Assembly (NCBI RefSeq): GCF_039536245.1
Contig: NZ_BAAAYN010000017.1
Span: forward strand, 1-61,799
Source: Cryptosporangium minutisporangium
GTDB taxonomy: Bacteria; Actinomycetota; Actinomycetes; Mycobacteriales; Cryptosporangiaceae
Direction of reading: 5' to 3'
Length of the DNA: 61,799 bases
The notes under the pieces are model-generated. The model searched no databases, was not told where the DNA came from, and worked only from the letters and a program-made list of their open reading frames with translations. Made by a program: the position numbers and the translations under genes. Below are positions 1 to 61,799 of this stretch, piece by piece (the stretch's first letter is position 1; the number at the start of each line of letters is the position of its first letter).

Positions 1-1444
1 TGGCGCCCGGGTCGGCTCCGCCGCGGAGTCCGCGCCATGCCGCCACCAGGTCACCGCGTCCACCGGCGAGCGTGTCGTCCGCCAGCAACGCCACCACCTC
101 GGCCGCCCGTTGCGCTCCGACCAGCCCTCCCCCGTCGAGCAGCGCGCGAGCCAGCCGCGGGTGCACCCCGGTCCGCGCGAGGGTCCGCCCGCGCGGCGTG
201 ACCCGGCCGTCGTCGTCGATCGCGCCGAGGGCCCGCAGCGTGGCCCGTGCGACGTCCATCGCGGCCACCGGCGGCGCGTCCGGGAGCGCGAGACCGGCGC
301 CGGTCGGCGTCCCCCAGCAGGCGAGGTCGAGCGCGAACGCGGTCAGGTCCGCGGCGGCGATCTCCGGCTCCGGGAACCCGGGCAGGCGTGTGTGGTCGGT
401 CTCCGACCAGCAGCGGTACACGGTTCCGGGCGCTTCCCGGCCCGCGCGGCCCGCCCGCTGCGTCGCGGTGGCCCGGGACACCGGAACGGTCACCAGCGCC
501 CCCAGCCCACGCCCCTGGTCGAGCCGGGGCACCCGGGCCAGCCCCGCGTCGACGACCACCCGCACTCCGGGCACGGTGAGGCTGCTCTCGGCGACCGCGG
601 TGGCCAGCACCACCCGGCGCTGCCCCTCGGCCGGGCGGAGGACGGCGTCCTGTTCCCGGGCGGGCAAGCGGCCGTGCAGTTGCACCACCCGGGCGTCCAC
701 GCCGGCCAATCGGCGAGCCACCGCGGTGATCTCGAAGACGCCCGGAAGGAACACCAGTACGTCCCCCGACGTCTCCGCGAGTGCGCGCCGCACCACCACG
801 GCGACCTGGTCGAGCAGGCGCGGATCGACACGGCCGCCGTGCGGGGGCGTCACCGGTGTCGGCGGCGGACACCACACCGTCCGCACCGGGTGCGGCGAAC
901 CGGAGACCTCCAGCACCGGCGCCCCACCCAGCACCGCCGCCAACTGCTCCGACGCCGCGGTGGCCGACGTCGCGAGGAGGGCGAGGTCTTCCCGGAGCGC
1001 GGCCCGCGAGTCGAGCGCGAACGCCAGCGCCAGGTCGGAGTCGAGGTGCCGCTCGTGGCACTCGTCCAGGATCACCGCGCCGACGCCGGGCAGCTCAGCG
1101 TCCCGCTGCAACCGGCGCACCAGGACACCGGTGGTGACCACCTCCACCCGGGTTCCCGCGCCCACCCGCCGCTCCCCGCGGACCGTGTATCCGACCGTCC
1201 CGCCGACCCGCTCGCCGAGCAGCGACGCCATCCGGGACGCTGCCGCCCTCGCCGCCACCCGCCGGGGCTCGGCGACGACGATCCGACCCTCGATCCTCGC
1301 CGCGAGCGCGAGCGGCACCAGCGTCGTCTTGCCGCTGCCCGGCGGTGCCACGAGCACAGCCGCACCACCATCCACCAACGCGTCCACGATCCGCGGCAGC
1401 GCCGGACGCACCGGAAGGTCAGGCAACTCCGGCAGCGTCAGCAC
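1..1444 (-). CDS. hrpB: ATP-dependent RNA helicase HrpB, 3' end cut off by window edge
   Basis: DExH-box helicase of the HrpB family, a cytoplasmic protein whose substrate is not firmly known. The frame reads from a GTG at 1444 without a stop to the window edge (481 codons; full HrpB is usually about 800-850 residues). Visible motifs are Walker A APPGSGKTT (residues 33-41), DECH (127-130), the SAT-like motif in LLATSAT, LVFLPGVFEI of the second RecA domain, and QRAGRAGREAPG (motif VI), followed by the start of the HA2 region. The start overlaps the end of the upstream DUF998 gene by 26 nt, so the two are probably co-transcribed. Family call is confident; only the exact start is uncertain. Confidence 0.93.
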   Translation of the reverse strand, partial: MLTLPELPDLPVRPALPRIVDALVDGGAAVLVAPPGSGKTTLVPLALAARIEGRIVVAEPRRVAARAAASRMASLLGERVGGTVGYTVRGERRVGAGTRVEVVTTGVLVRRLQRDAELPGVGAVILDECHERHLDSDLALAFALDSRAALREDLALLATSATAASEQLAAVLGGAPVLEVSGSPHPVRTVWCPPPTPVTPPHGGRVDPRLLDQVAVVVRRALAETSGDVLVFLPGVFEITAVARRLAGVDARVVQLHGRLPAREQDAVLRPAEGQRRVVLATAVAESSLTVPGVRVVVDAGLARVPRLDQGRGLGALVTVPVSRATATQRAGRAGREAPGTVYRCWSETDHTRLPGFPEPEIAAADLTAFALDLACWGTPTGAGLALPDAPPVAAMDVARATLRALGAIDDDGRVTPRGRTLARTGVHPRLARALLDGGGLVGAQRAAEVVALLADDTLAGGRGDLVAAWRGLRGGADPGA

Positions 1445-2066
1445 GCTCCGACGGTATCCGGCGCCGCGCGGCACGCACGATCAGCGCACCCTCGACCAGG
1501 AACCAGACGAACAGCGGGAACACCGCCAGCCGTTCCATCCCGGCGACACCGAGACCCAGCCCGTGCTTGCTCAGGTGGAGACCGGTCGCGACCAGCCCGA
1601 CGACGCCGAACAGCACCGGGAGCCATCGCGGCCCCCTCGTCACCGACCACGCCGCGATCATCCCGACGTTGCCCAGCAGGAACACCAGCGCAGCGCCGAG
1701 CACGTGCAGGTTCTCGTCGACGTCGGCCGGCGCGATGCCGACCAGGCAGCACCCGATCGCGGCAGCGAGCAGCAGGTACCTGGCCACCCTTCCGCGCCCG
1801 CCCCCGCGCAGTCCGAACACCGCCCCGATCCCGATCAGGACGCCGTTGGCGACGAAGACCGCGTTCATCACCGCGTGCCACGGCGAGCACACGTATCGCG
1901 CCGGATCACCCCAGGTGCGGCAGGACACCATGCCCAAGTCGCTGATGTTGTTGTCCGCCCAGCTGAACGACGTGGTCCAGGCGGACTGCACCACGAGCTG
2001 CCCGGCGAAGAACGCCGTGCCGGCCGCGGCGAGGGCCAGGCCGCCGAGGAGTCGAGAACGGTTCAC
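1419..2066 (-). CDS. DUF998 family integral membrane protein
   Basis: A 215-residue polytopic membrane protein of unknown function. It shows about six hydrophobic segments and, after the first, the family-typical NNISDLGMVSC stretch followed by a WHAVMNAVFVANG segment. I start it at GTG 2066 because AAGGGAG (complement of 2074-2080) sits 7-8 nt upstream; an in-frame ATG at 2129 would add 21 residues that do not look like membrane protein. It overlaps hrpB by 26 nt and so probably heads that transcript. No catalytic residues are recognisable. Confidence 0.85.
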   Translation of the reverse strand: MNRSRLLGGLALAAAGTAFFAGQLVVQSAWTTSFSWADNNISDLGMVSCRTWGDPARYVCSPWHAVMNAVFVANGVLIGIGAVFGLRGGGRGRVARYLLLAAAIGCCLVGIAPADVDENLHVLGAALVFLLGNVGMIAAWSVTRGPRWLPVLFGVVGLVATGLHLSKHGLGLGVAGMERLAVFPLFVWFLVEGALIVRAARRRIPSERADAAGVA

Positions 2067-2219
2067 CGGTGAAGCTCCCTTCGGTACGAGCACTAGGGGA
2101 ATCCCACCAGCGGCCCGCCGGAAATTCACGGGCCCCAGCTCCCCGGTCGGGGTAGGCCTGACCCTACGTTCAGCACGAGCGGCTCTCCGACGAGCCGGGC
2201 GGATGGTAGGAGGCCATGA

Positions 2220-3080
2220 GTGAGCAGGCGAATCGTGTTGGTGACGGCCACCGAGCTACCCGGGCCGGACGTGGAGCTACCGGTACTGCGGGCCGCCGCC
2301 GACCGAGCCGGGCTGGTCGCCGAGATCGCCGCCTGGGACGACCCGACCGTGGCCTGGGACCGCTACGACGCCGCGCTGATCCGGTCGACGTGGAACTACT
2401 TCGACAAGGTCGAGCAGTTCCAGGACTGGGCGGACGCCGTCAGCGGCGTGACCCGCCTGGTCAACAGCGCGGCCACCATCCGCTGGAACTCGGTCAAGAC
2501 CTACCTCGGAGACCTGCTGGCCGCAGGCGTCCCCACCGTGCCGACCACGTACCTGCCGCCCGGCGAGCCGATTCCGCTCCCCCGCTACGACGACTTCGTG
2601 GTCAAGCCGACGGTCGGGGGCGGAGCGCGCGGAGCACGGCGGTTCCGGTCGGCGGACGCCCAGGAGGCGCCGGAACACGTCGCCGCGCTGCACGCGCAGG
2701 GGTTCACCGCGATGGTGCAGCCGTACCAGAAGCGGGTCGACACCGACGGCGAGCGCGCGATCGTCTACTTCGGCGGCGAGTTCAGCCACGCGATCGTCAA
2801 AGGTCCGGTGCTCTCCGCGACCACCGGCGTCCGGGACGCGGAACCCCACCCGAATCCGCGTCCATACGAACCCAGTGACGCCGAGCACGCGGTGGCACGC
2901 GCGGCGCTCGCGGCAGCTCCGGAGGCCCCGCTCTACGGCCGGCTGGACCTGGTACTGGACGACGCCGGGGCGCCGATCGTGATGGAGGCCGAGCTGATCG
3001 AGCCGCACCTGTTCCTGGGCTTCGCCCCGGGAGCGGACGACGCGCTGATGTCAGCTTTAAAGCACTTGCCGGGCTGGTGA
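2220..3080 (+). CDS. ATP-grasp family ligase-like protein
   Basis: A 286-residue cytoplasmic ATP-grasp protein, of the type annotated beside the cycloserine synthetase DcsG. The N-terminal half has a pre-ATP-grasp fold beginning RRIVLVTATE, with the conserved IRSTWNYFDK stretch. The central part carries DFVVKPTVGGGARG (nucleotide-binding lysine and glycine loop), and the C-terminal part carries YGRLDLVLDD and IVMEAELIEPHLF (metal-binding acidic residues). The GTG at 2220 lies 6 nt after GGTAGGAGG (2205-2213). An ATG at 2216 opens a different frame with no family similarity. Substrate is unknown; the genes around it give no pathway clue. Confidence 0.85.
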   Translation: MSRRIVLVTATELPGPDVELPVLRAAADRAGLVAEIAAWDDPTVAWDRYDAALIRSTWNYFDKVEQFQDWADAVSGVTRLVNSAATIRWNSVKTYLGDLLAAGVPTVPTTYLPPGEPIPLPRYDDFVVKPTVGGGARGARRFRSADAQEAPEHVAALHAQGFTAMVQPYQKRVDTDGERAIVYFGGEFSHAIVKGPVLSATTGVRDAEPHPNPRPYEPSDAEHAVARAALAAAPEAPLYGRLDLVLDDAGAPIVMEAELIEPHLFLGFAPGADDALMSALKHLPGW

Positions 3081-3090
3081 CGATTGGACC

Positions 3091-3660
3091 GTGAAGGTGA
3101 TGTTCCGGCGGCTGCCCGACCACGAGTGGGGTCACGTTCTGATCGAGCGTGACGACCACGTGGTGTACCGGATGCATGCCGGGCCGATCACCGCCGAGAT
3201 CCCGCACGACCTGGTGCACTTCACGGTCGAGGACACGCTGGGTATCGCGGACGGGATCTGGGGCGCGATAGCCGGCGGTGTGGTGTTCCGCAGCATGACC
3301 CACGTCTCGGGACGTCGTCCGCCGCACGCGGCCGAGCGGTCGATCGAGCTGATCCGGGCGCACCGGGACCGGCTGCAGCGCGCCGAGCTGATCGGCGGGT
3401 TCGTCGAGTCGGCGGCGCACCAGGAGGACGCCGACCGCAGCTCGCTCTACCGGCTGTCGTTCTCCACGCTCGCCGATCCGCCGGACGTGCCCGCGGTCGA
3501 GCGCGCGGTGACCGCCCTCCAGCGCGCGGAGGAGCGCTGGCGCGCGCTCCCGATCGGCGCCGACCTGACGCTCACCTGGCCCGGGAATCGTCGCCTCCCC
3601 GCGGTGCCCTTGAACAAGCGACTGTCCCGCGGCAAGGCTCGCGCCCGCCGCGGGCACTGA
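3091..3660 (+). CDS. Conserved hypothetical protein
   Basis: A 189-residue soluble protein that I do not recognise. The first 30 residues are mixed strand-like (HVLIERDDHVVYRMHAG), then a helical HDLVHFTVEDTLGIADG section with many His and acidic residues, then a glycine-containing segment. The C-terminus is basic. No signal peptide or membrane segment is visible. It begins 10 nt after the ATP-grasp stop and is probably co-transcribed with it. A strong hairpin follows the stop, so the unit ends here. Confidence 0.7.
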   Translation: MKVMFRRLPDHEWGHVLIERDDHVVYRMHAGPITAEIPHDLVHFTVEDTLGIADGIWGAIAGGVVFRSMTHVSGRRPPHAAERSIELIRAHRDRLQRAELIGGFVESAAHQEDADRSSLYRLSFSTLADPPDVPAVERAVTALQRAEERWRALPIGADLTLTWPGNRRLPAVPLNKRLSRGKARARRGH

Positions 3661-3688
3661 GGCCCGAAGGTCGGGGCAGGACAGCAAA

Positions 3689-3718
3689 GAGTGGTGTGGG
3701 CGCCTGCCCACACCACTC
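3689..3718. terminator. Bidirectional hairpin terminator
   Basis: A perfect inverted repeat with 13-bp arms, GAGTGGTGTGGGC and its complement, around a 4-nt loop (GCCT). It sits between the converging 3' ends of the gene ending at 3660 and the oxidoreductase gene ending at 3743. It has no clear U-tract, as is common in GC-rich actinobacteria. Confidence 0.85.
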
Positions 3719-3742
3719 CGAGCTGTCACTGCGTCTTCGACG

Positions 3743-4810
3743 TCACCGCGTCGGCGGGCCGGTGGGCTGCGGGCCCTCGCCGGCCGGGAGGCCGCCCGGC
3801 GCCGTCGCGTCTTCCCGCTTCTCGTGCAGCGAACGAGCCTCCGGCGCCTTCGTCACGTCGAGCTGGGGCAGCACCTTGTCGGCGAACGCGTCCAGGAACG
3901 GGTCGAGGTCCTGTCCGACGTGGTGGAGGTAGATCCCGTCCACGCCCAACGCTGCATACTCGGCCAACCATGCGGTGTGCTGCCCGAGGTCGGCGCTGAC
4001 GTTCACGACCTTCCGCACCTGGTCGATGCCGACCTGCTCGGACACCACGTCGAAGTGATCGGTCATCTCCAGGTCCCAGCAGACCGGGGGCGGGAACACG
4101 TTGCTCCGCCACTGCTCCAGCGCGATCGCCTCGGCTTCCTCCTCGGTCTGCGCCCAGCTGAGGTGGATCTGGAGGTTGATCGGCCCCTTCCCACCGGCGC
4201 CGCGGTAGGCGTCGATCATCTTCCGGAGCTGTTCGACCGGGGCGCCGACCGTGATCAGCCCGTCCGCCCACTCCGCGCACCAGCGCGCGGTCTCGACGCT
4301 CACCGCCGCACCGACCAGCGCCGGCTCCACCTCCGGACGGGTCCACAGCCGGGCCCGGTCGACGGTGACCAGACCGCTGTGGCTGACCTCCTCACCGGCG
4401 AACAGCGCCCGGATGATCTCGACGCACTCGCGCAGCCGGGCGTTCCGGACGTCCTTGCGCGGCCACGGCTCGCCGGTGATGTGCTCGTTGCTCGCCTCGC
4501 CGGAGCCGAGCGCCGCCCAGAACCTTCCCGGGAACATCGCCCCGAGCGTGCTGATGGCCTGCGCGATGATCGCCGGGTGGTAGCGCTGCCCCGGTGCGTT
4601 CACCACGCCGAACGGCAGGTCGGTTGCTTGCAGCGCGGCGCCGAGCCACGACCACGCGAACGCGGAGTGGCCCTGTCGGGCGCTCCACGGTGAGAAGTGG
4701 TCGGACGACATCGCTGCGGTGAACCCGAGCCGTTCCGCTTTGGCCACGGCTGCCAGCAGGTCGGACGGGTGGAGCTGCTCGTGGGACGCGTGCACGCCGT
4801 AGACAGTCAT
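3743..4810 (-). CDS. LLM-class flavin-dependent oxidoreductase (TIGR03885-like)
   Basis: A 355-residue luciferase-like TIM-barrel oxidoreductase, cytoplasmic. It shows the subfamily pattern VYGVHASHEQLHPSDLL at the N-terminus, then SSDHFSPW, an LGSGEASNEH loop after the fourth strand, and WADGLITVG. The HASHEQ start and the SGEASNEHI motif match what I recall of TIGR03885, a subgroup of F420-dependent-looking enzymes thought to have reverted to a flavin cofactor. The C-terminal 30 residues are a basic/Pro/Gly-rich tail. It starts 7 nt after the upstream NmrA-like gene's stop, so the two form an operon. Substrate is unknown. Confidence 0.85.
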   Translation of the reverse strand: MTVYGVHASHEQLHPSDLLAAVAKAERLGFTAAMSSDHFSPWSARQGHSAFAWSWLGAALQATDLPFGVVNAPGQRYHPAIIAQAISTLGAMFPGRFWAALGSGEASNEHITGEPWPRKDVRNARLRECVEIIRALFAGEEVSHSGLVTVDRARLWTRPEVEPALVGAAVSVETARWCAEWADGLITVGAPVEQLRKMIDAYRGAGGKGPINLQIHLSWAQTEEEAEAIALEQWRSNVFPPPVCWDLEMTDHFDVVSEQVGIDQVRKVVNVSADLGQHTAWLAEYAALGVDGIYLHHVGQDLDPFLDAFADKVLPQLDVTKAPEARSLHEKREDATAPGGLPAGEGPQPTGPPTR

Positions 4811-4816
4811 GTCCCG

Positions 4817-5587
4817 TCAGGTACCCCGGCGGAGCCACTCGTCGAACGTCAACACTCCGGCGACGCCGTCGGTGCCGCCCAACTGACCGGAGCGCATCAT
4901 CCGGCCGATCGAGCCGGGCAGCCGCAGCGGGACGACGATTCCCCGCTGGCCGCGCGCCTTCAGCGTTCGGCGCGCCATGTCGACGACGTTCTCGACCCGC
5001 GGTCCGTGCAGGTCGGGCGCCCGACCCGACGGCCCGGCCTCCACCGCGTCCGCCAGCGCTTCGCCGACCTCGGAGACCGCGACCGGCCGGGTCACCATCG
5101 ACGGGACCGCCACCAGCGGTCCGAGCTTGATGCGGTCGGCCAGCTGTCCGGCGAACTCGTGGAACTGCGTGGCGCGGAGGATCGTGTACGGCACCGACCC
5201 GCCGGCGACCGCCCCCTCCTGTGCGACCTTGGCGCGGTAGTAGCCGAAGGTCGAGCCGTCGATCGCGACGATCGACAGCAGCACGTGGTGTCGAACGCCC
5301 GCGGCTTCCTCGGCCGCCAGCAGACGCTCGGTGGCGCCGACGAACGCCTTCCGCGCGACCTCGTACGACTGGCTCGTGACGTTGTACGTGTCCACCACCG
5401 CGTCGACGCCGGTCATCGCCTCCTTCAGGCCGGCGCCGGTGCTCAGGTCACCGCGGTAGCCGGTCGCGCCGGGCACGTCGGTCGTACCCGAGCGGCTCAG
5501 CGCCCGTACGTGGTGGCCGCGTGCGGCCAGTGCCACTGCGGCGGCCCGTCCAGCTGCTCCGGTACCGCCCACCACCAGGACGTCCAT
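4817..5587 (-). CDS. NAD(P)-binding SDR, NmrA-like atypical subgroup
   Basis: A 256-residue Rossmann-fold protein. The nucleotide-binding loop VVGGTGAAGRAAA is at residues 5-17, followed by RALSRSG where the NADP phosphate would be read, and the GVDAVVDTYN strand. The classical YxxxK pair is seen only as FGYYRAKVAQE. NmrA/HSCARG-like proteins act as redox sensors or as reductases of quinones and flavonoid-type substrates; which applies here is unclear. The start ATG follows GGAGGAGGAA. Its operon partner is the flavin oxidoreductase immediately downstream. Confidence 0.82.
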   Translation of the reverse strand: MDVLVVGGTGAAGRAAAVALAARGHHVRALSRSGTTDVPGATGYRGDLSTGAGLKEAMTGVDAVVDTYNVTSQSYEVARKAFVGATERLLAAEEAAGVRHHVLLSIVAIDGSTFGYYRAKVAQEGAVAGGSVPYTILRATQFHEFAGQLADRIKLGPLVAVPSMVTRPVAVSEVGEALADAVEAGPSGRAPDLHGPRVENVVDMARRTLKARGQRGIVVPLRLPGSIGRMMRSGQLGGTDGVAGVLTFDEWLRRGT

Positions 5588-5686
5588 CGTCGTTCCTCCT
5601 CCGTCGGGGTGTTACCCCTGCTGGACGGGGCGACGCCCGTGAACGTGACGGGCCGTCGCGGTGACGCCGGACACAGCGTCGCGCCG

Positions 5687-6691
5687 TCAGACGCCTTCGG
5701 CGAGGGACGCGGCGAGGTCGGGTTCGAACACACCAGCAGCGGCGGCACACCCGTCCGCCTCGCCCGGACGCTTCACCCAGAGGTACGCGGCGACCTGGTC
5801 GTCGCCGGTCTCCAGCGTCGGGTACTCCCCGAGCTTGCGCCCGTCCGGGTCGCACCACTCGTCACCCTCGGCCGCGCCCGCGCCGTTGCGCGACGTGTCG
5901 ATGACGATCTTCTTCCCGTCGACGCCGAGCTCGTCCAGGATCGCCTTGCCGTACCCGATCTCGTCGTCGGTGGGCCGGAAGTTCGACACGTTCAGGGCGA
6001 TCCCCGAGCCGTACTCCTCCGCACCGGCCGCCGCCAGGCGCTTCGCCATCTCTTCCGGCTTCTTCCAACCGGAGTTACCGGCGTCGTAGTAGACCTGCGC
6101 CTGCGACGCCCGGTCGGTGATCGTCTTCGCCGCGTACTCGATCATCTCGTTGCGGGCGGCGCGCTTCGCGTCGTCGAGGCAGTCGTGCTGGGCCAGGGCG
6201 TCCGGTTCGAGCACGACGATCGAGGGGTCCGGGCCGAGCCCGGCGGCGAAGCCGTCGATCCACGCACGGTAGGCGTCGGCGTCCGGGGAGCCGCCCTTGC
6301 TCGCGCCACCGCAGTCGCGCTCCGGGATCGCGTACGCCACGAAGACCGGCACCTCGCCGGCTGCCTTCGCCGCGGCGGCGGTCTTCGCGACCTGCGATTG
6401 CGCCTTCGCCGGGTCGTCACCCCCGGTGACCCAGATCGCCTGCGGCACCCAGGCGATCTTCTCCTCGATCACCGCAGCCCTCGGGTCGCCCTGGTTCTCC
6501 TGTACCCAGGCGGCCGCCTGGCCGCCGTCGTCGTGGAGCGACCCCTCGAGCTTCGGCACGGTGATCGACCGGCGCTCGGCGTCGGACGAGTCGTCGCCGG
6601 ACAGCCAGAATGCCGCGATCACGGCGCCGAGGCCGACGACGCAGACCCCGACGATCGCGACCACCACCAGGACGTTCCGGTGCCGCTGCAT
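5687..6691 (-). CDS. Glycoside hydrolase family 6 cellulase, membrane-anchored
   Basis: A 334-residue GH6 enzyme (endo- or exo-beta-1,4-glucanase), an inverting hydrolase. A short N-terminal basic segment is followed by one transmembrane helix (residues 7-30) with no evident signal-peptidase site, so it is probably tethered to the outer face of the membrane. Visible motifs are YAIPERDCG with D126, VVLEPDAL with the probable catalytic acid D164, NVSNF, VIDTSRNG (D265) and WVKRPGEADG. These cover the whole catalytic core, and there is no cellulose-binding module or linker, making it shorter than most secreted GH6 enzymes. It is transcribed alone; no CebR-type TGGGAGCGCTCCCA box is seen upstream. 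Confidence 0.93.
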   Translation of the reverse strand: MQRHRNVLVVVAIVGVCVVGLGAVIAAFWLSGDDSSDAERRSITVPKLEGSLHDDGGQAAAWVQENQGDPRAAVIEEKIAWVPQAIWVTGGDDPAKAQSQVAKTAAAAKAAGEVPVFVAYAIPERDCGGASKGGSPDADAYRAWIDGFAAGLGPDPSIVVLEPDALAQHDCLDDAKRAARNEMIEYAAKTITDRASQAQVYYDAGNSGWKKPEEMAKRLAAAGAEEYGSGIALNVSNFRPTDDEIGYGKAILDELGVDGKKIVIDTSRNGAGAAEGDEWCDPDGRKLGEYPTLETGDDQVAAYLWVKRPGEADGCAAAAGVFEPDLAASLAEGV

Positions 6692-6978
6692 TCACTTCCT
6701 CCCGGCCGTCGCTCCGACGGTCCCCTGTGGACGCTCAGTACAAAATGTGCCTGGCACGACCCTTCCAGGCTACGAACCGAGAGCAAGCGGGCCGGTGATC
6801 GTGACATATCTGGTTAACTCCTACCCGCCGTGAACGTCCCGGGGCTCCGCCACGTAGTGCCCCTTACCGGCCGGTGGCGCGGTCGACCGGTAGCCGCTGC
6901 GCTGCCGGCCGGCCATTGCGAGACACTGCCTGACACCCTGACAACTTCCGTGCAACGTTCTGCAATGCGAGGAGTGGC

Positions 6979-7398
6979 GTGAACCCGGTCGCGAGCCCTA
7001 CGTGTGAGGAGGGCGTCGTCGAGGCGCTCGGGTGGCACGGAACGCCGTTGGGCGGCGTCCGCGTGCCGGACGCCGAGCTGACCGTGGTGGCCTCGCTCGA
7101 CGACGACGGGCAGCCGATGCCGACCGGGGTGCTGGTGCCGGTCGCCGGATCGTGGCGGCACGCGCTCTCGATCGCCCGGGCGTGCCTGGCGTTCGCTCCG
7201 GCCGCGCTGGTGCTCCCCGAGCCGCCGAGCGAGCTCTGTCTGCTGGAGTGCGGCTACGCGGACGTGGGCATCGTGGTCGACGGCGAGGTCGTGCTGCCCG
7301 CGCGGCCGCGGCGGCCGGTGCGCTCCACCCGGCGGGCGATGGACCGCACGCTGGAGCGCGAGCTCAACCGAGTGCTCAGTGGGTCGTCAGCTCGGTGA
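6979..7398 (+). CDS. Conserved hypothetical protein
   Basis: A 139-residue protein that I do not recognise. The sequence alternates short strands and an Ala-rich helix (SIARACLAFAPAALVLP), contains two Cys in ELCLLECGYADVG, and ends in a basic arginine-rich tail. No signal peptide is present. The GTG start is preceded by GAGGAG (6969-6974). Its 3' end overlaps the converging SecD-head gene by 23 nt. The 287 bp upstream, shared with the GH6 gene, contain no other gene that I can support. Confidence 0.6.
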   Translation: MNPVASPTCEEGVVEALGWHGTPLGGVRVPDAELTVVASLDDDGQPMPTGVLVPVAGSWRHALSIARACLAFAPAALVLPEPPSELCLLECGYADVGIVVDGEVVLPARPRRPVRSTRRAMDRTLERELNRVLSGSSAR

Positions 7399-8026
7399 AG
7401 ATCGCGTCGACGTCCTTCTTCGTGAAGGCGCCGACGATCTGCACTTTCCCGGCGGAGATCGTCTGGCTGACCTCCGGCGCGGCCAGTACCGTGCGGCCGA
7501 GCACCAGCGCGAGCCGCTTCCCGACGTGCTGGGACGTCAGCGCACGGAACGCCACCGTGTCCGCGCTCGAGAACCGCACCTCGACCAGCCACCGGCCGTC
7601 GCGGAGTGCGGTGTTCACGCGTTCGACCATCGTGACGGTCATGCCGCCCGAACCGAGCGTGAAGCACCCGTCGTCGGCGGTTCGCCCCGGAGTGCCGCTG
7701 CCCTTGCAGCCGCCCGGTGTGACGCTGCGGACCGGCACGATCCGTAACGGCTCCCCCAGCGCGCCGGTGTAACTCTGCGCGGCCGACTCCGCCGGAGCCG
7801 GATCGGACGAGCGCCAGAACGCCAGCCCCGCGACCAGGATCGTCACCATCGCGACGATCAGCAGCACCACCGAGCCCCCAACGAGGGACAGCACCGTCCG
7901 CCGGCCGCTGTCCGACTGCACCCCGATCCGGTGCTCGATCGACGCCACCGCATCGGACCCACCGGACAGCGTGGGCCGAGGCTCAGCCGTCACGGCCCGC
8001 GCCGCCGGTTCGGTCACGTGATCCAC
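7376..8026 (-). CDS. Membrane-anchored protein with a lone SecD P1-head-like domain
   Basis: A 216-residue protein: cytoplasmic N-terminus of about 45 residues, one transmembrane helix (VLSLVGGSVVLLIVAMVTILVAG region), then an extracytoplasmic domain. That domain ends with a pattern diagnostic of the SecDF P1 head: DTVAFRALTSQHVGKRLALV, then VLAAPEVSQTISAGKVQIVG, then a final helix. In SecD this subdomain binds the emerging preprotein. Here it stands without the remaining SecD membrane region. Start GTG 8026 is chosen because AACGGAG lies 7 nt upstream; an in-frame start at 8107 would add 27 residues. It is divergent from the AfsR-type regulator. Confidence 0.75.
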   Translation of the reverse strand: MDHVTEPAARAVTAEPRPTLSGGSDAVASIEHRIGVQSDSGRRTVLSLVGGSVVLLIVAMVTILVAGLAFWRSSDPAPAESAAQSYTGALGEPLRIVPVRSVTPGGCKGSGTPGRTADDGCFTLGSGGMTVTMVERVNTALRDGRWLVEVRFSSADTVAFRALTSQHVGKRLALVLGRTVLAAPEVSQTISAGKVQIVGAFTKKDVDAIFTELTTH

Positions 8027-8154
8027 CCGAACACTCCGTTCCTCTTCGGCCCCATCCTGCACACACCCTGCTCGACGTGCTCCACCGACCACCCAAATAG
8101 CCGCCACTCGGCGGGCGCCGCTCCGCTGCGCGGAACCTGCGGGAGAATCGCGGT

Positions 8155-11100
8155 ATGCGGTTCGGAATCCTGGGCCCGATCCAGGTCAGCACCGCCGACG
8201 GGGCATCGTTGTCCGTCGGCGGCGCCCGGCTGCGCGCCGTACTCGCACTGCTCCTGGCCGACGTCGGGCGCGTGGTCCCGGCACAGCGACTGATCGACGG
8301 CGTCTACGGCAGCGATCCGCCGGCCGGCGCGACGAACGCGCTGCAGTCCCAGGTCTCCCGGCTGCGGCAGATGCTCGGCGAGGCCGCACCGATCGAGTTC
8401 CACCCGGCCGGCTACCGGCTCGCGGTCGATCCCGACGACGTCGACGCCCATCGGTTCCGCTCGCTCGTCGCCGACGCCCGCGAAGCGCCCGACCCGCGGC
8501 GCGCGTTCGCCCTCCTCACCGAGGCACTCGACCTCTGGCGTGGTCCGGCGCTGGCCGACGCGGGTGACAGCGCGCCGATCCGCATGCTCGCCGCCGAACT
8601 GGAGGACGCGCGGCTGAACGCGGTGGAAACCCGGATCGCCGCCGCGCTCGACCTCGGTGACGTCTCCGAGGACACGCTCACCGAACTGCGGACGCTGGTG
8701 GCCACCCACCCGCTGCGCGAGACGCTCCGCGTCCACCTGATCCGGGCGCTGCACACGACCGGCCGGACCGCCGCCGCCCTGCTCGCGTTCGAGGAGGCCC
8801 GTCGGACGCTCGCCGACGAACTCGGCGCCGACCCTTCGGCCGAGCTGCGCGCAGCGCACCTGGCCGTTCTCCGCGAACCGGAGCACCGCTCGGTGTCCCC
8901 GGCCAAGCGGTTACCGGCGCAGCTCACCAGCTTTGTCGGTCGCGACGCCGAGCTCGACCGGCTGCGCGACCTGCTCGACACCCACCGGCTGGTCACGCTG
9001 ACCGGGCCGGGCGGCGCCGGCAAGACCCGGCTGGCGATCGAGGCCGCCGCACGTTACCCGGGCGAGAGCTGCCTGGTGGAGTTCGCCGCGGTGCGGACGG
9101 GGGCCGAGATCGAACAGATCGTGCTCGACGCCCTCGGGCTGCGCGACGGCGGACTTCGGCCGACCGCCCAGGCCGGCAACCCGCAGGACCGCCTGGTCGC
9201 TGCCCTCGCCGACCGCCCGATGCTGCTCGTCCTCGACAACTGCGAACACGTCGTGGACGCCGCCGCTGCCCTCGCCGATCAGCTGCTGCGTCGCTGCCCG
9301 TCGCTGCGCGCGCTGGCCACCAGCCGCGAACCGCTCGGCATCACCGGCGAACGTCTGCTGCCGGTTCGCGCGCTCGCACTGCCCGCGGTCGGCGATCCGG
9401 TGGAGAAGGCCGGAGCCGCACCCGCTGTACAGCTCTTCGTCGATCGTGCGGCCGCGGCGAGCCCCGACTTCGTGCTGGACGCGACGACCGTGCCGGACGT
9501 GCTGCGAATCTGCCGGACGCTCGACGGCCAGCCGCTCGCGCTGGAGCTGGCCGCCGCCCGGCTCCGTGGCCTGCCGCTGGCCGAGGTCGCCTCCCGGCTG
9601 GACGACCGGTTCCGGCTGCTGTCCCGCGGCGAGCGCACCGGCCCCGCCCGGCACCGCACGCTGCGGGCCGCGATCGAGTGGAGCTGGGACCTGCTCGACG
9701 ACAGCGAGCGGACGCTGGCCCGACGGCTGACCGTCTTTGCCGGTGGGGCGACGCTGGCGGCGATCGACCAGGTATGCGGCCTGGACGATGCGGAACTGCT
9801 GTCGGGGCTGGTGGACAAGTCGCTGGTCGAGCTGTCCGCGGGCCGCTACCGGATGCTCGACTCGGTGCGGATGTACGGCGAGGAGCAGCTGGCCGAGGCC
9901 GGCGAACTCAAGCAGGTCCGTCGCACACACGCCGAGTACTTCCTCGAACTGGCGCTGACCGGCGACGCTCAGCTCCGCACCGCTGACCAGCTGCGCTGGG
10001 CCGCGATCCTGGACCGCGAGCGGGACAACCTGCACGCCGCGGTGCGCTGGGCGAGCCAGGCGGACGCCGCCCTCGGGCTGCGGTTGACGGCGGCACTCGC
10101 GATGTACTCCTGGATCCGCGGCCGTCGCGGTGAGTTCACGGCGCTGGCCCGCGATCTGCTGGAGGCGGTCGGCGCGCGGCCACCCCACGGTCTGGACGAG
10201 GAGCACACGATATGTGTGCTCGCCGCGCGCCTCGGCGGATACGACGGGGCGTGGGCGCAGGGCGACATCGTCTGGCCGGCGAACCCCGCCGAGACGTACC
10301 GCCCGCCTCGCCTGCCGTTCCTCAACGTGCTCGCCGCATTGAGCACCGGGCCGCCGGCCGAGAGCGAGCACCTGCAGTTGGAGGCCTGGTACGCCGACCT
10401 GAACATCGATCCATGGACGAGCGCTCTGCAGAAGTTCGGGTTGGCGTACCTGCGGCATCTGTTCGACGGCGACGTCGCGGCGGCACGGGCGAACCTGGAG
10501 GAGTCGCTCGCGGGCTTCCGCGCGCTCGGCGAGCGGTGGGGTGAATCCATGGCGCTCGCCGAGCTCGCCGACATCGCGGACGGCCAGGGCGAGCACGAAC
10601 GCTTCGTCGTGCTTAACGACGCGGCGATGCGGCTCGCCGCCGAGCTCGGATCCGACGAGGACCAGGCTGAACTGCTCTGCCGCCGGGCGACGAGCAGCCT
10701 CCGCGCCGGAGACGTGGCGGGTACCGAGGCGTCCTTCCGGGTCGCCGCCGAACTCGCCGCGCGGGCCGGTGCCTCCGACGTGCTGGCCCGCGTCCACGCC
10801 GGACGGGGTTACCTCGCGTGGCTGCGCGGCGACCTGGACGAGGCGGAGCGCGAGTACCGGCTCGGACTGGCCGAGGTGACCGGCAACTGGTACATCGCCG
10901 ACGAGATGCGGGCGGTGCTGCTGATGGGATCCGGCTGGGTCGCGTACGCGCGCGGCGACGCCGCGGCCGCCCGCGAACACCACCACGCAGCGCTGCACAG
11001 CGGCATCCAATCGTTCTCACCGCTCACGGCCGACGTCGCGGAGGGCCTGGCCGGAGCGGCGGTGCTCGCGGGCGACACGCAGCGGGCCGCGACGCTGCTC

Positions 11101-11250
11101 GGACTGGTGCCGGCGCTGCGTAGCGGGCAGAGCGCGAGCTTCCCGCAGCTCCCGTTGCCGGACGTGACGTCCGCTCCCGAGTACCGGGCAACCGCCGCAC
11201 TGGCCCGCACCGACGCGATCTCACTGCTCCACCGCCTGGCCGACGACTAA
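8155..11250 (+). CDS. AfsR/SARP-type transcriptional regulator (wHTH-BTAD-NB-ARC-TPR)
   Basis: A 1031-residue cytoplasmic regulator. Domains in order: an OmpR-type winged helix (residues 1-90, MRFGILGPIQV start, GYRLAV end), a bacterial transcriptional activation domain (about 95-240, LWRGPAL...LRETLRVHLIRALHTTGR), an NTPase of the STAND/NB-ARC kind with Walker A GPGGAGKT (284-291) and Walker B LLVLDNCEHV (about 357), then a long TPR-like helical C-terminus. SARPs activate secondary-metabolite and export genes by binding direct heptamer repeats. A strong terminator follows, and such repeats lie just beyond it, in front of the MMPL gene, so that gene is the obvious candidate target. Confidence 0.92.
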   Translation: MRFGILGPIQVSTADGASLSVGGARLRAVLALLLADVGRVVPAQRLIDGVYGSDPPAGATNALQSQVSRLRQMLGEAAPIEFHPAGYRLAVDPDDVDAHRFRSLVADAREAPDPRRAFALLTEALDLWRGPALADAGDSAPIRMLAAELEDARLNAVETRIAAALDLGDVSEDTLTELRTLVATHPLRETLRVHLIRALHTTGRTAAALLAFEEARRTLADELGADPSAELRAAHLAVLREPEHRSVSPAKRLPAQLTSFVGRDAELDRLRDLLDTHRLVTLTGPGGAGKTRLAIEAAARYPGESCLVEFAAVRTGAEIEQIVLDALGLRDGGLRPTAQAGNPQDRLVAALADRPMLLVLDNCEHVVDAAAALADQLLRRCPSLRALATSREPLGITGERLLPVRALALPAVGDPVEKAGAAPAVQLFVDRAAAASPDFVLDATTVPDVLRICRTLDGQPLALELAAARLRGLPLAEVASRLDDRFRLLSRGERTGPARHRTLRAAIEWSWDLLDDSERTLARRLTVFAGGATLAAIDQVCGLDDAELLSGLVDKSLVELSAGRYRMLDSVRMYGEEQLAEAGELKQVRRTHAEYFLELALTGDAQLRTADQLRWAAILDRERDNLHAAVRWASQADAALGLRLTAALAMYSWIRGRRGEFTALARDLLEAVGARPPHGLDEEHTICVLAARLGGYDGAWAQGDIVWPANPAETYRPPRLPFLNVLAALSTGPPAESEHLQLEAWYADLNIDPWTSALQKFGLAYLRHLFDGDVAAARANLEESLAGFRALGERWGESMALAELADIADGQGEHERFVVLNDAAMRLAAELGSDEDQAELLCRRATSSLRAGDVAGTEASFRVAAELAARAGASDVLARVHAGRGYLAWLRGDLDEAEREYRLGLAEVTGNWYIADEMRAVLLMGSGWVAYARGDAAAAREHHHAALHSGIQSFSPLTADVAEGLAGAAVLAGDTQRAATLLGLVPALRSGQSASFPQLPLPDVTSAPEYRATAALARTDAISLLHRLADD

Positions 11251-11282
11251 TCGTTGTCTCGCTCGCCCGCGAGACAACGATT
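11249..11282 (+). terminator. Intrinsic terminator after the AfsR-type gene
   Basis: A perfect 14-bp inverted repeat, AATCGTTGTCTCGC and its complement, around TCGCCC, followed by TTCT. The left arm begins inside the TAA stop codon of the regulator. This is one of the clearest Rho-independent terminators in the window. It separates regulator transcription from the MMPL gene, which must therefore have its own promoter. Confidence 0.9.
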
Positions 11283-11327
11283 TCTCGTCGTCCCCGGGCA
11301 CCCCGCGCACGGACGGGGTACGCGGCC

Positions 11328-11360
11328 GTGCGTACGACGTGCGTGATCCGTGCGCGCTCG
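11328..11360 (+). promoter_or_regulatory. Candidate SARP operator: three direct repeats at 11-bp spacing
   Basis: GTGCGTA, GTGCGTG and GTGCGCG start at 11328, 11339 and 11350, exactly 11 bp apart, with 4-bp spacers (CGAC, ATCC, CTCG). Heptameric direct repeats on one helical turn are the known SARP binding layout, normally ending about 8 bp before a -10 box. Here that would place the -10 near GATCGACGCT (11361-11370) and the transcript start at or close to the MMPL ATG. The layout is seen directly; the function is inferred from the adjacent AfsR-type gene. Confidence 0.55.
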
Positions 11361-11376
11361 GATCGACGCTGCGCGC

Positions 11377-13458
11377 ATGACCACTCAACTGGACACGCCC
11401 CCAACCCCACTCCCGCCCGAGCCAGACCCTCCCGGCTGGCGCCGACTAGTCGCCCTGCCCGCCGGTCGGCGCGCCAAGTTCCTGGTTCTGCTCTGCTGGC
11501 TGGTACTGGCCGGAGTCGCCGCACCGCTCGCCGCCAGCTTGACCAGCGTCCAGGACAACGATTCGCTGACCTCGGCGCCGCACTCGTCGGAGGCATACCA
11601 GGCGCAGCAACGCATCGAAGAGGCGTTCCCCGGCGCGGACGCCCTGGTGGCGGTTGCGGTCTACGTCCGCGACGGCGGCCTGACCGACGCCGACCGGGCC
11701 GCCGTCGAGGCGGATCGCGCCGCGTTCGCGCAGTACGCGATCGACCGGACGGTGCCACCGGCCACGCCGAGCGAGGACGGGCAGGCGCTGCTGCTGTCGT
11801 TCCCGCTCGCCGGCGACAGCGACGCCCAGTCGGACGCGACCGAGAAGATCCGCGACGGGCTCGAGGCCGGCAACCCGGCAGGTCTGGACACCGCCCTCAC
11901 CGGGTCGGCCGGCGCCGACGGGGACATCTTCGACGCGTTCGAGGGCATGGACCTCATGCTCGTCCTGGTCACCGCCGGGGTGGTGACCCTGCTCCTGCTG
12001 ATCACCTACCGCAGTCCGATCCTCTGGTTGATCCCGCTGTTCTCGGTGGCGATCGCCAGCCAGGTCGCGAGCGCCGTCGTTTATCTGCTCGCGAAGAACG
12101 ACGTGCTCTCGGTCGACCTGCAGGCGCAGAACATCCTCACGATCCTGGTGTTCGGCGCCGGTACCGACTACGCGCTCCTACTGATCTCCCGCTACCGGGA
12201 AGAGCTCCGCCGGCACGAAGACCGGCACCGGGCGATGGCCGTCGCACTGCAGCGGTCGTTCCCGGCGATCCTCGCGTCGGCGGCCACGGTGTCGCTGGCG
12301 CTGCTCTGCCTGCTCTTCGCCGACCTGAACGGCACCCGGTCGCTCGGGCCGGTCGCGGCGCTCGGCGTCGTCGCCGCGTTCGCCGCGATGACCACGCTGC
12401 TGCCCGCGCTGCTCGTGATCTGCGGACGGTGGCTGTTCTGGCCGTTCGTGCCGCGGGTGGGCGAGGTCGTGGAGCCCCGGGACTCGCGCGTTTGGAGTGC
12501 GGTGGCGCGGGTGGTTAAGCGTGCGCCGGGCCGCATCTGGGCCTCGACGGCGGCGCTGCTGGTCGCCGCTGCGTTCGGCGCGACCACGCTCGGGCTCGGC
12601 TTGCCCGCGGACGAGACGTTCACCTCCGAAGTGGGCTCGGTGACCGGTCAGCGGCTGGTCGAGCAGCACTACGCCGGCGGAACCTCTGCACCGGCGGACA
12701 TCGTTGTCTCCGCCGACCAGGCCCCGGAGGCAGCTGCCGCCGCGGAGGGCGTCGAGGGCGTCAGCGCGGTGAGCGCTCCCCGGGTCTCGGAGGGCACCGC
12801 GTTGATCTCCGCGACGCTCGCCGACCCGCCGGACAGCGACGCTGCGCAACAGACCGTCGAGCGGCTGCGCGACGCGGTGGACGACACCGGGGCGCTGGTC
12901 GGCGGCCAAACTGCGTGGCAGCTCGACACCGAGCAGACGTCCGAGCGCGATAACCGGGTGCTGATGCCGCTCATCCTCGGCGTGGTGTTCCTGGTGCTGG
13001 TCTTGCTGCTGCGGGCCGTCGTCGCCCCGCTGCTGCTGATCGCCAGCGTCGTGCTGTCGTACGCGGCCGCACTCGGGGTCGCGGCGGGCATCCTGCACCT
13101 GATCGGGTACCCGCGTCTGGAGCACAGCATCGTGCTGTCGACGTTCCTGTTCCTGGTCGCGCTCGGCGTCGACTACTCGATCTTCCTGATGACGCGGGCC
13201 CGCGAGGAAGTTCGGCACCTCGGGCACCGGGAGGGCGTGCTCCGGGCGCTCACCGTCACCGGCGGCGTGGTCACCAGCGCCGGCGTCGTGCTGGCGGCCA
13301 CGTTCGCCGCGCTCTGCGTGCTGCCGCTCGTTCCTTCTGTCCAGATCGGGATCATCGTGGCGGTCGGCGTCCTGCTCGACACGTTCGTCGTGCGGACGTT
13401 GCTCGTCCCGGCGCTCGCCATCCAGGTGGGGCCGAAGTTCTGGTGGCCGTCGCGCTGA
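11377..13458 (+). CDS. MMPL family transporter
   Basis: A 693-residue RND-type exporter of the MMPL family, an inner-membrane proton-driven exporter of lipids or secondary metabolites. There are two repeated halves, each with a first helix, a large extracytoplasmic loop and about five further helices. The signature GxDY motifs appear as GAGTDYALLLISRYREEL and GVDYSIFLMTRAREE. No Shine-Dalgarno is visible before ATG 11377; a GTG at 11350 in frame lies inside the direct repeats and is a poorer start. A leaderless mRNA is possible. It lies downstream of the AfsR-type regulator but beyond its terminator. Confidence 0.92.
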   Translation: MTTQLDTPPTPLPPEPDPPGWRRLVALPAGRRAKFLVLLCWLVLAGVAAPLAASLTSVQDNDSLTSAPHSSEAYQAQQRIEEAFPGADALVAVAVYVRDGGLTDADRAAVEADRAAFAQYAIDRTVPPATPSEDGQALLLSFPLAGDSDAQSDATEKIRDGLEAGNPAGLDTALTGSAGADGDIFDAFEGMDLMLVLVTAGVVTLLLLITYRSPILWLIPLFSVAIASQVASAVVYLLAKNDVLSVDLQAQNILTILVFGAGTDYALLLISRYREELRRHEDRHRAMAVALQRSFPAILASAATVSLALLCLLFADLNGTRSLGPVAALGVVAAFAAMTTLLPALLVICGRWLFWPFVPRVGEVVEPRDSRVWSAVARVVKRAPGRIWASTAALLVAAAFGATTLGLGLPADETFTSEVGSVTGQRLVEQHYAGGTSAPADIVVSADQAPEAAAAAEGVEGVSAVSAPRVSEGTALISATLADPPDSDAAQQTVERLRDAVDDTGALVGGQTAWQLDTEQTSERDNRVLMPLILGVVFLVLVLLLRAVVAPLLLIASVVLSYAAALGVAAGILHLIGYPRLEHSIVLSTFLFLVALGVDYSIFLMTRAREEVRHLGHREGVLRALTVTGGVVTSAGVVLAATFAALCVLPLVPSVQIGIIVAVGVLLDTFVVRTLLVPALAIQVGPKFWWPSR

Positions 13459-13470
13459 CGGCGACTCGTA

Positions 13471-13514
13471 CGGCACATGGACGCTACGCCGCCCGGCGTA
13501 GCGTCCACATGCCG
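13471..13514. terminator. Bidirectional hairpin terminator
   Basis: TGGACGCTACGCC and its exact complement flank a 4-nt GCCC loop (13478-13507). The stem extends outward to CGGCA/TGCCG with a two-base internal mismatch. It lies between the converging MMPL and DUF262 genes. Confidence 0.85.
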
Positions 13515-13524
13515 TCACATGCCC

Positions 13525-15795
13525 TTACTGCGGCGAGTAGTCGAACTGGGCGAGGCGGGCCCGGGCGATGTCCAGGTCGTCCGGCGTGAACAGGGATTCG
13601 AAGCGCGGGTCCAGCACCAGCGCCTCCACGGTCAGGTCCAGGCGCCCCTTGTGCCACAGCGCCGTGAAGCCCGTGCTCACGGTCGCGGACGCCAGGAGGC
13701 GCTTCGCGGTCTCCACGCCACCCTCCTCGGCCAGCATCGCGAGCAGGTAGGTCGCGGTGTATCCGGTCTCGTCCCGGGCCCGCTGGTAGATCGTCGCCAT
13801 GGCTTGGTGGAACTCCTGCGCCGGGTCGGCGGCGGGTACCGGCGTCGACACGACCGCCGGCGACACCGGCGCGTCCTCGGGCGAACCGCCGGTCGCCTCG
13901 CGACTCCGGCGGAGCGCGTAGCCCCGGAGGGCCTCGACAGACGTGAACACCTCGTACCCGAGTTCGGCCATCCGCGGCAGATCGGCCTCGTCCGGGTCCA
14001 GTTCCAGGACGACCGGCGCGCCCTGGCCCGGCTGCAGACCGTCCGGCCAGACCGCCTCGGCCACCGACAATGCGCGGCCGGTCTCCGGATCCGGGATCTC
14101 GGAGTCCCGCTCCGGCGCGGCGAGCCCCAGCCCGACGAGTTCGTCGACCAGCGCTCCGACCTCCTCCGCCCGGATGTCGATCTCGTCGTCCCCGCCCGGC
14201 CGTACGACCACCCGCGGCAGGCGGGGCGCGTCGACCCTGGCACCGGTGCGCAGACCGTCCAGGATGTCGTTCGCCGAGTGGGCCAGCAGCTCGCGCCGCG
14301 CGGCCAGGAAGTCGCGGTACCGCTCCACCCGCCAGAGATCGGGGTCGGTGGGCAGGCTCTGGGAGGCGAGCAGCCCGGGGAACATCTCCTCGGCGCGGCC
14401 CAGGTACTCCTCCGGCCGCCGTCGCGCCACCTCGCTCGCGGTCTCCGGCGTGACCAGCACGAAGTTCGCGATCGCGTTGATCTCCGCGGGCCGGTAGCCG
14501 GCGCGGGACAGCACCGCCTTGCCGAACAGAGGCTGCACCCGCAGGTCCGCGGCGGCCGCCACCTCCTGGCCGGTGAGGAAGTCCCGTGCTCCGCGGACCC
14601 GGCTGACCAGGTAGACGAGCGGGTAGAAGCGCGCGCCCTTACCCGCGCCATCCAGGTCGCGCGGGTCGATCGTGAGGTCGTACCGACCCCGCCAGCGCTC
14701 GAGCCGGGCGATCAGTTCGTCGATGCCGTTCGGCTCGGCGACCGTCGCCAGGTCCTGGTTCAGGTAGGTCTCGGTGGAGCCCGCGAACCGGCCGGACAGC
14801 GCCGCGTGCACGTACCAGTGGAGCGCCTTGTCCCGCTCGACGGCGGAGGTGAACTCACCACCGTTCTCCGAGAGCAGCCGGGACAGCACCGCGAACGCCG
14901 GGCGGCCGGGCAGCACCCGGGCGTGGTCGAGTCCCAGCCGGGACGCGACCTCCTCCAGCACCAGGTCGATGTGGTCGGCCGCGCTGCTCAGAGCCTGCTC
15001 GAACTCGTCGGCCGACACGTCGTCCAGCGCGGAGAACGGTGCTCGGCCGGTCGCGACCGCGTTGACGGTGCGGAGCAGCCAGTCGAGGCTGAAGTCGTAC
15101 CCCTCGTCGGCCCAGCGCTGCAGGTAGGCGCGCATCGTCGGCCGGGCACCGGACCACTCGGCGCAGATCTTGGCGAGCGCGAGGTCACCCTTGGAGAGCT
15201 TGGTGCCGCCCGAGTTGACCCGGTTGAAGATTTCGACGACAACGTCGGTCGTCTTGTCCGGACCGGTGATCTGCTCGGCGTGGAACTCCTTCTCCAGCAG
15301 GTTCTGCAGCTTCATCAAGCGGCCGACGTACGGCCAGTTCCGGGAGTCCGACGCGAGGCGCTCGATCTGCGACTCGGGGCCGCGGACGAACAGCTCGGTG
15401 ACGTCGATCCAGAGCGGGTCGTCCTTCATCTTGACCGGCGCGTAGAACTCGAACGCCTCCTCGGCGACGTTGAACCGTAAACCGGTGAACGCCGCCGGGT
15501 CGCCCTCGAAGAACGTCGGCGGACGCCCCCGGGTCACACCGTAGAGCGAGGTGACCCGCTGCTGCCCGTCCAGAAGTAACTGCCGCACACCGGAAGCACC
15601 GACCCCGACTCCGCGTACTGCCTTGTCCGTGGTGTCGGTCTCCCAGACCAGCAGCGATCCGACCGGATATCCCAGGTAGAGCGACCGCATGAAGCCCCGT
15701 ACCTGGTCGCGGTTCCACACGTAGCCGCGCTGGAACTCCGGCAGGAGCATCGATCCGGCATCGATCTGGTCGAGGATCGTGCTCAACTTCGCCAT
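13525..15795 (-). CDS. DUF262 (GmrS-like) protein with degenerate DUF1524/HNH-like half
   Basis: A 756-residue protein. The N-terminal DUF262 domain is intact: LLPEFQRGYVW (17-27), VGSLLVWE and the ParB-like NTPase signature LLLDGQQR (73-80). The middle resembles the DUF1524 nuclease half of GmrSD-type proteins, with RAGYRPAEINAIANFVL and RRPEEYL. At the point where I recall family members carrying HHIFPK, this protein reads QPLFGK (421-426), so the HNH-type catalytic histidines appear lost. About 200 further residues follow, with a final helical domain starting near EFHQAMATIYQRAR. Start ATG 15795 follows GGGGGAG; a longer reading to 16179 overlaps the helicase gene. It is divergent from the helicase across 85 bp. 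Confidence 0.85.
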   Translation of the reverse strand: MAKLSTILDQIDAGSMLLPEFQRGYVWNRDQVRGFMRSLYLGYPVGSLLVWETDTTDKAVRGVGVGASGVRQLLLDGQQRVTSLYGVTRGRPPTFFEGDPAAFTGLRFNVAEEAFEFYAPVKMKDDPLWIDVTELFVRGPESQIERLASDSRNWPYVGRLMKLQNLLEKEFHAEQITGPDKTTDVVVEIFNRVNSGGTKLSKGDLALAKICAEWSGARPTMRAYLQRWADEGYDFSLDWLLRTVNAVATGRAPFSALDDVSADEFEQALSSAADHIDLVLEEVASRLGLDHARVLPGRPAFAVLSRLLSENGGEFTSAVERDKALHWYVHAALSGRFAGSTETYLNQDLATVAEPNGIDELIARLERWRGRYDLTIDPRDLDGAGKGARFYPLVYLVSRVRGARDFLTGQEVAAAADLRVQPLFGKAVLSRAGYRPAEINAIANFVLVTPETASEVARRRPEEYLGRAEEMFPGLLASQSLPTDPDLWRVERYRDFLAARRELLAHSANDILDGLRTGARVDAPRLPRVVVRPGGDDEIDIRAEEVGALVDELVGLGLAAPERDSEIPDPETGRALSVAEAVWPDGLQPGQGAPVVLELDPDEADLPRMAELGYEVFTSVEALRGYALRRSREATGGSPEDAPVSPAVVSTPVPAADPAQEFHQAMATIYQRARDETGYTATYLLAMLAEEGGVETAKRLLASATVSTGFTALWHKGRLDLTVEALVLDPRFESLFTPDDLDIARARLAQFDYSPQ

Positions 15796-15880
15796 CGGTC
15801 TCCCCCGGGTGCGCGGCCAGCATCCCTGGTCTATCAGACTGGGCGGGACACGAGCGGAGCGACCGCAACGGAGGCAACTC
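15796..15880. promoter_or_regulatory. Divergent promoter region of the DUF262 / helicase pair
   Basis: Only 85 bp separate the two start codons, so both promoters must lie here and probably overlap. The centre holds a short palindrome, GTCTATCAGAC (15829-15839), whose reverse strand reads TGATAGAC, a possible -10 for the DUF262 gene. No convincing -35 is visible for either direction. Confidence 0.4.
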
Positions 15881-17932
15881 GTGGCGCAACTGGCCGTACA
15901 CGTCGAGTTCCTGGGCGAGTTCGGCCGGCTCGACCCGGCTGAGCGCGAGGACCTCCGGGCCGCACTGACCCGCTTGCCCGAGCTTCCGCTGGAGACGACG
16001 CCCGGCGCCAGGGACGACCGCCTCCGCACGGCGCGCCTCACCGACCGGCTGCGCGCGACGGTCGCCGCGCCGCACGGCGTCCGATTACTGCTCGGCGTGC
16101 GGCCGGACGCGGAGGCCGTCACCTGGGCGAAGCACCACGCGCTTTCGGTGAACACCGTCTCCGGCGTCCTGGAGATCACCTGTGTCGAGGAGCTCGAACG
16201 CCTGCTCCCCGACTACCGCAAGGCAGCCGAAGAGGCACCCGCACTGCTGTTCGACCGGATGTCCGACGCCCAGCTACACCGGCTCGGCATCAGCCCGGAC
16301 GTCCTGGCGATCGCCCGGACGATCCGCACTTCCGACCAGCTCCGCATGCTCGAACACGTGCTGCCCGAGGCGCAGTACACGATCCTTCACCTGCTCGGCG
16401 ACGGGCTGCTGCCCCCGAGCGGTACTGAGCAGACCTATCCGGACGACGTCGCCGCCGCGATCCGACGCTCGCAGGGCCGGATCGCGCTCGTCGACGGCCC
16501 AGCCGAGCTGCTGGAACTCCTCGCGATCGCGCCGTCCCGCCAGCGGGTCTTCCTGCATCCGGAGCAGGACGCGGTGGCCTACCGGCCCTCCTACGCCGGC
16601 CCGGCGATCGTCTTCGGTGGCCCCGGCACCGGGAAGACGGTGACCGCCCTGCACCGCGTCCGGCACCTGGTGACCCGTACCGACCTCCCGCCGTCGTCCG
16701 TGCTGCTCACCTCGTTCTCGGAGGGACTGGCCGCCGCGCTGGAGCGGGACCTCGCCCAGATCCTGGACGTGCGGCAGCGCCTGGCCGTCCGGGTGGTCAA
16801 CGTGGACCAGCTCGCCTCGGAGTTGGTCAGCGAGCGTCGGGGCACGCTCCGCTACCTCACCGACGACGAGTACACCCGGCTCTGGGCGGACGCCTCCCGG
16901 CGAACCGGCGGACGGTACGGGCCGCACGTCCTCCGGCAGGAGTGGGAGGGCGTCGTCTTCGCGCAGCGCATCGCCGACCTCGACGGGTACCTGGCCGCCG
17001 ATCGTCGCGGGCGCGGCCGACGGCTGGCCACGACGCAGAAGCAGCAGCTCTGGCCCGGTCTGGCCGAGGCGAGCCGGGTGCTGCTCGCCACCGGCGTGTG
17101 GACACCGCTGACCGTCGCCGACCACGCCGCGGTGTTGCTCGAGCAGCAACCAGAAAAGCCTTTCGCGCACGTGGTCGTCGACGAGGTGCAGGATCTGCAC
17201 CCGGCTCAGTGGCGGCTGCTCCGGGCCGCCGTCGCGGCGGGTCCGGACGACCTGTTCCTCACCGGGGACGCGCACCAGCGCATCCACGGCTACCGGGTGC
17301 AGCTGAAGGCGCTCGGCATCGACGTCGGCGACCGGTCGCAGCGACTGACGATGAACTACCGCACGACCGCCGAGATCCTCGACTGGGCGCTGTGGGTGCT
17401 CGCCGAGTCCGACTCGGACGACCTGGACGGCGGGATCGACTCGATGCTCGGCTACCGCTCGGCCCGGCGCGGCGGGGAGCCCGAACTGGTGGGTTATCCC
17501 ACGGCGGGGGCGGAGCACGCGGGATTGGTCGAGGCGCTCCGGGGCTGGCACGCCGAGGGCGTCGACTGGCGAGAGATCGGGGTCGCCGCCCGGACGCCGC
17601 AGGTCGCCCGTGCCGCCGTGGCGGTGCTCACCGACGCCGACGTGCCGGTGGACGACGACGGGGTCACGGTCGCGACCATGCACGGAATGAAGGGCCTGGA
17701 GTTCCGGCGGGTCGCGTTGATCGGCATCACCGACGGCGCGGTGCCGGATTCGTCCGCGCTCACCCCCGAGGACGACGATCCGCTCGGGTACGCGCTGGAC
17801 CTCCAGCAAGAACGATCGCTGTTGTTCGTGGCCGCCACCCGGGCGCGTGAGGCGCTGCGCATTTCGTGGTGGGGATCGCCGAGTTCGCTACTCCCGCGAG
17901 GGAACCCTTTTCAACCTCCGGCCTGCTCGTGA
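15881..17932 (+). CDS. UvrD/Rep-type superfamily 1 DNA helicase
   Basis: A 683-residue SF1A helicase. The first 240 residues are a non-helicase region rich in leucine and charged residues, which I do not recognise. Then come Walker A GGPGTGKT (246-253), motif II DEVQD (434-438), motif III GDAHQRIHGYR, motif IV NYRTTAEILDWA, motif V TMHGMKGLEFRRV and motif VI LLFVAATRAREAL. GTG 15881 is preceded by GGAGG (15870-15874); an upstream in-frame start at 15779 would overlap the DUF262 start codon. The last ten codons run into a palindromic repeat (NPFQPPACS then stop). Role could be repair or anti-phage defence with the DUF262 partner. Confidence 0.9.
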   Translation: MAQLAVHVEFLGEFGRLDPAEREDLRAALTRLPELPLETTPGARDDRLRTARLTDRLRATVAAPHGVRLLLGVRPDAEAVTWAKHHALSVNTVSGVLEITCVEELERLLPDYRKAAEEAPALLFDRMSDAQLHRLGISPDVLAIARTIRTSDQLRMLEHVLPEAQYTILHLLGDGLLPPSGTEQTYPDDVAAAIRRSQGRIALVDGPAELLELLAIAPSRQRVFLHPEQDAVAYRPSYAGPAIVFGGPGTGKTVTALHRVRHLVTRTDLPPSSVLLTSFSEGLAAALERDLAQILDVRQRLAVRVVNVDQLASELVSERRGTLRYLTDDEYTRLWADASRRTGGRYGPHVLRQEWEGVVFAQRIADLDGYLAADRRGRGRRLATTQKQQLWPGLAEASRVLLATGVWTPLTVADHAAVLLEQQPEKPFAHVVVDEVQDLHPAQWRLLRAAVAAGPDDLFLTGDAHQRIHGYRVQLKALGIDVGDRSQRLTMNYRTTAEILDWALWVLAESDSDDLDGGIDSMLGYRSARRGGEPELVGYPTAGAEHAGLVEALRGWHAEGVDWREIGVAARTPQVARAAVAVLTDADVPVDDDGVTVATMHGMKGLEFRRVALIGITDGAVPDSSALTPEDDDPLGYALDLQQERSLLFVAATRAREALRISWWGSPSSLLPRGNPFQPPACS

Positions 17933-17973
17933 GGTCAGCGACCTCAGCGACGGCCGGTCGAAAAGAGTTCCCT
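17899..17973. repeat. Palindromic dispersed repeat, copy A (overlaps helicase 3' end)
   Basis: The outer arms AGGGAACCCTTTTC (17899-17912) and GAAAAGAGTTCCCT (17960-17973) are complementary with one mismatch; inside lies a second inverted repeat, GAGGTC with GACCTC, plus CCGGCC with GGCCGG. The 69-bp core 17902-17970 matches 50009-50077 at 55 of 69 positions without a gap. The left part encodes the last residues of the helicase and includes its TGA stop. Folded as RNA it would also serve as a transcription terminator. Confidence 0.8.
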
Positions 17974-18083
17974 GATACTCCCTGGTATCACCAGCATCCG
18001 ATTTCCCCGATAAAACGGTGATTATCAATCAATACCGGGGCGTCGTCGTCGCACCAGACGAATCGGTGGAAGGATCTTGGCGT

Positions 18084-19445
18084 ATGAGCCAACGGACGCC
18101 CAAGCGCAGGCCGCCAGCGAGCCGCCCGCGCTCGTCCTCGCATTTGTCCCTGGCTACTCCCCCTCCGCCGGAAACCACCCACCCGGCGGACGCACTACCC
18201 GAGAACCTCGTCCGACTGCTGTTCCGGCAGGCCGCTGGCCTGGTCGACGAGGACGACCCGATCCAGGCGGAGCTTTGGTGCTCCGACGTGCTCGGCGCGG
18301 TGTGGGCGGCCACGGACGGCGATCCGGCGGCTGAGGAGACGTTCGCGGACGCGTGGATCGCCGCCGCCGAAGCCCTCGACGACCCCGACCGCCCGGCGGC
18401 GCTGACCGCACTGACCGCGCTGAGCAGGATCGCCGGCAGCGCGTCCGCACGGCGGGCCGCGACAGTTGCGGCGGACCGGATCGCGGCCACCGGAGTACCG
18501 CGTCCACGCTGGGCAGTACCTGCCGACGGGGCAGCCGACGACGTCTCCGCCGGAGAGTGCTGGCGCTACGGCGACGTGTTCGGCGACCAGGAGACCGTTC
18601 TCTGCGCGTTCCGCCGCGGGTCGAGCGAGCACGCGATGCTGGTCCTGATCGACCACACGCTGGGCGGCATCGCCAAGGACGTCTTCTTCACCGAGGCGGT
18701 CGCCAGCAGCCTCGCCGACCTGCAGTACGAGCTGGCCTCGACGCCGTTCGCGTTCCTGGAGCCGATCGAACCCGCAGCGGCCCGGCGCCGCCTGCAGCAG
18801 GCGTTCGCGATCACCGACGGGCTGGTCGAGCCCCGCGTCAACGAGGAGCTGGCACCGCACCGGGCGCTGGCCCTGGCCCGGATCCGGCAGCTGCCACCGA
18901 GCATCGGAAGCATCGTCCCGGAGCCTGCCGTGGAGCCGGAAGCCCTGGTCGAGGAGTTCCTCGCCGCTCCGGAAGCGGCCGACCTGCCCGACGCCGAGCT
19001 GGCCGCACGCTGGGCGGGGCTGCTGATCGACCGCGCGCTGGCCCACGCCGACACGCCGGCTCGGGTCGGCCCCGGCGTGCTCGACGAACTGCTGCTGGTC
19101 GACGTCCCCGAACACGCGGTGCTGGACGCGGCGGCGAAGAGCGCGATGCCCGGCGTCCTCGCGGCGTGGATCCGCTGGGCCGGGCGCCGGCAGAGCCTCT
19201 CCGAGCCAGCGGTGGCGTGGCTGGAGAACGCGTTGGACGAGATGCTGGACGAGTTCTCCGAGGCTTACCGGGACCCGGGAGCGGTCGCACACCGTAATAC
19301 CTGCCCGGACGCCGTCGACCTCCGATCGCTCCGGCCGATGTGGCTCCCGATCGACCTGACCCGGTCGACACGAACACCGATATCGCCAAGTGTGTTGCGG
19401 GCCACATCCGGGGCAAGCAAAGTGGGACGCGCGCGACCGAAATAA
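18084..19445 (+). CDS. Conserved hypothetical actinobacterial protein
   Basis: A 453-residue protein without recognised domain. A basic Pro/Ser/Arg-rich N-terminus of about 40 residues leads to an almost entirely alpha-helical Ala/Asp/Glu-rich body, with a strand-like centre ETVLCAFRRGSSEHAMLVLIDHTLGG that is the best-conserved-looking part. No signal peptide or membrane helix. ATG 18084 has AAGGA about 10 nt upstream; an in-frame TTG/ATT-type extension to 18018 is unlikely. It follows the helicase after the hairpin of copy A, and precedes the WS/DGAT gene by 38 nt. It could belong with either neighbour; I cannot assign a function. Confidence 0.7.
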   Translation: MSQRTPKRRPPASRPRSSSHLSLATPPPPETTHPADALPENLVRLLFRQAAGLVDEDDPIQAELWCSDVLGAVWAATDGDPAAEETFADAWIAAAEALDDPDRPAALTALTALSRIAGSASARRAATVAADRIAATGVPRPRWAVPADGAADDVSAGECWRYGDVFGDQETVLCAFRRGSSEHAMLVLIDHTLGGIAKDVFFTEAVASSLADLQYELASTPFAFLEPIEPAAARRRLQQAFAITDGLVEPRVNEELAPHRALALARIRQLPPSIGSIVPEPAVEPEALVEEFLAAPEAADLPDAELAARWAGLLIDRALAHADTPARVGPGVLDELLLVDVPEHAVLDAAAKSAMPGVLAAWIRWAGRRQSLSEPAVAWLENALDEMLDEFSEAYRDPGAVAHRNTCPDAVDLRSLRPMWLPIDLTRSTRTPISPSVLRATSGASKVGRARPK

Positions 19446-19483
19446 CCAGATCGGGGCGCCGCGACCAAACCGGGGAGGTGGCG

Positions 19484-21217
19484 GTGACCGGGCTCGAACT
19501 CCCACCCAGCGCGGTGGACGTCGACTACGGGGCACTCGGCTGGGGTTCCAGCCGGACGATGTCGGACTTCGAGGCCGGCATGTGGCGGCTGGAGACCGCC
19601 GAGCCGCGGTTACGGTCGACGATCGCCGCGATCGACGTCCTCGACACCACTCCCGACTGGGCTCGGCTGGTCGCCGCCCACGAGTGGGCGCTCGGGGTGA
19701 TTCCGCGATTCCGCATGCGGGTGGTGGATCCGCCGTTTCAGCTCGGCAAGCCGGTGTGGTCGGTGGATCCGGAATTCGACCTCGACTACCACCTGCGCCG
19801 GGTCCGCCTCTCCGAGCCGGGCACGTTCGAGGCGGCGCTGGAGCTGTGCCGCACCGTGGTCGACCGGCCGTTCGACCGGGCCCGGCCGCCGTGGGAGGCG
19901 CTGCTGATCGAAGGGCTTTCCGACGGGAAGGCTGTTTACCTACTCAAAACCCACCACAGCATCACCGACGGCATGGGCGGCATGCAGCTGGTCACGCTGC
20001 TGCACAGCCGTCGGCGCGAGCCCACGCCGGGCAAGCCGTCCGCGCTGCCGCCGCCGCCCGAACGGCTGAGCGGCCTCGGCGCGCTGCGCGAGCAGCTGAC
20101 CGACCGGGCCCGGACGCTCCCGGAGACCCTGGTCGACCAGGCCCGGTCCGGTTTCCAGCTGGCCGAGCGGGTGGTCCGCGACCCGGGGAGCGCGATCGAG
20201 TTCGCGCAGTCGATGCTGCGGCTGGCCGCGCCACCGGCCTGCCCGCCGTCGCCGATCATGCGCGAACGAGGTCTCGGCCGGAGGTTCGGCACGCTGGAGA
20301 CGACCGTCGACGAGTTGCGGGCCGCCGCGAAGGCCGCGGGCGGCTCGCTCAACGACGCGTACCTGGCGGCGTTGCTCGGCGGCTTCCGCCGCTACCACGA
20401 GCGGATGGACGCGCCGATCGACCTGCTGCCGATCGGGATGCCGATCAGCCTGCGCGACTCCGCCGACCCGATGGGCGGGAACCGGTTCGGCGTCGCGCGG
20501 TTCGCCGCGCCGATCGGGATCCGGGACCCGGCCGACCGCATCCGGCGGATCCGTGAGCTGGTGCTGGACGCGCGCGCCGAGCCGGCGGCCGACATCCTGT
20601 CGCTCGCCGCCCCGGCGCTGTCCCGACTCCCGGTGGCGGCGGTGGCTCGCTGGTACCTCGGCCAGACCAGCCTGATCGACCTGCAGGCGAGCAACGTGGC
20701 GGGCATTCCGGTGCCGGTCTACATGGCCGGCGCGCGGATCGACCGGATGTTCCCGTTCGCCCCCGCGCCCGGCTGCGGCGTCATGGCGACGCTCGTGTCG
20801 CACACCGGCACGTGCTGCATCGGCGTCACGATCGACACGGCGGCGGTGACCGAGCCGGACCTGTTCCTCGAGTGCCTCTCCGAAGGACTCGCCGAGGTGC
20901 TCGCGCTCGCCGCCGGAGGTGCGGGAAAGCGGTCCACGGCCGCTGCGGGAAAGCCGAAGGCCCGTAAGCGCGCGGCCACCGACGGCGGGGGTACCGCGCG
21001 TCCCCGCAAGCGGGCCGCCGCAGCGAGCGGCGGCGCCACGAACGCGAGCGCCACCGCTCGTCCGCGGAAACGCGCGGCCTCGACCGCCGACGGTGCGGGA
21101 GCTGGGCGCTCGCGCAAACGGGCCGCCGCGCCGCCCGACGACACGGCGGCCGGCGGATCCCCAACCGGCGGCGCTGCGGGCGACGGCGGACCGGGCACCC
21201 GCCCGGAGAACACCTGA
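19484..21217 (+). CDS. Wax ester synthase / diacylglycerol acyltransferase (WS/DGAT) with basic C-terminal tail
   Basis: A 577-residue membrane-peripheral acyltransferase that esterifies diacylglycerol or fatty alcohol with acyl-CoA, making storage lipid. The catalytic motif HHSITDG is at 157-163. Other family features are the SSRTMSDFEAGMWRLE start, PPWEALLIEGL, an ND motif in LNDAYLAALLGGF, and SNVAGIPVPVYMAGA. The catalytic part ends near residue 480; residues 482-577 are an Ala/Gly tail with four RKRAA-type clusters (ARKRAA, RPRKRAA twice, RSRKRAA), resembling histone-H1-like or AT-hook-like tails. GTG 19484 follows CGGGGAGG. First gene of a lipid operon with plsB and the HAD-PlsC gene. 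Confidence 0.92.
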   Translation: MTGLELPPSAVDVDYGALGWGSSRTMSDFEAGMWRLETAEPRLRSTIAAIDVLDTTPDWARLVAAHEWALGVIPRFRMRVVDPPFQLGKPVWSVDPEFDLDYHLRRVRLSEPGTFEAALELCRTVVDRPFDRARPPWEALLIEGLSDGKAVYLLKTHHSITDGMGGMQLVTLLHSRRREPTPGKPSALPPPPERLSGLGALREQLTDRARTLPETLVDQARSGFQLAERVVRDPGSAIEFAQSMLRLAAPPACPPSPIMRERGLGRRFGTLETTVDELRAAAKAAGGSLNDAYLAALLGGFRRYHERMDAPIDLLPIGMPISLRDSADPMGGNRFGVARFAAPIGIRDPADRIRRIRELVLDARAEPAADILSLAAPALSRLPVAAVARWYLGQTSLIDLQASNVAGIPVPVYMAGARIDRMFPFAPAPGCGVMATLVSHTGTCCIGVTIDTAAVTEPDLFLECLSEGLAEVLALAAGGAGKRSTAAAGKPKARKRAATDGGGTARPRKRAAAASGGATNASATARPRKRAASTADGAGAGRSRKRAAAPPDDTAAGGSPTGGAAGDGGPGTRPENT

Positions 21218-21241
21218 ACCAGCGGACGGAAGGAGCGCATC

Positions 21242-24028
21242 GTGCGCGACCCAGAAGCAGAATCCGTCCAGCGCGGGACGCTGTACCTGGTCCAGTCGGA
21301 CACCCCACAGGAACGGCAAGTGATCGCCGCCTGGCTCACCGAGCAGCTGGGCGCCGAGAACGGCGACCGCGACAGTGGGCGGCTGGTCGTCGACCTGACC
21401 GACGAACGACTCCACGAAACCCTCGCGGACGCCGGCGACCTGCTGGTCACCCCGCTCCGGGTGGCCTGGCTCCCGGCCGAGGAGAGCGACAAACCGCTCG
21501 CGAAGGTCCGTACGGCCGTGGTCCGGATGGGCGCCCGCCGCAAGCAGGCGACCGTACAGCGGCTGCTCCTGCGCCGCGGATCCGACCGGCACCGGGTACT
21601 GGTCGGTGAGCCCGCCACCGTCGACGACCTGCGCGAGCGGTGGCAGCGGCAGGCGTCGGCAGGCAATCGAGCCGACTTCGCGCGGTTTGTTCAGCGCCAG
21701 GCCGTGCTCGCCCTCGACCGTGCCGAGCGCGCGCTGATCGGAAGCCAGTACAAGGTCGCCCGGTACGTCGTTGAAGAGATCACCGCGAGCCCTCGCTTCC
21801 GCACCGGCGTCGAGAAGCTCGCGGTCGAGCTGGACCTGCCCGTCGAGGAGGTCTACCAGCGGGCGCTGACCGCGCTGCAACAGATGGTCGCCGCCCAGAG
21901 CCGTCGGGCGATCGACGCCTGGAACCGCCTCGGCCGGTACTTCTCCCGCGCCTACCGGGTAACGGTCGACGACTCGAAGGCCGACGAACTGCGCGAGCTC
22001 GGGCGCAAGTACCCGCTCGTGTTCCTGCCCAGCCACCGGTCCTATCTCGATCCGCTGGTGCTCCGGCCGGCGCTGCTCGCCCACGGCCTGCCGCTCAACC
22101 ACGTGATGGGCGGCATCAACATCGACTTCTGGCCGGTCGGGCCGCTGACCCGCCGCAGCGGTTACGTGTTCATCCGGCGCAGCATCGCCGACGACGCCGT
22201 GTACCGCTGGGTCCTCCGCGAGTACATGGGCTACCTGCTCTCCAAGCGCTTCAACCTGGAGTGGTACATCGAGGGCGGCCGCAGCCGCACCGGCAAGCTC
22301 CGCCCGCCCCGCTACGGCCTGCTCACGTACTTGGCCGAGGCGTTCCGGTCGAGCGGCGCCCAGGACGTCTACCTGGTGCCGGTCGCGCTCAGCTACGACC
22401 AGCTCTACGAGGTCGGCGTGATGGCCGAGGAGGCACACGGCGCCGCGAAGTCGCCGGAGAGCTTCGCCTGGTTGCTCAAGTTCAACCGGGCTCAGGACAC
22501 CCAGCGAGGCCACGTCCAGGTGCGGTTCGGCGAGCCGCTCTCGCTGCGGAAGGCACTCGCCGACGAGCCCGACACCCGCCTGGCGGTGCAGAAGACCGCC
22601 TTCGAGGTCAGTCACCGGATCAATGAGGCCAGCCCGGTGATGCCCCGGTCGTTGGTCACGCTCGCCCTGCTCGGGATCGAGGACCGCGCGCTCACCGTCG
22701 CCGAGGTCACCGCCGTCCTCGACCCGCTGGTGGCCTACTTCTCGGCACGTGGGCTGGCCAACCGCACCGGGCTCGGGCTCGCCGACGAGCGCGGCGTCCG
22801 CCACACGCTGGACGAGCTGGCGAACGCCGGGGTCGTCGAGCGTTACGACAAGGGCATCGAGCCGGTGTATCGGGTCGGCCCCGACCAGCACCTGGTCGCC
22901 GCCTTCTACCGGAACAACACGATTCACTTCCTGATCACGCGGGCGGTGGCCGAGCTCATGCTGCAGGCTGTCGCTGCGCGACAGCTCCGTTCCGAGGCGC
23001 ACGCGGACGCTGCGCAGCCGGGCACCGCGGGTGCGGCGGCCGCCGCACCGAGCGAGATGGCTCTGCTGGAGTACGGCTGGCAGGCCGCCCTGGCGCTGCG
23101 GGACCTGCTCAAGTTCGAGTTCTTCTTCAGCGACAAGGAAGCGTTCCGGACCGAGCTGCACCGCGAGCTGGCGTTGATCGACCCGGACTGGCGGTCGCGC
23201 CTGAGCGACCCGGACGGCGCCGCGACGCTGCTGGCCTCCGCCCGGCCGCACTTGGCCCACCGGGTGCTGCAGCCGTTCCTGGAGGCGTACTGGGTGGTCG
23301 CCCAGCGGCTGGCCGCGCGCGATCCACGTCAGCCGGTGGAGACCAAGGCGTTCACCCGGGAGTGCCTGGACGTCGCCAGGCAGCTCCGGATGCAGCAGCA
23401 GCTGGCCAGCACCGAGTCGATCTCCGGGGAGCTGTTCGCCACCGCACTCAAGCTGGCGGCGAACCGCGACCTGGTCGACCCGGGCCGGGACGAGGTGCGC
23501 CGGGCTCGGCAGGAGTTCGCGGACGAGATCGACGGCTGGGTCCGCCGGGTGCGCCAGGTGCGGACGCTCGCCCTCGGCGGAACCGGCTCCTCCGAAGGCC
23601 CGTCCGCCGAGGCGGCGGCCGATCACCCGTCCACCGGGGGTCCGCCCGGCGGATCCGACCCGGGCGGCTCGGGAGCGGCCGGACCCGATCCGACTGCTGC
23701 CGAAACCGAGACGACCGGCGCCGGACTCGGGACGACCGGCGCCGGACCCGATCCGACCGCTACCGGCGCCGGGGCCGGGACGACCGGCTTCCGGGCGGCC
23801 GGCTCGGAAGCGGACGGTCCAGAGGCGGGCGGTTCGGAGGCGGGCGGTCCGGAGGCGGGCGGTCCAGAGGCGGGCGGTTCGGAGGCGGGCGGTCCGGAGG
23901 CGGGCGCCGTCGGCGGCACGACCGAGGCGAGCCACGGCTCGGCGTCCGGATCGCCGGGAGCAGCTGACAGCGCCGCGTCGCCGACCGTGACGGTGAGCGC
24001 CCGCCGACCGGGGGTATCTCGATCGTGA
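21242..24028 (+). CDS. plsB: Glycerol-3-phosphate 1-O-acyltransferase PlsB
   Basis: A 928-residue membrane-associated enzyme that adds the first acyl chain to glycerol-3-phosphate. After an N-terminal helical region the acyltransferase motifs are HRSYLD (H(X)4D, near residue 263), GGINIDFWPVGPLTRRSGYVF split by motif II, EGGRSRTGKLRPP (motif III) and VPVALSYDQLYE (motif IV). This matches long-form PlsB up to about residue 780. The remaining 150 residues are a low-complexity Gly/Thr/Ser/Pro/Glu tail, including five perfect-length EAGG(S/P) units. GTG 21242 follows GGAAGGAG. The same gene set (WS/DGAT, plsB2, plsC) occurs as Rv2482c-Rv2484c in Mycobacterium tuberculosis. Confidence 0.93.
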   Translation: MRDPEAESVQRGTLYLVQSDTPQERQVIAAWLTEQLGAENGDRDSGRLVVDLTDERLHETLADAGDLLVTPLRVAWLPAEESDKPLAKVRTAVVRMGARRKQATVQRLLLRRGSDRHRVLVGEPATVDDLRERWQRQASAGNRADFARFVQRQAVLALDRAERALIGSQYKVARYVVEEITASPRFRTGVEKLAVELDLPVEEVYQRALTALQQMVAAQSRRAIDAWNRLGRYFSRAYRVTVDDSKADELRELGRKYPLVFLPSHRSYLDPLVLRPALLAHGLPLNHVMGGINIDFWPVGPLTRRSGYVFIRRSIADDAVYRWVLREYMGYLLSKRFNLEWYIEGGRSRTGKLRPPRYGLLTYLAEAFRSSGAQDVYLVPVALSYDQLYEVGVMAEEAHGAAKSPESFAWLLKFNRAQDTQRGHVQVRFGEPLSLRKALADEPDTRLAVQKTAFEVSHRINEASPVMPRSLVTLALLGIEDRALTVAEVTAVLDPLVAYFSARGLANRTGLGLADERGVRHTLDELANAGVVERYDKGIEPVYRVGPDQHLVAAFYRNNTIHFLITRAVAELMLQAVAARQLRSEAHADAAQPGTAGAAAAAPSEMALLEYGWQAALALRDLLKFEFFFSDKEAFRTELHRELALIDPDWRSRLSDPDGAATLLASARPHLAHRVLQPFLEAYWVVAQRLAARDPRQPVETKAFTRECLDVARQLRMQQQLASTESISGELFATALKLAANRDLVDPGRDEVRRARQEFADEIDGWVRRVRQVRTLALGGTGSSEGPSAEAAADHPSTGGPPGGSDPGGSGAAGPDPTAAETETTGAGLGTTGAGPDPTATGAGAGTTGFRAAGSEADGPEAGGSEAGGPEAGGPEAGGSEAGGPEAGAVGGTTEASHGSASGSPGAADSAASPTVTVSARRPGVSRS
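23822..23907 (+). repeat. 15-bp tandem repeat coding EAGG(S/P) in the PlsB tail
   Basis: Five complete 15-bp units of the form GAGGCGGGCGGTYCR run from 23822 to 23896, followed by a partial sixth. Variation is confined to the codon for Ser or Pro and the wobble after it. The unit is a whole number of codons, so copy-number change keeps the frame and only alters tail length. Confidence 0.9.
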
Positions 24029-25485
24029 AGCTGAACGATCGACTGGCCGAGATAGCCGCCGGCCCACAGGGGCCAAGCGTCGGCGCGTTCTTCGACCTCG
24101 ACGGAACGCTGATCGACGGCTATACGGCCGTGGCGGTCTACCGGGACCGGATCCGGAAGCGCGACGTCGGCCTGCGAGAACTCGGGCAGACGCTCGGGCT
24201 CGCGCTGGACATGCGTCTCCGCGGCGCCGACCTGGACGCGCTCGCCGCGTTCGCGGTCGGAGCGCTCGCCGGACGCCAGGAAGAGGACCTGGAGGAGTGG
24301 GGCGAGCGGCTCTTCCGGCAGCAGATCGCCGGGCTGGTCTATCCCGGGGCGCGACAGCTGGTGGAGGCGCACCGCCGGGCCGGACACACGCTGGTGATGG
24401 CCACGTCGGCAACCTGGTTCCAGGCCGGTCCGGTGGCTCGCGACCTGGAGCTCGACGACGTGCTGTGCACCCGGCACGGGGTCGCCCACGGCATGCTCAC
24501 CGGCCTCCTGGACGGTGGGGCGCTCTGGGGACCGGCGAAGGCCCGCGCGGTCGAGGCCTACGCGGAGCGGGCCGGGATCACGCTGACCGACAGCTACGCG
24601 TACTCCAACGGCGCCGAGGACGTGCCGTTCCTCGCGGTGGCCGGCTACCCCTGTGCGCTCAATCCGGACGGCGACCTGCCCGCCGCAGCGTTGCTGCACG
24701 ACTGGCCGGTGCTGCGCCTCGACCCGCCGGGGAGTCACTTCGGGGTCGGTGCGCTGGTCCGGACGAGCGTCGCGCTCAGTGCGTTGCTGGGGTCGGTCGG
24801 GCTGAGCACCGGCGTCGGGCTGCTGAGCCGCTCGCGGGCGACGGCGGCGAACCTGGCCGGCTCGATCGGCCCGGATCTGGCTCTCTCGCTCGCCGGGGTG
24901 CGCCTGCGGGTGAGCGGGGAGCACAACCTCTGGGCGCGGCGTCCGGCGGTCTTCATGTTCAACCACCAGAGCGGGCTGGACATGGCGATCCTGGGCAGCC
25001 TGATCCGCCGGGACGTCACCGCGGTCGTGAAGAGGGAGGCCCGGTCCGACCCGCGGTTCGCCGCGATCGGCGCGCTCCTGGACGTCGCGTACGTGGACCG
25101 TGCGGCCGGACGGGGGCGTGCCGCGCTGGAGCCGGCGGTGGCGAAGCTGCGGGCCGGTGTGTCGATCGCGATCGCGCCGGAGGGCACCCGATCGCCGACA
25201 CCACGGCTCGGACGGTTCAAGAAGGGCGGCTTCTACCTGGCCGTGGAGGCCGGGGTACCGATCGTGCCGATCGTGATCCGGAACGCCGGGGACCTGATGT
25301 GGCGGGACTCCCTCCTGGTGCACCCCGGCACGGTGGACGTGACGGTGCTGGAGCCGATCGAGACCGCGGAGTGGCCGATCGACGAGATCGAGAAGCTGGT
25401 GGACGTCGTCCGCGCGCAGTACGAAGCCACGCTACGGCAGTGGCCAGGGGACCACGCGCCTGTGGAAACCGAACACAGCTCGTGA
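24025..25485 (+). CDS. plsC: HAD-IB hydrolase fused to 1-acyl-glycerol-3-phosphate acyltransferase (PlsC)
   Basis: A 486-residue bifunctional protein. Residues 20-230 are a HAD-IB phosphatase-like domain with FFDLDGTLIDG (motif I), an SATW motif II and SNGAEDVPFL (motif IV). After a hydrophobic linker, residues 290-470 form a PlsC acyltransferase with NHQSGLD (H(X)4D, from 313), VVKREA, and APEGTRS (about 384). The PlsC half makes phosphatidic acid; the phosphatase half may dephosphorylate a phosphomonoester, possibly giving diacylglycerol for WS/DGAT, which is inference. It starts with GTG inside the plsB stop (GTGA, 4-nt overlap), so translation is coupled. Confidence 0.92.
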   Translation: MKLNDRLAEIAAGPQGPSVGAFFDLDGTLIDGYTAVAVYRDRIRKRDVGLRELGQTLGLALDMRLRGADLDALAAFAVGALAGRQEEDLEEWGERLFRQQIAGLVYPGARQLVEAHRRAGHTLVMATSATWFQAGPVARDLELDDVLCTRHGVAHGMLTGLLDGGALWGPAKARAVEAYAERAGITLTDSYAYSNGAEDVPFLAVAGYPCALNPDGDLPAAALLHDWPVLRLDPPGSHFGVGALVRTSVALSALLGSVGLSTGVGLLSRSRATAANLAGSIGPDLALSLAGVRLRVSGEHNLWARRPAVFMFNHQSGLDMAILGSLIRRDVTAVVKREARSDPRFAAIGALLDVAYVDRAAGRGRAALEPAVAKLRAGVSIAIAPEGTRSPTPRLGRFKKGGFYLAVEAGVPIVPIVIRNAGDLMWRDSLLVHPGTVDVTVLEPIETAEWPIDEIEKLVDVVRAQYEATLRQWPGDHAPVETEHSS

Positions 25486-25506
25486 GGAGATCGCTACCGT
25501 TGATTC

Positions 25507-26067
25507 ATGTGGACGGCGCGCGCGTTGGCGGCGGCGTGTCTCCTCGTGGGTGCCGCCTGTAGCGGCGCGGAGAACTACGGATCGCTCCCACCCGCGGCCC
25601 CGAGTGCCGCGTCGGCCGGGGCCTCGTCGGCGGGCGAGCCGTCCGCCGCGTCACCACCGCACTCCGCGGTCGAGGTGGACGTGCTGGCGCAGTACACCCG
25701 CTTCTGGGCCGAAGCCCTGCCCGCTGCGGCGGCCGCACCTGCGAACCGGCGGGTCGCGGTCCTCGCTCCGGTGACGACCGAGCCGGAGCTGAGCCACGTG
25801 GTCCGCAGCCTCGCGGTGCTGGAAGCGAACGGGCAGACGAACTACGGCGCCGACGTGCCGGTGCAGCAGGTCGTCCGGGTCGACGGCTCGCTCGCACTGG
25901 TCGAGGGCTGCCTGGACTCCAGTCGATCGGGGGTGGCCGAAGCCTCCACCGGCGCACCGGTGACCCGGGGCGTGCCACGCAACCCGGTCCGCGCCAACCT
26001 CGTCCGGGGTACGGACGGCCGCTGGCGCGTTTCGGCGGTGACGTACCCGCGGGGCGCCACGTGCTGA
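25507..26067 (+). CDS. Putative secreted lipoprotein of unknown function
   Basis: A 186-residue exported protein. The N-terminus is a short signal peptide ending in GAACSG, a slightly atypical lipobox with Cys 19 as the possible lipidation site, followed by a 35-residue Ala/Ser/Pro linker. The folded part (about 60-186) begins VLAQYTRFWAEALPAAA and ends with DGRWRVSAVTYPRGATC, a pattern common in small NTF2-like or Tim44-like extracytoplasmic domains; that assignment is tentative. The stop overlaps the next gene by 7 nt (ACG TGC TGA / GTG CTG), so the pair is co-expressed. Confidence 0.7.
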   Translation: MWTARALAAACLLVGAACSGAENYGSLPPAAPSAASAGASSAGEPSAASPPHSAVEVDVLAQYTRFWAEALPAAAAAPANRRVAVLAPVTTEPELSHVVRSLAVLEANGQTNYGADVPVQQVVRVDGSLALVEGCLDSSRSGVAEASTGAPVTRGVPRNPVRANLVRGTDGRWRVSAVTYPRGATC

Positions 26068-26948
26068 GCTCCGTGCCGGCCCGCCGCAGCACGGTGCCCC
26101 GCCGCCGCAAGGCGGCCCGGCGAGGAAGCTGCTGGGCGCGACCCGGGCGATGGTTGGTCGCCGGGGCGCTCGTCGGATGTCTCGCAGCGCTGACGTCCCC
26201 CGCAGCGGCCGCCCAGGCGGGAGAAGACCCGGTCACGGTGACCGGGGACAACCGGCGGTCGGTGGACATCACGGTCCGCGACGACGGACGATCCGCCACC
26301 CGGCCGTCCCGTCCGCGGGCGCCGACCGCCGCAGACGCTCCGGAGGCGTGGGACGAGGCCTGCATCGTGCCCAACGCGTCGACGAGCCTGCTCTGCAACG
26401 TCGGCAGTGGCTCGGCTCCGGGCACGGCACCGGACGACGTCGTCGCGCTCGCCGTCGAGGCCAGGAGCCGCTTGACGATTCCGCTGCCCCGGCCGACCGT
26501 GCGGCCGCTCGTCCGGTTCGCCGACGGCACGACCGGCGGGCTCACCGGCGCTCCCGCCTGGCTCTGGACCGACCCGGCGCACTGGCAGCCGTCCGGGACG
26601 CCGCTGACCCGTGAGGTCCGGGCGGGTGCGGTGACGGCGGTGGTCAGCGCTGCCCCGGTCCGGCTCACGTGGCGTCCGGGTGACGGGAGCCGAGTCGTCT
26701 GCCGCACCCCCGGGACGCCGCTGGAGGACCCGCGCCGAGGCCCGGCCGGATCACCCGACTGCGGCCACACCTACCGCCGGACGTCCGCGGACCGGCCGGG
26801 CGGCGAATACCGGGCGTCGGTGGCCATCACCTGGGCGGTGACCTGGGCCGGGTCGGACGGCAGCGGCGGAGCACTCGCCCCGCTGGTGGTCACCACGACG
26901 CTGGCCTACCCGGTCCGTGAGGGCCGGGCCCAACTCGTCGGTCCCTGA
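26061..26948 (+). CDS. Secreted protein of unknown function
   Basis: A 295-residue exported protein. A long arginine-rich n-region (ARRSTVPRRRKAARRGS) precedes a hydrophobic stretch (WLVAGALVGCLAALTSPAAAAQA) with an apparent AxA cleavage site, which could suit either Sec or Tat. The mature part is beta-rich with four Cys that could form two disulfides (DEACIVP...LLCNVG and RVVCRTP...DCGHTYR). A conserved-looking PLVRFADGTTGGLTGAPAWLW segment lies in the middle. Pairs of this type with a small lipoprotein upstream are common in actinobacteria, but the role is not known to me. It converges on the SEC-C gene with a 4-nt gap. Confidence 0.7.
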   Translation: MLSSVPARRSTVPRRRKAARRGSCWARPGRWLVAGALVGCLAALTSPAAAAQAGEDPVTVTGDNRRSVDITVRDDGRSATRPSRPRAPTAADAPEAWDEACIVPNASTSLLCNVGSGSAPGTAPDDVVALAVEARSRLTIPLPRPTVRPLVRFADGTTGGLTGAPAWLWTDPAHWQPSGTPLTREVRAGAVTAVVSAAPVRLTWRPGDGSRVVCRTPGTPLEDPRRGPAGSPDCGHTYRRTSADRPGGEYRASVAITWAVTWAGSDGSGGALAPLVVTTTLAYPVREGRAQLVGP

Positions 26949-26952
26949 TCCG

Positions 26953-27459
26953 TCAGCCGCGGGCCGCGCAGCACTCTCGGTAGGTCGCGCCGGACCCGCA
27001 CCAGCACTTCTCGCGCAGCGCGGGCGGCCAGGCCGTCACCGTGGTGCCGGCCCGCCCGAGCTCCGCCGCGTACGCCGCCCGGGTCTCGGACACCGCCGGG
27101 TCGAGGTCGCGGGCACGCGCGAACTCCGCCAGCCCCTCCACGCTCATCGACGCGACGCCGAGCGCCGCGTCGGCGTTCTCCGCGTGCCGCCGCAGCATGA
27201 CCTCGACCATGCGCCGGTGCGTGTCGTGCTGGTCGCCGTACTCCGGGACGAGCCGTGGCCAGCGCGCCGCCATCGCGTCCCACTGCTCGGCCGGCCAGTA
27301 GGCCAGCACACGGGTGATCTTCGTGGGTTTCTTCTTCCGGCCCGAGTTCTCGCTCCGCATCCGGGACAGGCTGCGCAGCCACGAGTCGATCCGGGCGTCC
27401 AGCGTCGGCTCAGCGGGCTCGGTGGGCCTCGTACCCGACCCGTCGCCAGACACAGTCAC
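26953..27459 (-). CDS. SEC-C metal-binding motif protein
   Basis: A protein of about 168 residues ending in the SEC-C zinc motif CWCGSGATYRECC, the same CxCx8CC arrangement found at the SecA C-terminus. The rest is helical, with a TPR-like segment (VEGLAEFARARDLDPAVSETR) that may hold a peptide or partner. SEC-C stand-alone proteins are often linked to translation or secretion quality control; no target can be inferred here. The start is uncertain: GTG 27459 or 27453, or a TTG at 27489, are all in frame, and none has a good ribosome binding site. Confidence 0.8.
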   Translation of the reverse strand: MTVSGDGSGTRPTEPAEPTLDARIDSWLRSLSRMRSENSGRKKKPTKITRVLAYWPAEQWDAMAARWPRLVPEYGDQHDTHRRMVEVMLRRHAENADAALGVASMSVEGLAEFARARDLDPAVSETRAAYAAELGRAGTTVTAWPPALREKCWCGSGATYRECCAARG

Positions 27460-27577
27460 AGTTCGGAAGCCTACGCGCCGACGGAGCAACCGCCTCGGCG
27501 GTCACTGCCCACCACCTACAAGCGCGCGCCACCACCCGCCGCCGCGTGCCACCGCCGCGAAAAGGTTCACTGGAGGG

Positions 27578-28294
27578 GTGACCCGGTTGGTGTGGTACGT
27601 CGCGTACGGCTCGAACATGCATGCGGACCGCTTGCGCTACTACCTCACCGGCGGGCGTCCGCCGGGCGCCGCACGCACCTATCCCGGGTGCCGCGACCCC
27701 CGCCCGCCCCGTCGCACGGTCCCGGTTTTCCTCCCCGGTGGCATCTACTTCGCGCTCGAGTCCCGCACCTGGACCGGCGGCATGGCGTTCTACGACCGAG
27801 CGCTGCCCGGCCGGGCAGCCGCGCGCGCCTACCTGCTCACCGCGGGCCAGTTCGCCGACGTCGCGGCCCAGGAGATGGCGCGGCACCCGGACGAGGACCT
27901 CGACCTGGCCGAAGTGCTGTCGACCGGCCGGGCCCGGCTCGGACCGGGGCGGTACGAGACGCTGGCGTCCCCCGGCGTCCTCGACGGGCATCCGATGCTG
28001 ACGTTCACCGCGCCGTGGGCGTGCGGGGACGTCGAGCCCAATCCGCCGGCACCGCGCTACCTCGGTCTGATCGCCAGCGGGTTGCACGAGGCCCACGGCT
28101 GGGACGCCGCCGCGTTGACCGCGTACCTCGCCGACCGGCCGGGCGTCCGCGGCCACTGGGCCCGGGACGCCGTCGCCGACCGGGTCGGACGGATCGAGTT
28201 CCGCTGGACCGCCGCCGGTCAGATCAACGGCGGTGGCGGCACCTCCCCGGACGAATGCACGCCTACCGACAATTTCCATTCGAAGAACGGATAA
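27578..28294 (+). CDS. Gamma-glutamylcyclotransferase-like protein
   Basis: A protein of about 238 residues with the YGSNM signature of the GGCT fold near its start (WYVAYGSNMHADRL). These cytoplasmic enzymes release 5-oxoproline from gamma-glutamyl peptides, but many YGSN proteins have other or unknown substrates. An acidic residue for catalysis would be E in the central part; I see candidates but cannot fix one. GGAGGGG (27572-27578) favours initiation at TTG 27587 or GTG 27590 rather than GTG 27578, shortening the protein by three or four residues. The 3' end overlaps the converging secreted-protein gene by 76 bp. Confidence 0.8.
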   Translation: MTRLVWYVAYGSNMHADRLRYYLTGGRPPGAARTYPGCRDPRPPRRTVPVFLPGGIYFALESRTWTGGMAFYDRALPGRAAARAYLLTAGQFADVAAQEMARHPDEDLDLAEVLSTGRARLGPGRYETLASPGVLDGHPMLTFTAPWACGDVEPNPPAPRYLGLIASGLHEAHGWDAAALTAYLADRPGVRGHWARDAVADRVGRIEFRWTAAGQINGGGGTSPDECTPTDNFHSKNG

Positions 28295-28638
28295 CCGAGC
28301 ACCCGCTCGAAACAGCCACCGCCGACGGGCGCGGAATACGTTATTCGCCGTCCGTCCGGCACCGAAATAACTGCATTCACCGGGGCGTCGCCCGATCGCC
28401 GGTCGCACACGGCGAGCGCGCGGGCGCGGCGCCCGTCGTGCGCCGCGGAATCGAGCCACGCCTCCCCCGCCAGCCCTCCGCCTTGACGAGCGAAGAGATA
28501 CGTCTGACGGCTGTCTCCCTCGGCGAAGTACCGCACCCCGAACGTGACCGGATCGGCCGCCTCCGCGGCGGTAGCCGTGCCCGTTCCGACGCCGAGGAGA
28601 ATTCCCGCCGCGAACGCGGCGATACGAACGAGAACCAC
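28219..28638 (-). CDS. Small secreted protein of unknown function
   Basis: A 139-residue exported protein with a clear Sec signal peptide (VRIAAFAAGILLGVGTGTATAAEA, cleavage near residue 25). The mature part is beta-rich, with two Cys (AVCDRR and GGCFERV) that could form one disulfide, and ends in a proline run. GTG 28638 is preceded by GGAGG with a 7-nt gap, which makes the start solid. The final 76 bp are shared antisense with the GGCT-like gene. I do not recognise a family. Confidence 0.65.
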   Translation of the reverse strand: MVLVRIAAFAAGILLGVGTGTATAAEAADPVTFGVRYFAEGDSRQTYLFARQGGGLAGEAWLDSAAHDGRRARALAVCDRRSGDAPVNAVISVPDGRRITYSAPVGGGCFERVLGYPFFEWKLSVGVHSSGEVPPPPLI

Positions 28639-28853
28639 GATGCACCTCCCACTGGATTCGACGCATCGAGAATGCGCCCCTCAGCGGCGAGAAATGCCTC
28701 GTCCCCAGCCCGAATAGTTGTCCCCGATGCCGAATTCCGTCCTTGACATTCGGCCCTCGCACGAGAAGCACCCGCGACGCGGCACCCGCTCGACGCCCCG
28801 CCAGAAGGCCGCCAGCCGCCCCGGCGGCGGCTGGAAGGCGCCCGGAGGCGGCC

Positions 28854-28898
28854 CGAACGGAGCCCGAACGAGGGCTCGAACGGAGCCCGAACCGGGCT
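28854..28898. repeat. Two tandem 22-23-bp repeats, each an inverted repeat
   Basis: CGAACGGAGCCCGAAC is present at 28854 and again at 28877, each followed by a GGGCTC, so each unit folds as GAGCCC / GGGCTC. The arrangement suits a dimeric regulator or a pair of hairpins. Function is not known. Confidence 0.6.
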
Positions 28899-29054
28899 CG
28901 ACGACGCCCCGGCATTGGGCCACCACCAGACGTCGCGGCGCGGACTGGGTACCATCCGCGCGGTGACGTCGGTCAACGGCGTCCACAGTGAGTCTCGGTC
29001 CGGGCTGCGGCGTCCCCCAACGCGACGAGCGGTGGTGAGCCACGCCCCGGACGC

Positions 29055-29090
29055 TGCTGCTTTCCGCGTCGAGCGGCGCGGAAAGCAGCA
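29055..29090 (+). promoter_or_regulatory. Hairpin upstream of the PP2C gene
   Basis: A perfect inverted repeat with 14-bp arms (TGCTGCTTTCCGCG and complement) and an 8-nt loop, ending 55 nt before the phosphatase start. It could be a terminator for upstream transcription or a 5' leader structure. No converging gene ends here, so a regulatory role is at least possible. Confidence 0.5.
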
Positions 29091-29145
29091 CAGGATGCTG
29101 GCGGGGCATAGCCTGTCGCCACAGAGCCGGTAGAGGAGGTCCACG

Positions 29146-29907
29146 GTGACCAGGGTCGACGTAGTCGCGGTGACGCATCACGGCCTGGTCCGCGGCCGCA
29201 ACGAAGACACTCTGGCGGTGGCGGGGTTCCTCTCCGGCGCGTTCGAGAACGAACCGGTACGGCTCCAGGTGAACACCGATCGCCCGGTGTCGTTCTTGGT
29301 GGCGGACGGACTGGGCGGTCACGTCGAGGGCTTCCGCGCCAGCCGGCTCGCCGCCGCGCTGCTCAGCGACGCGACGCCTGAGCTGCACGACGAGGAGTCG
29401 ATCGTCGCCGCCGTCCGGGGAGCCAGCGACGCGGTGTTCGCCGAGATGGCGCACAACCCCGACTGGTACGGCATGGGGACGACCGTGGTGGGGCTCGTAC
29501 TCGACGGTGACCACGCGTTCTGCTTGAACGTCGGCGACAGCCGCTGTTACCGAGTGGCGGACGACGGCGCCCTGGAGCAGCTCTCGATCGACGACTCGCC
29601 GCCGCTCGACCCGGCGTCCGGGCGGCGCTTCACCACGATCGTCACGCAGACCCTCGGCGGAACCCGCCAGGAGAGCGTCATCCACCCGCACGTCTCCGCG
29701 CACCGCGTGGTGCCCGGCGACCGGTTCCTTCTCTGCAGCGACGGCCTCACCGACTACAGCGAGCCGGAGGCCCTGCCCGCCGCGCTGGCCAATCCGCACG
29801 CCGATCCGGTGGAGAGCGTCAACGCGCTGCTGCACGCCGCGTTCGAGGGCGGCGGCAAGGACAACGTGTCGATCATCCTGCTGAAGGTCGTGGAGACCGG
29901 GGACTGA
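29146..29907 (+). CDS. PP2C-family Ser/Thr protein phosphatase
   Basis: A 253-residue stand-alone PPM phosphatase, cytoplasmic, removing phosphate from Ser/Thr of proteins in a metal-dependent way. Motifs visible: GLVRGRNEDT (motif 1, with the metal-site R/D region), FLVADGLGGHVEG (motif 2, DGxGG), MGTTVVGLVL, NVGDSRCYRV (motif with GDSR), LLCSDGLTDY and GGGKDNVSIILLKV (final metal-binding D). GTG 29146 follows GAGGAGG. It is not next to a kinase; the nearest Ser/Thr kinase is 11 kb away. The 3' end overlaps the converging acetyltransferase gene by 35 bp. Confidence 0.95.
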   Translation: MTRVDVVAVTHHGLVRGRNEDTLAVAGFLSGAFENEPVRLQVNTDRPVSFLVADGLGGHVEGFRASRLAAALLSDATPELHDEESIVAAVRGASDAVFAEMAHNPDWYGMGTTVVGLVLDGDHAFCLNVGDSRCYRVADDGALEQLSIDDSPPLDPASGRRFTTIVTQTLGGTRQESVIHPHVSAHRVVPGDRFLLCSDGLTDYSEPEALPAALANPHADPVESVNALLHAAFEGGGKDNVSIILLKVVETGD

Positions 29908-30421
29908 CCCCGACGACGCCGTCGGCGGACCCGAGCGTCCGCCGCATCATCACGCAGTGGGCTCGTCGGCGGACCGGCCGTCCCCCGGCATCCACGGCGT
30001 CCCACTCCTCGCCCTCCTCACGGGTGACCCGGTAGCCCAACCGCGTGTACAGACGACGCGCGCCGGTGTTCGTCGCCTCCACACCGAGTTCGGCGTGCGC
30101 TAAACCCCGCCGCTGGATGCGGTCCTCCGCGGCCCGCACCAGCAGCGTCCCGAGGCCACACGAGCGGAACGCCGGGTGCACGACGAACTGCCAGAGCCAG
30201 CCGGCGTCCGGACGGCGGCGGTAGTCCACCCCGCCGACGCCCAGCGGGAGATCACTCGGACCGCACACCGCCAGGTAGTCGACGGCTCCGGACGCCCGCC
30301 GACCGAGCGCAGCGGAGATGTAGCGGAGGTGGGTCGGCGAACCGGTCCACGCGCACCCCGCGAGGTCGGTATGCAGGAGGTCGCGGACGACCAGGTCGAC
30401 GGTGACCGTGGCGGAGGCCAT
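29873..30421 (-). CDS. GNAT-family N-acetyltransferase
   Basis: A 182-residue acetyl-CoA-dependent acyltransferase. The acetyl-CoA loop is FRSCGLGTLLVRAAEDR (R/QxxGxG/A motif A), preceded by the LWQFVVHPAF strand and followed by ATNTGARRLYTRLGYRV (motif B). The substrate cannot be told. ATG 30421 was chosen because the domain begins immediately after it; the upstream extension to 30466 has no support. It converges on the PP2C gene and shares its last 35 bp with it. Confidence 0.88.
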   Translation of the reverse strand: MASATVTVDLVVRDLLHTDLAGCAWTGSPTHLRYISAALGRRASGAVDYLAVCGPSDLPLGVGGVDYRRRPDAGWLWQFVVHPAFRSCGLGTLLVRAAEDRIQRRGLAHAELGVEATNTGARRLYTRLGYRVTREEGEEWDAVDAGGRPVRRRAHCVMMRRTLGSADGVVGVSPRSPRPSAG

Positions 30422-30644
30422 GCGGCCATTCTGAGCCGTCGACGCGTACGCCGCCGGGCGTTGCACCGTTGCCGCCCCGGTACGGGACAGAAATGTGCAA
30501 AGCCTCGGCTACTCCGGGTTCAGCGCGAGGAACGCGGCTGACCGGCGGGCGGCCTACTGAGTTGGGGACCGATCGGACCTCGCCGTGCCGATGCCGGGCG
30601 TCGACGCCCTCGCTTGGGCAACAACCGCCGTCGCCCCCCTGGGC

Positions 30645-32123
30645 CTAGCCACATGAGTTCCGCCCCGTGTATTCGGCCGTCGTTTCCTCAGCGCGTGGTA
30701 CCGCCAGGGAGGACGACGGCACTGGGTTCGCAGCGATTTCCTCGGACGCGGACGCGTCCGGGGTCACCGCGCTCTCCGTCGTGTCGTCGGTCTGGTCACT
30801 GTTACTGTCACCGGCCGCCGCCAGCGGGGCGTCGGCCGAGGAGTCGGCGTCGTTCGCGGACTCCGCGGAGGCGCCGTTCGTCGGCGCCTGGGTGGTCTGC
30901 TGGGACTTCTGCGGCCCCGGCGTCGCTGTCTTGGTGGGCGGGGCGGTCAGCACACCGTCGCCGAGCGCGACCGTGGACTGCTGCACCGCGCCGGGGGTGA
31001 GCGTGACGTTCGGAATCGTCGCGGTACGACCGGCGTTGTCGGTGACCCGCACCGAGAAGGGACCGCCCCCGACGCCGCCTTCGGCGACCCAGTAGTTGAA
31101 CGACGTCCGGCTGAGCGCCGTGAACGCGGTCGAGCCGGCGCCGCTCACCTCGACCTTCGTCAGCGGATTGCCGTGGTTGTCGATCAGGAGTGCCAGCCAG
31201 AACTCCGACGACCCTTCCTTGACCCGGACGCTGAGGTCAGCGGGGACCGACGGGTTGCTGACCGCGCTGTAGGTCACCGGTACGACGCCCGCTTGCGGGT
31301 CGGCGATGCGCGCGAACGCTTCCCGACTCAGGTCGATGTGACCGGCGGTGCACTCCGGGCACTGGTCGACGATCTTGACCCGGACGCTGCCCGTGGGGCC
31401 GGTGACGTCGAGGTAGCCGCCGCAGGCCGCGCTGTCGGAGTAGTCGTCCGGGCCGAGCGCGACGTAGAGGTCGTCAGCCGGCAGCGTCGGGTACGAGCAG
31501 TTACCGGTGCCGCCGTCGTAGAACGTCGCTTCCCCGCTCGTCGTCACTCCGGCGGGTGGCACCGCGGCGCACGCGGTACCGGCGAACTGGGCGACGCCGG
31601 TGACGAACGCGACCGAGCAGAGCACGGCACCGCCGGTCAGGCTCGGCGCGAACCAGCGACGCCGTAACAGCCGCCGTAGGCCCGCGAACCGCCCCTCGGT
31701 CCCGGCCGCCGGTTGCCCGGCCACGAGCTGGGTCTCTGCCGTACCGGCCCGAGTGAACGGGCTACTGGGACCGGACTCCGGCCGTCCCGACCAGCCGCCC
31801 GTGTCGAAGGACGGCGCAGTGGCGCTGACCGGCGTCCGCCCCGTGGCGGGCGACGCGCTGGAGGTGCCGTTCGTCCGCGCGGCGGCGGCACCGGAGATGG
31901 CGCTGGTCGCAACGCTCGGAACGGCACGGCGACGCGGCTCGGGGTCACGGTGCCGACCGCGACCGGACTCCGCGGGCTCGGCAATCTGGCGCAGTTCCCC
32001 GGTGTCTCCCGACCGGGCACGAGCGCGCGCACCGCCGTCCCGCGACCGTGGCGCCCCGAAGAAGTCCGTCTCGGCCAGCAGGTCCCGTGCGTCGTCCGCC
32101 CCGTCCCGACGTGCGCGGGTCAC
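30645..32123 (-). CDS. Bacterial expansin (DPBB + CBM63-like), membrane-anchored
   Basis: A 492-residue protein of the EXLX1 type, which loosens cellulose and wall networks without hydrolysis. A hydrophobic segment at about 161-187 leads to a six-stranded double-psi barrel (193-288) with GEATFYDGG, four Cys, VDQCPEC (D253) and HIDLS (D264). D253 and D264 are spaced as D71 and D82 of Bacillus EXLX1. A second domain (about 290-378) has SEFWLALLIDNHGNPL, like the cellulose-binding CBM63. Unusually, about 155 Arg/Ser/Pro-rich residues precede the hydrophobic segment and about 110 Ser/Thr/Asp-rich residues follow. The GTG at 32123 is weakly supported; a start further inside is possible. Confidence 0.85.
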   Translation of the reverse strand: MTRARRDGADDARDLLAETDFFGAPRSRDGGARARARSGDTGELRQIAEPAESGRGRHRDPEPRRRAVPSVATSAISGAAAARTNGTSSASPATGRTPVSATAPSFDTGGWSGRPESGPSSPFTRAGTAETQLVAGQPAAGTEGRFAGLRRLLRRRWFAPSLTGGAVLCSVAFVTGVAQFAGTACAAVPPAGVTTSGEATFYDGGTGNCSYPTLPADDLYVALGPDDYSDSAACGGYLDVTGPTGSVRVKIVDQCPECTAGHIDLSREAFARIADPQAGVVPVTYSAVSNPSVPADLSVRVKEGSSEFWLALLIDNHGNPLTKVEVSGAGSTAFTALSRTSFNYWVAEGGVGGGPFSVRVTDNAGRTATIPNVTLTPGAVQQSTVALGDGVLTAPPTKTATPGPQKSQQTTQAPTNGASAESANDADSSADAPLAAAGDSNSDQTDDTTESAVTPDASASEEIAANPVPSSSLAVPRAEETTAEYTGRNSCG

Positions 32124-32792
32124 GCCTCAACGCCTTCGTCGAACGACGCCCTGCTGGCCAAGCTGTTGCCTCCACCGCTCCACGCCGGACGCACCTGCAC
32201 CGGCACCGGCCGAACCCCGGGTCGACCGACGGACACCTAAACGGCTCTCATGGTGCCGGGCCCGGCGTGCGCGCTCCAGGCTCGGACGGCCGGTTTAGGC
32301 GGGGCTTCGGGATGTCTTAAGCCGGACGAAGTTCGGTACCCGGACGGGGGACCGAGCACTCGGCCGTCCCGGCGGGTTAGCGCCTGCACATCAGGCCTGC
32401 CCCCCGCTGCCGCCAGTTTGGGGGCATACTCGCACCCGCGCCATTGCGGAATCCGGTTCCGGGGAATCCACAGTGTCCATCGGCGTGTTCTGCGCCCGCT
32501 CGGCGGCGTCGCCGCCGAGCGCCATTTCGCGGCCGTAGATCGCCTTCCGACTACTCGACCCGATCACCCCGAAGTCACTGAGCGAACCCTTTCCCCGGAT
32601 TGAACACGCAAAGTCATCACGAACCCGAACGCGCGCGGCGCCCAAACTCCAAGAACGGAAACGCCAGGCGGCGTGACGTACCCAGGAGCTGGGGAAGACC
32701 TCATACCTGAAGGTTTTTCGTGTTTACCGACGGTGTGTTAAGCCCCATAAAGAGCAAATTGGCAGAACCGACGACAGCGAAGGATAGAGCGG
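32124..32792. other. 669-bp intergenic region, AT-richer at its right end
   Basis: The stretch separates the divergent expansin and histidine-kinase genes. From about 32400 the base composition drops below that of neighbouring genes, and 32700-32790 is clearly AT-richer (TTTTTCGTG, TTAAG, CATAAAGAGCAAATT), consistent with promoter DNA for the kinase. A small inverted repeat GGTGCCGGGCCCGGCACC lies at about 32251-32268 variant form. An 84-codon reverse ORF is present but lacks codon bias. I looked for ydaO and c-di-GMP riboswitch signatures and did not find them. Confidence 0.4.
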
Positions 32793-35426
32793 ATGCCGCT
32801 GACATTGGTCTCCGCATTACGCGGTAGACCGGAGCACGTGCCGGCCGACTTTCCGGACGACGGCACGGCGCCCGCCCCGGAAGGCGCAGCACCGTCCTCC
32901 GCGCTCCTGTCGGGAAAGGTCGGCTTGGGCCCCGTGGCCGCCCGTTCCGGGGCCGTGCTGCGGTTCGCGTGGTGCGTCGTCGCTCCGGTGGTCGCGTACG
33001 GCAGCGGACCGGTGGCGGCTCCGTCGTACTGGCGGGACGTCTTGCTGGCCGGAGCCCTGCTGTGGGGGGTGAGCGCAGGGGCGGTGTGCTGGCGCGGACG
33101 TCTCCCGTACTGGCTCGTCCTCGGTGATGTCGCGGTCTCCGCCGGACTACTGGTCGCGATGGTCCGGCTGGTCCCGGCCGAGTTCACCGGCGCCGCCGGA
33201 AGCTGGGTCGTCGGCTGGGCAGGCGTATCCGTCCTGCTCGCCGCCTGGCGCCTGCGGGCCTCGCTCGCCTGGCTGCTGACGTTGGGCACGGTCGGCGCCT
33301 ATCTGGTCGGGTCGCGGCTGGCGGGCGTGGAAGCCGAGAGCACCGAACCGTTCGGGCTGGCCCGGCCGATCGCCGCGACCGCGCAGGCGATCGGCGTGCT
33401 ACTCGCACTGGCCGCGATCGGGCTCGTGCTGGTCCGGCTGGTCCGGCTCGGGGCCACGAACGCGGGCGGCACGATCACGGCGCGTAACGTCGCCCGCCAG
33501 GAGGACGAGGTCGAACGCGCCCGCCTGCACGACCGCGGCGTGCGTCGCCTGCTGCTGCACGACACCGTGCTGACGACGCTGACCGCGATCGCGCGAGGTG
33601 GGCTGGAGGGCCGGGCGGACGTCGTCCGCGCGCGGTGCACCGACGACCTGGAGTCGCTCGCCCGCGATCCGGAAGCGGACGCACCGATCCGGACCGGGAG
33701 CCAGCTGGTGGCCGTCGTCCAGCGCCAGGCCGAGTACCGCGGGCTGCGCGTGTACGTCGCGACCGGCGCTCCGGACGACCCGCTACCGGCCGACGTGGCG
33801 GCGGCGTTCGCGGCGGCGAGCCGGGAGGCGCTCTCCAACGTCGAGAAGCACGCAGGCACCACCGAGGTGGGGGTGGCCGCGCGCGGCGCGGACGGCTGGC
33901 TCGAACTCACGATCCACGACCGTGGACGCGGCTTCGACCCGGCGACGGCACGCAGCGACGGTCTCGGCTTGTCGAAGTCGCTCGCCGGTCGGATGAACGC
34001 GGTCGGCGGAACGGCCGCCGTGCAGTCGGCGATCGGGCGCGGGACCGTGGTGACGTTGCGCTGGTCGGCCGCGGACGCCGCGCGCGCCGGCCGGCTTCCC
34101 GCCCCCCGCGCCGCGACCGACGGCCAGCCACCGGCCGACGGCCACGGTTCTTCGTCGGCGGGCGCCACCCCAGGCCGCACTGCACCCGGCGACGGCGTCG
34201 CCCGCAACGGCATCGCCCGCAGCAGCGTCACCCGCCGGTCCGGAGGGCCCGCAGCCGACCTCGCGGAAGAACGTATCCTCGCTGACCGGTACACCCGCTA
34301 CGGCCTTCTCGCCCTCGCCTGGATCGGCCACTTCTGGCACGCGCTGAGCCTCGGCTTGCTGATCACCAGCTGGTCGGAGTACCGGTCCGGCTGGGTCGCG
34401 GTCGGCGGCTGGATCGTGCTCTTCCTGATCACGTTCGTCCAGGTCTATCTCGTCACGTTCGCGGGCAAGCGCGGTCACCCCTCGGACTGGATCGACCACC
34501 ACGCCTGGTGGATCACCGGCGTCTCGGTCGCGGCCGCCCTCGTCGTCCTGCTCGACTGCACGCCCGACGGCCTGCTCACCCCGGCGAACTGGCCGATCGG
34601 CGTCCTGGGCTGGATCCTCGCGGTGTTCGCGCTGCGACGCCCGGCCCTGTTCGACCTCGCCTGGCTGGCGATCGCGCTGACCACGTTGATCGCGGTCGCG
34701 ATCGAGTGGGACGGCTCCACCACGGCGCTGGCGATCGCGCTGGGCGTGGTCTTCGGTGCCGGGGTTCCTCAGGTCGGCGCGCTCGTCATCGTCTTCGAAC
34801 TACGGCGGCACGCGACCGCGGCCGCCTCCGCCCTGGCCGAACAGCACGGGTTGGACGCCGCCCGCGCGGCGCGGCAGGCGGTGATCAGCGATCGAACTCA
34901 GCGGGACGCGGCGCTCAACCGGGACCTGTTCCCGCTGCTCCGCGCGCTGGCCAACGGCAGCGCTGACCCCGACTCGCCGCTCGTCCGACGCCGCTGCGAG
35001 CTCGCCGCCGCCGAGGTCAGGGCGCTGGTCGACCACGACGACCTCACGACTCCGATAGCGACGCTGGACGCCGTCGCCGCGGTCACCCGCAGCGCCCGGC
35101 AGCGCGACATCGTCCCGATCGTCCACCTCGGAGAAGGGCTCGACGTCCTCTCTCCGGGCTGGCAGCGGACATTCGCCCAGCTGGCCGACCGAATGCTGGC
35201 CGAGGCCCTGCCCGGTGAGGCAACGCTCACCGTACGGGGTACTCCCGACGAGGTAGCGATCACGTTCTGTTTCCCGACCGGCACCCCGGCACCGCTCCTC
35301 GAGTCGGTGGCGGTCGGCGTCGGCAATCAACTGGTGCCGGACCGTCGAGTCCGGGTGGACATCGAACCCGATATGACACGCAACGCCTGGCTGGAGGTGA
35401 CATGGGACACGAAATCGGTGAAGTGA
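32793..35426 (+). CDS. Membrane sensor histidine kinase with a second, degenerate sensor half
   Basis: An 877-residue protein. Part one: a membrane domain of about five or six helices (residues 50-225), then a NarL-type kinase core with probable phospho-acceptor H256 in LLLHDTVLTTL, N-box EALSNVEKHAG (N349) and G-boxes DRGRGFDP and GLGLSKSLAGR. Part two, after a linker rich in Gly/Pro/Arg/Ser: a second membrane domain (about 500-690) and a cytoplasmic region resembling a kinase end (PEAL / TFCFPTG) but lacking recognisable N and G boxes. It looks like a fusion or duplication with one dead half. AAGGA precedes ATG 32793. It overlaps its cognate regulator by 25 nt. Confidence 0.85.
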   Translation: MPLTLVSALRGRPEHVPADFPDDGTAPAPEGAAPSSALLSGKVGLGPVAARSGAVLRFAWCVVAPVVAYGSGPVAAPSYWRDVLLAGALLWGVSAGAVCWRGRLPYWLVLGDVAVSAGLLVAMVRLVPAEFTGAAGSWVVGWAGVSVLLAAWRLRASLAWLLTLGTVGAYLVGSRLAGVEAESTEPFGLARPIAATAQAIGVLLALAAIGLVLVRLVRLGATNAGGTITARNVARQEDEVERARLHDRGVRRLLLHDTVLTTLTAIARGGLEGRADVVRARCTDDLESLARDPEADAPIRTGSQLVAVVQRQAEYRGLRVYVATGAPDDPLPADVAAAFAAASREALSNVEKHAGTTEVGVAARGADGWLELTIHDRGRGFDPATARSDGLGLSKSLAGRMNAVGGTAAVQSAIGRGTVVTLRWSAADAARAGRLPAPRAATDGQPPADGHGSSSAGATPGRTAPGDGVARNGIARSSVTRRSGGPAADLAEERILADRYTRYGLLALAWIGHFWHALSLGLLITSWSEYRSGWVAVGGWIVLFLITFVQVYLVTFAGKRGHPSDWIDHHAWWITGVSVAAALVVLLDCTPDGLLTPANWPIGVLGWILAVFALRRPALFDLAWLAIALTTLIAVAIEWDGSTTALAIALGVVFGAGVPQVGALVIVFELRRHATAAASALAEQHGLDAARAARQAVISDRTQRDAALNRDLFPLLRALANGSADPDSPLVRRRCELAAAEVRALVDHDDLTTPIATLDAVAAVTRSARQRDIVPIVHLGEGLDVLSPGWQRTFAQLADRMLAEALPGEATLTVRGTPDEVAITFCFPTGTPAPLLESVAVGVGNQLVPDRRVRVDIEPDMTRNAWLEVTWDTKSVK

Positions 35427-36370
35427 TCCGCGTCGCGGTGGTCGACGACGACGAAATTCTGCTGCATGGAATTCATGCCTGGTTGTGCCACGGAAACCCG
35501 CGACCCGATGGACCGACGGACGGCCTCGAGATTCGCGTGGTCAGAACCGCGAAGTCGGTGACCGAGCTGCTCAGGCCGTCCACGAACGGCACCTCGCCCG
35601 GTCACTCGCCGATCGCCGGCTCCGCATCACTCGGGGGCCACGCACCGCTCGGGGGTCACGCCCCGCTCGGGAACTCGGCCGCCCTCGGCGTGCAGGGTCC
35701 GACCGGCCGTCCGGCGCCGATCGTCGGCACGGCCTCGGTGGCCGGAGCGATACCCGCGGGTGGAACCCCGGGGCGCCGCAACAACGGCGTCACCCGACCG
35801 GTCGACCAGCTGCGGGCCGACGTCCCCCCGATGCGTGAACGCCCGCACTCCGAAGAGCCCCGCCTCGCGCCGGTGGCACTCCTCGACCTCCGGCTCCGGG
35901 ACGGCCGCCGGGTCACCGACAACGTGCGTGCGCTGATCGACGGCGGCTACGCCGTCGTCACCTGCAGCACGATCGACGACGCCGGTCTGGTCCACGAGGC
36001 GGGCCGGGCCGGAGCACTGAGCTACGTCCGCAAGTCCCGCGAGGCCGGGGAGATGCGGCAGGCACTGGCCGCCGCCGCACACGGTGAGCGGCACGTGTCG
36101 CAGAGCCACGCGGCGCTGATCCAGCGGGCGCGGTCCTACGGGGTGCCGGAGCTGTCCGGCCAGGAGCGAGAGGCGCTGCGCCTCTACGCCTCCGGCCTGA
36201 CGATGTCGAGCGTGGCCCGTCGGCTCAACGTCAAGCAGGGAACCGCGAAGAGCTACCTCGACCGGGTGCGGGACAAGTACGAGCAGGCCGGCCGCGCCGC
36301 CCGGACGAAGCTCGAGCTCCGCGACCGGGCCGTGGAGGACGGCGTGCTCAGCTCACCCCGGCTGGAGTGA
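35402..36370 (+). CDS. LuxR-family response regulator with insertion in the receiver
   Basis: A 322-residue regulator. The receiver has the acidic pocket VDDDE (D15-D17), phospho-acceptor D162 in LLDLRLRDG, and K211 in YVRKSREAG. Between residues 61 and 155, ahead of the phospho-acceptor strand, are about 95 extra Gly/Pro/Ala/Ser-rich residues, including the repeats LGGHAPLGGHAPLG; a normal receiver has a few residues there. The LuxR HTH is ELSGQEREALRLYASGLTMSS onward (residues 250-295), with KSYLDRVRDKY as the recognition end. The start lies inside the kinase gene (25-nt overlap), so the two are translationally coupled. Confidence 0.88.
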   Translation: MGHEIGEVIRVAVVDDDEILLHGIHAWLCHGNPRPDGPTDGLEIRVVRTAKSVTELLRPSTNGTSPGHSPIAGSASLGGHAPLGGHAPLGNSAALGVQGPTGRPAPIVGTASVAGAIPAGGTPGRRNNGVTRPVDQLRADVPPMRERPHSEEPRLAPVALLDLRLRDGRRVTDNVRALIDGGYAVVTCSTIDDAGLVHEAGRAGALSYVRKSREAGEMRQALAAAAHGERHVSQSHAALIQRARSYGVPELSGQEREALRLYASGLTMSSVARRLNVKQGTAKSYLDRVRDKYEQAGRAARTKLELRDRAVEDGVLSSPRLE

Positions 36371-36406
36371 GCTGTGGCCGGCGGCGGCTGGCCACAGCTC
36401 GATCCA

Positions 36407-37507
36407 CTAAGCGTGCGCGGGTGGGGACAGCTGGGCGGCGGTCGCCGCGACCGGGGTACGGGCGAACGTGACCCGGACCGCGGTGCCCGGCGCCAGCTCC
36501 GAGACCGCCGAGCTCGGCACCTGCGCGAGGATCGACTCGTCGCCGGGCATCCGTACCGTCACCCGGCTGCTGGAGCCGAGGAAGGCGGTGGCCACGACCC
36601 GCGCGGAGCCCTGCGGATCGGCCGCCACCTGCACCGCCTCCGGGCGCAGGTACGCGGTGACCGCGGTGCCGCGTGGGCCGACGTCCGGATCGGCGAGGGG
36701 CAGGACCTGGCCGAGAACCTCGACGCTCCCGCCGTCCCTGACCTCGCCGGGCAGTCGGTTGCTCAAGCCGACGAACTCCGCGACGAACGCAGTGGTCGGG
36801 CGCGCGTACACGTCCTCCGGAACTCCGATCTGCTCCAGGTTGCCCGCCCGCATCACCCCGACCCGGTCGGCGACGGCGAGGGCCTCCTCCTGGTCGTGGG
36901 TCACGAACAGCGTCGTGGTGCCCACTTCCAGCTGGATCCGGCGGATCTCGTCGCGCAGCTGCACGCGGACCTTCGCGTCCAGCGCGGAGAGCGGCTCGTC
37001 GAGCAGCAGCACCGCCGGACGGATGGCCAGCGCACGGGCGAGCGCGACCCGCTGCTGCTGACCCCCGGAGAGCTCGTGCGGATACCGGCCGGACTGGGCA
37101 GCCAACCCGGTCAGCTCCAGGACTTCGGCGGCCCGCTTGCGACGCTCCGCCGACCCCACCTTGCGCAGCCGCAGTCCGAACTCGACGTTCTCCGCAGCGG
37201 TGAGGTGCGGGAACAGGCTGTACGCCTGGAAAACCATGCCCATGTTCCGCCGGCTGGCCGGCACCCGGGTCACGTCCTTGCCGCCGACGGTCACGGAGCC
37301 GGCGTCGGCGTCCTCCAAGCCGGCCAGGACCCGCAACGCGGTGGTCTTGCCGCAGCCGGACGGGCCGAGCAGCGCAACCAGCTCTCCCGGCGCCAGCGTG
37401 AGGTCGAGACCGTCGAGCGCGTGCACGGTGCCGAACGTCCGCCGTAGCCCGACCAGAGCGACTTCGACGCTGTCCTTTCTCAGATCAGCAATGACAGCTC
37501 CGGTCAC
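36407..37507 (-). CDS. ABC transporter ATP-binding protein (PotA/FbpC type)
   Basis: A 366-residue ATPase of the MOI/CUT1-like importers. Walker A GPSGCGKTT (49-57 region), Q-loop MVFQAYSLFPH, signature LSGGQQQR, Walker B LLLDEPLSALD and the H-loop FVTHDQEEAL are all intact. The C-terminal 110 residues form a TOBE domain (NRLPGEV, YLRPEAVQV), typical of polyamine, ferric-iron and 2-aminoethylphosphonate systems. GTG 37507 overlaps the permease stop by 4 nt. It is the last gene of a four-gene operon reading leftward. Substrate is not decided by sequence alone. Confidence 0.93.
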   Translation of the reverse strand: MTGAVIADLRKDSVEVALVGLRRTFGTVHALDGLDLTLAPGELVALLGPSGCGKTTALRVLAGLEDADAGSVTVGGKDVTRVPASRRNMGMVFQAYSLFPHLTAAENVEFGLRLRKVGSAERRKRAAEVLELTGLAAQSGRYPHELSGGQQQRVALARALAIRPAVLLLDEPLSALDAKVRVQLRDEIRRIQLEVGTTTLFVTHDQEEALAVADRVGVMRAGNLEQIGVPEDVYARPTTAFVAEFVGLSNRLPGEVRDGGSVEVLGQVLPLADPDVGPRGTAVTAYLRPEAVQVAADPQGSARVVATAFLGSSSRVTVRMPGDESILAQVPSSAVSELAPGTAVRVTFARTPVAATAAQLSPPAHA

Positions 37508-38307
37508 GATGCCTCCTTGGACCGACGTCGGCGACCGACGAACGAGAGCGCGAACAGCAGGACGAACGCGAGCACGAGCGAGACCAACGACACCGCGACC
37601 GAGATCGTGGCGCTGCTCTTGCCCAGCAGGTTGATCGCGACCTGCAGGTTCTCGCGGTTGAGCAGGGACGCGATGGTGAACTCACCGAGCACCAGCGCGA
37701 CCGACAGGAACGCGGCGGACAACACCGCGGACCGGATGTTCGGCAGCACGACCCGCCACAGCACGGTGCCCCAGCCGGCGCCGAGACTCCGGGCCGCCTC
37801 CGACAACGTCTTCACGTCGATCGCCGAGAGACCGGCGTCCAGGGCCCGGTAGGCGAACGGGAGGACGAGGACCACGTACGCGAACGTGAGCGTCAGCGAG
37901 GATCCGCCGACGAAGTACGTCACCCACGCGTACACCGGCGCCAACCCGACGACCAGCACGATCGCCGGGATCGTCAGCGGAAGCAGGCAGAGGAACTCCA
38001 GCGGCCGCCGTAGCCACGGTAGCCGCAGCCGCACCCACACCATGGTCGGGACCAGCAGCACGAGCATGAGCAGCGCGGTGAGCGCCGCCTGCTCCAGCGA
38101 GTACACGACGCCGGCCGAGAGGTCGGGGTAATCCTCCTGGATCTGACGCCAGTCCAGCAGCGTCTTCCAGACCTCGGCGGTACGGCCGTCGGGGGCCCGG
38201 GTGGTGAACTCCAGCATCGCGTAGAGCGGGAGCAGGAAGAACACCCCGAGGACGACGAGCACGGTCCAACGGAACAGGCGTTGCTTGCGCCTGCGGGCGG
38301 CGTTCAT
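37504..38307 (-). CDS. ABC transporter permease (PotC-like)
   Basis: A 267-residue inner-membrane permease with six helices and the cytoplasmic EAA loop SLSEAARSLGAGWGTVLWRVVLPNIRS (the part EAARSLGAG...LPNI). I start it at ATG 38307 because that codon overlaps the stop of the preceding permease as ATGA; a GTG at 38352 is in frame but would create a 49-nt overlap. It pairs with the permease encoded upstream to form the membrane channel. Confidence 0.92.
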   Translation of the reverse strand: MNAARRRKQRLFRWTVLVVLGVFFLLPLYAMLEFTTRAPDGRTAEVWKTLLDWRQIQEDYPDLSAGVVYSLEQAALTALLMLVLLVPTMVWVRLRLPWLRRPLEFLCLLPLTIPAIVLVVGLAPVYAWVTYFVGGSSLTLTFAYVVLVLPFAYRALDAGLSAIDVKTLSEAARSLGAGWGTVLWRVVLPNIRSAVLSAAFLSVALVLGEFTIASLLNRENLQVAINLLGKSSATISVAVSLVSLVLAFVLLFALSFVGRRRRSKEAS

Positions 38308-39260
38308 CCGAGCCAACGAGAAGTCCGGCGCTGGAGCAGCGCGTAGAGCCACATCACGACCGCGACGACCACGACCATGCCGAGGGCCAGCGCCTTACCG
38401 ACGTTCTCCTGACCGAGCAGCACCTCGCTGGTGAGCGCGTTGCGGATCTGCAGCGGCACGATCGGGGCACCCTGGCTGACCAGGGCGGCCGCGGTCGCGT
38501 ACGCCGAGAACGCGTTCGCGAACAGCAGCAGCGTCGAGCCGAGGAACGCCGGGGCCAGTAACGGGCCGCCGACCAGGCGCCAGTACTGCCAGGTCGAGCC
38601 GCCGAGGCTCTCCGCCGCCTCCCGCCACTGCGGCCGGATGCCGTCCAGAGCGGGCAGGAACACGATCACCATCAGTGGGATCTGGAAGTAGGTGTAGACC
38701 AGCGTCAGACCCGGCAGCTCGAACAGCCAGACGCCGCCGGAGAAGATGTTCACGTCGTAGTGGTCGGCGAGGTAGACCGTGACGAATCCGGTGAGGCCGA
38801 TCGTCGCGTAGAACGCGAACGCCAACGTGACGCCGCCGAACTGCGCGAGCACGGCGCAGGCCGAGGTGACCAACCGGCGGAGCATCCCGTCCGGCTTCGC
38901 CGTGGCCACCGCGTAGGCGAGCAGCGCACCGAGAACCGCGCCGATCAGCGCGGATCCCGCCGAGAGCGAGACGCTGAAGACGAACGCGTCGACGACCTGG
39001 CGATTGCCGAGCGCCTTGATGTTCTCCAGCGTCGCGCCGCCGCCGTCCTCCGGGTTGGCGCCGAAGGCCCCGATCACGACGACCAGCGTCGGGATGATCA
39101 GGAAGACGACGACGTAGGCGCCGAACGGCACCACCCCGAGCAGGCTCAGCAGTGATCGGCGATTCAGGCGCTTTCGCCCGCCCGCCCCACCCTCCGATAC
39201 GGAGAGTGGGGCGGACACTGAAGGCGCGGTCAGCGCCTCGACTCGTCCTGACTCAGGCAA
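38304..39260 (-). CDS. ABC transporter permease (PotB-like)
   Basis: A permease of about 318 residues. A hydrophilic N-terminus of 30 residues is followed by six helices and the EAA loop EAAESLGGSTWQYWRLVGGPL. The start is uncertain: TTG 39260 overlaps the binding-protein stop by 8 nt, while GTG 39218 would give a tidy gap and drop 14 non-conserved residues. The two permeases and the ATPase overlap one another by 4 nt each, indicating coupled translation. Confidence 0.9.
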   Translation of the reverse strand: MPESGRVEALTAPSVSAPLSVSEGGAGGRKRLNRRSLLSLLGVVPFGAYVVVFLIIPTLVVVIGAFGANPEDGGGATLENIKALGNRQVVDAFVFSVSLSAGSALIGAVLGALLAYAVATAKPDGMLRRLVTSACAVLAQFGGVTLAFAFYATIGLTGFVTVYLADHYDVNIFSGGVWLFELPGLTLVYTYFQIPLMVIVFLPALDGIRPQWREAAESLGGSTWQYWRLVGGPLLAPAFLGSTLLLFANAFSAYATAAALVSQGAPIVPLQIRNALTSEVLLGQENVGKALALGMVVVVAVVMWLYALLQRRTSRWLG

Positions 39261-40401
39261 CGGCCTTCGCCCAGTTCGCGGCGAGGTACTCCTTGGCCTT
39301 CGTGGTCTGCGCCTCGGTCTGGAAGACCGGGGTGCCGGTCACCGCGGGCAGCTTCGCGAACGCGTCCTTGTCGATCGTGCCGGCCTTCTCCATGGCGTCG
39401 GCGCGCACCGGACGGGCCCCACCGGCGAGCCAGAGGTTCTGGCCCTCGTCGGAGTAGAGGAACTCCTGCCAGAGCCGCGCGGCGGCCGGGTTCGGCGCGT
39501 CCTTGTTGATCGCCTGGACGTAGTAGCTGCCGACCACGGCGTTCGCCGGGACGACGGTCTTCCACTCGACCTTGCCCTTGAGCTTCTCGCCCTGGCCGAC
39601 GTTCAGGTAGTCCCAGTCGATGACGACCGGGGTCTGGCCCGACTCGATCGTGGCGGGCGTCGGGTCGACCGGCAGGAAGTTGCCGGCGGCCTTCAGCTTC
39701 TTGAAGAACTCGACGCCCGGCGCGATGTCGTCGGCGGAGCCGCCGTTACCGAGCGCGGCCATCACGACACCGCTGAACGCCGCACCGGCCTGCGTCGGGT
39801 CGCCGTTGAGCGCGACCTTGCCCTTGTACGCGGGCTTGAGCAGGTCGTTGATGCTGGTCGGAGCCGGAACCTTGCTGGAGTCGTAACCGATCGACATGTA
39901 ACCGCCGTAGTCGTTCACCCAGAGGCCCTTCGGGTCCTTGAGCTCGGCGGGGATGTCGGCGAACGTCTGCACCTGGTACGGGGCGAACAGGTCGGTGTTC
40001 GCGGTCGCCACCGCCGGCCCGAGGTCGAAGACGTCCGGCGCCCGGTCCTGACCCTTGAGCGACTTGGCGGCGGTGATCTCGTCGGCGCTGGACGCGTCCG
40101 GCTGCGCCGAGTTCACCTTGATGTCGTACTTGTCCTCGAACGCCTTGATGATGTTGCCGTAGTTGGCCCAGTCCGGCGGGAGCGCGATGACGTTGAGCTC
40201 GCCCTCCTTCTTCGCAGCGGCGACGAGGTCTTCGAGGGTGCCGAAGTCCTTCGCGCTGGTGGCCTCGGCCGCCTTCGCGGTGTCACTGTCGCTGGACTTG
40301 TCGTCTTCCGGCGGCGAGCAGGCCGTCATCGCCAAGGCGAGCGCCGCCGCGGTCGTCAGCGCCGCGACCCGACCGAATCGGCGGGCGAGAGGGTTAAGCA
40401 C
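39253..40401 (-). CDS. ABC transporter substrate-binding lipoprotein (family 1, polyamine/iron/phosphonate type)
   Basis: A 382-residue lipoprotein. GTG 40401 follows AAGGAGG with a 6-nt gap; the signal sequence ends in the lipobox LAMTACS. The mature protein begins with a charged linker and then VAAAKKEGELNVIALPPDWANYGNII, typical of periplasmic-binding proteins for spermidine, Fe3+ or phosphonates. DYGGYMSIGYDSSKV and WDYLNVGQGEKLKGKVEWK lie in the two lobes. No Tyr pair diagnostic for iron and no clear polyamine acidic cage could be assigned by eye. First gene of the operon; a palindrome sits 17 nt before the start. Confidence 0.9.
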   Translation of the reverse strand: MLNPLARRFGRVAALTTAAALALAMTACSPPEDDKSSDSDTAKAAEATSAKDFGTLEDLVAAAKKEGELNVIALPPDWANYGNIIKAFEDKYDIKVNSAQPDASSADEITAAKSLKGQDRAPDVFDLGPAVATANTDLFAPYQVQTFADIPAELKDPKGLWVNDYGGYMSIGYDSSKVPAPTSINDLLKPAYKGKVALNGDPTQAGAAFSGVVMAALGNGGSADDIAPGVEFFKKLKAAGNFLPVDPTPATIESGQTPVVIDWDYLNVGQGEKLKGKVEWKTVVPANAVVGSYYVQAINKDAPNPAAARLWQEFLYSDEGQNLWLAGGARPVRADAMEKAGTIDKDAFAKLPAVTGTPVFQTEAQTTKAKEYLAANWAKAVA

Positions 40402-40769
40402 TGGTCCTCCTTCACACAGACGGTTCCCATGAACCGTCCGAGGCGACCCGCACCGGTGGAGGTTGTTCACCGACATTGCGGGACCAGGCAATTCGTACCG
40501 CTGAGAACAGGCGTATTCCAGATCTGTTTCCGTTTTGCGACCTTGCCAGCCAGACATTCAGCCGGAAGAAACTCGGCGTTGGTCCAAATCCGGCAAACTC
40601 GGTCTCCTGCTGTGTGCCTCGTCACTGCCCGCTTGACCTGCTAAAGCATGCTTACCGAGGCGACCGGCCTGGCCAGAGGCCGTCCCCGACGCCGACCTAT
40701 CCCCCGTTCAACGGACACAGTGGAGAATCGGTATCGTTTCGGTGACGGACTCGGGGGTACCTCAGAGCG
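40402..40769. other. 368-bp divergent intergenic region
   Basis: It lies between the ABC operon (reverse) and the Ser/Thr kinase (forward) and must carry both promoters. It is AT-richer than the flanking genes, notably around 40540-40720. It contains the GACGGTTC palindrome near the left edge. On the right, TTCAAC and TATCGT before the kinase start are separated by 19 bp, a weak promoter match. No small gene is evident. Confidence 0.45.
40419..40438. promoter_or_regulatory. Perfect palindrome in the leader of the ABC operon
   Basis: GACGGTTC-CCAT-GAACCGTC, perfect 8-bp arms, 17 nt upstream of the binding-protein start and just outside its AAGGAGG. The position suits a repressor operator or a leader hairpin that could affect access to the ribosome binding site. 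No regulator gene is adjacent to identify the ligand. Confidence 0.5.
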
Positions 40770-42677
40770 ATGGCCGACACGCAGCAGACGGTCTTGGCGG
40801 GCCGGTACCGCCTGGTCGACCAGCTTGGACGCGGCGGTATGGGGACGGTGTGGCGTGCCCATGACGAGCTGCTCGATCGTGACGTCGCCGTCAAGGAAGT
40901 TCTGCTGCCTCCCGGCGTCGACGACGAGACCCGCGACGACCTGCTGGAACGCACGAAGCGGGAAGCCCGTGCCGCCGCTCGGCTGAGCCACCCGAACGTC
41001 GTCACGGTCTTCGACGTCGTCGAGGTCGAGGGCCGGCCGTGGATCGTCATGGAGCTGGTCAAGGCGCGCGGGCTGAACCAGCTCGTCCGCGACGAAGGCC
41101 CGCAGCCTCCGGAGCGGGTCGCCGAGATCGGCGTCCAACTGCTCAACGCGCTCGGGGTGGCGCACGCGTCCGGCATCTTCCACCGCGACGTGAAGCCCAG
41201 CAACGTGCTGGTCGCCGAAAACGGCCGCGTGGTGCTGGCCGACTTCGGCATCGCCAGCGTGCAGGGCGACCCGGCGATGACGCGGTCCGGCCTGATCCTC
41301 GGCTCGCCGTCCTACATCGCGCCGGAGCGAGCCCGCGGCTTGCCCGCCGGGGCCGCCAGCGACCTGTGGGCGGTCGGCGCGACGCTCTACACCGCGGTCG
41401 AGGGCCGTCCGCCTTACGACCGGGACGGCATCGTGCCGATCCTCACCGCCGCCGCGATGGAGGACCCGGACCCGTTCGAGAAGGCCGGTCCGCTCGCTCC
41501 GGTGCTCACCGCCCTCCTGCAGCGCGAGCCGGAGAAGCGCCCGTCGGTGGAGGACGCGCGGCTCGCGCTCCGACAGATCTCACTCGCGGCGCTGCCGCCG
41601 ATCCCGGATCGTCCACGGCGCCGGACCTCGGCCGCCACCGCCGTCCTGCCCACGCCCGATTCGCTGACGCCGACCAGTCCGGCGGCCGCCGGTGCCGCCT
41701 CGGACGCGGCTGCCGCCGAGGCGGTCGCCCCGGCCAGCCCCGCGGCGCCGACCAGCCCCGCCCCGGCCGCACCCCCACCCACGCAGCGCACGCCTCCGGA
41801 AAAGGCGGCGGTCAATCCTGCTCCGGTGTCGCCCGCCGCGGCCGAGGAGGTTCAAGCGGTCTCCCCGGCGGCGACCGGCTTCGCGTCCGAACCGGCGACG
41901 AAGACGCCGCGCCGCGCGTCGGTCCCGCTGGCGGACGACGTACCGGAGAGTGATGCTCCGGCGGCCGGCCGAGGTCGGCTCCTCGGCGTGGTGACGGCCG
42001 TGGTCGTCGTCCTGCTGGTGGTCGCCGGTCTCGCGTACGCGCTGAACAACCGCTCGGACGACTCCGACGACCCGACGCCTGCCGCGTCGTCGCCCGCACC
42101 GTCCGCTGCGGGCACCCAGGCTCCGTCGCCCGGCTCCACCGCCCAGAACAGCACCCCGTCCGCAGGGGCGAACCCGAGCACCGCCGGGACGCCGAGCGCG
42201 GGCGCGCCCAGCAACGGCACGCAGAGCACCGCGCTCCCGGCCGGCTGGCGCCGGGTCACCGGACCCGGCGGGTACTCGATCGGCGTCCCGAACGGCTGGA
42301 GCACCAGCAACAGCGGCGACGGTTTCCGCGTCGACGGCAACAACGGCTTCTTTCTGCTGATCCAGGCGTCGGACGCGCCGAAGCCGGACGCCAAGGCCGA
42401 CTGGCAGCAGCAGGAGGCCGAGCGACGCGGACGCCTTCCCGGCTACCAGCGGATCAGCATCGAGTCGGTGCAGTACCGCAACTACAAGACCGCGGCCGAC
42501 TGGCAGTTCTACCTCAACCGCGGCCAGGGGCAGATCCACGTTCTCAACCGAGGTTTCGTGACGTCCCCGACCCAGGCGTACGGCTTCTGGTTCGAGGCGC
42601 CGCAGAGCGAGTGGAACGAAGCGCTGAGATTCTTCGAAACGTTCGCCAACACGTTCGAGCCCGCTCCCGGTAGCTGA
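40770..42677 (+). CDS. PknB-like transmembrane Ser/Thr protein kinase
   Basis: A 635-residue kinase. The cytoplasmic catalytic domain (13-275) has GRGGMGTVW (P-loop), K42, HRDVKPSN (138-145), DFG (158-160) and SPSYIAPE. A Pro/Ala/Ser/Glu-rich juxtamembrane linker of about 130 residues leads to one transmembrane helix (about 403-424). Outside is a Ser/Thr/Pro linker and then a compact domain (about 490-635) beginning GWRRVTGPGGYSIGVPNGW, a repeat-free sensor unlike PASTA. Such GWRR...P.GW domains recur in actinobacterial kinases; ligand unknown. The following gene is a universal stress protein 23 nt on, a plausible co-transcribed partner. Confidence 0.95.
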   Translation: MADTQQTVLAGRYRLVDQLGRGGMGTVWRAHDELLDRDVAVKEVLLPPGVDDETRDDLLERTKREARAAARLSHPNVVTVFDVVEVEGRPWIVMELVKARGLNQLVRDEGPQPPERVAEIGVQLLNALGVAHASGIFHRDVKPSNVLVAENGRVVLADFGIASVQGDPAMTRSGLILGSPSYIAPERARGLPAGAASDLWAVGATLYTAVEGRPPYDRDGIVPILTAAAMEDPDPFEKAGPLAPVLTALLQREPEKRPSVEDARLALRQISLAALPPIPDRPRRRTSAATAVLPTPDSLTPTSPAAAGAASDAAAAEAVAPASPAAPTSPAPAAPPPTQRTPPEKAAVNPAPVSPAAAEEVQAVSPAATGFASEPATKTPRRASVPLADDVPESDAPAAGRGRLLGVVTAVVVVLLVVAGLAYALNNRSDDSDDPTPAASSPAPSAAGTQAPSPGSTAQNSTPSAGANPSTAGTPSAGAPSNGTQSTALPAGWRRVTGPGGYSIGVPNGWSTSNSGDGFRVDGNNGFFLLIQASDAPKPDAKADWQQQEAERRGRLPGYQRISIESVQYRNYKTAADWQFYLNRGQGQIHVLNRGFVTSPTQAYGFWFEAPQSEWNEALRFFETFANTFEPAPGS

Positions 42678-42700
42678 CGCCCCTCTCGGACAATGGGGGC

Positions 42701-43474
42701 ATGACGGAAGCGCGGCCGATCGTCGTCGGAGTCGACGGATCTCCGGAGAGTCGGTACGCGATCGCCTGGGCGGCGCCGGAGGCGGTCCGCGGCGGATACC
42801 GGCTGCGGCTGGTGCACGCGGTGTCCGCGCGGGGGCAGGAGGACGGTGTGCTCGCCGCGGCCAAAGAGGTGGCCTGCGCCGCGGCACCCACCGTCGACGT
42901 CGAGACGGCGCTGGTGACCGGCGGTCCAGCCAGTGCGCTGCTCGCCGAGGGCCAGGACGCGGCGTACCTGGTGGTCGGCGCTCGCGGCGAGACCGGGTTC
43001 GCCGGGTTGCTGCTGGGCTCGGTCGCGCTGCAGCTCGCTCAGTACGCGCCCGGGCCGGTCGTGGTGGCGCGGCCGCTGGAGAAGCGCACCGGGCGACTCG
43101 TCGTGGGGGTTGACGCCTCCGACGAAGCCGCCACCGCACTCCGCCTAGCGGGTGCCGAGGCCGACCAGCGCGGTGCCGATCTCGTCGTCCTGCACGCGAC
43201 CCGGGATCCGATCTCGCCGCGCGTCCGGGCGGCGATCGACGCCGCGGTGGCACGCGTTCAGGCGCTGGCACCGGACGCGCACGTCGAGGGGCGAGTCGTC
43301 CAGACCCATCCGGCCGAGGCGCTGATCGAGGCGTCGGGCGACGCCGACCTCGTCGTCGTGGGGTCTCGGGGCGTCGGGGGCTTCCGGGGCATGCTGCTGG
43401 GATCGGTCGCCGCTGCGGTGCTGCACCACGCCCGCAGCCCGGTCGCGGTGATCCGTCGACGACCGGAGAGCTAA
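42701..43474 (+). CDS. Universal stress protein, two Usp domains
   Basis: A 257-residue tandem UspA protein. Each half starts with IVVGVDGS or LVVGVDAS and ends with the ATP-binding loop G-2X-G-9X-G(S): GARGETGFAGLLLGS and GSRGVGGFRGMLLGS. Both loops are complete, so both halves probably bind ATP. Two-domain Usps are common in mycobacteria and relatives and respond to hypoxia or growth arrest. It ends at 43474, and the converging GH8 gene's TAG overlaps its TAA (CTAA). Confidence 0.93.
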   Translation: MTEARPIVVGVDGSPESRYAIAWAAPEAVRGGYRLRLVHAVSARGQEDGVLAAAKEVACAAAPTVDVETALVTGGPASALLAEGQDAAYLVVGARGETGFAGLLLGSVALQLAQYAPGPVVVARPLEKRTGRLVVGVDASDEAATALRLAGAEADQRGADLVVLHATRDPISPRVRAAIDAAVARVQALAPDAHVEGRVVQTHPAEALIEASGDADLVVVGSRGVGGFRGMLLGSVAAAVLHHARSPVAVIRRRPES

Positions 43475-44949
43475 CGGACGCCCGGCGTCCACCAGTTGCC
43501 GGTCAGCACCAGCATGACCTGCAGGCTGATCGTGGCCGGGTAGTACGCGTCCCGGCGGACCGGTGTCGTGGTCAGGTAGTGCCACTGGGCGTCGATCCAG
43601 CGCTGCCCGTTCCGGTCGAGCATGGCCGGCACTGCGAACGGCACGACGAACGCCGGCTCCACGTCGCCGGTGAGCGCGGAACCGTTCAACGCGTACCCGG
43701 CCCGGATCCTGGTCGGTTCGTCCCCGCTGGTGTGCCGCGCGAACGCGTTCAGCGCAGCGGCCGCCGCCATCGAGCGCGGTTCCCCCGACAGCACCGCGTC
43801 GGTCCCGACCCGCCAGGGCACCCGGCACGCGTTCCACCAGTACTGGCCGTCGTTCTCGCTCTCCAGCACCTCGCCCTCGGCCGGCCGTGGCGTCCGGTCG
43901 ATGTGCGTCACGAAGTCCGGCAGCAGCCCGGTGCGCGGCGCGTACTCCGACTGCAGACGGGTGATCAAGCCGAGGTGGGCCTCGAGGACGCGATCCCAGA
44001 ACGGGTCGCCGGTGACCGCGCGGAACGCCCGGAAGTGGCCGAGCATCCAGTCCGAGGAGCGGGAGATCCGGCTCACCTCGTCGTCCCCGTCCCGCGCCCA
44101 GTCACCGGCCCTGACCAGGTACGAGCGAGGGTCGACGACGCTCCGCTTGATCGCCTCGATCCGACGGCGCGCCAGGTCCAGGTAGGTGGTGCCGCCCCAC
44201 TGCTCGTGCGCGAGCAACAGGCCGTAGGCGATGTCCAGATCGGCGTCCGCGGCCGAGTCACCACCGTTGACGCTCTCGCAGCGATCGTTCTGCTCGGCGG
44301 CGTGCAGGTCGTGGTCGATCGACGACGGATGCGCCAGCACGTACCGCAGGATCGCGTCGAACTGTTGCTGGGCGTTCGGGTCGGCGCCGGCCATCAGGGC
44401 GGTGATCACGAGCCCCCAGCCCTGCCCCTCGCCGACGTACGGCAGGTCGGCGTCCGGGGAAGCCACCGCGGCCCAGTTCTGCCCGCACGGACGCTGGCGC
44501 ACGAACGCTGCCTGCCACTGCCGGTAGTGGGCGACGACGGCGTCGTTCAGGCTCTCCTGCGGACCGGACGGGCGGATGACCGCGCCGCGGTAGGAGGCTC
44601 TCCGGAGACTGCCGAACGGTACTGCGACGGATCGTTCCTGCGGATACAGCGCGTCCCCCTGTGCCGGTACCATCGTCGGCGTCGACGTGGTGAGCGCCGG
44701 ACGCCGTTCACTCGTGACGATACCGCCGCCGAGCCCGTCGCCTTCGGGAGCGGTTTCCAGCAGGCTGGACGCTGTCGGCACCCCACCGACCATCAGGGTG
44801 GCGACTCCACCCGCAACCGCCGCGGCTCGACGACGCGCACGGCGGATCCGCCGTCGCCGGGTGCGCGGCCCCTCGGGGCCGTCCGGATTACGGCGGTAGA
44901 CGTAGGGCTCGTCCCGCGCGGGCTGGTCAGGGGCCACCGGCCGCGACAT
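43471..44949 (-). CDS. Glycoside hydrolase family 8 endoglucanase-like, membrane-anchored
   Basis: A 492-residue GH8 enzyme (cellulase, BcsZ or chitosanase family; inverting). An arginine-rich cytoplasmic N-terminus (30-40) leads to one hydrophobic helix (about 42-64) and an extracytoplasmic linker of about 60 residues. The (alpha/alpha)6 domain has YVGEGQGWGLV with the probable acid E174, and SAADADLDIAYGLLLAHEQWG with D235/D237 as base/substrate residues. ATG 44949 was chosen because GGAAGGA lies 7 nt before it; upstream in-frame codons to 44982 are unsupported. Not next to cellulose synthase genes, so a degradative role is more likely than a Bcs role. Confidence 0.88.
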   Translation of the reverse strand: MSRPVAPDQPARDEPYVYRRNPDGPEGPRTRRRRIRRARRRAAAVAGGVATLMVGGVPTASSLLETAPEGDGLGGGIVTSERRPALTTSTPTMVPAQGDALYPQERSVAVPFGSLRRASYRGAVIRPSGPQESLNDAVVAHYRQWQAAFVRQRPCGQNWAAVASPDADLPYVGEGQGWGLVITALMAGADPNAQQQFDAILRYVLAHPSSIDHDLHAAEQNDRCESVNGGDSAADADLDIAYGLLLAHEQWGGTTYLDLARRRIEAIKRSVVDPRSYLVRAGDWARDGDDEVSRISRSSDWMLGHFRAFRAVTGDPFWDRVLEAHLGLITRLQSEYAPRTGLLPDFVTHIDRTPRPAEGEVLESENDGQYWWNACRVPWRVGTDAVLSGEPRSMAAAAALNAFARHTSGDEPTRIRAGYALNGSALTGDVEPAFVVPFAVPAMLDRNGQRWIDAQWHYLTTTPVRRDAYYPATISLQVMLVLTGNWWTPGVR

Positions 44950-45011
44950 GGCGGGGTCCTTCCGAAACGGAACTAATGGCACATTTAGTGCGATTTTAGG
45001 CCACTAGTTAC

Positions 45012-46604
45012 CTATTGCGCGGCCCCGTTCCCCGGACGTGGTGCCGACGTCGACACCGGCGTGACCTTGACCTCCACCGCGACCTCCTCGATCGCGGGCA
45101 CCTCCGCCACGGGTGACTCACCGGACCGCACGCCCGCCACGTCCTCGGTGCGCTCCGGCGCCGTCGACGTCTCCGGAGCCGCCGGAGCGGCCAGCGACCC
45201 GTCCGCGTGGTGCGGGGCGTCCTCCCCGTGCCGAGGGGGCACGGGAGGCAACGGCTCGATCGGAATCTTCGCCATCGCCTTCGGATCGTGGATCGGGTGC
45301 TCCTCGACCTCGTACCGGCGGATGTACGACCCGACGAACGTCTGGCTGATGGCGGTGAACGGGATCGCCAGGATCGCCCCGATCGGCCCGAGCACGGCGG
45401 CACCCGCCAGCACGGCACCGAAGGCCACGGCCGGATGCAGGTCGAGCGTCCGCGCAGTGATCTTCGGCTGCAGCAGGTAGTTCTCCACCTGCTGGTAGAT
45501 CACCACGAACGCGAGCAGGAACAAGGCATCCACCGGGTCGGATACCAACGCCACGATCATCGGCAGCGTCGCCGCCAGGTAGGTACCGACGGTGGGGATC
45601 AGCTGGGAAACCAGCCCGACCCAGAGCGCCAGCGCCACCGCGTACGGGACGCCGAGCATCGTCAGCACGATGTAGTGCGCAAGCGAGGACACCAGCGCGA
45701 GCAGGAGCCGGGAGTACAGGTACCCGCCGGTCTTGTCGACCGCGATCTCCCAGGCCCGCATGACGTCCCGCTGGCGGGCCGGCGGCAGCACCGAGCACAG
45801 CGACCGACGCACCCGGGGTGCGTCCGCGCAGAGGTAGTAGCCGAACAGGATCACGGTCAACGTCTGGAAGATGACGCCGAACACGCTGGTGCTCAGATCG
45901 ACCGCGTTCGTCGCGACGCCCTCCAGCCAACGCCGTACCGGACCGTCGTCAGCCGTGACCTGGTTCTGGATCTGCTGGATCGAGATGTTCGTATCGAACG
46001 TGCTGTTGATCCACTCGATCGTCAGGTCGAGGTACTGCGGGAACCGCGCGGAGAGCGTCGTCACCTGGGAGATCAGCAGCGAGCCGACCGCCACCATGAA
46101 CCCGATCAGCGAGAGGAGCACCACGAGCATCGTCACGCCGGTGGCCGCGCCCCGACGCCACCCGCGACGCGCCAGCCAGTTCACGGCCGGTTCCAGCGCG
46201 AAGGCCAGGAACTGCGCCAGCAGCAGCAATCCGATCAGGTCGCGCAGCCGACCGAGCAGCCACCAGGTCAGGAAGAACACCGACACGGTGAGCGCCGCGA
46301 GCACGAAGGCCCGAGGGAGCCACCGCGGCATCTGGTCGCTGCGACGCCGATCCCCCGGCGCTCGGTGGCGTTCGGCGTCGTCCCGGCCGAACGTCGGGTC
46401 GCCCAAGTCGTCGACGGACGCCGCTCGCCGCGGGTCGGGGCGCCCGTGGTCGGAGTCCGGCTCCGCCAGCGGCGCGTCCATGTCCGGGTCGGGCGCGGAC
46501 AGGTGCCCGCTCCGGTGTCGGCCACTCGGTCGCCCCGCCGCCACGCGCTGCCAAGCGGCCCTGGCGTAGGCGGGAAGAGCGAGCAGACGCTCGCGCTTGG
46601 CCAT
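45012..46604 (-). CDS. AI-2E family transporter (PerM/YdiK type)
   Basis: A 530-residue integral membrane protein. After about 85 hydrophilic residues rich in Asp, Arg and Pro there are seven or eight helices with the family patterns LEPAVNWLARRGWRRG, GVPYAVALALWVGLVSQLIPTVG, and QQVENYLLQPKI. Members are reported to export the AI-2 signal or to act as Na+/H+ antiporters; which fits here is open. A hydrophilic C-terminus of about 90 residues, Pro/Glu/Ala-rich, follows. ATG 46604 is preceded by GGGGAGGGG. It may be transcribed with the GH8 gene 62 nt downstream, though that gap is AT-rich and could hold a promoter. Confidence 0.92.
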   Translation of the reverse strand: MAKRERLLALPAYARAAWQRVAAGRPSGRHRSGHLSAPDPDMDAPLAEPDSDHGRPDPRRAASVDDLGDPTFGRDDAERHRAPGDRRRSDQMPRWLPRAFVLAALTVSVFFLTWWLLGRLRDLIGLLLLAQFLAFALEPAVNWLARRGWRRGAATGVTMLVVLLSLIGFMVAVGSLLISQVTTLSARFPQYLDLTIEWINSTFDTNISIQQIQNQVTADDGPVRRWLEGVATNAVDLSTSVFGVIFQTLTVILFGYYLCADAPRVRRSLCSVLPPARQRDVMRAWEIAVDKTGGYLYSRLLLALVSSLAHYIVLTMLGVPYAVALALWVGLVSQLIPTVGTYLAATLPMIVALVSDPVDALFLLAFVVIYQQVENYLLQPKITARTLDLHPAVAFGAVLAGAAVLGPIGAILAIPFTAISQTFVGSYIRRYEVEEHPIHDPKAMAKIPIEPLPPVPPRHGEDAPHHADGSLAAPAAPETSTAPERTEDVAGVRSGESPVAEVPAIEEVAVEVKVTPVSTSAPRPGNGAAQ

Positions 46605-46950
46605 CCCGCCCCTCCCCTTGGGTGTTACCAGCCCGATCGCTTCACCTCGGAGAACGCCGGAGGCTGAAGCGGGTTCAGTGCCACGAGGATACGGCGACCA
46701 CGCACGGCATGGATCGGCCCACTGCCGCGCGGGCTCGAGGGACCCGCGCACCGCTTCCATGCGGTTGCGGACGCTGTTTAATCTGTGCGTCGATGAAGGG
46801 TCTGACACGGACGTGTGAAGGACCACCTAGGATGGACAGGACTCTTCCAACCCGAATCGGTCCCGATTCGGGTTCAGTCCGTCCTGAGCTGGGCACGACA
46901 GTGTCAGCCCATCGAGACGTTCACCCCTCAGCTAGGAAGGAGGAGCCTGG
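46605..46950. other. 346-bp divergent intergenic region
   Basis: It separates the AI-2E-family gene from the small membrane protein gene at 46951. TAGGAT at 46828-46833 could be a -10 box for the rightward gene, but the only TTGACA-like hexamer (CTGACA, 46802) is 20 bp away. The dominant feature is the long palindrome at 46849-46874. Short ORFs here lack codon bias. Confidence 0.45.
46849..46874. promoter_or_regulatory. Perfect 12-bp palindrome upstream of the membrane protein gene
   Basis: AACCCGAATCGG-TC-CCGATTCGGGTT, perfect arms with a 2-bp centre, ending 77 nt before the ATG at 46951. The flanks extend the symmetry imperfectly (GGAC...ACT left, AGTCC right). No gene ends nearby on the forward strand, so it is more likely an operator or leader structure than a terminator. 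Confidence 0.55.
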
Positions 46951-47658
46951 ATGGTTCTCTTCGTCACCATGGTCGTCCTGGCGGTCGCCGTCGCGACAAC
47001 CGTGACCGCGCGCGACCGGAAGCGCCGCCAAGGTAGGGGGCAACGCGCGATGACCGCCCTCTCGATCACCGGCGGCGTGCTCTGGACGGCCGCCGCAGCC
47101 GGCCTCGCGGTCATGAGCGGCGTTCACCCGGTGCTCCTCGCGCTGGTCGGCGCCTCGCTCGGGTACGCGGTGCACCGGCTCACCCAGCGCGCCTTCGCCA
47201 CCCGGAACGAGCAGCGTCCGACCGCACTGTTCCTGCTGAACCGCCGGCGCACCCCGCGCTCGGCGTCGGCCGACGACATCACGTTGACGCTCGACACGAT
47301 CCGGACGCTGGACCTGGAGCAGTCCGAACGCGAGCCGCTGCACTGGTCGGTGGTGGCCGCCGCAGGTACCGCGGCCACCGCACTCGAGGGGTACTGGGCG
47401 TACCAGCACCTCATCGCCGGCGGCGGAGTGTTTTCCGACCTCTCCGCGCTGGCCGGATTCGCGCTGCTCGCCACGCTGACCGTCGCCCTCACCGGCGTCG
47501 CGGGCCTGGCCGTGCACATGCGGTCGACGCCGCGCCTCGACCCGGCATCGCAGCAGATGCCGGCGCCGAGCGAGATGCCGACGATCGCGTTCACGCCGAT
47601 TCAGGTCAGCAAGGGCAGCCGGCGTCGCTCCCGACCGACGGCGTCCGCGAGTCGCTGA
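46951..47658 (+). CDS. Small polytopic membrane protein of unknown function
   Basis: A 235-residue membrane protein. One N-terminal helix (MVLFVTMVVLAVAVATTV) and a basic loop are followed by two close helices around 37-70, then a charged segment with DDITLTLDTIRTLDLEQSERE, then two helices (about 130-185) and a hydrophilic tail. I do not recognise a family. AGGAAGGAGGAG lies immediately before ATG 46951, a strong ribosome binding site. A weak hairpin (GGAGCC / GGCTCC, 47672-47697) followed by TTAATT may end the transcript. Confidence 0.7.
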   Translation: MVLFVTMVVLAVAVATTVTARDRKRRQGRGQRAMTALSITGGVLWTAAAAGLAVMSGVHPVLLALVGASLGYAVHRLTQRAFATRNEQRPTALFLLNRRRTPRSASADDITLTLDTIRTLDLEQSEREPLHWSVVAAAGTAATALEGYWAYQHLIAGGGVFSDLSALAGFALLATLTVALTGVAGLAVHMRSTPRLDPASQQMPAPSEMPTIAFTPIQVSKGSRRRSRPTASASR

Positions 47659-47671
47659 CCCACCACTACCG

Positions 47672-47697
47672 GGAGCCCCAATCCGGTCGTAGGCTCC
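47672..47697 (+). terminator. Weak hairpin terminator
   Basis: GGAGCC and GGCTCC, 6-bp arms around a 14-nt loop, followed directly by TTAATTAG. It lies 14 nt after the stop of the membrane protein gene. Stem is short, so confidence is limited. Confidence 0.45.
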
Positions 47698-47772
47698 TTA
47701 ATTAGCGCGAAATTGCCTGACCCGACCGCGAGCCCTTTCTTCGATTACCGAGCAGGCCGCAGAGGAGATGCC

Positions 47773-47964
47773 ATGACGCCGCGCAGCTTTCCGTACTCGC
47801 CCGATATCGAGGCCGATCTGACCGACGTCGCCGAGCAGTCGCGCACGCTGGTGGACGAGGACGACGACACGACGCTTCCGCCGCTCGGCAATGCCGAGGT
47901 GCCGGACGCGGACGCGATCGAACAGTCCCGCGCCGTTCCGATCGACGAGGACGACTACCGCTAG
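47773..47964 (+). CDS. Small acidic protein with an internal repeat
   Basis: A 63-residue protein, strongly acidic. Two copies of a motif of the form EQSR-4X-DEDD are visible: AEQSRTLVDEDD and IEQSRAVPIDEDD. It is preceded by AGAGGAG (ATG 47773), and codon use fits the genome, so it is likely real despite its size. No membrane segment or Cys. I know no function. The TAG stop overlaps the left end of the candidate mobile element at 47963. Confidence 0.65.
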   Translation: MTPRSFPYSPDIEADLTDVAEQSRTLVDEDDDTTLPPLGNAEVPDADAIEQSRAVPIDEDDYR

Positions 47965-48128
47965 GGCATGTTTCAAAGGTTCAGGCCGCCGTGGGCGTGG
48001 TCCAGGCGGCGGTCCGGCAAGGCGGAGGTTCGTCCGGATACCGTTTTTGTATCCGGACGGGCCGACAACGCGGCCGGTCGTCGTCTGGCCTCGGCCACGG
48101 CGGGTTGCTGGCCTTCGAAGCACGCCCT
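47963..48128. mobile_element. Candidate MITE-like element with imperfect 17-bp terminal inverted repeats
   Basis: AGGGCATGTTTCAAAGG (47963-47979) faces CCTTCGAAGCACGCCCT (48112-48128); the right end reversed reads AGGGCGTGCTTCGAAGG and matches the left at 14 of 17 positions. The 166 bp between carry no gene but do hold a strong hairpin at 48031-48059. No target-site duplication can be seen. GGG-starting ends are common in IS5-type elements, but I did not identify a parent. It could also be an IS remnant or chance. Confidence 0.4.
48031..48059. terminator. Hairpin with T5 loop (terminator-like)
   Basis: CGTCCGGATAC and its exact complement (11-bp arms) flank CGTTTTT. It lies after the small acidic protein gene and inside the candidate mobile element. 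It may terminate that gene's transcript or be part of the element's structure. Confidence 0.65.
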
Positions 48129-48143
48129 TGGCCTGGCTAACGG

Positions 48144-48188
48144 GCCGTCAGGGTTGGCGGGTGGCCTGTAACCGCCAACCCTGACGGC
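48144..48188. terminator. Strong hairpin terminator for the winged-helix gene
   Basis: GCCGTCAGGGTTGGCGG and its perfect complement, 17-bp arms around an 11-nt loop, 14 nt beyond the stop of the reverse-strand winged-helix gene. One of the longest perfect stems in the window. Confidence 0.88.
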
Positions 48189-48202
48189 TGCCCGGGTGGC
48201 CG

Positions 48203-49069
48203 TCAGGCACCCTCGTGCACGACGGCGATCCGCTCCGCCGCGTCGAGCCGGTATCCGACCCCGCGAACCGTGGAGATCACCGGACCGGTGCCCTCGACCT
48301 TGGCCCGCAGCCGCCGCACGTGGACGTCGACCGTGCGCTCGCCGCAGATGACCTGGTGCCCCCAGACCAGCCGGAGCAACTGGGGCCGGTCGAAAACCCG
48401 CCCGGCGTGCTCGGCCAGGAAGAGCAGCAGATCGAACTCCCGGCGGGTGAGCAGCAGTTGCTCCCCGTCGAGCAGGGCCACCCGGCGGGCGGGGTAGATC
48501 TGCAGCGGTGCCCCTGCTGCTGCGGGCTGTCCCGTCGGCGCGGCCGGACCGGGGGCGACGCGCGCCGCCACCGGAGCCTCGGCTGCTCGCTGCTCGACCG
48601 TCTTCGGCTCGGCGGACCACGGGGCAGGCGCGACGAACGCCGGCAGGGGCACCGGCGACGAGACCGACCCGCCGACCGACGTCGGAGCGGGCACCGGCGT
48701 CGGCCGCGCGCCGGACGTCCAGGTGGCACGGCCCGGTTGTGACGGAAGCGTGGTGACCGAACTCAGCGCGGGCCGACCGGTCCGGGGAGCGCTGTTCCCG
48801 GCGCCGATCTGTAGCCCCACAGCGGCGGAGACCTCGGTGCTCGGCGATTCGGCGCCGGTCGAGTCGACCAGGTCGCGGATCTCACCGGCCAAGCGCGTCG
48901 CGGTCTCCAGCGCCTTGTGACCGGAGACGGCTACCTCGACCAGGATCGTCGCCGACGAGGGGGATGCGGTACTTCGGGGCGCTGCGACCCGGCCGGCGGG
49001 GGTGGTGGTGCGGGGACGCTGCGGCGCGACGCGCGGTCGGGCGTTCTGGGCGACGGGCTGTACGGTCAT
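48203..49069 (-). CDS. Orphan winged-helix (OmpR-type) transcriptional regulator
   Basis: A 288-residue protein with only a C-terminal OmpR/PhoB DNA-binding domain (about 190-280): REFDLLLFLAEHAGRVFDRPQLL, then the recognition helix ERTVDVHVRRLRAKV and the wing GTGPVISTVRGVGYRLD. A receiver domain is absent. Instead the first 185 residues are a short segment with ATILVEVAVSGHKALETATRLAG (an alpha/beta fragment, residues 40-75) and a long Pro/Ala/Thr/Val linker. Similar orphans in Streptomyces control nitrogen or development genes. GGAG precedes ATG 49069 by 7 nt; a longer start at 49099 is unsupported. Confidence 0.85.
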   Translation of the reverse strand: MTVQPVAQNARPRVAPQRPRTTTPAGRVAAPRSTASPSSATILVEVAVSGHKALETATRLAGEIRDLVDSTGAESPSTEVSAAVGLQIGAGNSAPRTGRPALSSVTTLPSQPGRATWTSGARPTPVPAPTSVGGSVSSPVPLPAFVAPAPWSAEPKTVEQRAAEAPVAARVAPGPAAPTGQPAAAGAPLQIYPARRVALLDGEQLLLTRREFDLLLFLAEHAGRVFDRPQLLRLVWGHQVICGERTVDVHVRRLRAKVEGTGPVISTVRGVGYRLDAAERIAVVHEGA

Positions 49070-49506
49070 CGGCTGCTCCTGGCAGGGGGACGCGACCACA
49101 GCTCGGGGCGTGGTCGACGGCGTCGGGCGAAGAGGGGTCGGCGGATGCAGACGGCGTAGGAAGCAACGGTCCGACTACGCCGTGGACCGGCCGGTTGCCG
49201 TACTCAGGCTGTGTTGCCTCGTCAGGAGCGCCGACAGCGCGCGCTGGATGCGCGTCCGAGGTCGACGTAGAGGCGACCGGTCAAGTTCCAGGCGTCGCTC
49301 ATGACGTCAGTCTTTCAGAGACGGGTCAAGAAAACAATTCCTATCGGCATAGTAGGTAGAGGCGAGTGAACCATGCCACCACGGCGGCAAAAGTTGTAAC
49401 GGAATGCACAAGAATCTCGCCCAACTCACTCACCTGAACTGGCAAGACGCGCCACATTCCCCGATATCTCCGGTACCGCGCGGTTTCACCGAGGCACGAT
49501 GACGCC
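49070..49506. other. 437-bp divergent intergenic region
   Basis: It lies between the winged-helix gene (reverse) and the thioesterase gene (forward). From about 49310 to 49480 it is markedly AT-richer than the surroundings (AAGAAAACAATTCC, AAAAGTTGTAACGGAATG), as expected for promoters. GGTCAAG occurs twice, at 49279 and 49324, giving TTGACC on the reverse strand, but no -10 fits either. No RNA gene or ORF is recognised. Confidence 0.45.
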
Positions 49507-49998
49507 ATGCCGAACCTTCCGACGCGAGCCACGTTTCCCGTGCTCAGAGACGTGCCGACCCGCTGGCACGACAACGACCACTACGGCCACGTGAACAACG
49601 TCGTGTACTACGCCTACTTCGACACCGCGGTGAACGGCTGGCTGCTCGACGCCGCCGGCCGCGACATCCGCGAGCTCCCGGCGATCGGGCTGGTCGTGGA
49701 GACGTCCTGCCGCTACTTCCGGCCGGTCGGCTTCCCCGACCGCCTCGAAGTGGGCCTCGGCGTCGCGAAGCTCGGAAGGTCCAGCGTCGTCTACCGCTTG
49801 GCGGTGTTCCGGGAGGGCGACGACGAGGCAGTGGCGCTCGGACGGTTCGTCCACGTCTATGTCGACAGCGAGAGCAGGCGGACACTGGAGATCCCTCCGG
49901 TGCTGCGCAACGTGTTGGCACCGCTCGCCGAGAAAAGTGCCCCGACGTTCGCCGCCGCCGATCTGCTCGAAGCCACCCGTGAGGGGAGTTCCCGATGA
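49507..49998 (+). CDS. Acyl-CoA thioesterase (4HBT, hot-dog fold)
   Basis: A 163-residue thioesterase of the YbgC/FcbC group. The signature TRWHDNDHYGHVNNVVYYAYFDTAVNGWL carries the catalytic-region D (DNDHYGHVNN). A typical GLVVETSCRYFRPVGFPD strand pair follows. It hydrolyses an acyl- or hydroxybenzoyl-type CoA ester in the cytoplasm; the exact acid is unknown. Ribosome binding site is weak (CGAGG 12 nt before ATG 49507). Its stop overlaps the next gene's ATG (ATGA), so the two enzymes are made together. Confidence 0.9.
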   Translation: MPNLPTRATFPVLRDVPTRWHDNDHYGHVNNVVYYAYFDTAVNGWLLDAAGRDIRELPAIGLVVETSCRYFRPVGFPDRLEVGLGVAKLGRSSVVYRLAVFREGDDEAVALGRFVHVYVDSESRRTLEIPPVLRNVLAPLAEKSAPTFAAADLLEATREGSSR

Positions 49999-51371
49999 CG
50001 GACCCTATGAACCCTTTTCGACCTCCGACCTTCTCCGAGGTGGAGCCGCCTCAGCCACCGCCGGTCGAAAAGAGTTCACTGACTGAATCCGTGTTCACCT
50101 GGGGCGCACCGCCGTTGAAGTACGGTCCGGGCGCGGTCGACGAGATCGGCTACGACGTTTCGCGCCTCGGCGTCCGCAGGGTGCTGGTCCTCACCGACCC
50201 CCGGATCGCCGCCACCGGGCTGGCCGCCCGGATCGGTGAGGCACTGAAGGCGGCCGGCGTCGACCACGAACTCTACGACCAGGTGCACTGCGAGCCGACC
50301 GACGACAGCCTGCGTGCTGCGGCCGCCGCCGCGACCGAGCTCGCCGGGGCCGAGGCATTCGACGGGTTCCTCGCGGTCGGCGGCGGTTCCGTGATCGACA
50401 CCGCCAAGGCCGTCAACCTGCTGAGCACGTCCGGCGGCGACCTGATGGACTACATCAACAAGCCGGTCGGCGGGGGCCTGGCTCCGCGGAAGCCGACGAA
50501 GCCGCTGATCGCGGTCCCCACCACCGCCGGAACCGGGTCGGAGAGCACTCCGGTCTGCGTTCTGGACATCCTCGGTCTGAAGGTGAAGAGCGGGATCAGC
50601 CACCCGTCGCTGCGTCCGGTGCTGGCCGTCGTCGACCCGCTGGTGACGCTCTCGCTGCCCGCCGCGGTGACCGCGGCGTCCGGAATGGACATCGTCTGCC
50701 ACGCGCTGGAGTCCTACACCGCGCGGCCCTACACCAGCTTCCTGCGGCACGCCGCGGACGCCCGGGTCGCGTACAACGGCTCGAACCCGGTGTCCGACAC
50801 CTGGGCGGAGAAGGCGCTCGCGCTGATCGCCCGGAGCTTCCGGCGCGCGGTGCTGGTCGGCACCGACCTCGCGGCGCGCTCGGACATGATGATGGCCGCG
50901 ACGTTCGCCGGTATGGGCTTCGGCAACGCGGGCGTCCACATCCCGCACGCCTGCGCGTACCCGATCGCGGGCATGGTCCGCGATTACCGACCCGCCGGCT
51001 ACGACGTCGACGAGCCGATGGTGCCGCACGGCCAGTCGGTCTCGCTGACCGCACCGGCCGCGTTCCGCTTCACGTTCCCCACCGATCCGGACCGCCACGT
51101 CCGCGCCGCGTCGCTGCTGTCCGGCGGCCGGTCCTCCGGTGGGGCCACCGCCGACGCGGCGCCGGCCGACCGACTGCCCGAGGCACTGGTCGCGCTGATG
51201 CGCGACATCGGGATCCCGTCCGGTGTCGCCGCGGTCGGGTTCACGTCCAACGAGGTGGACGCACTGGTCGAGGGCGCGCTCAAGCAGCAGCGGCTGCTGA
51301 ACGTCGCACCTCGTGAGGTGACCGCCGAAGACCTGGCCGGCATCTTCCAGGCGTCGCTGGAGAACTGGTAG
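49995..51371 (+). CDS. Iron-containing alcohol dehydrogenase, hydroxyacid-oxoacid transhydrogenase-like
   Basis: A 458-residue Fe-ADH close to mammalian ADHFE1 (HOT), which interconverts 4-hydroxybutyrate and 2-oxoglutarate with succinic semialdehyde and 2-hydroxyglutarate. Family features: SVFTWGAPPLKYGPGAVDEIGYDV, FLAVGGGSVIDTAKAVNLL (nucleotide loop), PTTAGTGSE, and metal ligands in ASGMDIVCHALESYT and GVHIPHACAYPIAG. The normal family N-terminus starts near residue 29. The preceding residues (NPFRPPTFSEVEPPQPPPVEKSS region) are encoded by copy B of the palindromic repeat. ATG 49995 overlaps the thioesterase stop and follows GAGGGGAG, so the extension is probably translated; GTG at ESVFTWG is the alternative. 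Confidence 0.9.
   Translation: MTDPMNPFRPPTFSEVEPPQPPPVEKSSLTESVFTWGAPPLKYGPGAVDEIGYDVSRLGVRRVLVLTDPRIAATGLAARIGEALKAAGVDHELYDQVHCEPTDDSLRAAAAAATELAGAEAFDGFLAVGGGSVIDTAKAVNLLSTSGGDLMDYINKPVGGGLAPRKPTKPLIAVPTTAGTGSESTPVCVLDILGLKVKSGISHPSLRPVLAVVDPLVTLSLPAAVTAASGMDIVCHALESYTARPYTSFLRHAADARVAYNGSNPVSDTWAEKALALIARSFRRAVLVGTDLAARSDMMMAATFAGMGFGNAGVHIPHACAYPIAGMVRDYRPAGYDVDEPMVPHGQSVSLTAPAAFRFTFPTDPDRHVRAASLLSGGRSSGGATADAAPADRLPEALVALMRDIGIPSGVAAVGFTSNEVDALVEGALKQQRLLNVAPREVTAEDLAGIFQASLENW
50009..50077. repeat. Palindromic dispersed repeat, copy B (inside Fe-ADH coding sequence)
   Basis: 69 bp, matching 17902-17970 at 55 of 69 positions with no gap. Arms GAACCCTTTTCGACC and GGTCGAAAAGAGTTC are complementary with one mismatch; GAGGTGGAGCCGCCTC forms the inner symmetric part. 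It adds 23 codons to the N-terminus of the dehydrogenase, in the same frame phase as copy A uses in the helicase (AAC CCT TTT). Confidence 0.8.
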
Positions 51372-51540
51372 CCGCGCCCTGCGCCACCCCTTCGGATGGA
51401 CCAGAGTTTCGGTCTGATCAGGACGGGGAATTGGGGGCGCATGTAATGAGGATTGTTCAGCCTCCCACCTTTGCCCAGCTCACCACCGGTGAGAAGGGCC
51501 GGCCGAGCAACCCTCACTCCTAACCCCCAAGGAGCCATGC

Positions 51541-51726
51541 ATGTTTGCCATCCTGGCCGCGGTCACGTTCGGGATCTTGCTGTTCCTGGACCTGATCGAC
51601 CAGCTCCCCATCGGCGACCTGTTCAACTGGAACACGCTCGTGGCACTGGGTCTGCTGTTCATCGCTCTGCACCTGTGCGGGGTCGGCACCGCGTACCCGG
51701 CGCGTTTCCGCGGTCGGCGTCGCTGA
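51541..51726 (+). CDS. Small two-helix membrane protein
   Basis: A 61-residue protein with two hydrophobic segments (about 2-19 and 31-51) joined by the short loop DQLPIGDLFNWNT, and a basic C-terminus that should face the cytoplasm. AAGGAG lies 6 nt before ATG 51541, so translation is well supported. No family known to me. The 169 bp upstream probably carry its promoter. A strong terminator follows. Confidence 0.7.
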   Translation: MFAILAAVTFGILLFLDLIDQLPIGDLFNWNTLVALGLLFIALHLCGVGTAYPARFRGRRR

Positions 51727-51745
51727 CCGCAAGTTTCTACCTTCC

Positions 51746-51779
51746 GATGCCCGGCGGCCGTACGCGGCCGCCGGGCATC
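51746..51779. terminator. Strong bidirectional terminator
   Basis: GATGCCCGGCGGCCG and its perfect complement, 15-bp arms around TACG, between the small membrane gene and the converging NDH-2 gene. Confidence 0.9.
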
Positions 51780-51816
51780 GGCGTCCCGGGGCATCGACGT
51801 CCCGGGCATCGGCGTC
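51771..51816. repeat. Three tandem 15-16-bp repeats
   Basis: CCGGGCATCGGCGTC at 51771 and 51802 flank the variant CCGGGGCATCGACGTC at 51786. The first copy begins in the right arm of the terminator hairpin and the last ends just before the NDH-2 stop. It looks like local expansion of the terminator arm. Confidence 0.75.
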
Positions 51817-53127
51817 TCAGTGCTCGGAGCCGGTAGCGGTGTCCAGCGGTACCGCCGAACCGCGCACCAGACCGAGCTGGCTGACCTGCCGCCGGAACGT
51901 GGCGTCGAGGAGCCAGTCGGCGACGACCCGCGGGTGGTTCCCCGGCATCGCCAGCAGGTGGTAGCCGCGGGTGACCACCTTGGCCGGGAACCCCGACAGC
52001 GGGATGCCCAGCGGGTTCGCGGCCGCCTTGGCGCCGCTCAGATCGACGACGAAGCCCAGATCGTGATGCTTGTACTGGCGGGCCACGCCGAATCCGAGCG
52101 ACGCCGCGACGTTCTTACCCGCCTGCACGCCCTGCCGCTGGGCGTGCTGCGCGGTCATCGGCGTGATCTCGCCCGGCCGGGTCAGGTCCGGCACCGCCGC
52201 GCCGTCACCGCACGCGTAGACGTCCGAGTGGTCGGGCACGCTCAGGAACGCGTCGACGGTCAGCCGACCGCCCTGGGTCGGCAAGGCCAGGCTCTCGATC
52301 AACGGGTCGGGCCGGACGCCGACGCACCAGGCCAGCGTGCGGGTCGGCACGAACTCGCCGTCCGTCAACTTCACACCGTCCGGGGTGGCCTCGGCGACCG
52401 AGGTCTTCATCCGCACCTCGACGCCCCGGCCGCGCAGGGTGCGGTCGGCGGCGGTTCCGAGCCGCGGGTCGAGCCCCGGCAGCACCGCCGGCGCCAGGTC
52501 CAGCAGCAGCCAGCGGATCTTCTGGTCGCGGAGGTTCGGGAGACGACGCGCGGCGGCCTCGGTGAACAGCTGGCAGGCCGCGGCCACCTCGGTCCCGGTG
52601 TAGCCGGCGCCGACCACGACGAACGTGCAGCGGGCCTCCCGCTCGTACGGGTCGGTCGTGACGCTCGCCAGCTCCAACTGCCGGACACAGTGATCGCGCA
52701 AGTAGAGGGCCTCGGCGATGCTGCGGAAGCCGTGCGCGTGGTCGGCGACGCCCGGCACCGGGAGCAGCTTGTTGACGCTGCCCGGCGCCAGCACCAGCCG
52801 GTCGTACCGGATCGAGCCGCGCTCCCCCTCCGGGTTCTCGAAGTAGACGCGACGCTCGGCCGTGTCGACGCCATCCACGTCGCCGAGCACGAGACGCGCG
52901 CCGTTGAGGGTGTTGACCAGCGGCACCGTGATCCGGCGGGGTTCGAGGATGCCGGCCGACACCTCGGGCAACAACGGGAGGTAGAGGAAGTAGTCGGTCG
53001 GGTTGACCACCACGACCTCGGCCTGGCCTTTGGTCTGGCGTACAGCCGTGCGGGCGGCGTGGAGCCCGGCGAACCCGGCACCCACGACGACGATCCGCTT
53101 CCTCGAGTTCGTACGGTCAGAATTCAC
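51817..53127 (-). CDS. ndh: Type II NADH dehydrogenase / NAD(P)-FAD oxidoreductase
   Basis: A 436-residue flavoprotein that passes electrons from NADH to quinone at the inner face of the membrane without pumping protons. FAD loop VVVGAGFAGLHAA (14-26), NADH loop VVVGAGYTGTEVAAACQ, and VYACGDGAA near the end (FAD flavin contact) are visible. PLLPEVSAGILEPRRI near residue 55 is typical of NDH-2. The C-terminal region is only mildly amphipathic. GTG 53127 follows GAAGGAG. It is transcribed alone, converging on the small membrane protein gene. Confidence 0.9.
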   Translation of the reverse strand: MNSDRTNSRKRIVVVGAGFAGLHAARTAVRQTKGQAEVVVVNPTDYFLYLPLLPEVSAGILEPRRITVPLVNTLNGARLVLGDVDGVDTAERRVYFENPEGERGSIRYDRLVLAPGSVNKLLPVPGVADHAHGFRSIAEALYLRDHCVRQLELASVTTDPYEREARCTFVVVGAGYTGTEVAAACQLFTEAAARRLPNLRDQKIRWLLLDLAPAVLPGLDPRLGTAADRTLRGRGVEVRMKTSVAEATPDGVKLTDGEFVPTRTLAWCVGVRPDPLIESLALPTQGGRLTVDAFLSVPDHSDVYACGDGAAVPDLTRPGEITPMTAQHAQRQGVQAGKNVAASLGFGVARQYKHHDLGFVVDLSGAKAAANPLGIPLSGFPAKVVTRGYHLLAMPGNHPRVVADWLLDATFRRQVSQLGLVRGSAVPLDTATGSEH

Positions 53128-53183
53128 TGACGCTCCTTCGGCTCGCGGAGAGGAAGTAGTCCCGGCTTACCCCTACTAGACGG

Positions 53184-54827
53184 TCACGAACGGTAGGGCG
53201 TGACAAGTTGGTCAACGGGCGCATAGTCGTCGGTCAGCACCTGGGCGTCCCGGACGAAGCCGGTGAGGTCGTTCCCGGACACGATCTGGACCGCCGGTGC
53301 CCTGCTGGCCAGCGCGGATCGCAGTGCGTCCAGCGGCAACGGAGCCCGGGACGCGAGCACGACCAGGTTGCCTCCGCGACCGGTGAACGCCGCGGGTTCT
53401 GCGACCAAAACCACATGCGGGAACCGGTCGGCGATGGTGGCGACCTCGGCCTTGACGAACGCGAGCGGGCCGTGGTCGATCAGGTTGACCGCGTACATGC
53501 CGGTCGGGGTCAGCGTGCGCTCGACATCGGCCACCACCTGACTGGTCGTGAGGTGCCACGGGACCGCGACGCCACCGAACGCGTCGCCGACCACCAGGTC
53601 GTACCGACGATCGGGCTGGTCGGTGAGACCGACCCGAGCGTCCTCGACCCGGGTCCGGATGCCGTCGCCTTCGCGGAGGCCCAGCTCCTCCCGGTCGAGT
53701 TGGAGGACGCCGGCGTCGATCTCGTAGACCAGGCTGTCGCTGCCCGGCCGGACCGCCTCCAGGTACCGGGGCAGCGTCAGCCCGCCGCCGCCGAGGTGCA
53801 GTGCTCGGATCGGTGTGCCCGCCGGGCGGAAAACGTCGGTGGCCGCCGCGATCACCCGGAGGTACTCGAACTCCAGGTGGGTGGGGTCGGCGAGGTCGAC
53901 GTAGGAGTGCCGGAGCGTGTCGAGCTGCAGCACCCGGCCGGTGGAGCGCTCCGGGTCGGTCGTGACCCCGGCGCAGTGGTAGGCGGTCTCCAGATCGCAC
54001 GGGTCGGGTGCCGCGGCCGTGGCAGCGCACCCCAGCAGCGCGAGCGCGAGCAGACCAGCGATGCGGCGTCGGCCCCGCTTGCGCACGACCTCGCCGTCGC
54101 CGGGCACCTCGGCGGCGGCCGGAGCTGAGTCGCGGCCATCGGCGTCGTCGGCGTCGTCGGCCTCGGGCCCGTCCGGGCGGTGGGCATCGCTGCGCCCGCC
54201 GGAGCGGCGGTCCTCGCTGCGACGGCTGAGCCAGACGACGAGCAGGCCGGTACCGACCAGGACGACGCCAAGACCGGTCAGGATCGTCGTCGTCGGCACC
54301 ATCGCCACCAGCACGAACCCGGTGCCGAAGGTCGCGACGATCGAGCCGACCGTGCCCAGGCCGGAGAGTCGCCCGACGATCGTGCCGGTCTCGTCCAAGC
54401 TCGCCAGCCGCGCCTTCACCACCACCGGCGGCACCGCGGAGAGCAGCGCCGCCGGCGCGAACACCGCCGCCGCGGCTACCAGCAGGACACCGGACGCGTC
54501 ACCGCCCTGCACCAGCGCGCCGACGAAGCGGACGAGCGGCGTCACCGCGAAGACCAGCGCACCGCCGCCGAGCAACAGCGGCCCGAGCAAGGCGGAGGGC
54601 GGCAGCCGATCGGCCACCGCCCCACCCATCCAGGCGCCGGTCGCGATCGCGGCGAGCGCGACCCCGATCACGGCCGTGTTCGTCTCCAGCGTGATCCCGA
54701 CGTACGGCGCGATCAGCCGCAAACTCAGGATCTCCAGGACCAGCACTGCGCCCGAGGCCAGTACGACCAGGACGCCGGCGAGTGCGGAGCCTGGCTGCCA
54801 ACGCGGGGTTCCGTCGGTCGCGGTCAC
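53184..54827 (-). CDS. Membrane-fused spermidine synthase-like protein
   Basis: A 547-residue protein. The N-terminal part has seven or eight helices (residues 15-270 with a charged Asp/Arg loop at about 215-255), like MFS-related SpeE fusions. The C-terminal part (about 285-547) is a spermidine-synthase-type methyltransferase-fold domain with LHLGGGGLTLPRYLE (decarboxy-SAM site), YEIDAGVLQLDRE, VEDARVGL and LVVGDAFGGVAVPWHL. The catalytic Asp/Tyr typical of true SpeE is at least partly present (GDAFGG), so aminopropyl transfer is not assured. A short 12-nt gap separates it from the upstream DUF4230 gene, indicating an operon. Confidence 0.88.
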   Translation of the reverse strand: MTATDGTPRWQPGSALAGVLVVLASGAVLVLEILSLRLIAPYVGITLETNTAVIGVALAAIATGAWMGGAVADRLPPSALLGPLLLGGGALVFAVTPLVRFVGALVQGGDASGVLLVAAAAVFAPAALLSAVPPVVVKARLASLDETGTIVGRLSGLGTVGSIVATFGTGFVLVAMVPTTTILTGLGVVLVGTGLLVVWLSRRSEDRRSGGRSDAHRPDGPEADDADDADGRDSAPAAAEVPGDGEVVRKRGRRRIAGLLALALLGCAATAAAPDPCDLETAYHCAGVTTDPERSTGRVLQLDTLRHSYVDLADPTHLEFEYLRVIAAATDVFRPAGTPIRALHLGGGGLTLPRYLEAVRPGSDSLVYEIDAGVLQLDREELGLREGDGIRTRVEDARVGLTDQPDRRYDLVVGDAFGGVAVPWHLTTSQVVADVERTLTPTGMYAVNLIDHGPLAFVKAEVATIADRFPHVVLVAEPAAFTGRGGNLVVLASRAPLPLDALRSALASRAPAVQIVSGNDLTGFVRDAQVLTDDYAPVDQLVTPYRS

Positions 54828-54839
54828 CGCTCCATTTGA

Positions 54840-55604
54840 TCAGGTCCCGGTGAACGTCACCGTGACGGTGGTGAACCCGAGGGACTTCAGTAGCCCTTCG
54901 AGCATCGCCTTGGTGTTCGCCTGGGCTCGCTTGTCCAGGTCGGTCTCCTTGGCCGCGTCGGCGATCTTGGCTTCGGCGGCCTTGTAGACGTCGCCGAGCC
55001 GGTTCGGATCGTCGTCGAAGAGCGACTTGAACCGGTCGATCACGCCGCGCTCCTGCGCGAAGACGTAACTCTTGTCCTGGTCGAGGTTGACCTTCTCCAG
55101 CGCGGGGGCGGGCAGCCGCAGCGAGACCGAGCGGCGGTCCTCGGACATCGTCAGCGCGTTGCTGGTGACGCCGGAGAAGTCGACGTACGCGTCCACGGTG
55201 CCGACGCCGACGAACAGCGTCCGCTGACCGAGGATCGACGCCGGCACGTACTTGGTGTCCTTCTCCAGGTCGACGACGACCTGGAAGGTGCCGGTGGCGG
55301 CCTGGAAGCGGGCCAGGTCCTGGATCGACTTGAGGACCACCGGACCACTCCGGTCGACGGTGCTCTCGGCGAGCGGCCGGTCGTCGCTGTCCCACCAGGA
55401 ACAGGCGCGGAACGAGCCGACGCCGACCAGCACGATCACGGCCAGCAGGATCAGGCCCCAGATCCGGGACCGTCGGTCGACCCGGCGGTCGAACCCGCGG
55501 TCGGTCTCGGGCCCGTCGGACGGCACGGGGCGGCTCGGAGATTCCTTCGGGAGCTCCGGCAGGGGCTCTGTACGAGCGGTTCCGGACTCGTCCTCGTGGG
55601 GCAT
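54840..55604 (-). CDS. DUF4230 membrane-anchored protein
   Basis: A 254-residue protein: a 45-residue acidic/basic cytoplasmic N-terminus, one helix (IWGLILLAVIVLVGVGSF), then an extracytoplasmic DUF4230 domain with VVLKSIQDLARFQAATGTFQVVVDLEKD and the LPAPALEKVNLDQDKSYV segment. The protein ends in a helix and strand (LGFTTVTVTFTGT). The family is widespread but unassigned. ATG 55604 follows GGGAG; an extension to 55802 is out of character. Co-transcribed with the SpeE-like gene downstream. Confidence 0.88.
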   Translation of the reverse strand: MPHEDESGTARTEPLPELPKESPSRPVPSDGPETDRGFDRRVDRRSRIWGLILLAVIVLVGVGSFRACSWWDSDDRPLAESTVDRSGPVVLKSIQDLARFQAATGTFQVVVDLEKDTKYVPASILGQRTLFVGVGTVDAYVDFSGVTSNALTMSEDRRSVSLRLPAPALEKVNLDQDKSYVFAQERGVIDRFKSLFDDDPNRLGDVYKAAEAKIADAAKETDLDKRAQANTKAMLEGLLKSLGFTTVTVTFTGT

Positions 55605-55868
55605 GGTCGCTCCCTCACCCGGTCGTCGGCCGACGATGTCACCGGCCGGTGACGATGAGGGTCCTCCAGCTTCCCCGGCGCCCAGTTCGGGACGGAGCGC
55701 ACAGGCCGGCCGAGTAACCCTCGGTGTGGAGCTACCCGCCCGCCGACGAGGACGAACCCCCTGCGCGACACGAGTGCCCCACTCCCGGCGGAGGTTCTCC
55801 ACCGAGTTCCGACGGTACGGCTACCGCGCTACAGTCGTTGACCAGGTCTTCGTGTCGGCGAGGCCGCC

Positions 55869-57011
55869 TTACCAGGGGTCGGACGCGTTCTTCCGGCGTG
55901 CTGCCTCCGCCAGGTCGACCTCGGCCCAGGGGTTCTTCCCACTGGTTTCGTCGTCCGGCTGCGCCCGGAGCGCGGCCCAGCGCGACGGTTCCGGCGGCGC
56001 GGCCCCCTGCCCGGCCGTCTGATCAGCGACGGGCCACTCCGGCGCGCCCCCGACCGATCCGGTGCCCGATCCGTTGCCCGCCCACGGCGAGGCCTGGCCG
56101 GCACGCTGGCCGGTTCCGGCGTCGGCACCGGCCCACCGCGACTGCGACTGCGGCTGGGCGGGCGGCGCGACGTCGGCCCAGTGACGGTCGGCCCCACCGG
56201 TCGACGCGGCCGCCGGGGTGCGGGGCGTCCAGAGGGAGTCGCCGGACGACGTCGGCTGCCGCCCGATCTCCTGCGCCCGAACTTCCTCGTCGGTCGGCGC
56301 CGAGAGCGCCGAGTAGAGCAGCACCACGACGATGATCCCGGCGACACCGGCGATCACCGGCAGCGCGGTGGTGACGTCGACGCCCTCCGCCGCGCTGTGC
56401 GTGTTGTCGAGCGTGACCCGTGACGCGGCCATGCCGACGTAGTGCATGCCGTTGACGGCGACGCCCATGATCAGCGCCGCACCGGTGATCAGCCAGAGGT
56501 TGCGCGCCACGACCGTGAACCAGAGCGCGGCGCTGGCCGCGACGACGGCGATCACGAGCGAGAGCGCGACGAGCTTCGCGTCGTACCCGACCGTGCCATT
56601 GAGCCGCATGGCGGCCATACCCGTGTAGTGCATGCCGGCTACACCCAGGCCGGCGAACAACCCACCGGCGAGCACCCGCCACCACCGCAGCTGCCCGGTT
56701 CCGAGGATGAGGAGGCCGATACCGACCACCACCACCGCGAGGACGGCGCTGAGCACGGTCGGCACCACCGAGTACCGAACGTCGCTACCGACGACCGCGA
56801 AGCCCAGCATCGCCAGGAAGTGCATCATCCAGATGCCGGTGCCGCCGATCGACACGGCGCTCAGCGTCAGCCATCCGAACCGTTTGGCAGCCGTACGCGC
56901 CTGGCGTCCCCGCGTTGTACAAACGAGTCCGAGCAAGGAGCCCAGTACTGACACACCGTAAGCAAGAGCGGGCGTCAGCCAGCCGTAAGCAAAGTGATGG
57001 ACTTCCGCCAT
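55869..57011 (-). CDS. MHYT-domain membrane sensor, copy 1
   Basis: A 380-residue protein with a seven-helix MHYT domain. The motifs are MMHFLAM, MHYTGMAAM and MHYVGMAA (His/Met clusters thought to bind copper and so sense O2, CO or NO). In most bacteria MHYT is joined to GGDEF, EAL or kinase domains; here the domain is followed only by a Gln/Pro/Ala/Gly-rich tail of about 140 residues. ATG 57011 follows GGGAGGG. It lies 250 nt downstream of a paralogue in the same orientation. Confidence 0.92.
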   Translation of the reverse strand: MAEVHHFAYGWLTPALAYGVSVLGSLLGLVCTTRGRQARTAAKRFGWLTLSAVSIGGTGIWMMHFLAMLGFAVVGSDVRYSVVPTVLSAVLAVVVVGIGLLILGTGQLRWWRVLAGGLFAGLGVAGMHYTGMAAMRLNGTVGYDAKLVALSLVIAVVAASAALWFTVVARNLWLITGAALIMGVAVNGMHYVGMAASRVTLDNTHSAAEGVDVTTALPVIAGVAGIIVVVLLYSALSAPTDEEVRAQEIGRQPTSSGDSLWTPRTPAAASTGGADRHWADVAPPAQPQSQSRWAGADAGTGQRAGQASPWAGNGSGTGSVGGAPEWPVADQTAGQGAAPPEPSRWAALRAQPDDETSGKNPWAEVDLAEAARRKNASDPW

Positions 57012-57261
57012 CGAGATCCCTCCCAGATGGGCTCTGAGACCCGACGTTCGCGCACGTCAAGGTGTTTCTCAAGGCCCAAAACGGACGAACTCGGAGGGTG
57101 TCTCCCCGGTTACTCCATGGCGATGTACATAGTCGATTTAGACGGACACTCGCACAGGAAACTCACATCCATCCGCGGATAACGATTACAATGCGCTTCG
57201 TGAGGCGAATCACGTCCGGAGTCACACAAAGACCCTTTTTAGCCGGATTGCCTGGTTCGAT

Positions 57262-58167
57262 TCAGCGCGGTACGAACGCGCTGCCCGGCTTCCTCTCCGG
57301 CGCGGAATCCTCACGATCAGTCACCACGTGCCGCAGGTGGGTCCGCATCGTCGCGCGGGTCGGACGCGCGGCCGGTGGCGGCTGCTGCTCGTTGCAGTCC
57401 TGGAGCAACCGGGCCATCAGCGCCTCGGCCGCCCGCTCCTCGGCCGCCGGGGCGGACAGCGTTGCGTAGAGCAGCGCGATCAGCACCGTGCCCACGATGA
57501 CCGCGCTCGGGATGAGCAGCGTCGTGACGTCCACACCCTCGACGCGACCCCGGCCGGCGACCTCGCGGACCGAGGCGGCGAACATGCCCGTGTAGTGCAT
57601 GCCGGACACCGCGATCGCCATGATCGGGGACGCCGCCGCCAGCGCCGGCCGGCTCTTGATGACGATCGTGAACCAGAGCGCCACCGTCGCGGCGACCACG
57701 GCGATCCCCACCGAGAGCGCGACCAGCACCGGGTCGTACTCCACCACCCCGTCCAGCACCTGCATCGCGGCCATGCCGGTGAAGTGCATGCCGGCCACAC
57801 CCAACCCGGTGACGACGCCGCCGACCAGCACCTTGAGCATCGACGGCCGACCCAGTCCGACCACGAAGATCCCGACCGCGACGATTCCCACCGCCATCAA
57901 CGCGGAGAGCGCGGTCAGCGCCGGGTCGTAGAAGACGAACGTGTTGGAGACGGTGAACCCGAGCATCGCCAGGAAGTGCATCAGCCAGATGCCGGTGCCG
58001 CCGATCGAGACGGCGCCGAGCGCCAGCCAACGGACCCGCCAGACGATGCGCGCGGTCTCCCGAGCCCGCGCCGTGCAGATCAAACCGAGTAGGCAGCCCA
58101 GCACTGAGACCGCGTACGCGAGTACCAGCGTGATCAAGCCATACGTGAAGTGATGGACGTGGGCCAC
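57262..58167 (-). CDS. MHYT-domain membrane sensor, copy 2
   Basis: A 301-residue paralogue of the downstream gene. It begins HVHHFTYGLITLVLAYAVSVLG, matching EVHHFAYGWLTPALAYGVSVLG in copy 1. MHFLAM, MHFTGMAAM and MHYTGM are present. A cytoplasmic tail of about 60 residues follows and, unlike copy 1, lacks the Gln-rich part. GTG 58167 follows AAGGAGAGG. The 250-bp spacer (57012-57261) to copy 1 is AT-richer than average and so copy 1 may have its own promoter. Confidence 0.92.
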   Translation of the reverse strand: MAHVHHFTYGLITLVLAYAVSVLGCLLGLICTARARETARIVWRVRWLALGAVSIGGTGIWLMHFLAMLGFTVSNTFVFYDPALTALSALMAVGIVAVGIFVVGLGRPSMLKVLVGGVVTGLGVAGMHFTGMAAMQVLDGVVEYDPVLVALSVGIAVVAATVALWFTIVIKSRPALAAASPIMAIAVSGMHYTGMFAASVREVAGRGRVEGVDVTTLLIPSAVIVGTVLIALLYATLSAPAAEERAAEALMARLLQDCNEQQPPPAARPTRATMRTHLRHVVTDREDSAPERKPGSAFVPR

Positions 58168-58376
58168 AGCCCTCTCCTTCGCCACGGCGCCCCCGTTGCG
58201 ATTCGTCGCCTCCGGTGGCGAGCAGGGCCGAAGCCGGAAGGACCGGGGCATCGTGACTCAATGCCGACGGTGCTCGCAATCCGCGACAGACAAGTGACAC
58301 ACAGTGGCACGAAGCGGGTTCTAGCTGCGCGAACGCTGGTCACACCATTCGGGGGTCGAGCAACGGAGCCCTGCCG

Positions 58377-59057
58377 TCACCCCGACCGGGGTCGTACCAG
58401 TCCGGTTTCGTAGGCCAACACCACCAGCTGCGCCCGATCCCGCGCTCCCACCTTCGCCATCGCCCGGCTGACGTGGGTCTTCGCGGTCGCCGGCGACACC
58501 ACCAGCCGGGCGCCGATCTCCGCATTGGACAGACCGGCCGCCACCAGCGCCACGACCTCCCGCTCCCGATCGGTCAGCACGTCCAGCTCGACGGTGGGTG
58601 CCGGCCGTCGGAGCTGTCCGGCGAACTCCGCGATCAACCGACGCGTGACCCCCGGCGAGAGCAGCGCGTCGCCCCGCGCCACGACCCGGACCGCCTGTAC
58701 CAGCTCCACCGGCTCGGTGTCCTTCACCAGGAACCCGCTGGCCCCCACCCGGATCGCCTCGAAGACGTACTCGTCCAGGTCGAAGGTGGTGAGGATGACG
58801 ACCCGGGTGGCGGCGAGCCGGGCGCTGGCGGTGATCCGCCTGGTCGCCTCGAGCCCGTCGACGCCCGGCATCCGGATGTCCATCAGGACGACGTCCGGCG
58901 CGAGCGCCTCGGCCAGCCGGGCCGCCTCCGCACCGTCCTTCGCCTCGCCCACCACGGCGATGCCGGGCTGCGCGTCGAGCAGCGCCCGGAAGCCCGCCCG
59001 CACCAGTGCCTGGTCGTCGGCGATCAGGACCCGGACGAGCCCATCCTCCTCGGTCAC
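58377..59057 (-). CDS. NarL-type response regulator
   Basis: A 226-residue regulator: receiver with IADDQ (D14/D15), phospho-acceptor D60 in VVLMDIRMPG, T90/T91 and K112; then a LuxR HTH (about 150-215) with LTDREREVVALVAAGLSN, AEIGARLVVSPATAKTHVSRAMAKVG. GTG 59057 overlaps the kinase stop (GTGA), so expression is coupled. Targets are unknown. About 209 bp separate it from the MHYT gene downstream, which may be one target. Confidence 0.95.
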   Translation of the reverse strand: MTEEDGLVRVLIADDQALVRAGFRALLDAQPGIAVVGEAKDGAEAARLAEALAPDVVLMDIRMPGVDGLEATRRITASARLAATRVVILTTFDLDEYVFEAIRVGASGFLVKDTEPVELVQAVRVVARGDALLSPGVTRRLIAEFAGQLRRPAPTVELDVLTDREREVVALVAAGLSNAEIGARLVVSPATAKTHVSRAMAKVGARDRAQLVVLAYETGLVRPRSG

Positions 59058-60541
59058 GCCGCACCGTCCAGCGGCAGTTCCGCACGGACCCGGAAGCCCC
59101 CGTCCGGCCGCGGACCGGCCGCCAACGTCCCACCGACCGACTGGGCTCGCTCCCGCATGCCTGGTATCCCGTTTCCGCCACCTTCCGGTGGCTGCTCGAA
59201 CTCGATGCGGACGTCGGACGAGTCGTCGTCTTCGCGCACGGGGCCGTCGTCGTCGATCTGGACGACGAGCAGGTCGGCGTCGTACTCCAGCGTGACAACG
59301 GCCGGCACCGGCCCGGCGTGCCGCCGCACGTTGGTCAGCGCCTCCTGGACGATGCGGAACGCGGCCAGGTCGACGCGCGGCGGCAACGGACGCGGGTCAC
59401 CGATCTGCTCAGCGGTCACCTGCAGGCCGGTCGCGGTCGCCCCGGCCAGCAGGTCCTCCATCCGGCCGAGCGTCGGGGCGGGTTGCCGCGGGGCGTCCTC
59501 GTCGACGCCGCGCAGCGTGTTGACCGTGGCGCGCAGCTCGACCAGCGCGTCCTTGCTGGACTGTTTGATGGCCGCGAGCGCGGTACGCAGCTCGGCGTGC
59601 TCGGCGGCGCTCATCTCGACCGGCACGTCGGTGCCGTCGGCGGTTCGAGCGTCCATCAAGTGCAGTGCCACGCCGGACTGGACGCTGATCAGTGAGAGGT
59701 GGTGCCCGAGCAGGTCGTGCACCTCCCGAGCGATCCGGAGCCGCTCGTCCGAGACGCGTCGGCGCTCACCCTCCTGGCGGCTGCGCTCGGCCTCCGCCCG
59801 GCGGGCGCGGTACTCCTCGGCGCGTTCCCGGCCGGCTCGACCGGCCTCGGTGCCGACCAGCACCAGCGCGGTCCACAGTGCAGCCGCGATCAGCCCACCG
59901 ATCGGCACCCCGGGCCCCACACCGACGAGGTACTCGGCCACCGTGAAGGCCGTGTACCCGACGGCCGCGATCGTCCAGGCGATCCAGCGCCGGGTGGTGA
60001 GCAGAACCGTGTGCAGCGCGACGAGCTGCGCCACGAACGCTGGTCCGGGTGGGTAGCCCAGGAGGTAGTAGACCGACATCACCAGGCTGACCGCCAACGC
60101 CACCGGAACCGGCGCCTTCCGCCGGGCGCCGAGCAGCAGCGGGCCGGCGAGCAGGAGTGCCCATCCGCGGGTGTCGAGCGGTTGGTAACCGTCCAGCGTC
60201 TGCTCGGCCAGCACGGTGCCGAGCACGGTGACGATGGCGATGCCGCCCACCGCGGCACCGGCTGGGGACGGACCACGGTGTTCCCACCACTCCCCGTCCG
60301 CGCCGTCGGGCCCGAAGCGGTGCCGGTGCGAGTTCCGCCGGTCCGGCTGGTGCCAGGGGCGCGGGCCGTCCCAACCGCGCGCGGCCCGGCGATCCTCGGC
60401 CCGGGCCTCCCAGCGCGCTTCCCACCGGCGGCGCGGATCGGACTCGTAGCGCGAACCGTCCCAGGTCTGCGACTCGGCGCGGTCCCGGGAGCGACCGCGG
60501 GCGTGCGGATCCCGCCGCCCGTGCCGCTTGTCGCCTCCCAT
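59054..60541 (-). CDS. Sensor histidine kinase, NarX/DesK-like
   Basis: A 495-residue kinase. The first 90 residues are cytoplasmic and very rich in Arg/Asp/Trp/His. Four or five helices (about 95-240) follow, then a HisKA_3 core with H275 in REVHDLLGHHLSLI, an N-box EALTNVRRHAG and GGNGIPGMRERAQSVGG as G-box. The H box agrees with the YdfH/DesK type. No ribosome binding site is obvious before ATG 60541; an ATG at 60562 in frame is the other candidate. Operon with the response regulator. Confidence 0.92.
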   Translation of the reverse strand: MGGDKRHGRRDPHARGRSRDRAESQTWDGSRYESDPRRRWEARWEARAEDRRAARGWDGPRPWHQPDRRNSHRHRFGPDGADGEWWEHRGPSPAGAAVGGIAIVTVLGTVLAEQTLDGYQPLDTRGWALLLAGPLLLGARRKAPVPVALAVSLVMSVYYLLGYPPGPAFVAQLVALHTVLLTTRRWIAWTIAAVGYTAFTVAEYLVGVGPGVPIGGLIAAALWTALVLVGTEAGRAGRERAEEYRARRAEAERSRQEGERRRVSDERLRIAREVHDLLGHHLSLISVQSGVALHLMDARTADGTDVPVEMSAAEHAELRTALAAIKQSSKDALVELRATVNTLRGVDEDAPRQPAPTLGRMEDLLAGATATGLQVTAEQIGDPRPLPPRVDLAAFRIVQEALTNVRRHAGPVPAVVTLEYDADLLVVQIDDDGPVREDDDSSDVRIEFEQPPEGGGNGIPGMRERAQSVGGTLAAGPRPDGGFRVRAELPLDGAA

Positions 60542-60750
60542 ACCGCGACCGTAGGCCAGCATCCGCCGCCGGTCATCGGCCGCCGGGGCCGTCGCTCGTA
60601 CGCCACCGGGAGTACGCCGGGCCCTCGCCTGCGCCCAGCGACGCAGGCGGACGGCAGCCCAGCAGCCGACGTAATCCCGCCCGCCCGGGCCGAGCATGGA
60701 GAGCGTCGGCAACCCCAGCCCCTCGCCGGCCAGGACGAACGGAGACAGAC

Positions 60751-61350
60751 ATGCCCGCCGACCCCACGCCACCGCCCTCGTCCGACGCACCGCGCGACGA
60801 GCCATCCCGATCCGGACCCGGCCGTCCGAGTCCCGGCCGGGTCCGCTCCTCCACCGCCGAGCGGGAACGGACCGCGTCGATCCTCCGCAGCGCCGCCGAA
60901 GCCGGACTATTGACGCTCGACGAGGCCGACGAGCGGATGGCCGCCTGCTACCAGTCCCAGTTCCGGGACGAGTTGGCGCCGCTCGTCGCCGACCTACCCG
61001 ACGGCGGCCGAGGGCTGATCCCCCCGGACCCCGACGAAGAGGCCAGGGAACGCCGCGCCGATCGCGACCATTTGAGCCGACACATTGCATTCGTGACACT
61101 CGTCGGCACGGTACTGATCGGAATCTGGGCGCTGGCCGGTGCCGGATTCTTCTGGCCGGCGTGGCCGCTCGGTTTCCTCGCGCTGACGTTGGTGTTTCAC
61201 GCTAAGCACCGGAAGCGCCGCCGGGTGTGGCGCGAACACCTCCGCGCCCGCGGTGAGGGATACGAGCTCCGCGGTCCGGCCGGTCATGGGTGCGGTCACG
61301 GCCACCGATCCGAGCGGTGGGCGCAGGAAAACACGTCCCGTTCCTGGTAA
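60751..61350 (+). CDS. DUF1707 (SHOCT-like) two-helix membrane protein
   Basis: A 199-residue protein. An N-terminal Pro/Ser/Arg-rich segment leads to a DUF1707 domain (about 30-88: RVRSSTAERERTASILRSAAEAGLLTLDEADERM), then two transmembrane helices (about 112-150, HIAFVTLVGTVLIGIW and FWPAWPLGFLALTLV) and a basic His/Gly-rich tail (GHGCGHGH) that may bind metal. ATG 60751 follows ACGGAGAC. The 5' side is a 209-bp divergent gap with the histidine kinase gene, and DUF1707 genes often neighbour such two-component systems. Confidence 0.88.
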   Translation: MPADPTPPPSSDAPRDEPSRSGPGRPSPGRVRSSTAERERTASILRSAAEAGLLTLDEADERMAACYQSQFRDELAPLVADLPDGGRGLIPPDPDEEARERRADRDHLSRHIAFVTLVGTVLIGIWALAGAGFFWPAWPLGFLALTLVFHAKHRKRRRVWREHLRARGEGYELRGPAGHGCGHGHRSERWAQENTSRSW

Positions 61351-61471
61351 ATGGGGTTCCCAACGTTCGGTCCTGCAGTGTTCGCGACGCTCTGGTGGCG
61401 CCCCGGTCCCAGCTTTCACAGGGCACCCGACACGTGTGACGGACGGTGTACCCTCTGCGCGTCAGCTCCTG

Positions 61472-61487
61472 TCCCTGGTTACAGGGA
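61472..61487. promoter_or_regulatory. Short palindrome before the DUF397 gene
   Basis: TCCCTG-GTTA-CAGGGA, 6-bp perfect arms, 19 nt upstream of the DUF397 start. It could be an operator or a small leader hairpin. Evidence is only symmetry and position. Confidence 0.35.
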
Positions 61488-61506
61488 GTGCAGAACCGGA
61501 GGCACC

Positions 61507-61734
61507 ATGCCCGACGTCGACCTCTCTGCGGCCGAGTGGCTGCGGAGCTCGCGCAGCGCGGACGACAGCGGTCCGACCGTCGAGGTCGCGTTCGTCGGTG
61601 ACCAGATCGCAGTCCGCGACTCCACCGACCCGGACGCCGTGCTGCTGTTCACCCAGGCGGAGTGGGACGCGTTCCTGGCCGGCGTGAACGACGGCGAATT
61701 CGACCTCGACGAGGAAGGCGAGCTCGCGAACTGA
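61507..61734 (+). CDS. DUF397 domain protein (orphan)
   Basis: A 75-residue protein with the DUF397 core AAEWLRSSRSADDSGPTVEVAF and AVRDSTDP...FTQAEWDAFLAGV. DUF397 proteins usually sit next to an XRE-type partner and the pair is involved in development or antibiotic control in mycelial actinobacteria. No partner lies within the 156 bp upstream of this gene; it may be just outside the window downstream. CGGAGG precedes ATG 61507. The C-terminus is acidic. Confidence 0.9.
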   Translation: MPDVDLSAAEWLRSSRSADDSGPTVEVAFVGDQIAVRDSTDPDAVLLFTQAEWDAFLAGVNDGEFDLDEEGELAN

Positions 61735-61799
61735 GCTCTCCCACTTCCGAATCGACGCCGACCCGGCGACCGGGACGCTGCACAACCGGCGTCCGTTCG

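What the first reader, a model, noticed from the sequence alone, without database searches (positions are those of the whole stretch)
17899..50077. A 69-bp palindromic repeat used as protein-coding sequence in two unrelated genes
Copy A (17902-17970) and copy B (50009-50077) are both exactly 69 bp, align without gaps at 55 of 69 positions, and have long complementary ends plus an inner symmetric core. 69 is a multiple of three, and both host genes read the element in the same phase (AAC CCT TTT CRA CCT CCG). In A it supplies the last codons and stop of a UvrD-like helicase; in B it supplies an extra N-terminal segment of a dehydrogenase whose family normally starts after it. This resembles the Rickettsia palindromic elements that insert in frame, which I do not know to be described in actinobacteria.
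Basis: partly seen in the sequence, partly recalled or inferred. Interest (0 to 1): 0.72.

Follow-up and report, generated by a model that had tools for sequence, protein, structure and literature searches.

The report
Mobile palindrome translated inside bacterial proteins
A short hairpin-forming DNA repeat has spread through an actinobacterial genome and landed inside working genes, so that host proteins gain about 24 extra amino acids, a habit known before from bacteria such as Rickettsia.

Summary
Copies A and B belong to a dispersed palindromic family: 86 places in the window's own 9.23-Mb genome at E<=0.1 (79 at E<=0.001), 26 in one congener, 1 and 3 in two others, none detected in 393 further genomes of the order. 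Relatives without the insert show insertion. Copy B adds 72 bp (24 codons) near the start of an iron-containing alcohol dehydrogenase; copy A supplies the end and stop of a UvrD-like helicase. Six of eight further in-gene copies tested, in riboflavin synthase, QueA-like, DapB-like, TROVE, PIG-L/Mca-like and NmrA-like genes, are exactly 24 residues absent from the congener orthologues aligned. The consensus is open in three of six frames; its ends carry TGA, which 13 copies offer to a neighbour as stop. Codon-position patterns support translation. It works like the Rickettsia palindromic elements but differs in size. How it moves is unresolved: no IS200-type transposase in this genome, no longer element with the same ends found, and only weak support for a 3-bp target duplication. 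My searches found no report in actinobacteria.

The parts
17902..17970 (+). Palindromic element, copy A (69-bp core)
   Evidence: 73.4 bits, E 1.8e-14 with model R1, which was built with this copy among 30; empty site in G002 and G003
15779..17932 (+). Host gene of A: UvrD-like helicase; last residues (NPFQPPACS) and stop come from the element
   Evidence: ORF, Pfam; G002 and G003 helicases end ..SSLIPR* and ..SSILP* at this point, my reading of the DNA alignment
50009..50077 (+). Palindromic element, copy B (69-bp core; net gain 72 bp)
   Evidence: 87.9 bits, E 4.1e-18 with R1, also built with this copy; empty site in G001, G002 and G003
49995..51371 (+). Host gene of B: iron-containing alcohol dehydrogenase; congeners start MTDLLTESVFTWG or MTDLMTESVFTWG, here MTDP-MNPFRPPTFSEVEPPQPPPVEKSS-LTESVFTWG
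   Evidence: ORF, Pfam, congener orthologues
46618..46677 (-). Weak, possibly decayed third copy with a damaged right end
   Evidence: 24.1 bits, E 0.046 with R1; 38-bp BLAST match at 82% identity, E 0.0019; empty-site comparison unclear

Best explanation
This is a genus-restricted family of small, non-autonomous, palindromic mobile elements that are tolerated inside protein-coding genes. Shown: about 70-bp hairpin-forming copies with conserved inverted ends occupy many sites that are empty in close relatives; seven cleanly measured insertions in conserved genes (copy B and six others) each add 72 bp, so the reading frame survives; three of the six frames of the consensus are open, the main one giving MNPFQPPAFSEVERPQQSPVEKSS; and some copies whose frame is closed sit at a gene end, where the element's terminal TGA is the stop. 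Inferred: it spreads as selfish DNA, moved in trans by an enzyme that recognises the inverted ends or the hairpin; insertions persist where 24 mostly polar, proline-containing residues fall at a terminus, a linker or a tolerated loop; the residues are present in the mature proteins.
For: Copy number: 110 matches at E<=0.1 collapse to 86 places; the backwards-pattern control gives 0. Distribution: 4 of 61 and 4 of 397 genomes, both times the same four genomes of one genus. Empty sites: copy B in 3 of 3 congeners, copy A in 2 of 2 examined; 6 of 8 further in-gene copies tested lack exactly 24 residues in every congener orthologue put into the protein alignment. Pfam places inserts in or beside conserved domains; the GGDEF match stops at residue 544, where the element begins. 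In 19 f2-coding copies third codon positions diverge most (20.4% against 17.6% and 15.6%), in 19 others least (13.3% against 20.1% and 21.1%), Fisher p 0.0015. Outer-stem pairs show 25 two-sided changes against 9.6 +/- 2.6 in shuffles, 0 of 500 as high. A copy shared by G000 and G002 at a sulfotransferase start is 9 bp shorter in G002 and stays in frame. In-frame copies are also seen in G001 and G002, by open frame and Pfam only.
Against: No mobilising enzyme was identified. No clear target duplication: 11 of 75 copies have equal flanking triplets (5.4 expected, p 0.008), and the commonest left triplet is never seen on the right. Two of the eight in-gene copies tested (AraC-like, Glu/Leu dehydrogenase) give no clean 24-residue difference. 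Copy A is by my count 73, not 72, bp longer than G002. Three of the 26 copies with coding downstream are in frames that are closed in the consensus. Translation is inferred; no proteomics. The codon-position test is exploratory: four of the 19 copies were assigned by hand, and gene calls rest on a home-made codon model. Inner-stem support is weaker (68% of cells paired, 7 two-sided changes), and the one subfamily II copy folded is no better than shuffles (23 of 200 as good).
Confidence: 0.87

Rival explanations
This is mainly a rival on the mover, not on the in-frame behaviour.
For: Inverted ends; 69-bp core plus 3 bp equals the 72-bp gain; commonest left triplets GAT, ACT, AAT, AGT and right triplets ACT, AGT; equal triplets 11 of 75 against 5.4 expected, p 0.008.
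Against: 79 of 82 end-sequence matches in G000 lie inside the short copies. Of the 3 others and the 4 single ends inspected in G002 and G003, none has an inverted partner at a distance that could hold a transposase gene in about 2.5 kb on either side; the only partner was 157 bp away with 3 mismatches. Left triplet GAT (16 of 75) is not among the right triplets.
Confidence: 0.4
2. It is a REP-like hairpin moved by a RAYT (IS200/IS605-type HUH transposase) without target duplication.
For: Single-strand hairpin, no convincing duplication, base preferences beside the insertion.
Against: No Y1_Tnp (PF01797) match in the own genome, while 5 of 14 control genomes ring; ends are TGAAC/GTTCA, not the GTAG or CGTC tags of PMC3733652 (passages). 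The congeners were not searched for PF01797.
Confidence: 0.12
3. It is a functional regulatory palindrome (operator, attenuator or RNA switch) kept by selection at gene starts.
For: A number of copies lie within about 30 bp of a predicted gene start (crude gene calls); outer-stem pairs covary.
Against: Copies lie also inside coding sequence, at gene 3' ends and, in at least one case, between convergent genes; several sites are empty in congeners.
Confidence: 0.06
4. The residues are ancestral protein segments that happen to look alike in DNA.
For: Both window copies are read in one phase.
Against: The element occurs in three frames, in both orientations to genes and between genes, and orthologues lack it.
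Confidence: 0.01

Closest known systems
Rickettsia palindromic elements (RPE; Ogata et al. 2000, 2002, as summarised in PMC2229807, passages seen)
   Same: Stem-loop forming, inverted ends, intergenic and in-frame intragenic copies, many in conserved genes; the review's table marks their target duplication with a question mark.
   Different: RPE are given as 105-146 bp and Rickettsia-specific; this unit is about 70 bp (72-bp gain) and was found in one actinobacterial genus. The sequences were not compared.
Wolbachia protein-coding palindromic repeats (Ogata et al. 2005; only the title seen, in the reference list of PMC2229807)
   Same: By title, protein-coding palindromic repeats in another genus.
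   Different: Not compared; paper not seen.
ERIC/RU-1, YPAL/RU-2, Correia/NEMIS and QMITE elements (PMC2229807 and PMC5896051, passages seen)
   Same: Small non-autonomous repeats with open frames fused in frame to host genes, in the case of ERIC in several conserved protein genes; QMITE1 supplies a stop to two genes in the table of PMC5896051.
   Different: Larger (107 bp and up), with target duplications listed for ERIC, YPAL and Correia, and in other phyla.
GTAG- and CGTC-tagged REPs (PMC3733652, passages seen)
   Same: Small palindromes, some inside genes; CGTC REPs lack a dedicated transposase and include rickettsial ones.
   Different: No GTAG/CGTC tag here; CGTC repeats are listed there in five phyla, actinobacteria not among them, and the word actinobacteria does not occur in that text.

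Membership tests
Rickettsia palindromic element (RPE) | Palindromic, hairpin-forming repeat with inverted ends | tested here: met
   (subfamily II copy folded: not better than shuffles)
Rickettsia palindromic element (RPE) | In-frame insertion in conserved protein genes, shown by orthologues without it | tested here: met
   copy B and 6 of 8 further in-gene copies tested
Rickettsia palindromic element (RPE) | Unit size 105-146 bp (PMC2229807) | tested here: not met
   47 of 86 copies are 71 bp, 62 of 86 are 70-72 bp
Rickettsia palindromic element (RPE) | Occurrence in Rickettsia / sequence relationship | not tested
   no comparison with RPE sequences or Rickettsia genomes was made; copies found in 4 of 397 genomes of the order, one genus
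Rickettsia palindromic element (RPE) | Insert is present in the mature protein | not testable with these tools
   needs proteomics
REP / RAYT system | GTAG or CGTC end tag | tested here: not met
   consensus ends TGAAC...GTTCA
REP / RAYT system | IS200/IS605-type transposase (PF01797) in the genome | tested here: not met
   0 matches in own genome, 5 of 14 controls ring; congeners not searched
MITE derived from an insertion sequence | Terminal inverted repeats | tested here: met
MITE derived from an insertion sequence | Target-site duplication | tested here: inconclusive
   11 of 75 equal triplets, 5.4 expected, p 0.008; left and right preferences differ
MITE derived from an insertion sequence | Parent element with the same ends and a transposase | tested here: inconclusive
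   none found in G000-G003 at <=1 mismatch in 15 bp; shorter or more diverged ends not excluded

The most novel reading that the evidence does not exclude
The element is under selection to be harmless in genes: a 24-codon, frame-preserving unit open in three frames, with a TGA at each end for the closed frame and, where an A precedes it (39% of 75 copies), an ATG at its left edge, so that it acts as a mobile cassette of linker, start and stop. It would be a protein-coding palindrome family of a large-genome actinobacterium, arisen independently of the rickettsial ones.
Probability: 0.4. Interest if true: 0.8.

Novelty: new variant of a known kind. Interest (0 to 1): 0.7.

Why it matters
Protein-coding palindromes are, to my recollection, associated mainly with reduced intracellular genomes. 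A recent family in a 9.2-Mb actinobacterial genome, with sister species that keep the empty sites, suggests that the phenomenon is wider. It offers paired with/without enzymes to test what a 24-residue mobile insert does to a protein, and a place to look for the unknown enzyme that moves such palindromes.

Tried and rejected
Longer parent element with the same 15-bp ends: 82 matches in G000 at <=1 mismatch, 79 inside the short copies, 3 single. Single ends in G002 (3) and G003 (1) and the three of G000 were inspected with about 2.5 kb on either side: no partner at transposon distance; loose matches with 3 mismatches exist, one inverted 157 bp from a G003 end; one G003 end (475202) proved to be a further full copy and two G002 ends look like half copies. 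RAYT: none in G000. Known RNA family: none in the window at gathering thresholds. Strict DNA pattern in genome contigs and viral contigs: 0 and 0; the pattern is strict and records near the window's genome may be left out there, so this weighs little. The 30-copy gapped alignment gave a poor 8-pair consensus, so R1 is mostly a sequence model; stem pairs were counted by script on the 47 gapless copies, where a slide of +1 column also gave 25 two-sided changes, but only 44% paired cells against 82%. Copy L004 folds at z -2.8 (1 of 200 shuffles as good), subfamily II copy C23_131868 at z -1.2 (23 of 200). The G002 copy at C2:344943 has no counterpart in the window or G003, but that intergenic stretch (window about 58,314-58,386) does not align cleanly.
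Full report
OBSERVATION. Copies A and B are as described: 69 bp each, 55 of 69 identical without gaps, against a next best of 34 or 36 of 69 elsewhere in the window. The end sequence occurs 4 times in the window at <=3 mismatches, always as an end of A or B, against 0.78 expected; 0 of 100 shuffles reach 4. Folding: RNA, 0 of 200 shuffles as good for A or B; DNA, 1 of 200 for A, 0 for B.

FAMILY. BLAST with copy B gave 44 matches at E<=10 in the own genome. A covariance model from 30 copies, A and B included (8 pairs, mainly a sequence model), gave 110 matches at E<=0.1 in G000; removing opposite-strand hits of one place leaves 86 places, 79 of them at E<=0.001 and 75 at 34.9 bits or more. The tool scored 150 of 24,547 first-look candidates, so the count may be low; the weakest places may be chance. 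Lengths: 47 of 86 are 71 bp counted from T to A, 62 of 86 are 70-72 bp. The 47 fall into two subfamilies of 37 and 10, mean pairwise identity 71% and 85%.

DISTRIBUTION. Of 61 genomes (own and relatives) 4 match at E<=0.001, and of 397 genomes drawn from the order 4 match at E<=1e-4: both times the own genome and the three others of its genus; 57 and 393 have none, under filters that can lose weak matches. At E<=0.001 G002 has 26 places (28 matches less two reverse hits), G001 one, G003 two, plus one more in G003 seen by its end sequence. The organism could not be named; that it is an actinobacterium rests on 71% G+C and on the relatives of its ADH.

INSERTION. For copy B the congeners read MTDLLTES, MTDLLTES and MTDLMTES where G000 reads MTDP-MNPFRPPTFSEVEPPQPPPVEKSS-LTES: 24 extra residues. 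For copy A the helicase of G002 and G003 ends just where the element begins (my reading). Flanks of all 86 places were compared with about 400 kb each of G002 and G003 and with fetched loci of congeners; most places had no match there, some only partial or paralogous ones. Sixteen sites were aligned. By my reading empty in at least one congener: A, B, C48_67401, C17_64007, C17_316265, C17_275540, C17_308436 (a 54-bp copy) and probably C17_384950 (in G003); filled in both G000 and G002: C17_384950, C43_143504, C66_29604, C70_85173, C18_26538, C26_9858 (truncated in G000); unclear: C44_331946, C17_46618, C11_295798. Eight in-gene copies were then tested with orthologues. Riboflavin synthase (G001-G003), QueA-like (G002, G003), DapB-like (G002), TROVE (G002), PIG-L/Mca-like (G001-G003; near its start) and NmrA-like (G001-G003) lack exactly 24 residues in each orthologue of the protein alignment; the AraC-like and Glu/Leu-dehydrogenase copies give no clean difference.

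TRANSLATION. Of the six frames of the consensus three are open (sense f1, sense f2, antisense f2; read from the sequence, examples). A crude flank-based classification (home-made codon model) of the 86 places gives 7 with coding on both sides and the element open (4 in f2, 3 in f1; one of them, C11_204509, has a stop just upstream), 26 with coding downstream and the element open (14 sense f2, 6 sense f1, 3 antisense f2, 3 in frames closed in the consensus), and 13 where a neighbour's frame runs into the element's terminal TGA. Pfam names for hosts: (for example IlvD, topoisomerase IB, CobU, GH42, response regulator in G000; UDP-glucose dehydrogenase and biotin carboxylase in G002; an HTH regulator in G001). 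For N-terminal cases the real start codon is not known. Codon-position divergence differs between 19 f2-coding and 19 other 71-bp copies (p 0.0015); assignment was by flanks except four by hand. At C66_29604 the G002 copy is 9 bp shorter and stays in frame.

MECHANISM. Net gain is 72 bp at the seven clean coding sites (ADH and the six above) and, by my count, at C48_67401 and C17_64007; copy A counts 73 against G002. Flanks: T at +2 in 71% of 75, C at -3 in 65%. Equal flanking triplets in 11 of 75 (5.4 expected, p 0.008) and equal middle bases in 28 (18.8 expected, p 0.007) hint at a 3-bp duplication, 69+3=72, but the commonest left triplet, GAT (16), is not among the right ones. No PF01797 in G000; no longer element with these ends found. 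Outer stem: 82% of cells paired (shuffles 79.6%, highest 81.0%), 25 two-sided changes (shuffles 9.6 +/- 2.6, highest 17); inner stem 68% paired, 7 two-sided. The ISL2/ANT link is recalled, not from a call.

LITERATURE. Passages seen: PMC2229807, PMC3733652, PMC5896051; other papers only as search listings. Searches combining palindromic-element terms with Nocardia, actinobacteria, Frankia, actinomycete/mycobacteria and Streptomyces gave no report of protein-coding palindromes in actinobacteria among the listings seen. The library holds open-licence papers only and the listings were capped, so this is weak evidence of absence.

VERDICT. An RPE-like, in-frame inserting, mobile palindrome family in one actinobacterial genus: well supported as a fact, with translation inferred and the mover unknown.

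Noticed in passing
window 46618-46677 (-): A weak, possibly decayed third copy (24.1 bits, E 0.046); the G002 site carries a short TGAAC stretch.
   Followed up: partly
L129 (G000:C6:212409-212423): A single end of the element at the start of an open frame reading MTEVEKSSLIPL: possibly a partial copy left as an N-terminus.
   Followed up: partly
L076 and L092 (sulfotransferase start): Orthologous copy in two species with a 9-bp in-frame deletion in one: a small natural test of selection on the translated insert.
   Followed up: partly
window about 58,314-58,386: G002 has a full copy at the orthologous intergenic place (G002:C2:344943); the window has none there.
   Followed up: partly
L081 (G000 C13:20538) and L004 (G000 C17:612540): Copies inside a GGDEF domain and after a protein-kinase domain, in open frames; orthologues not fetched.
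   Followed up: no
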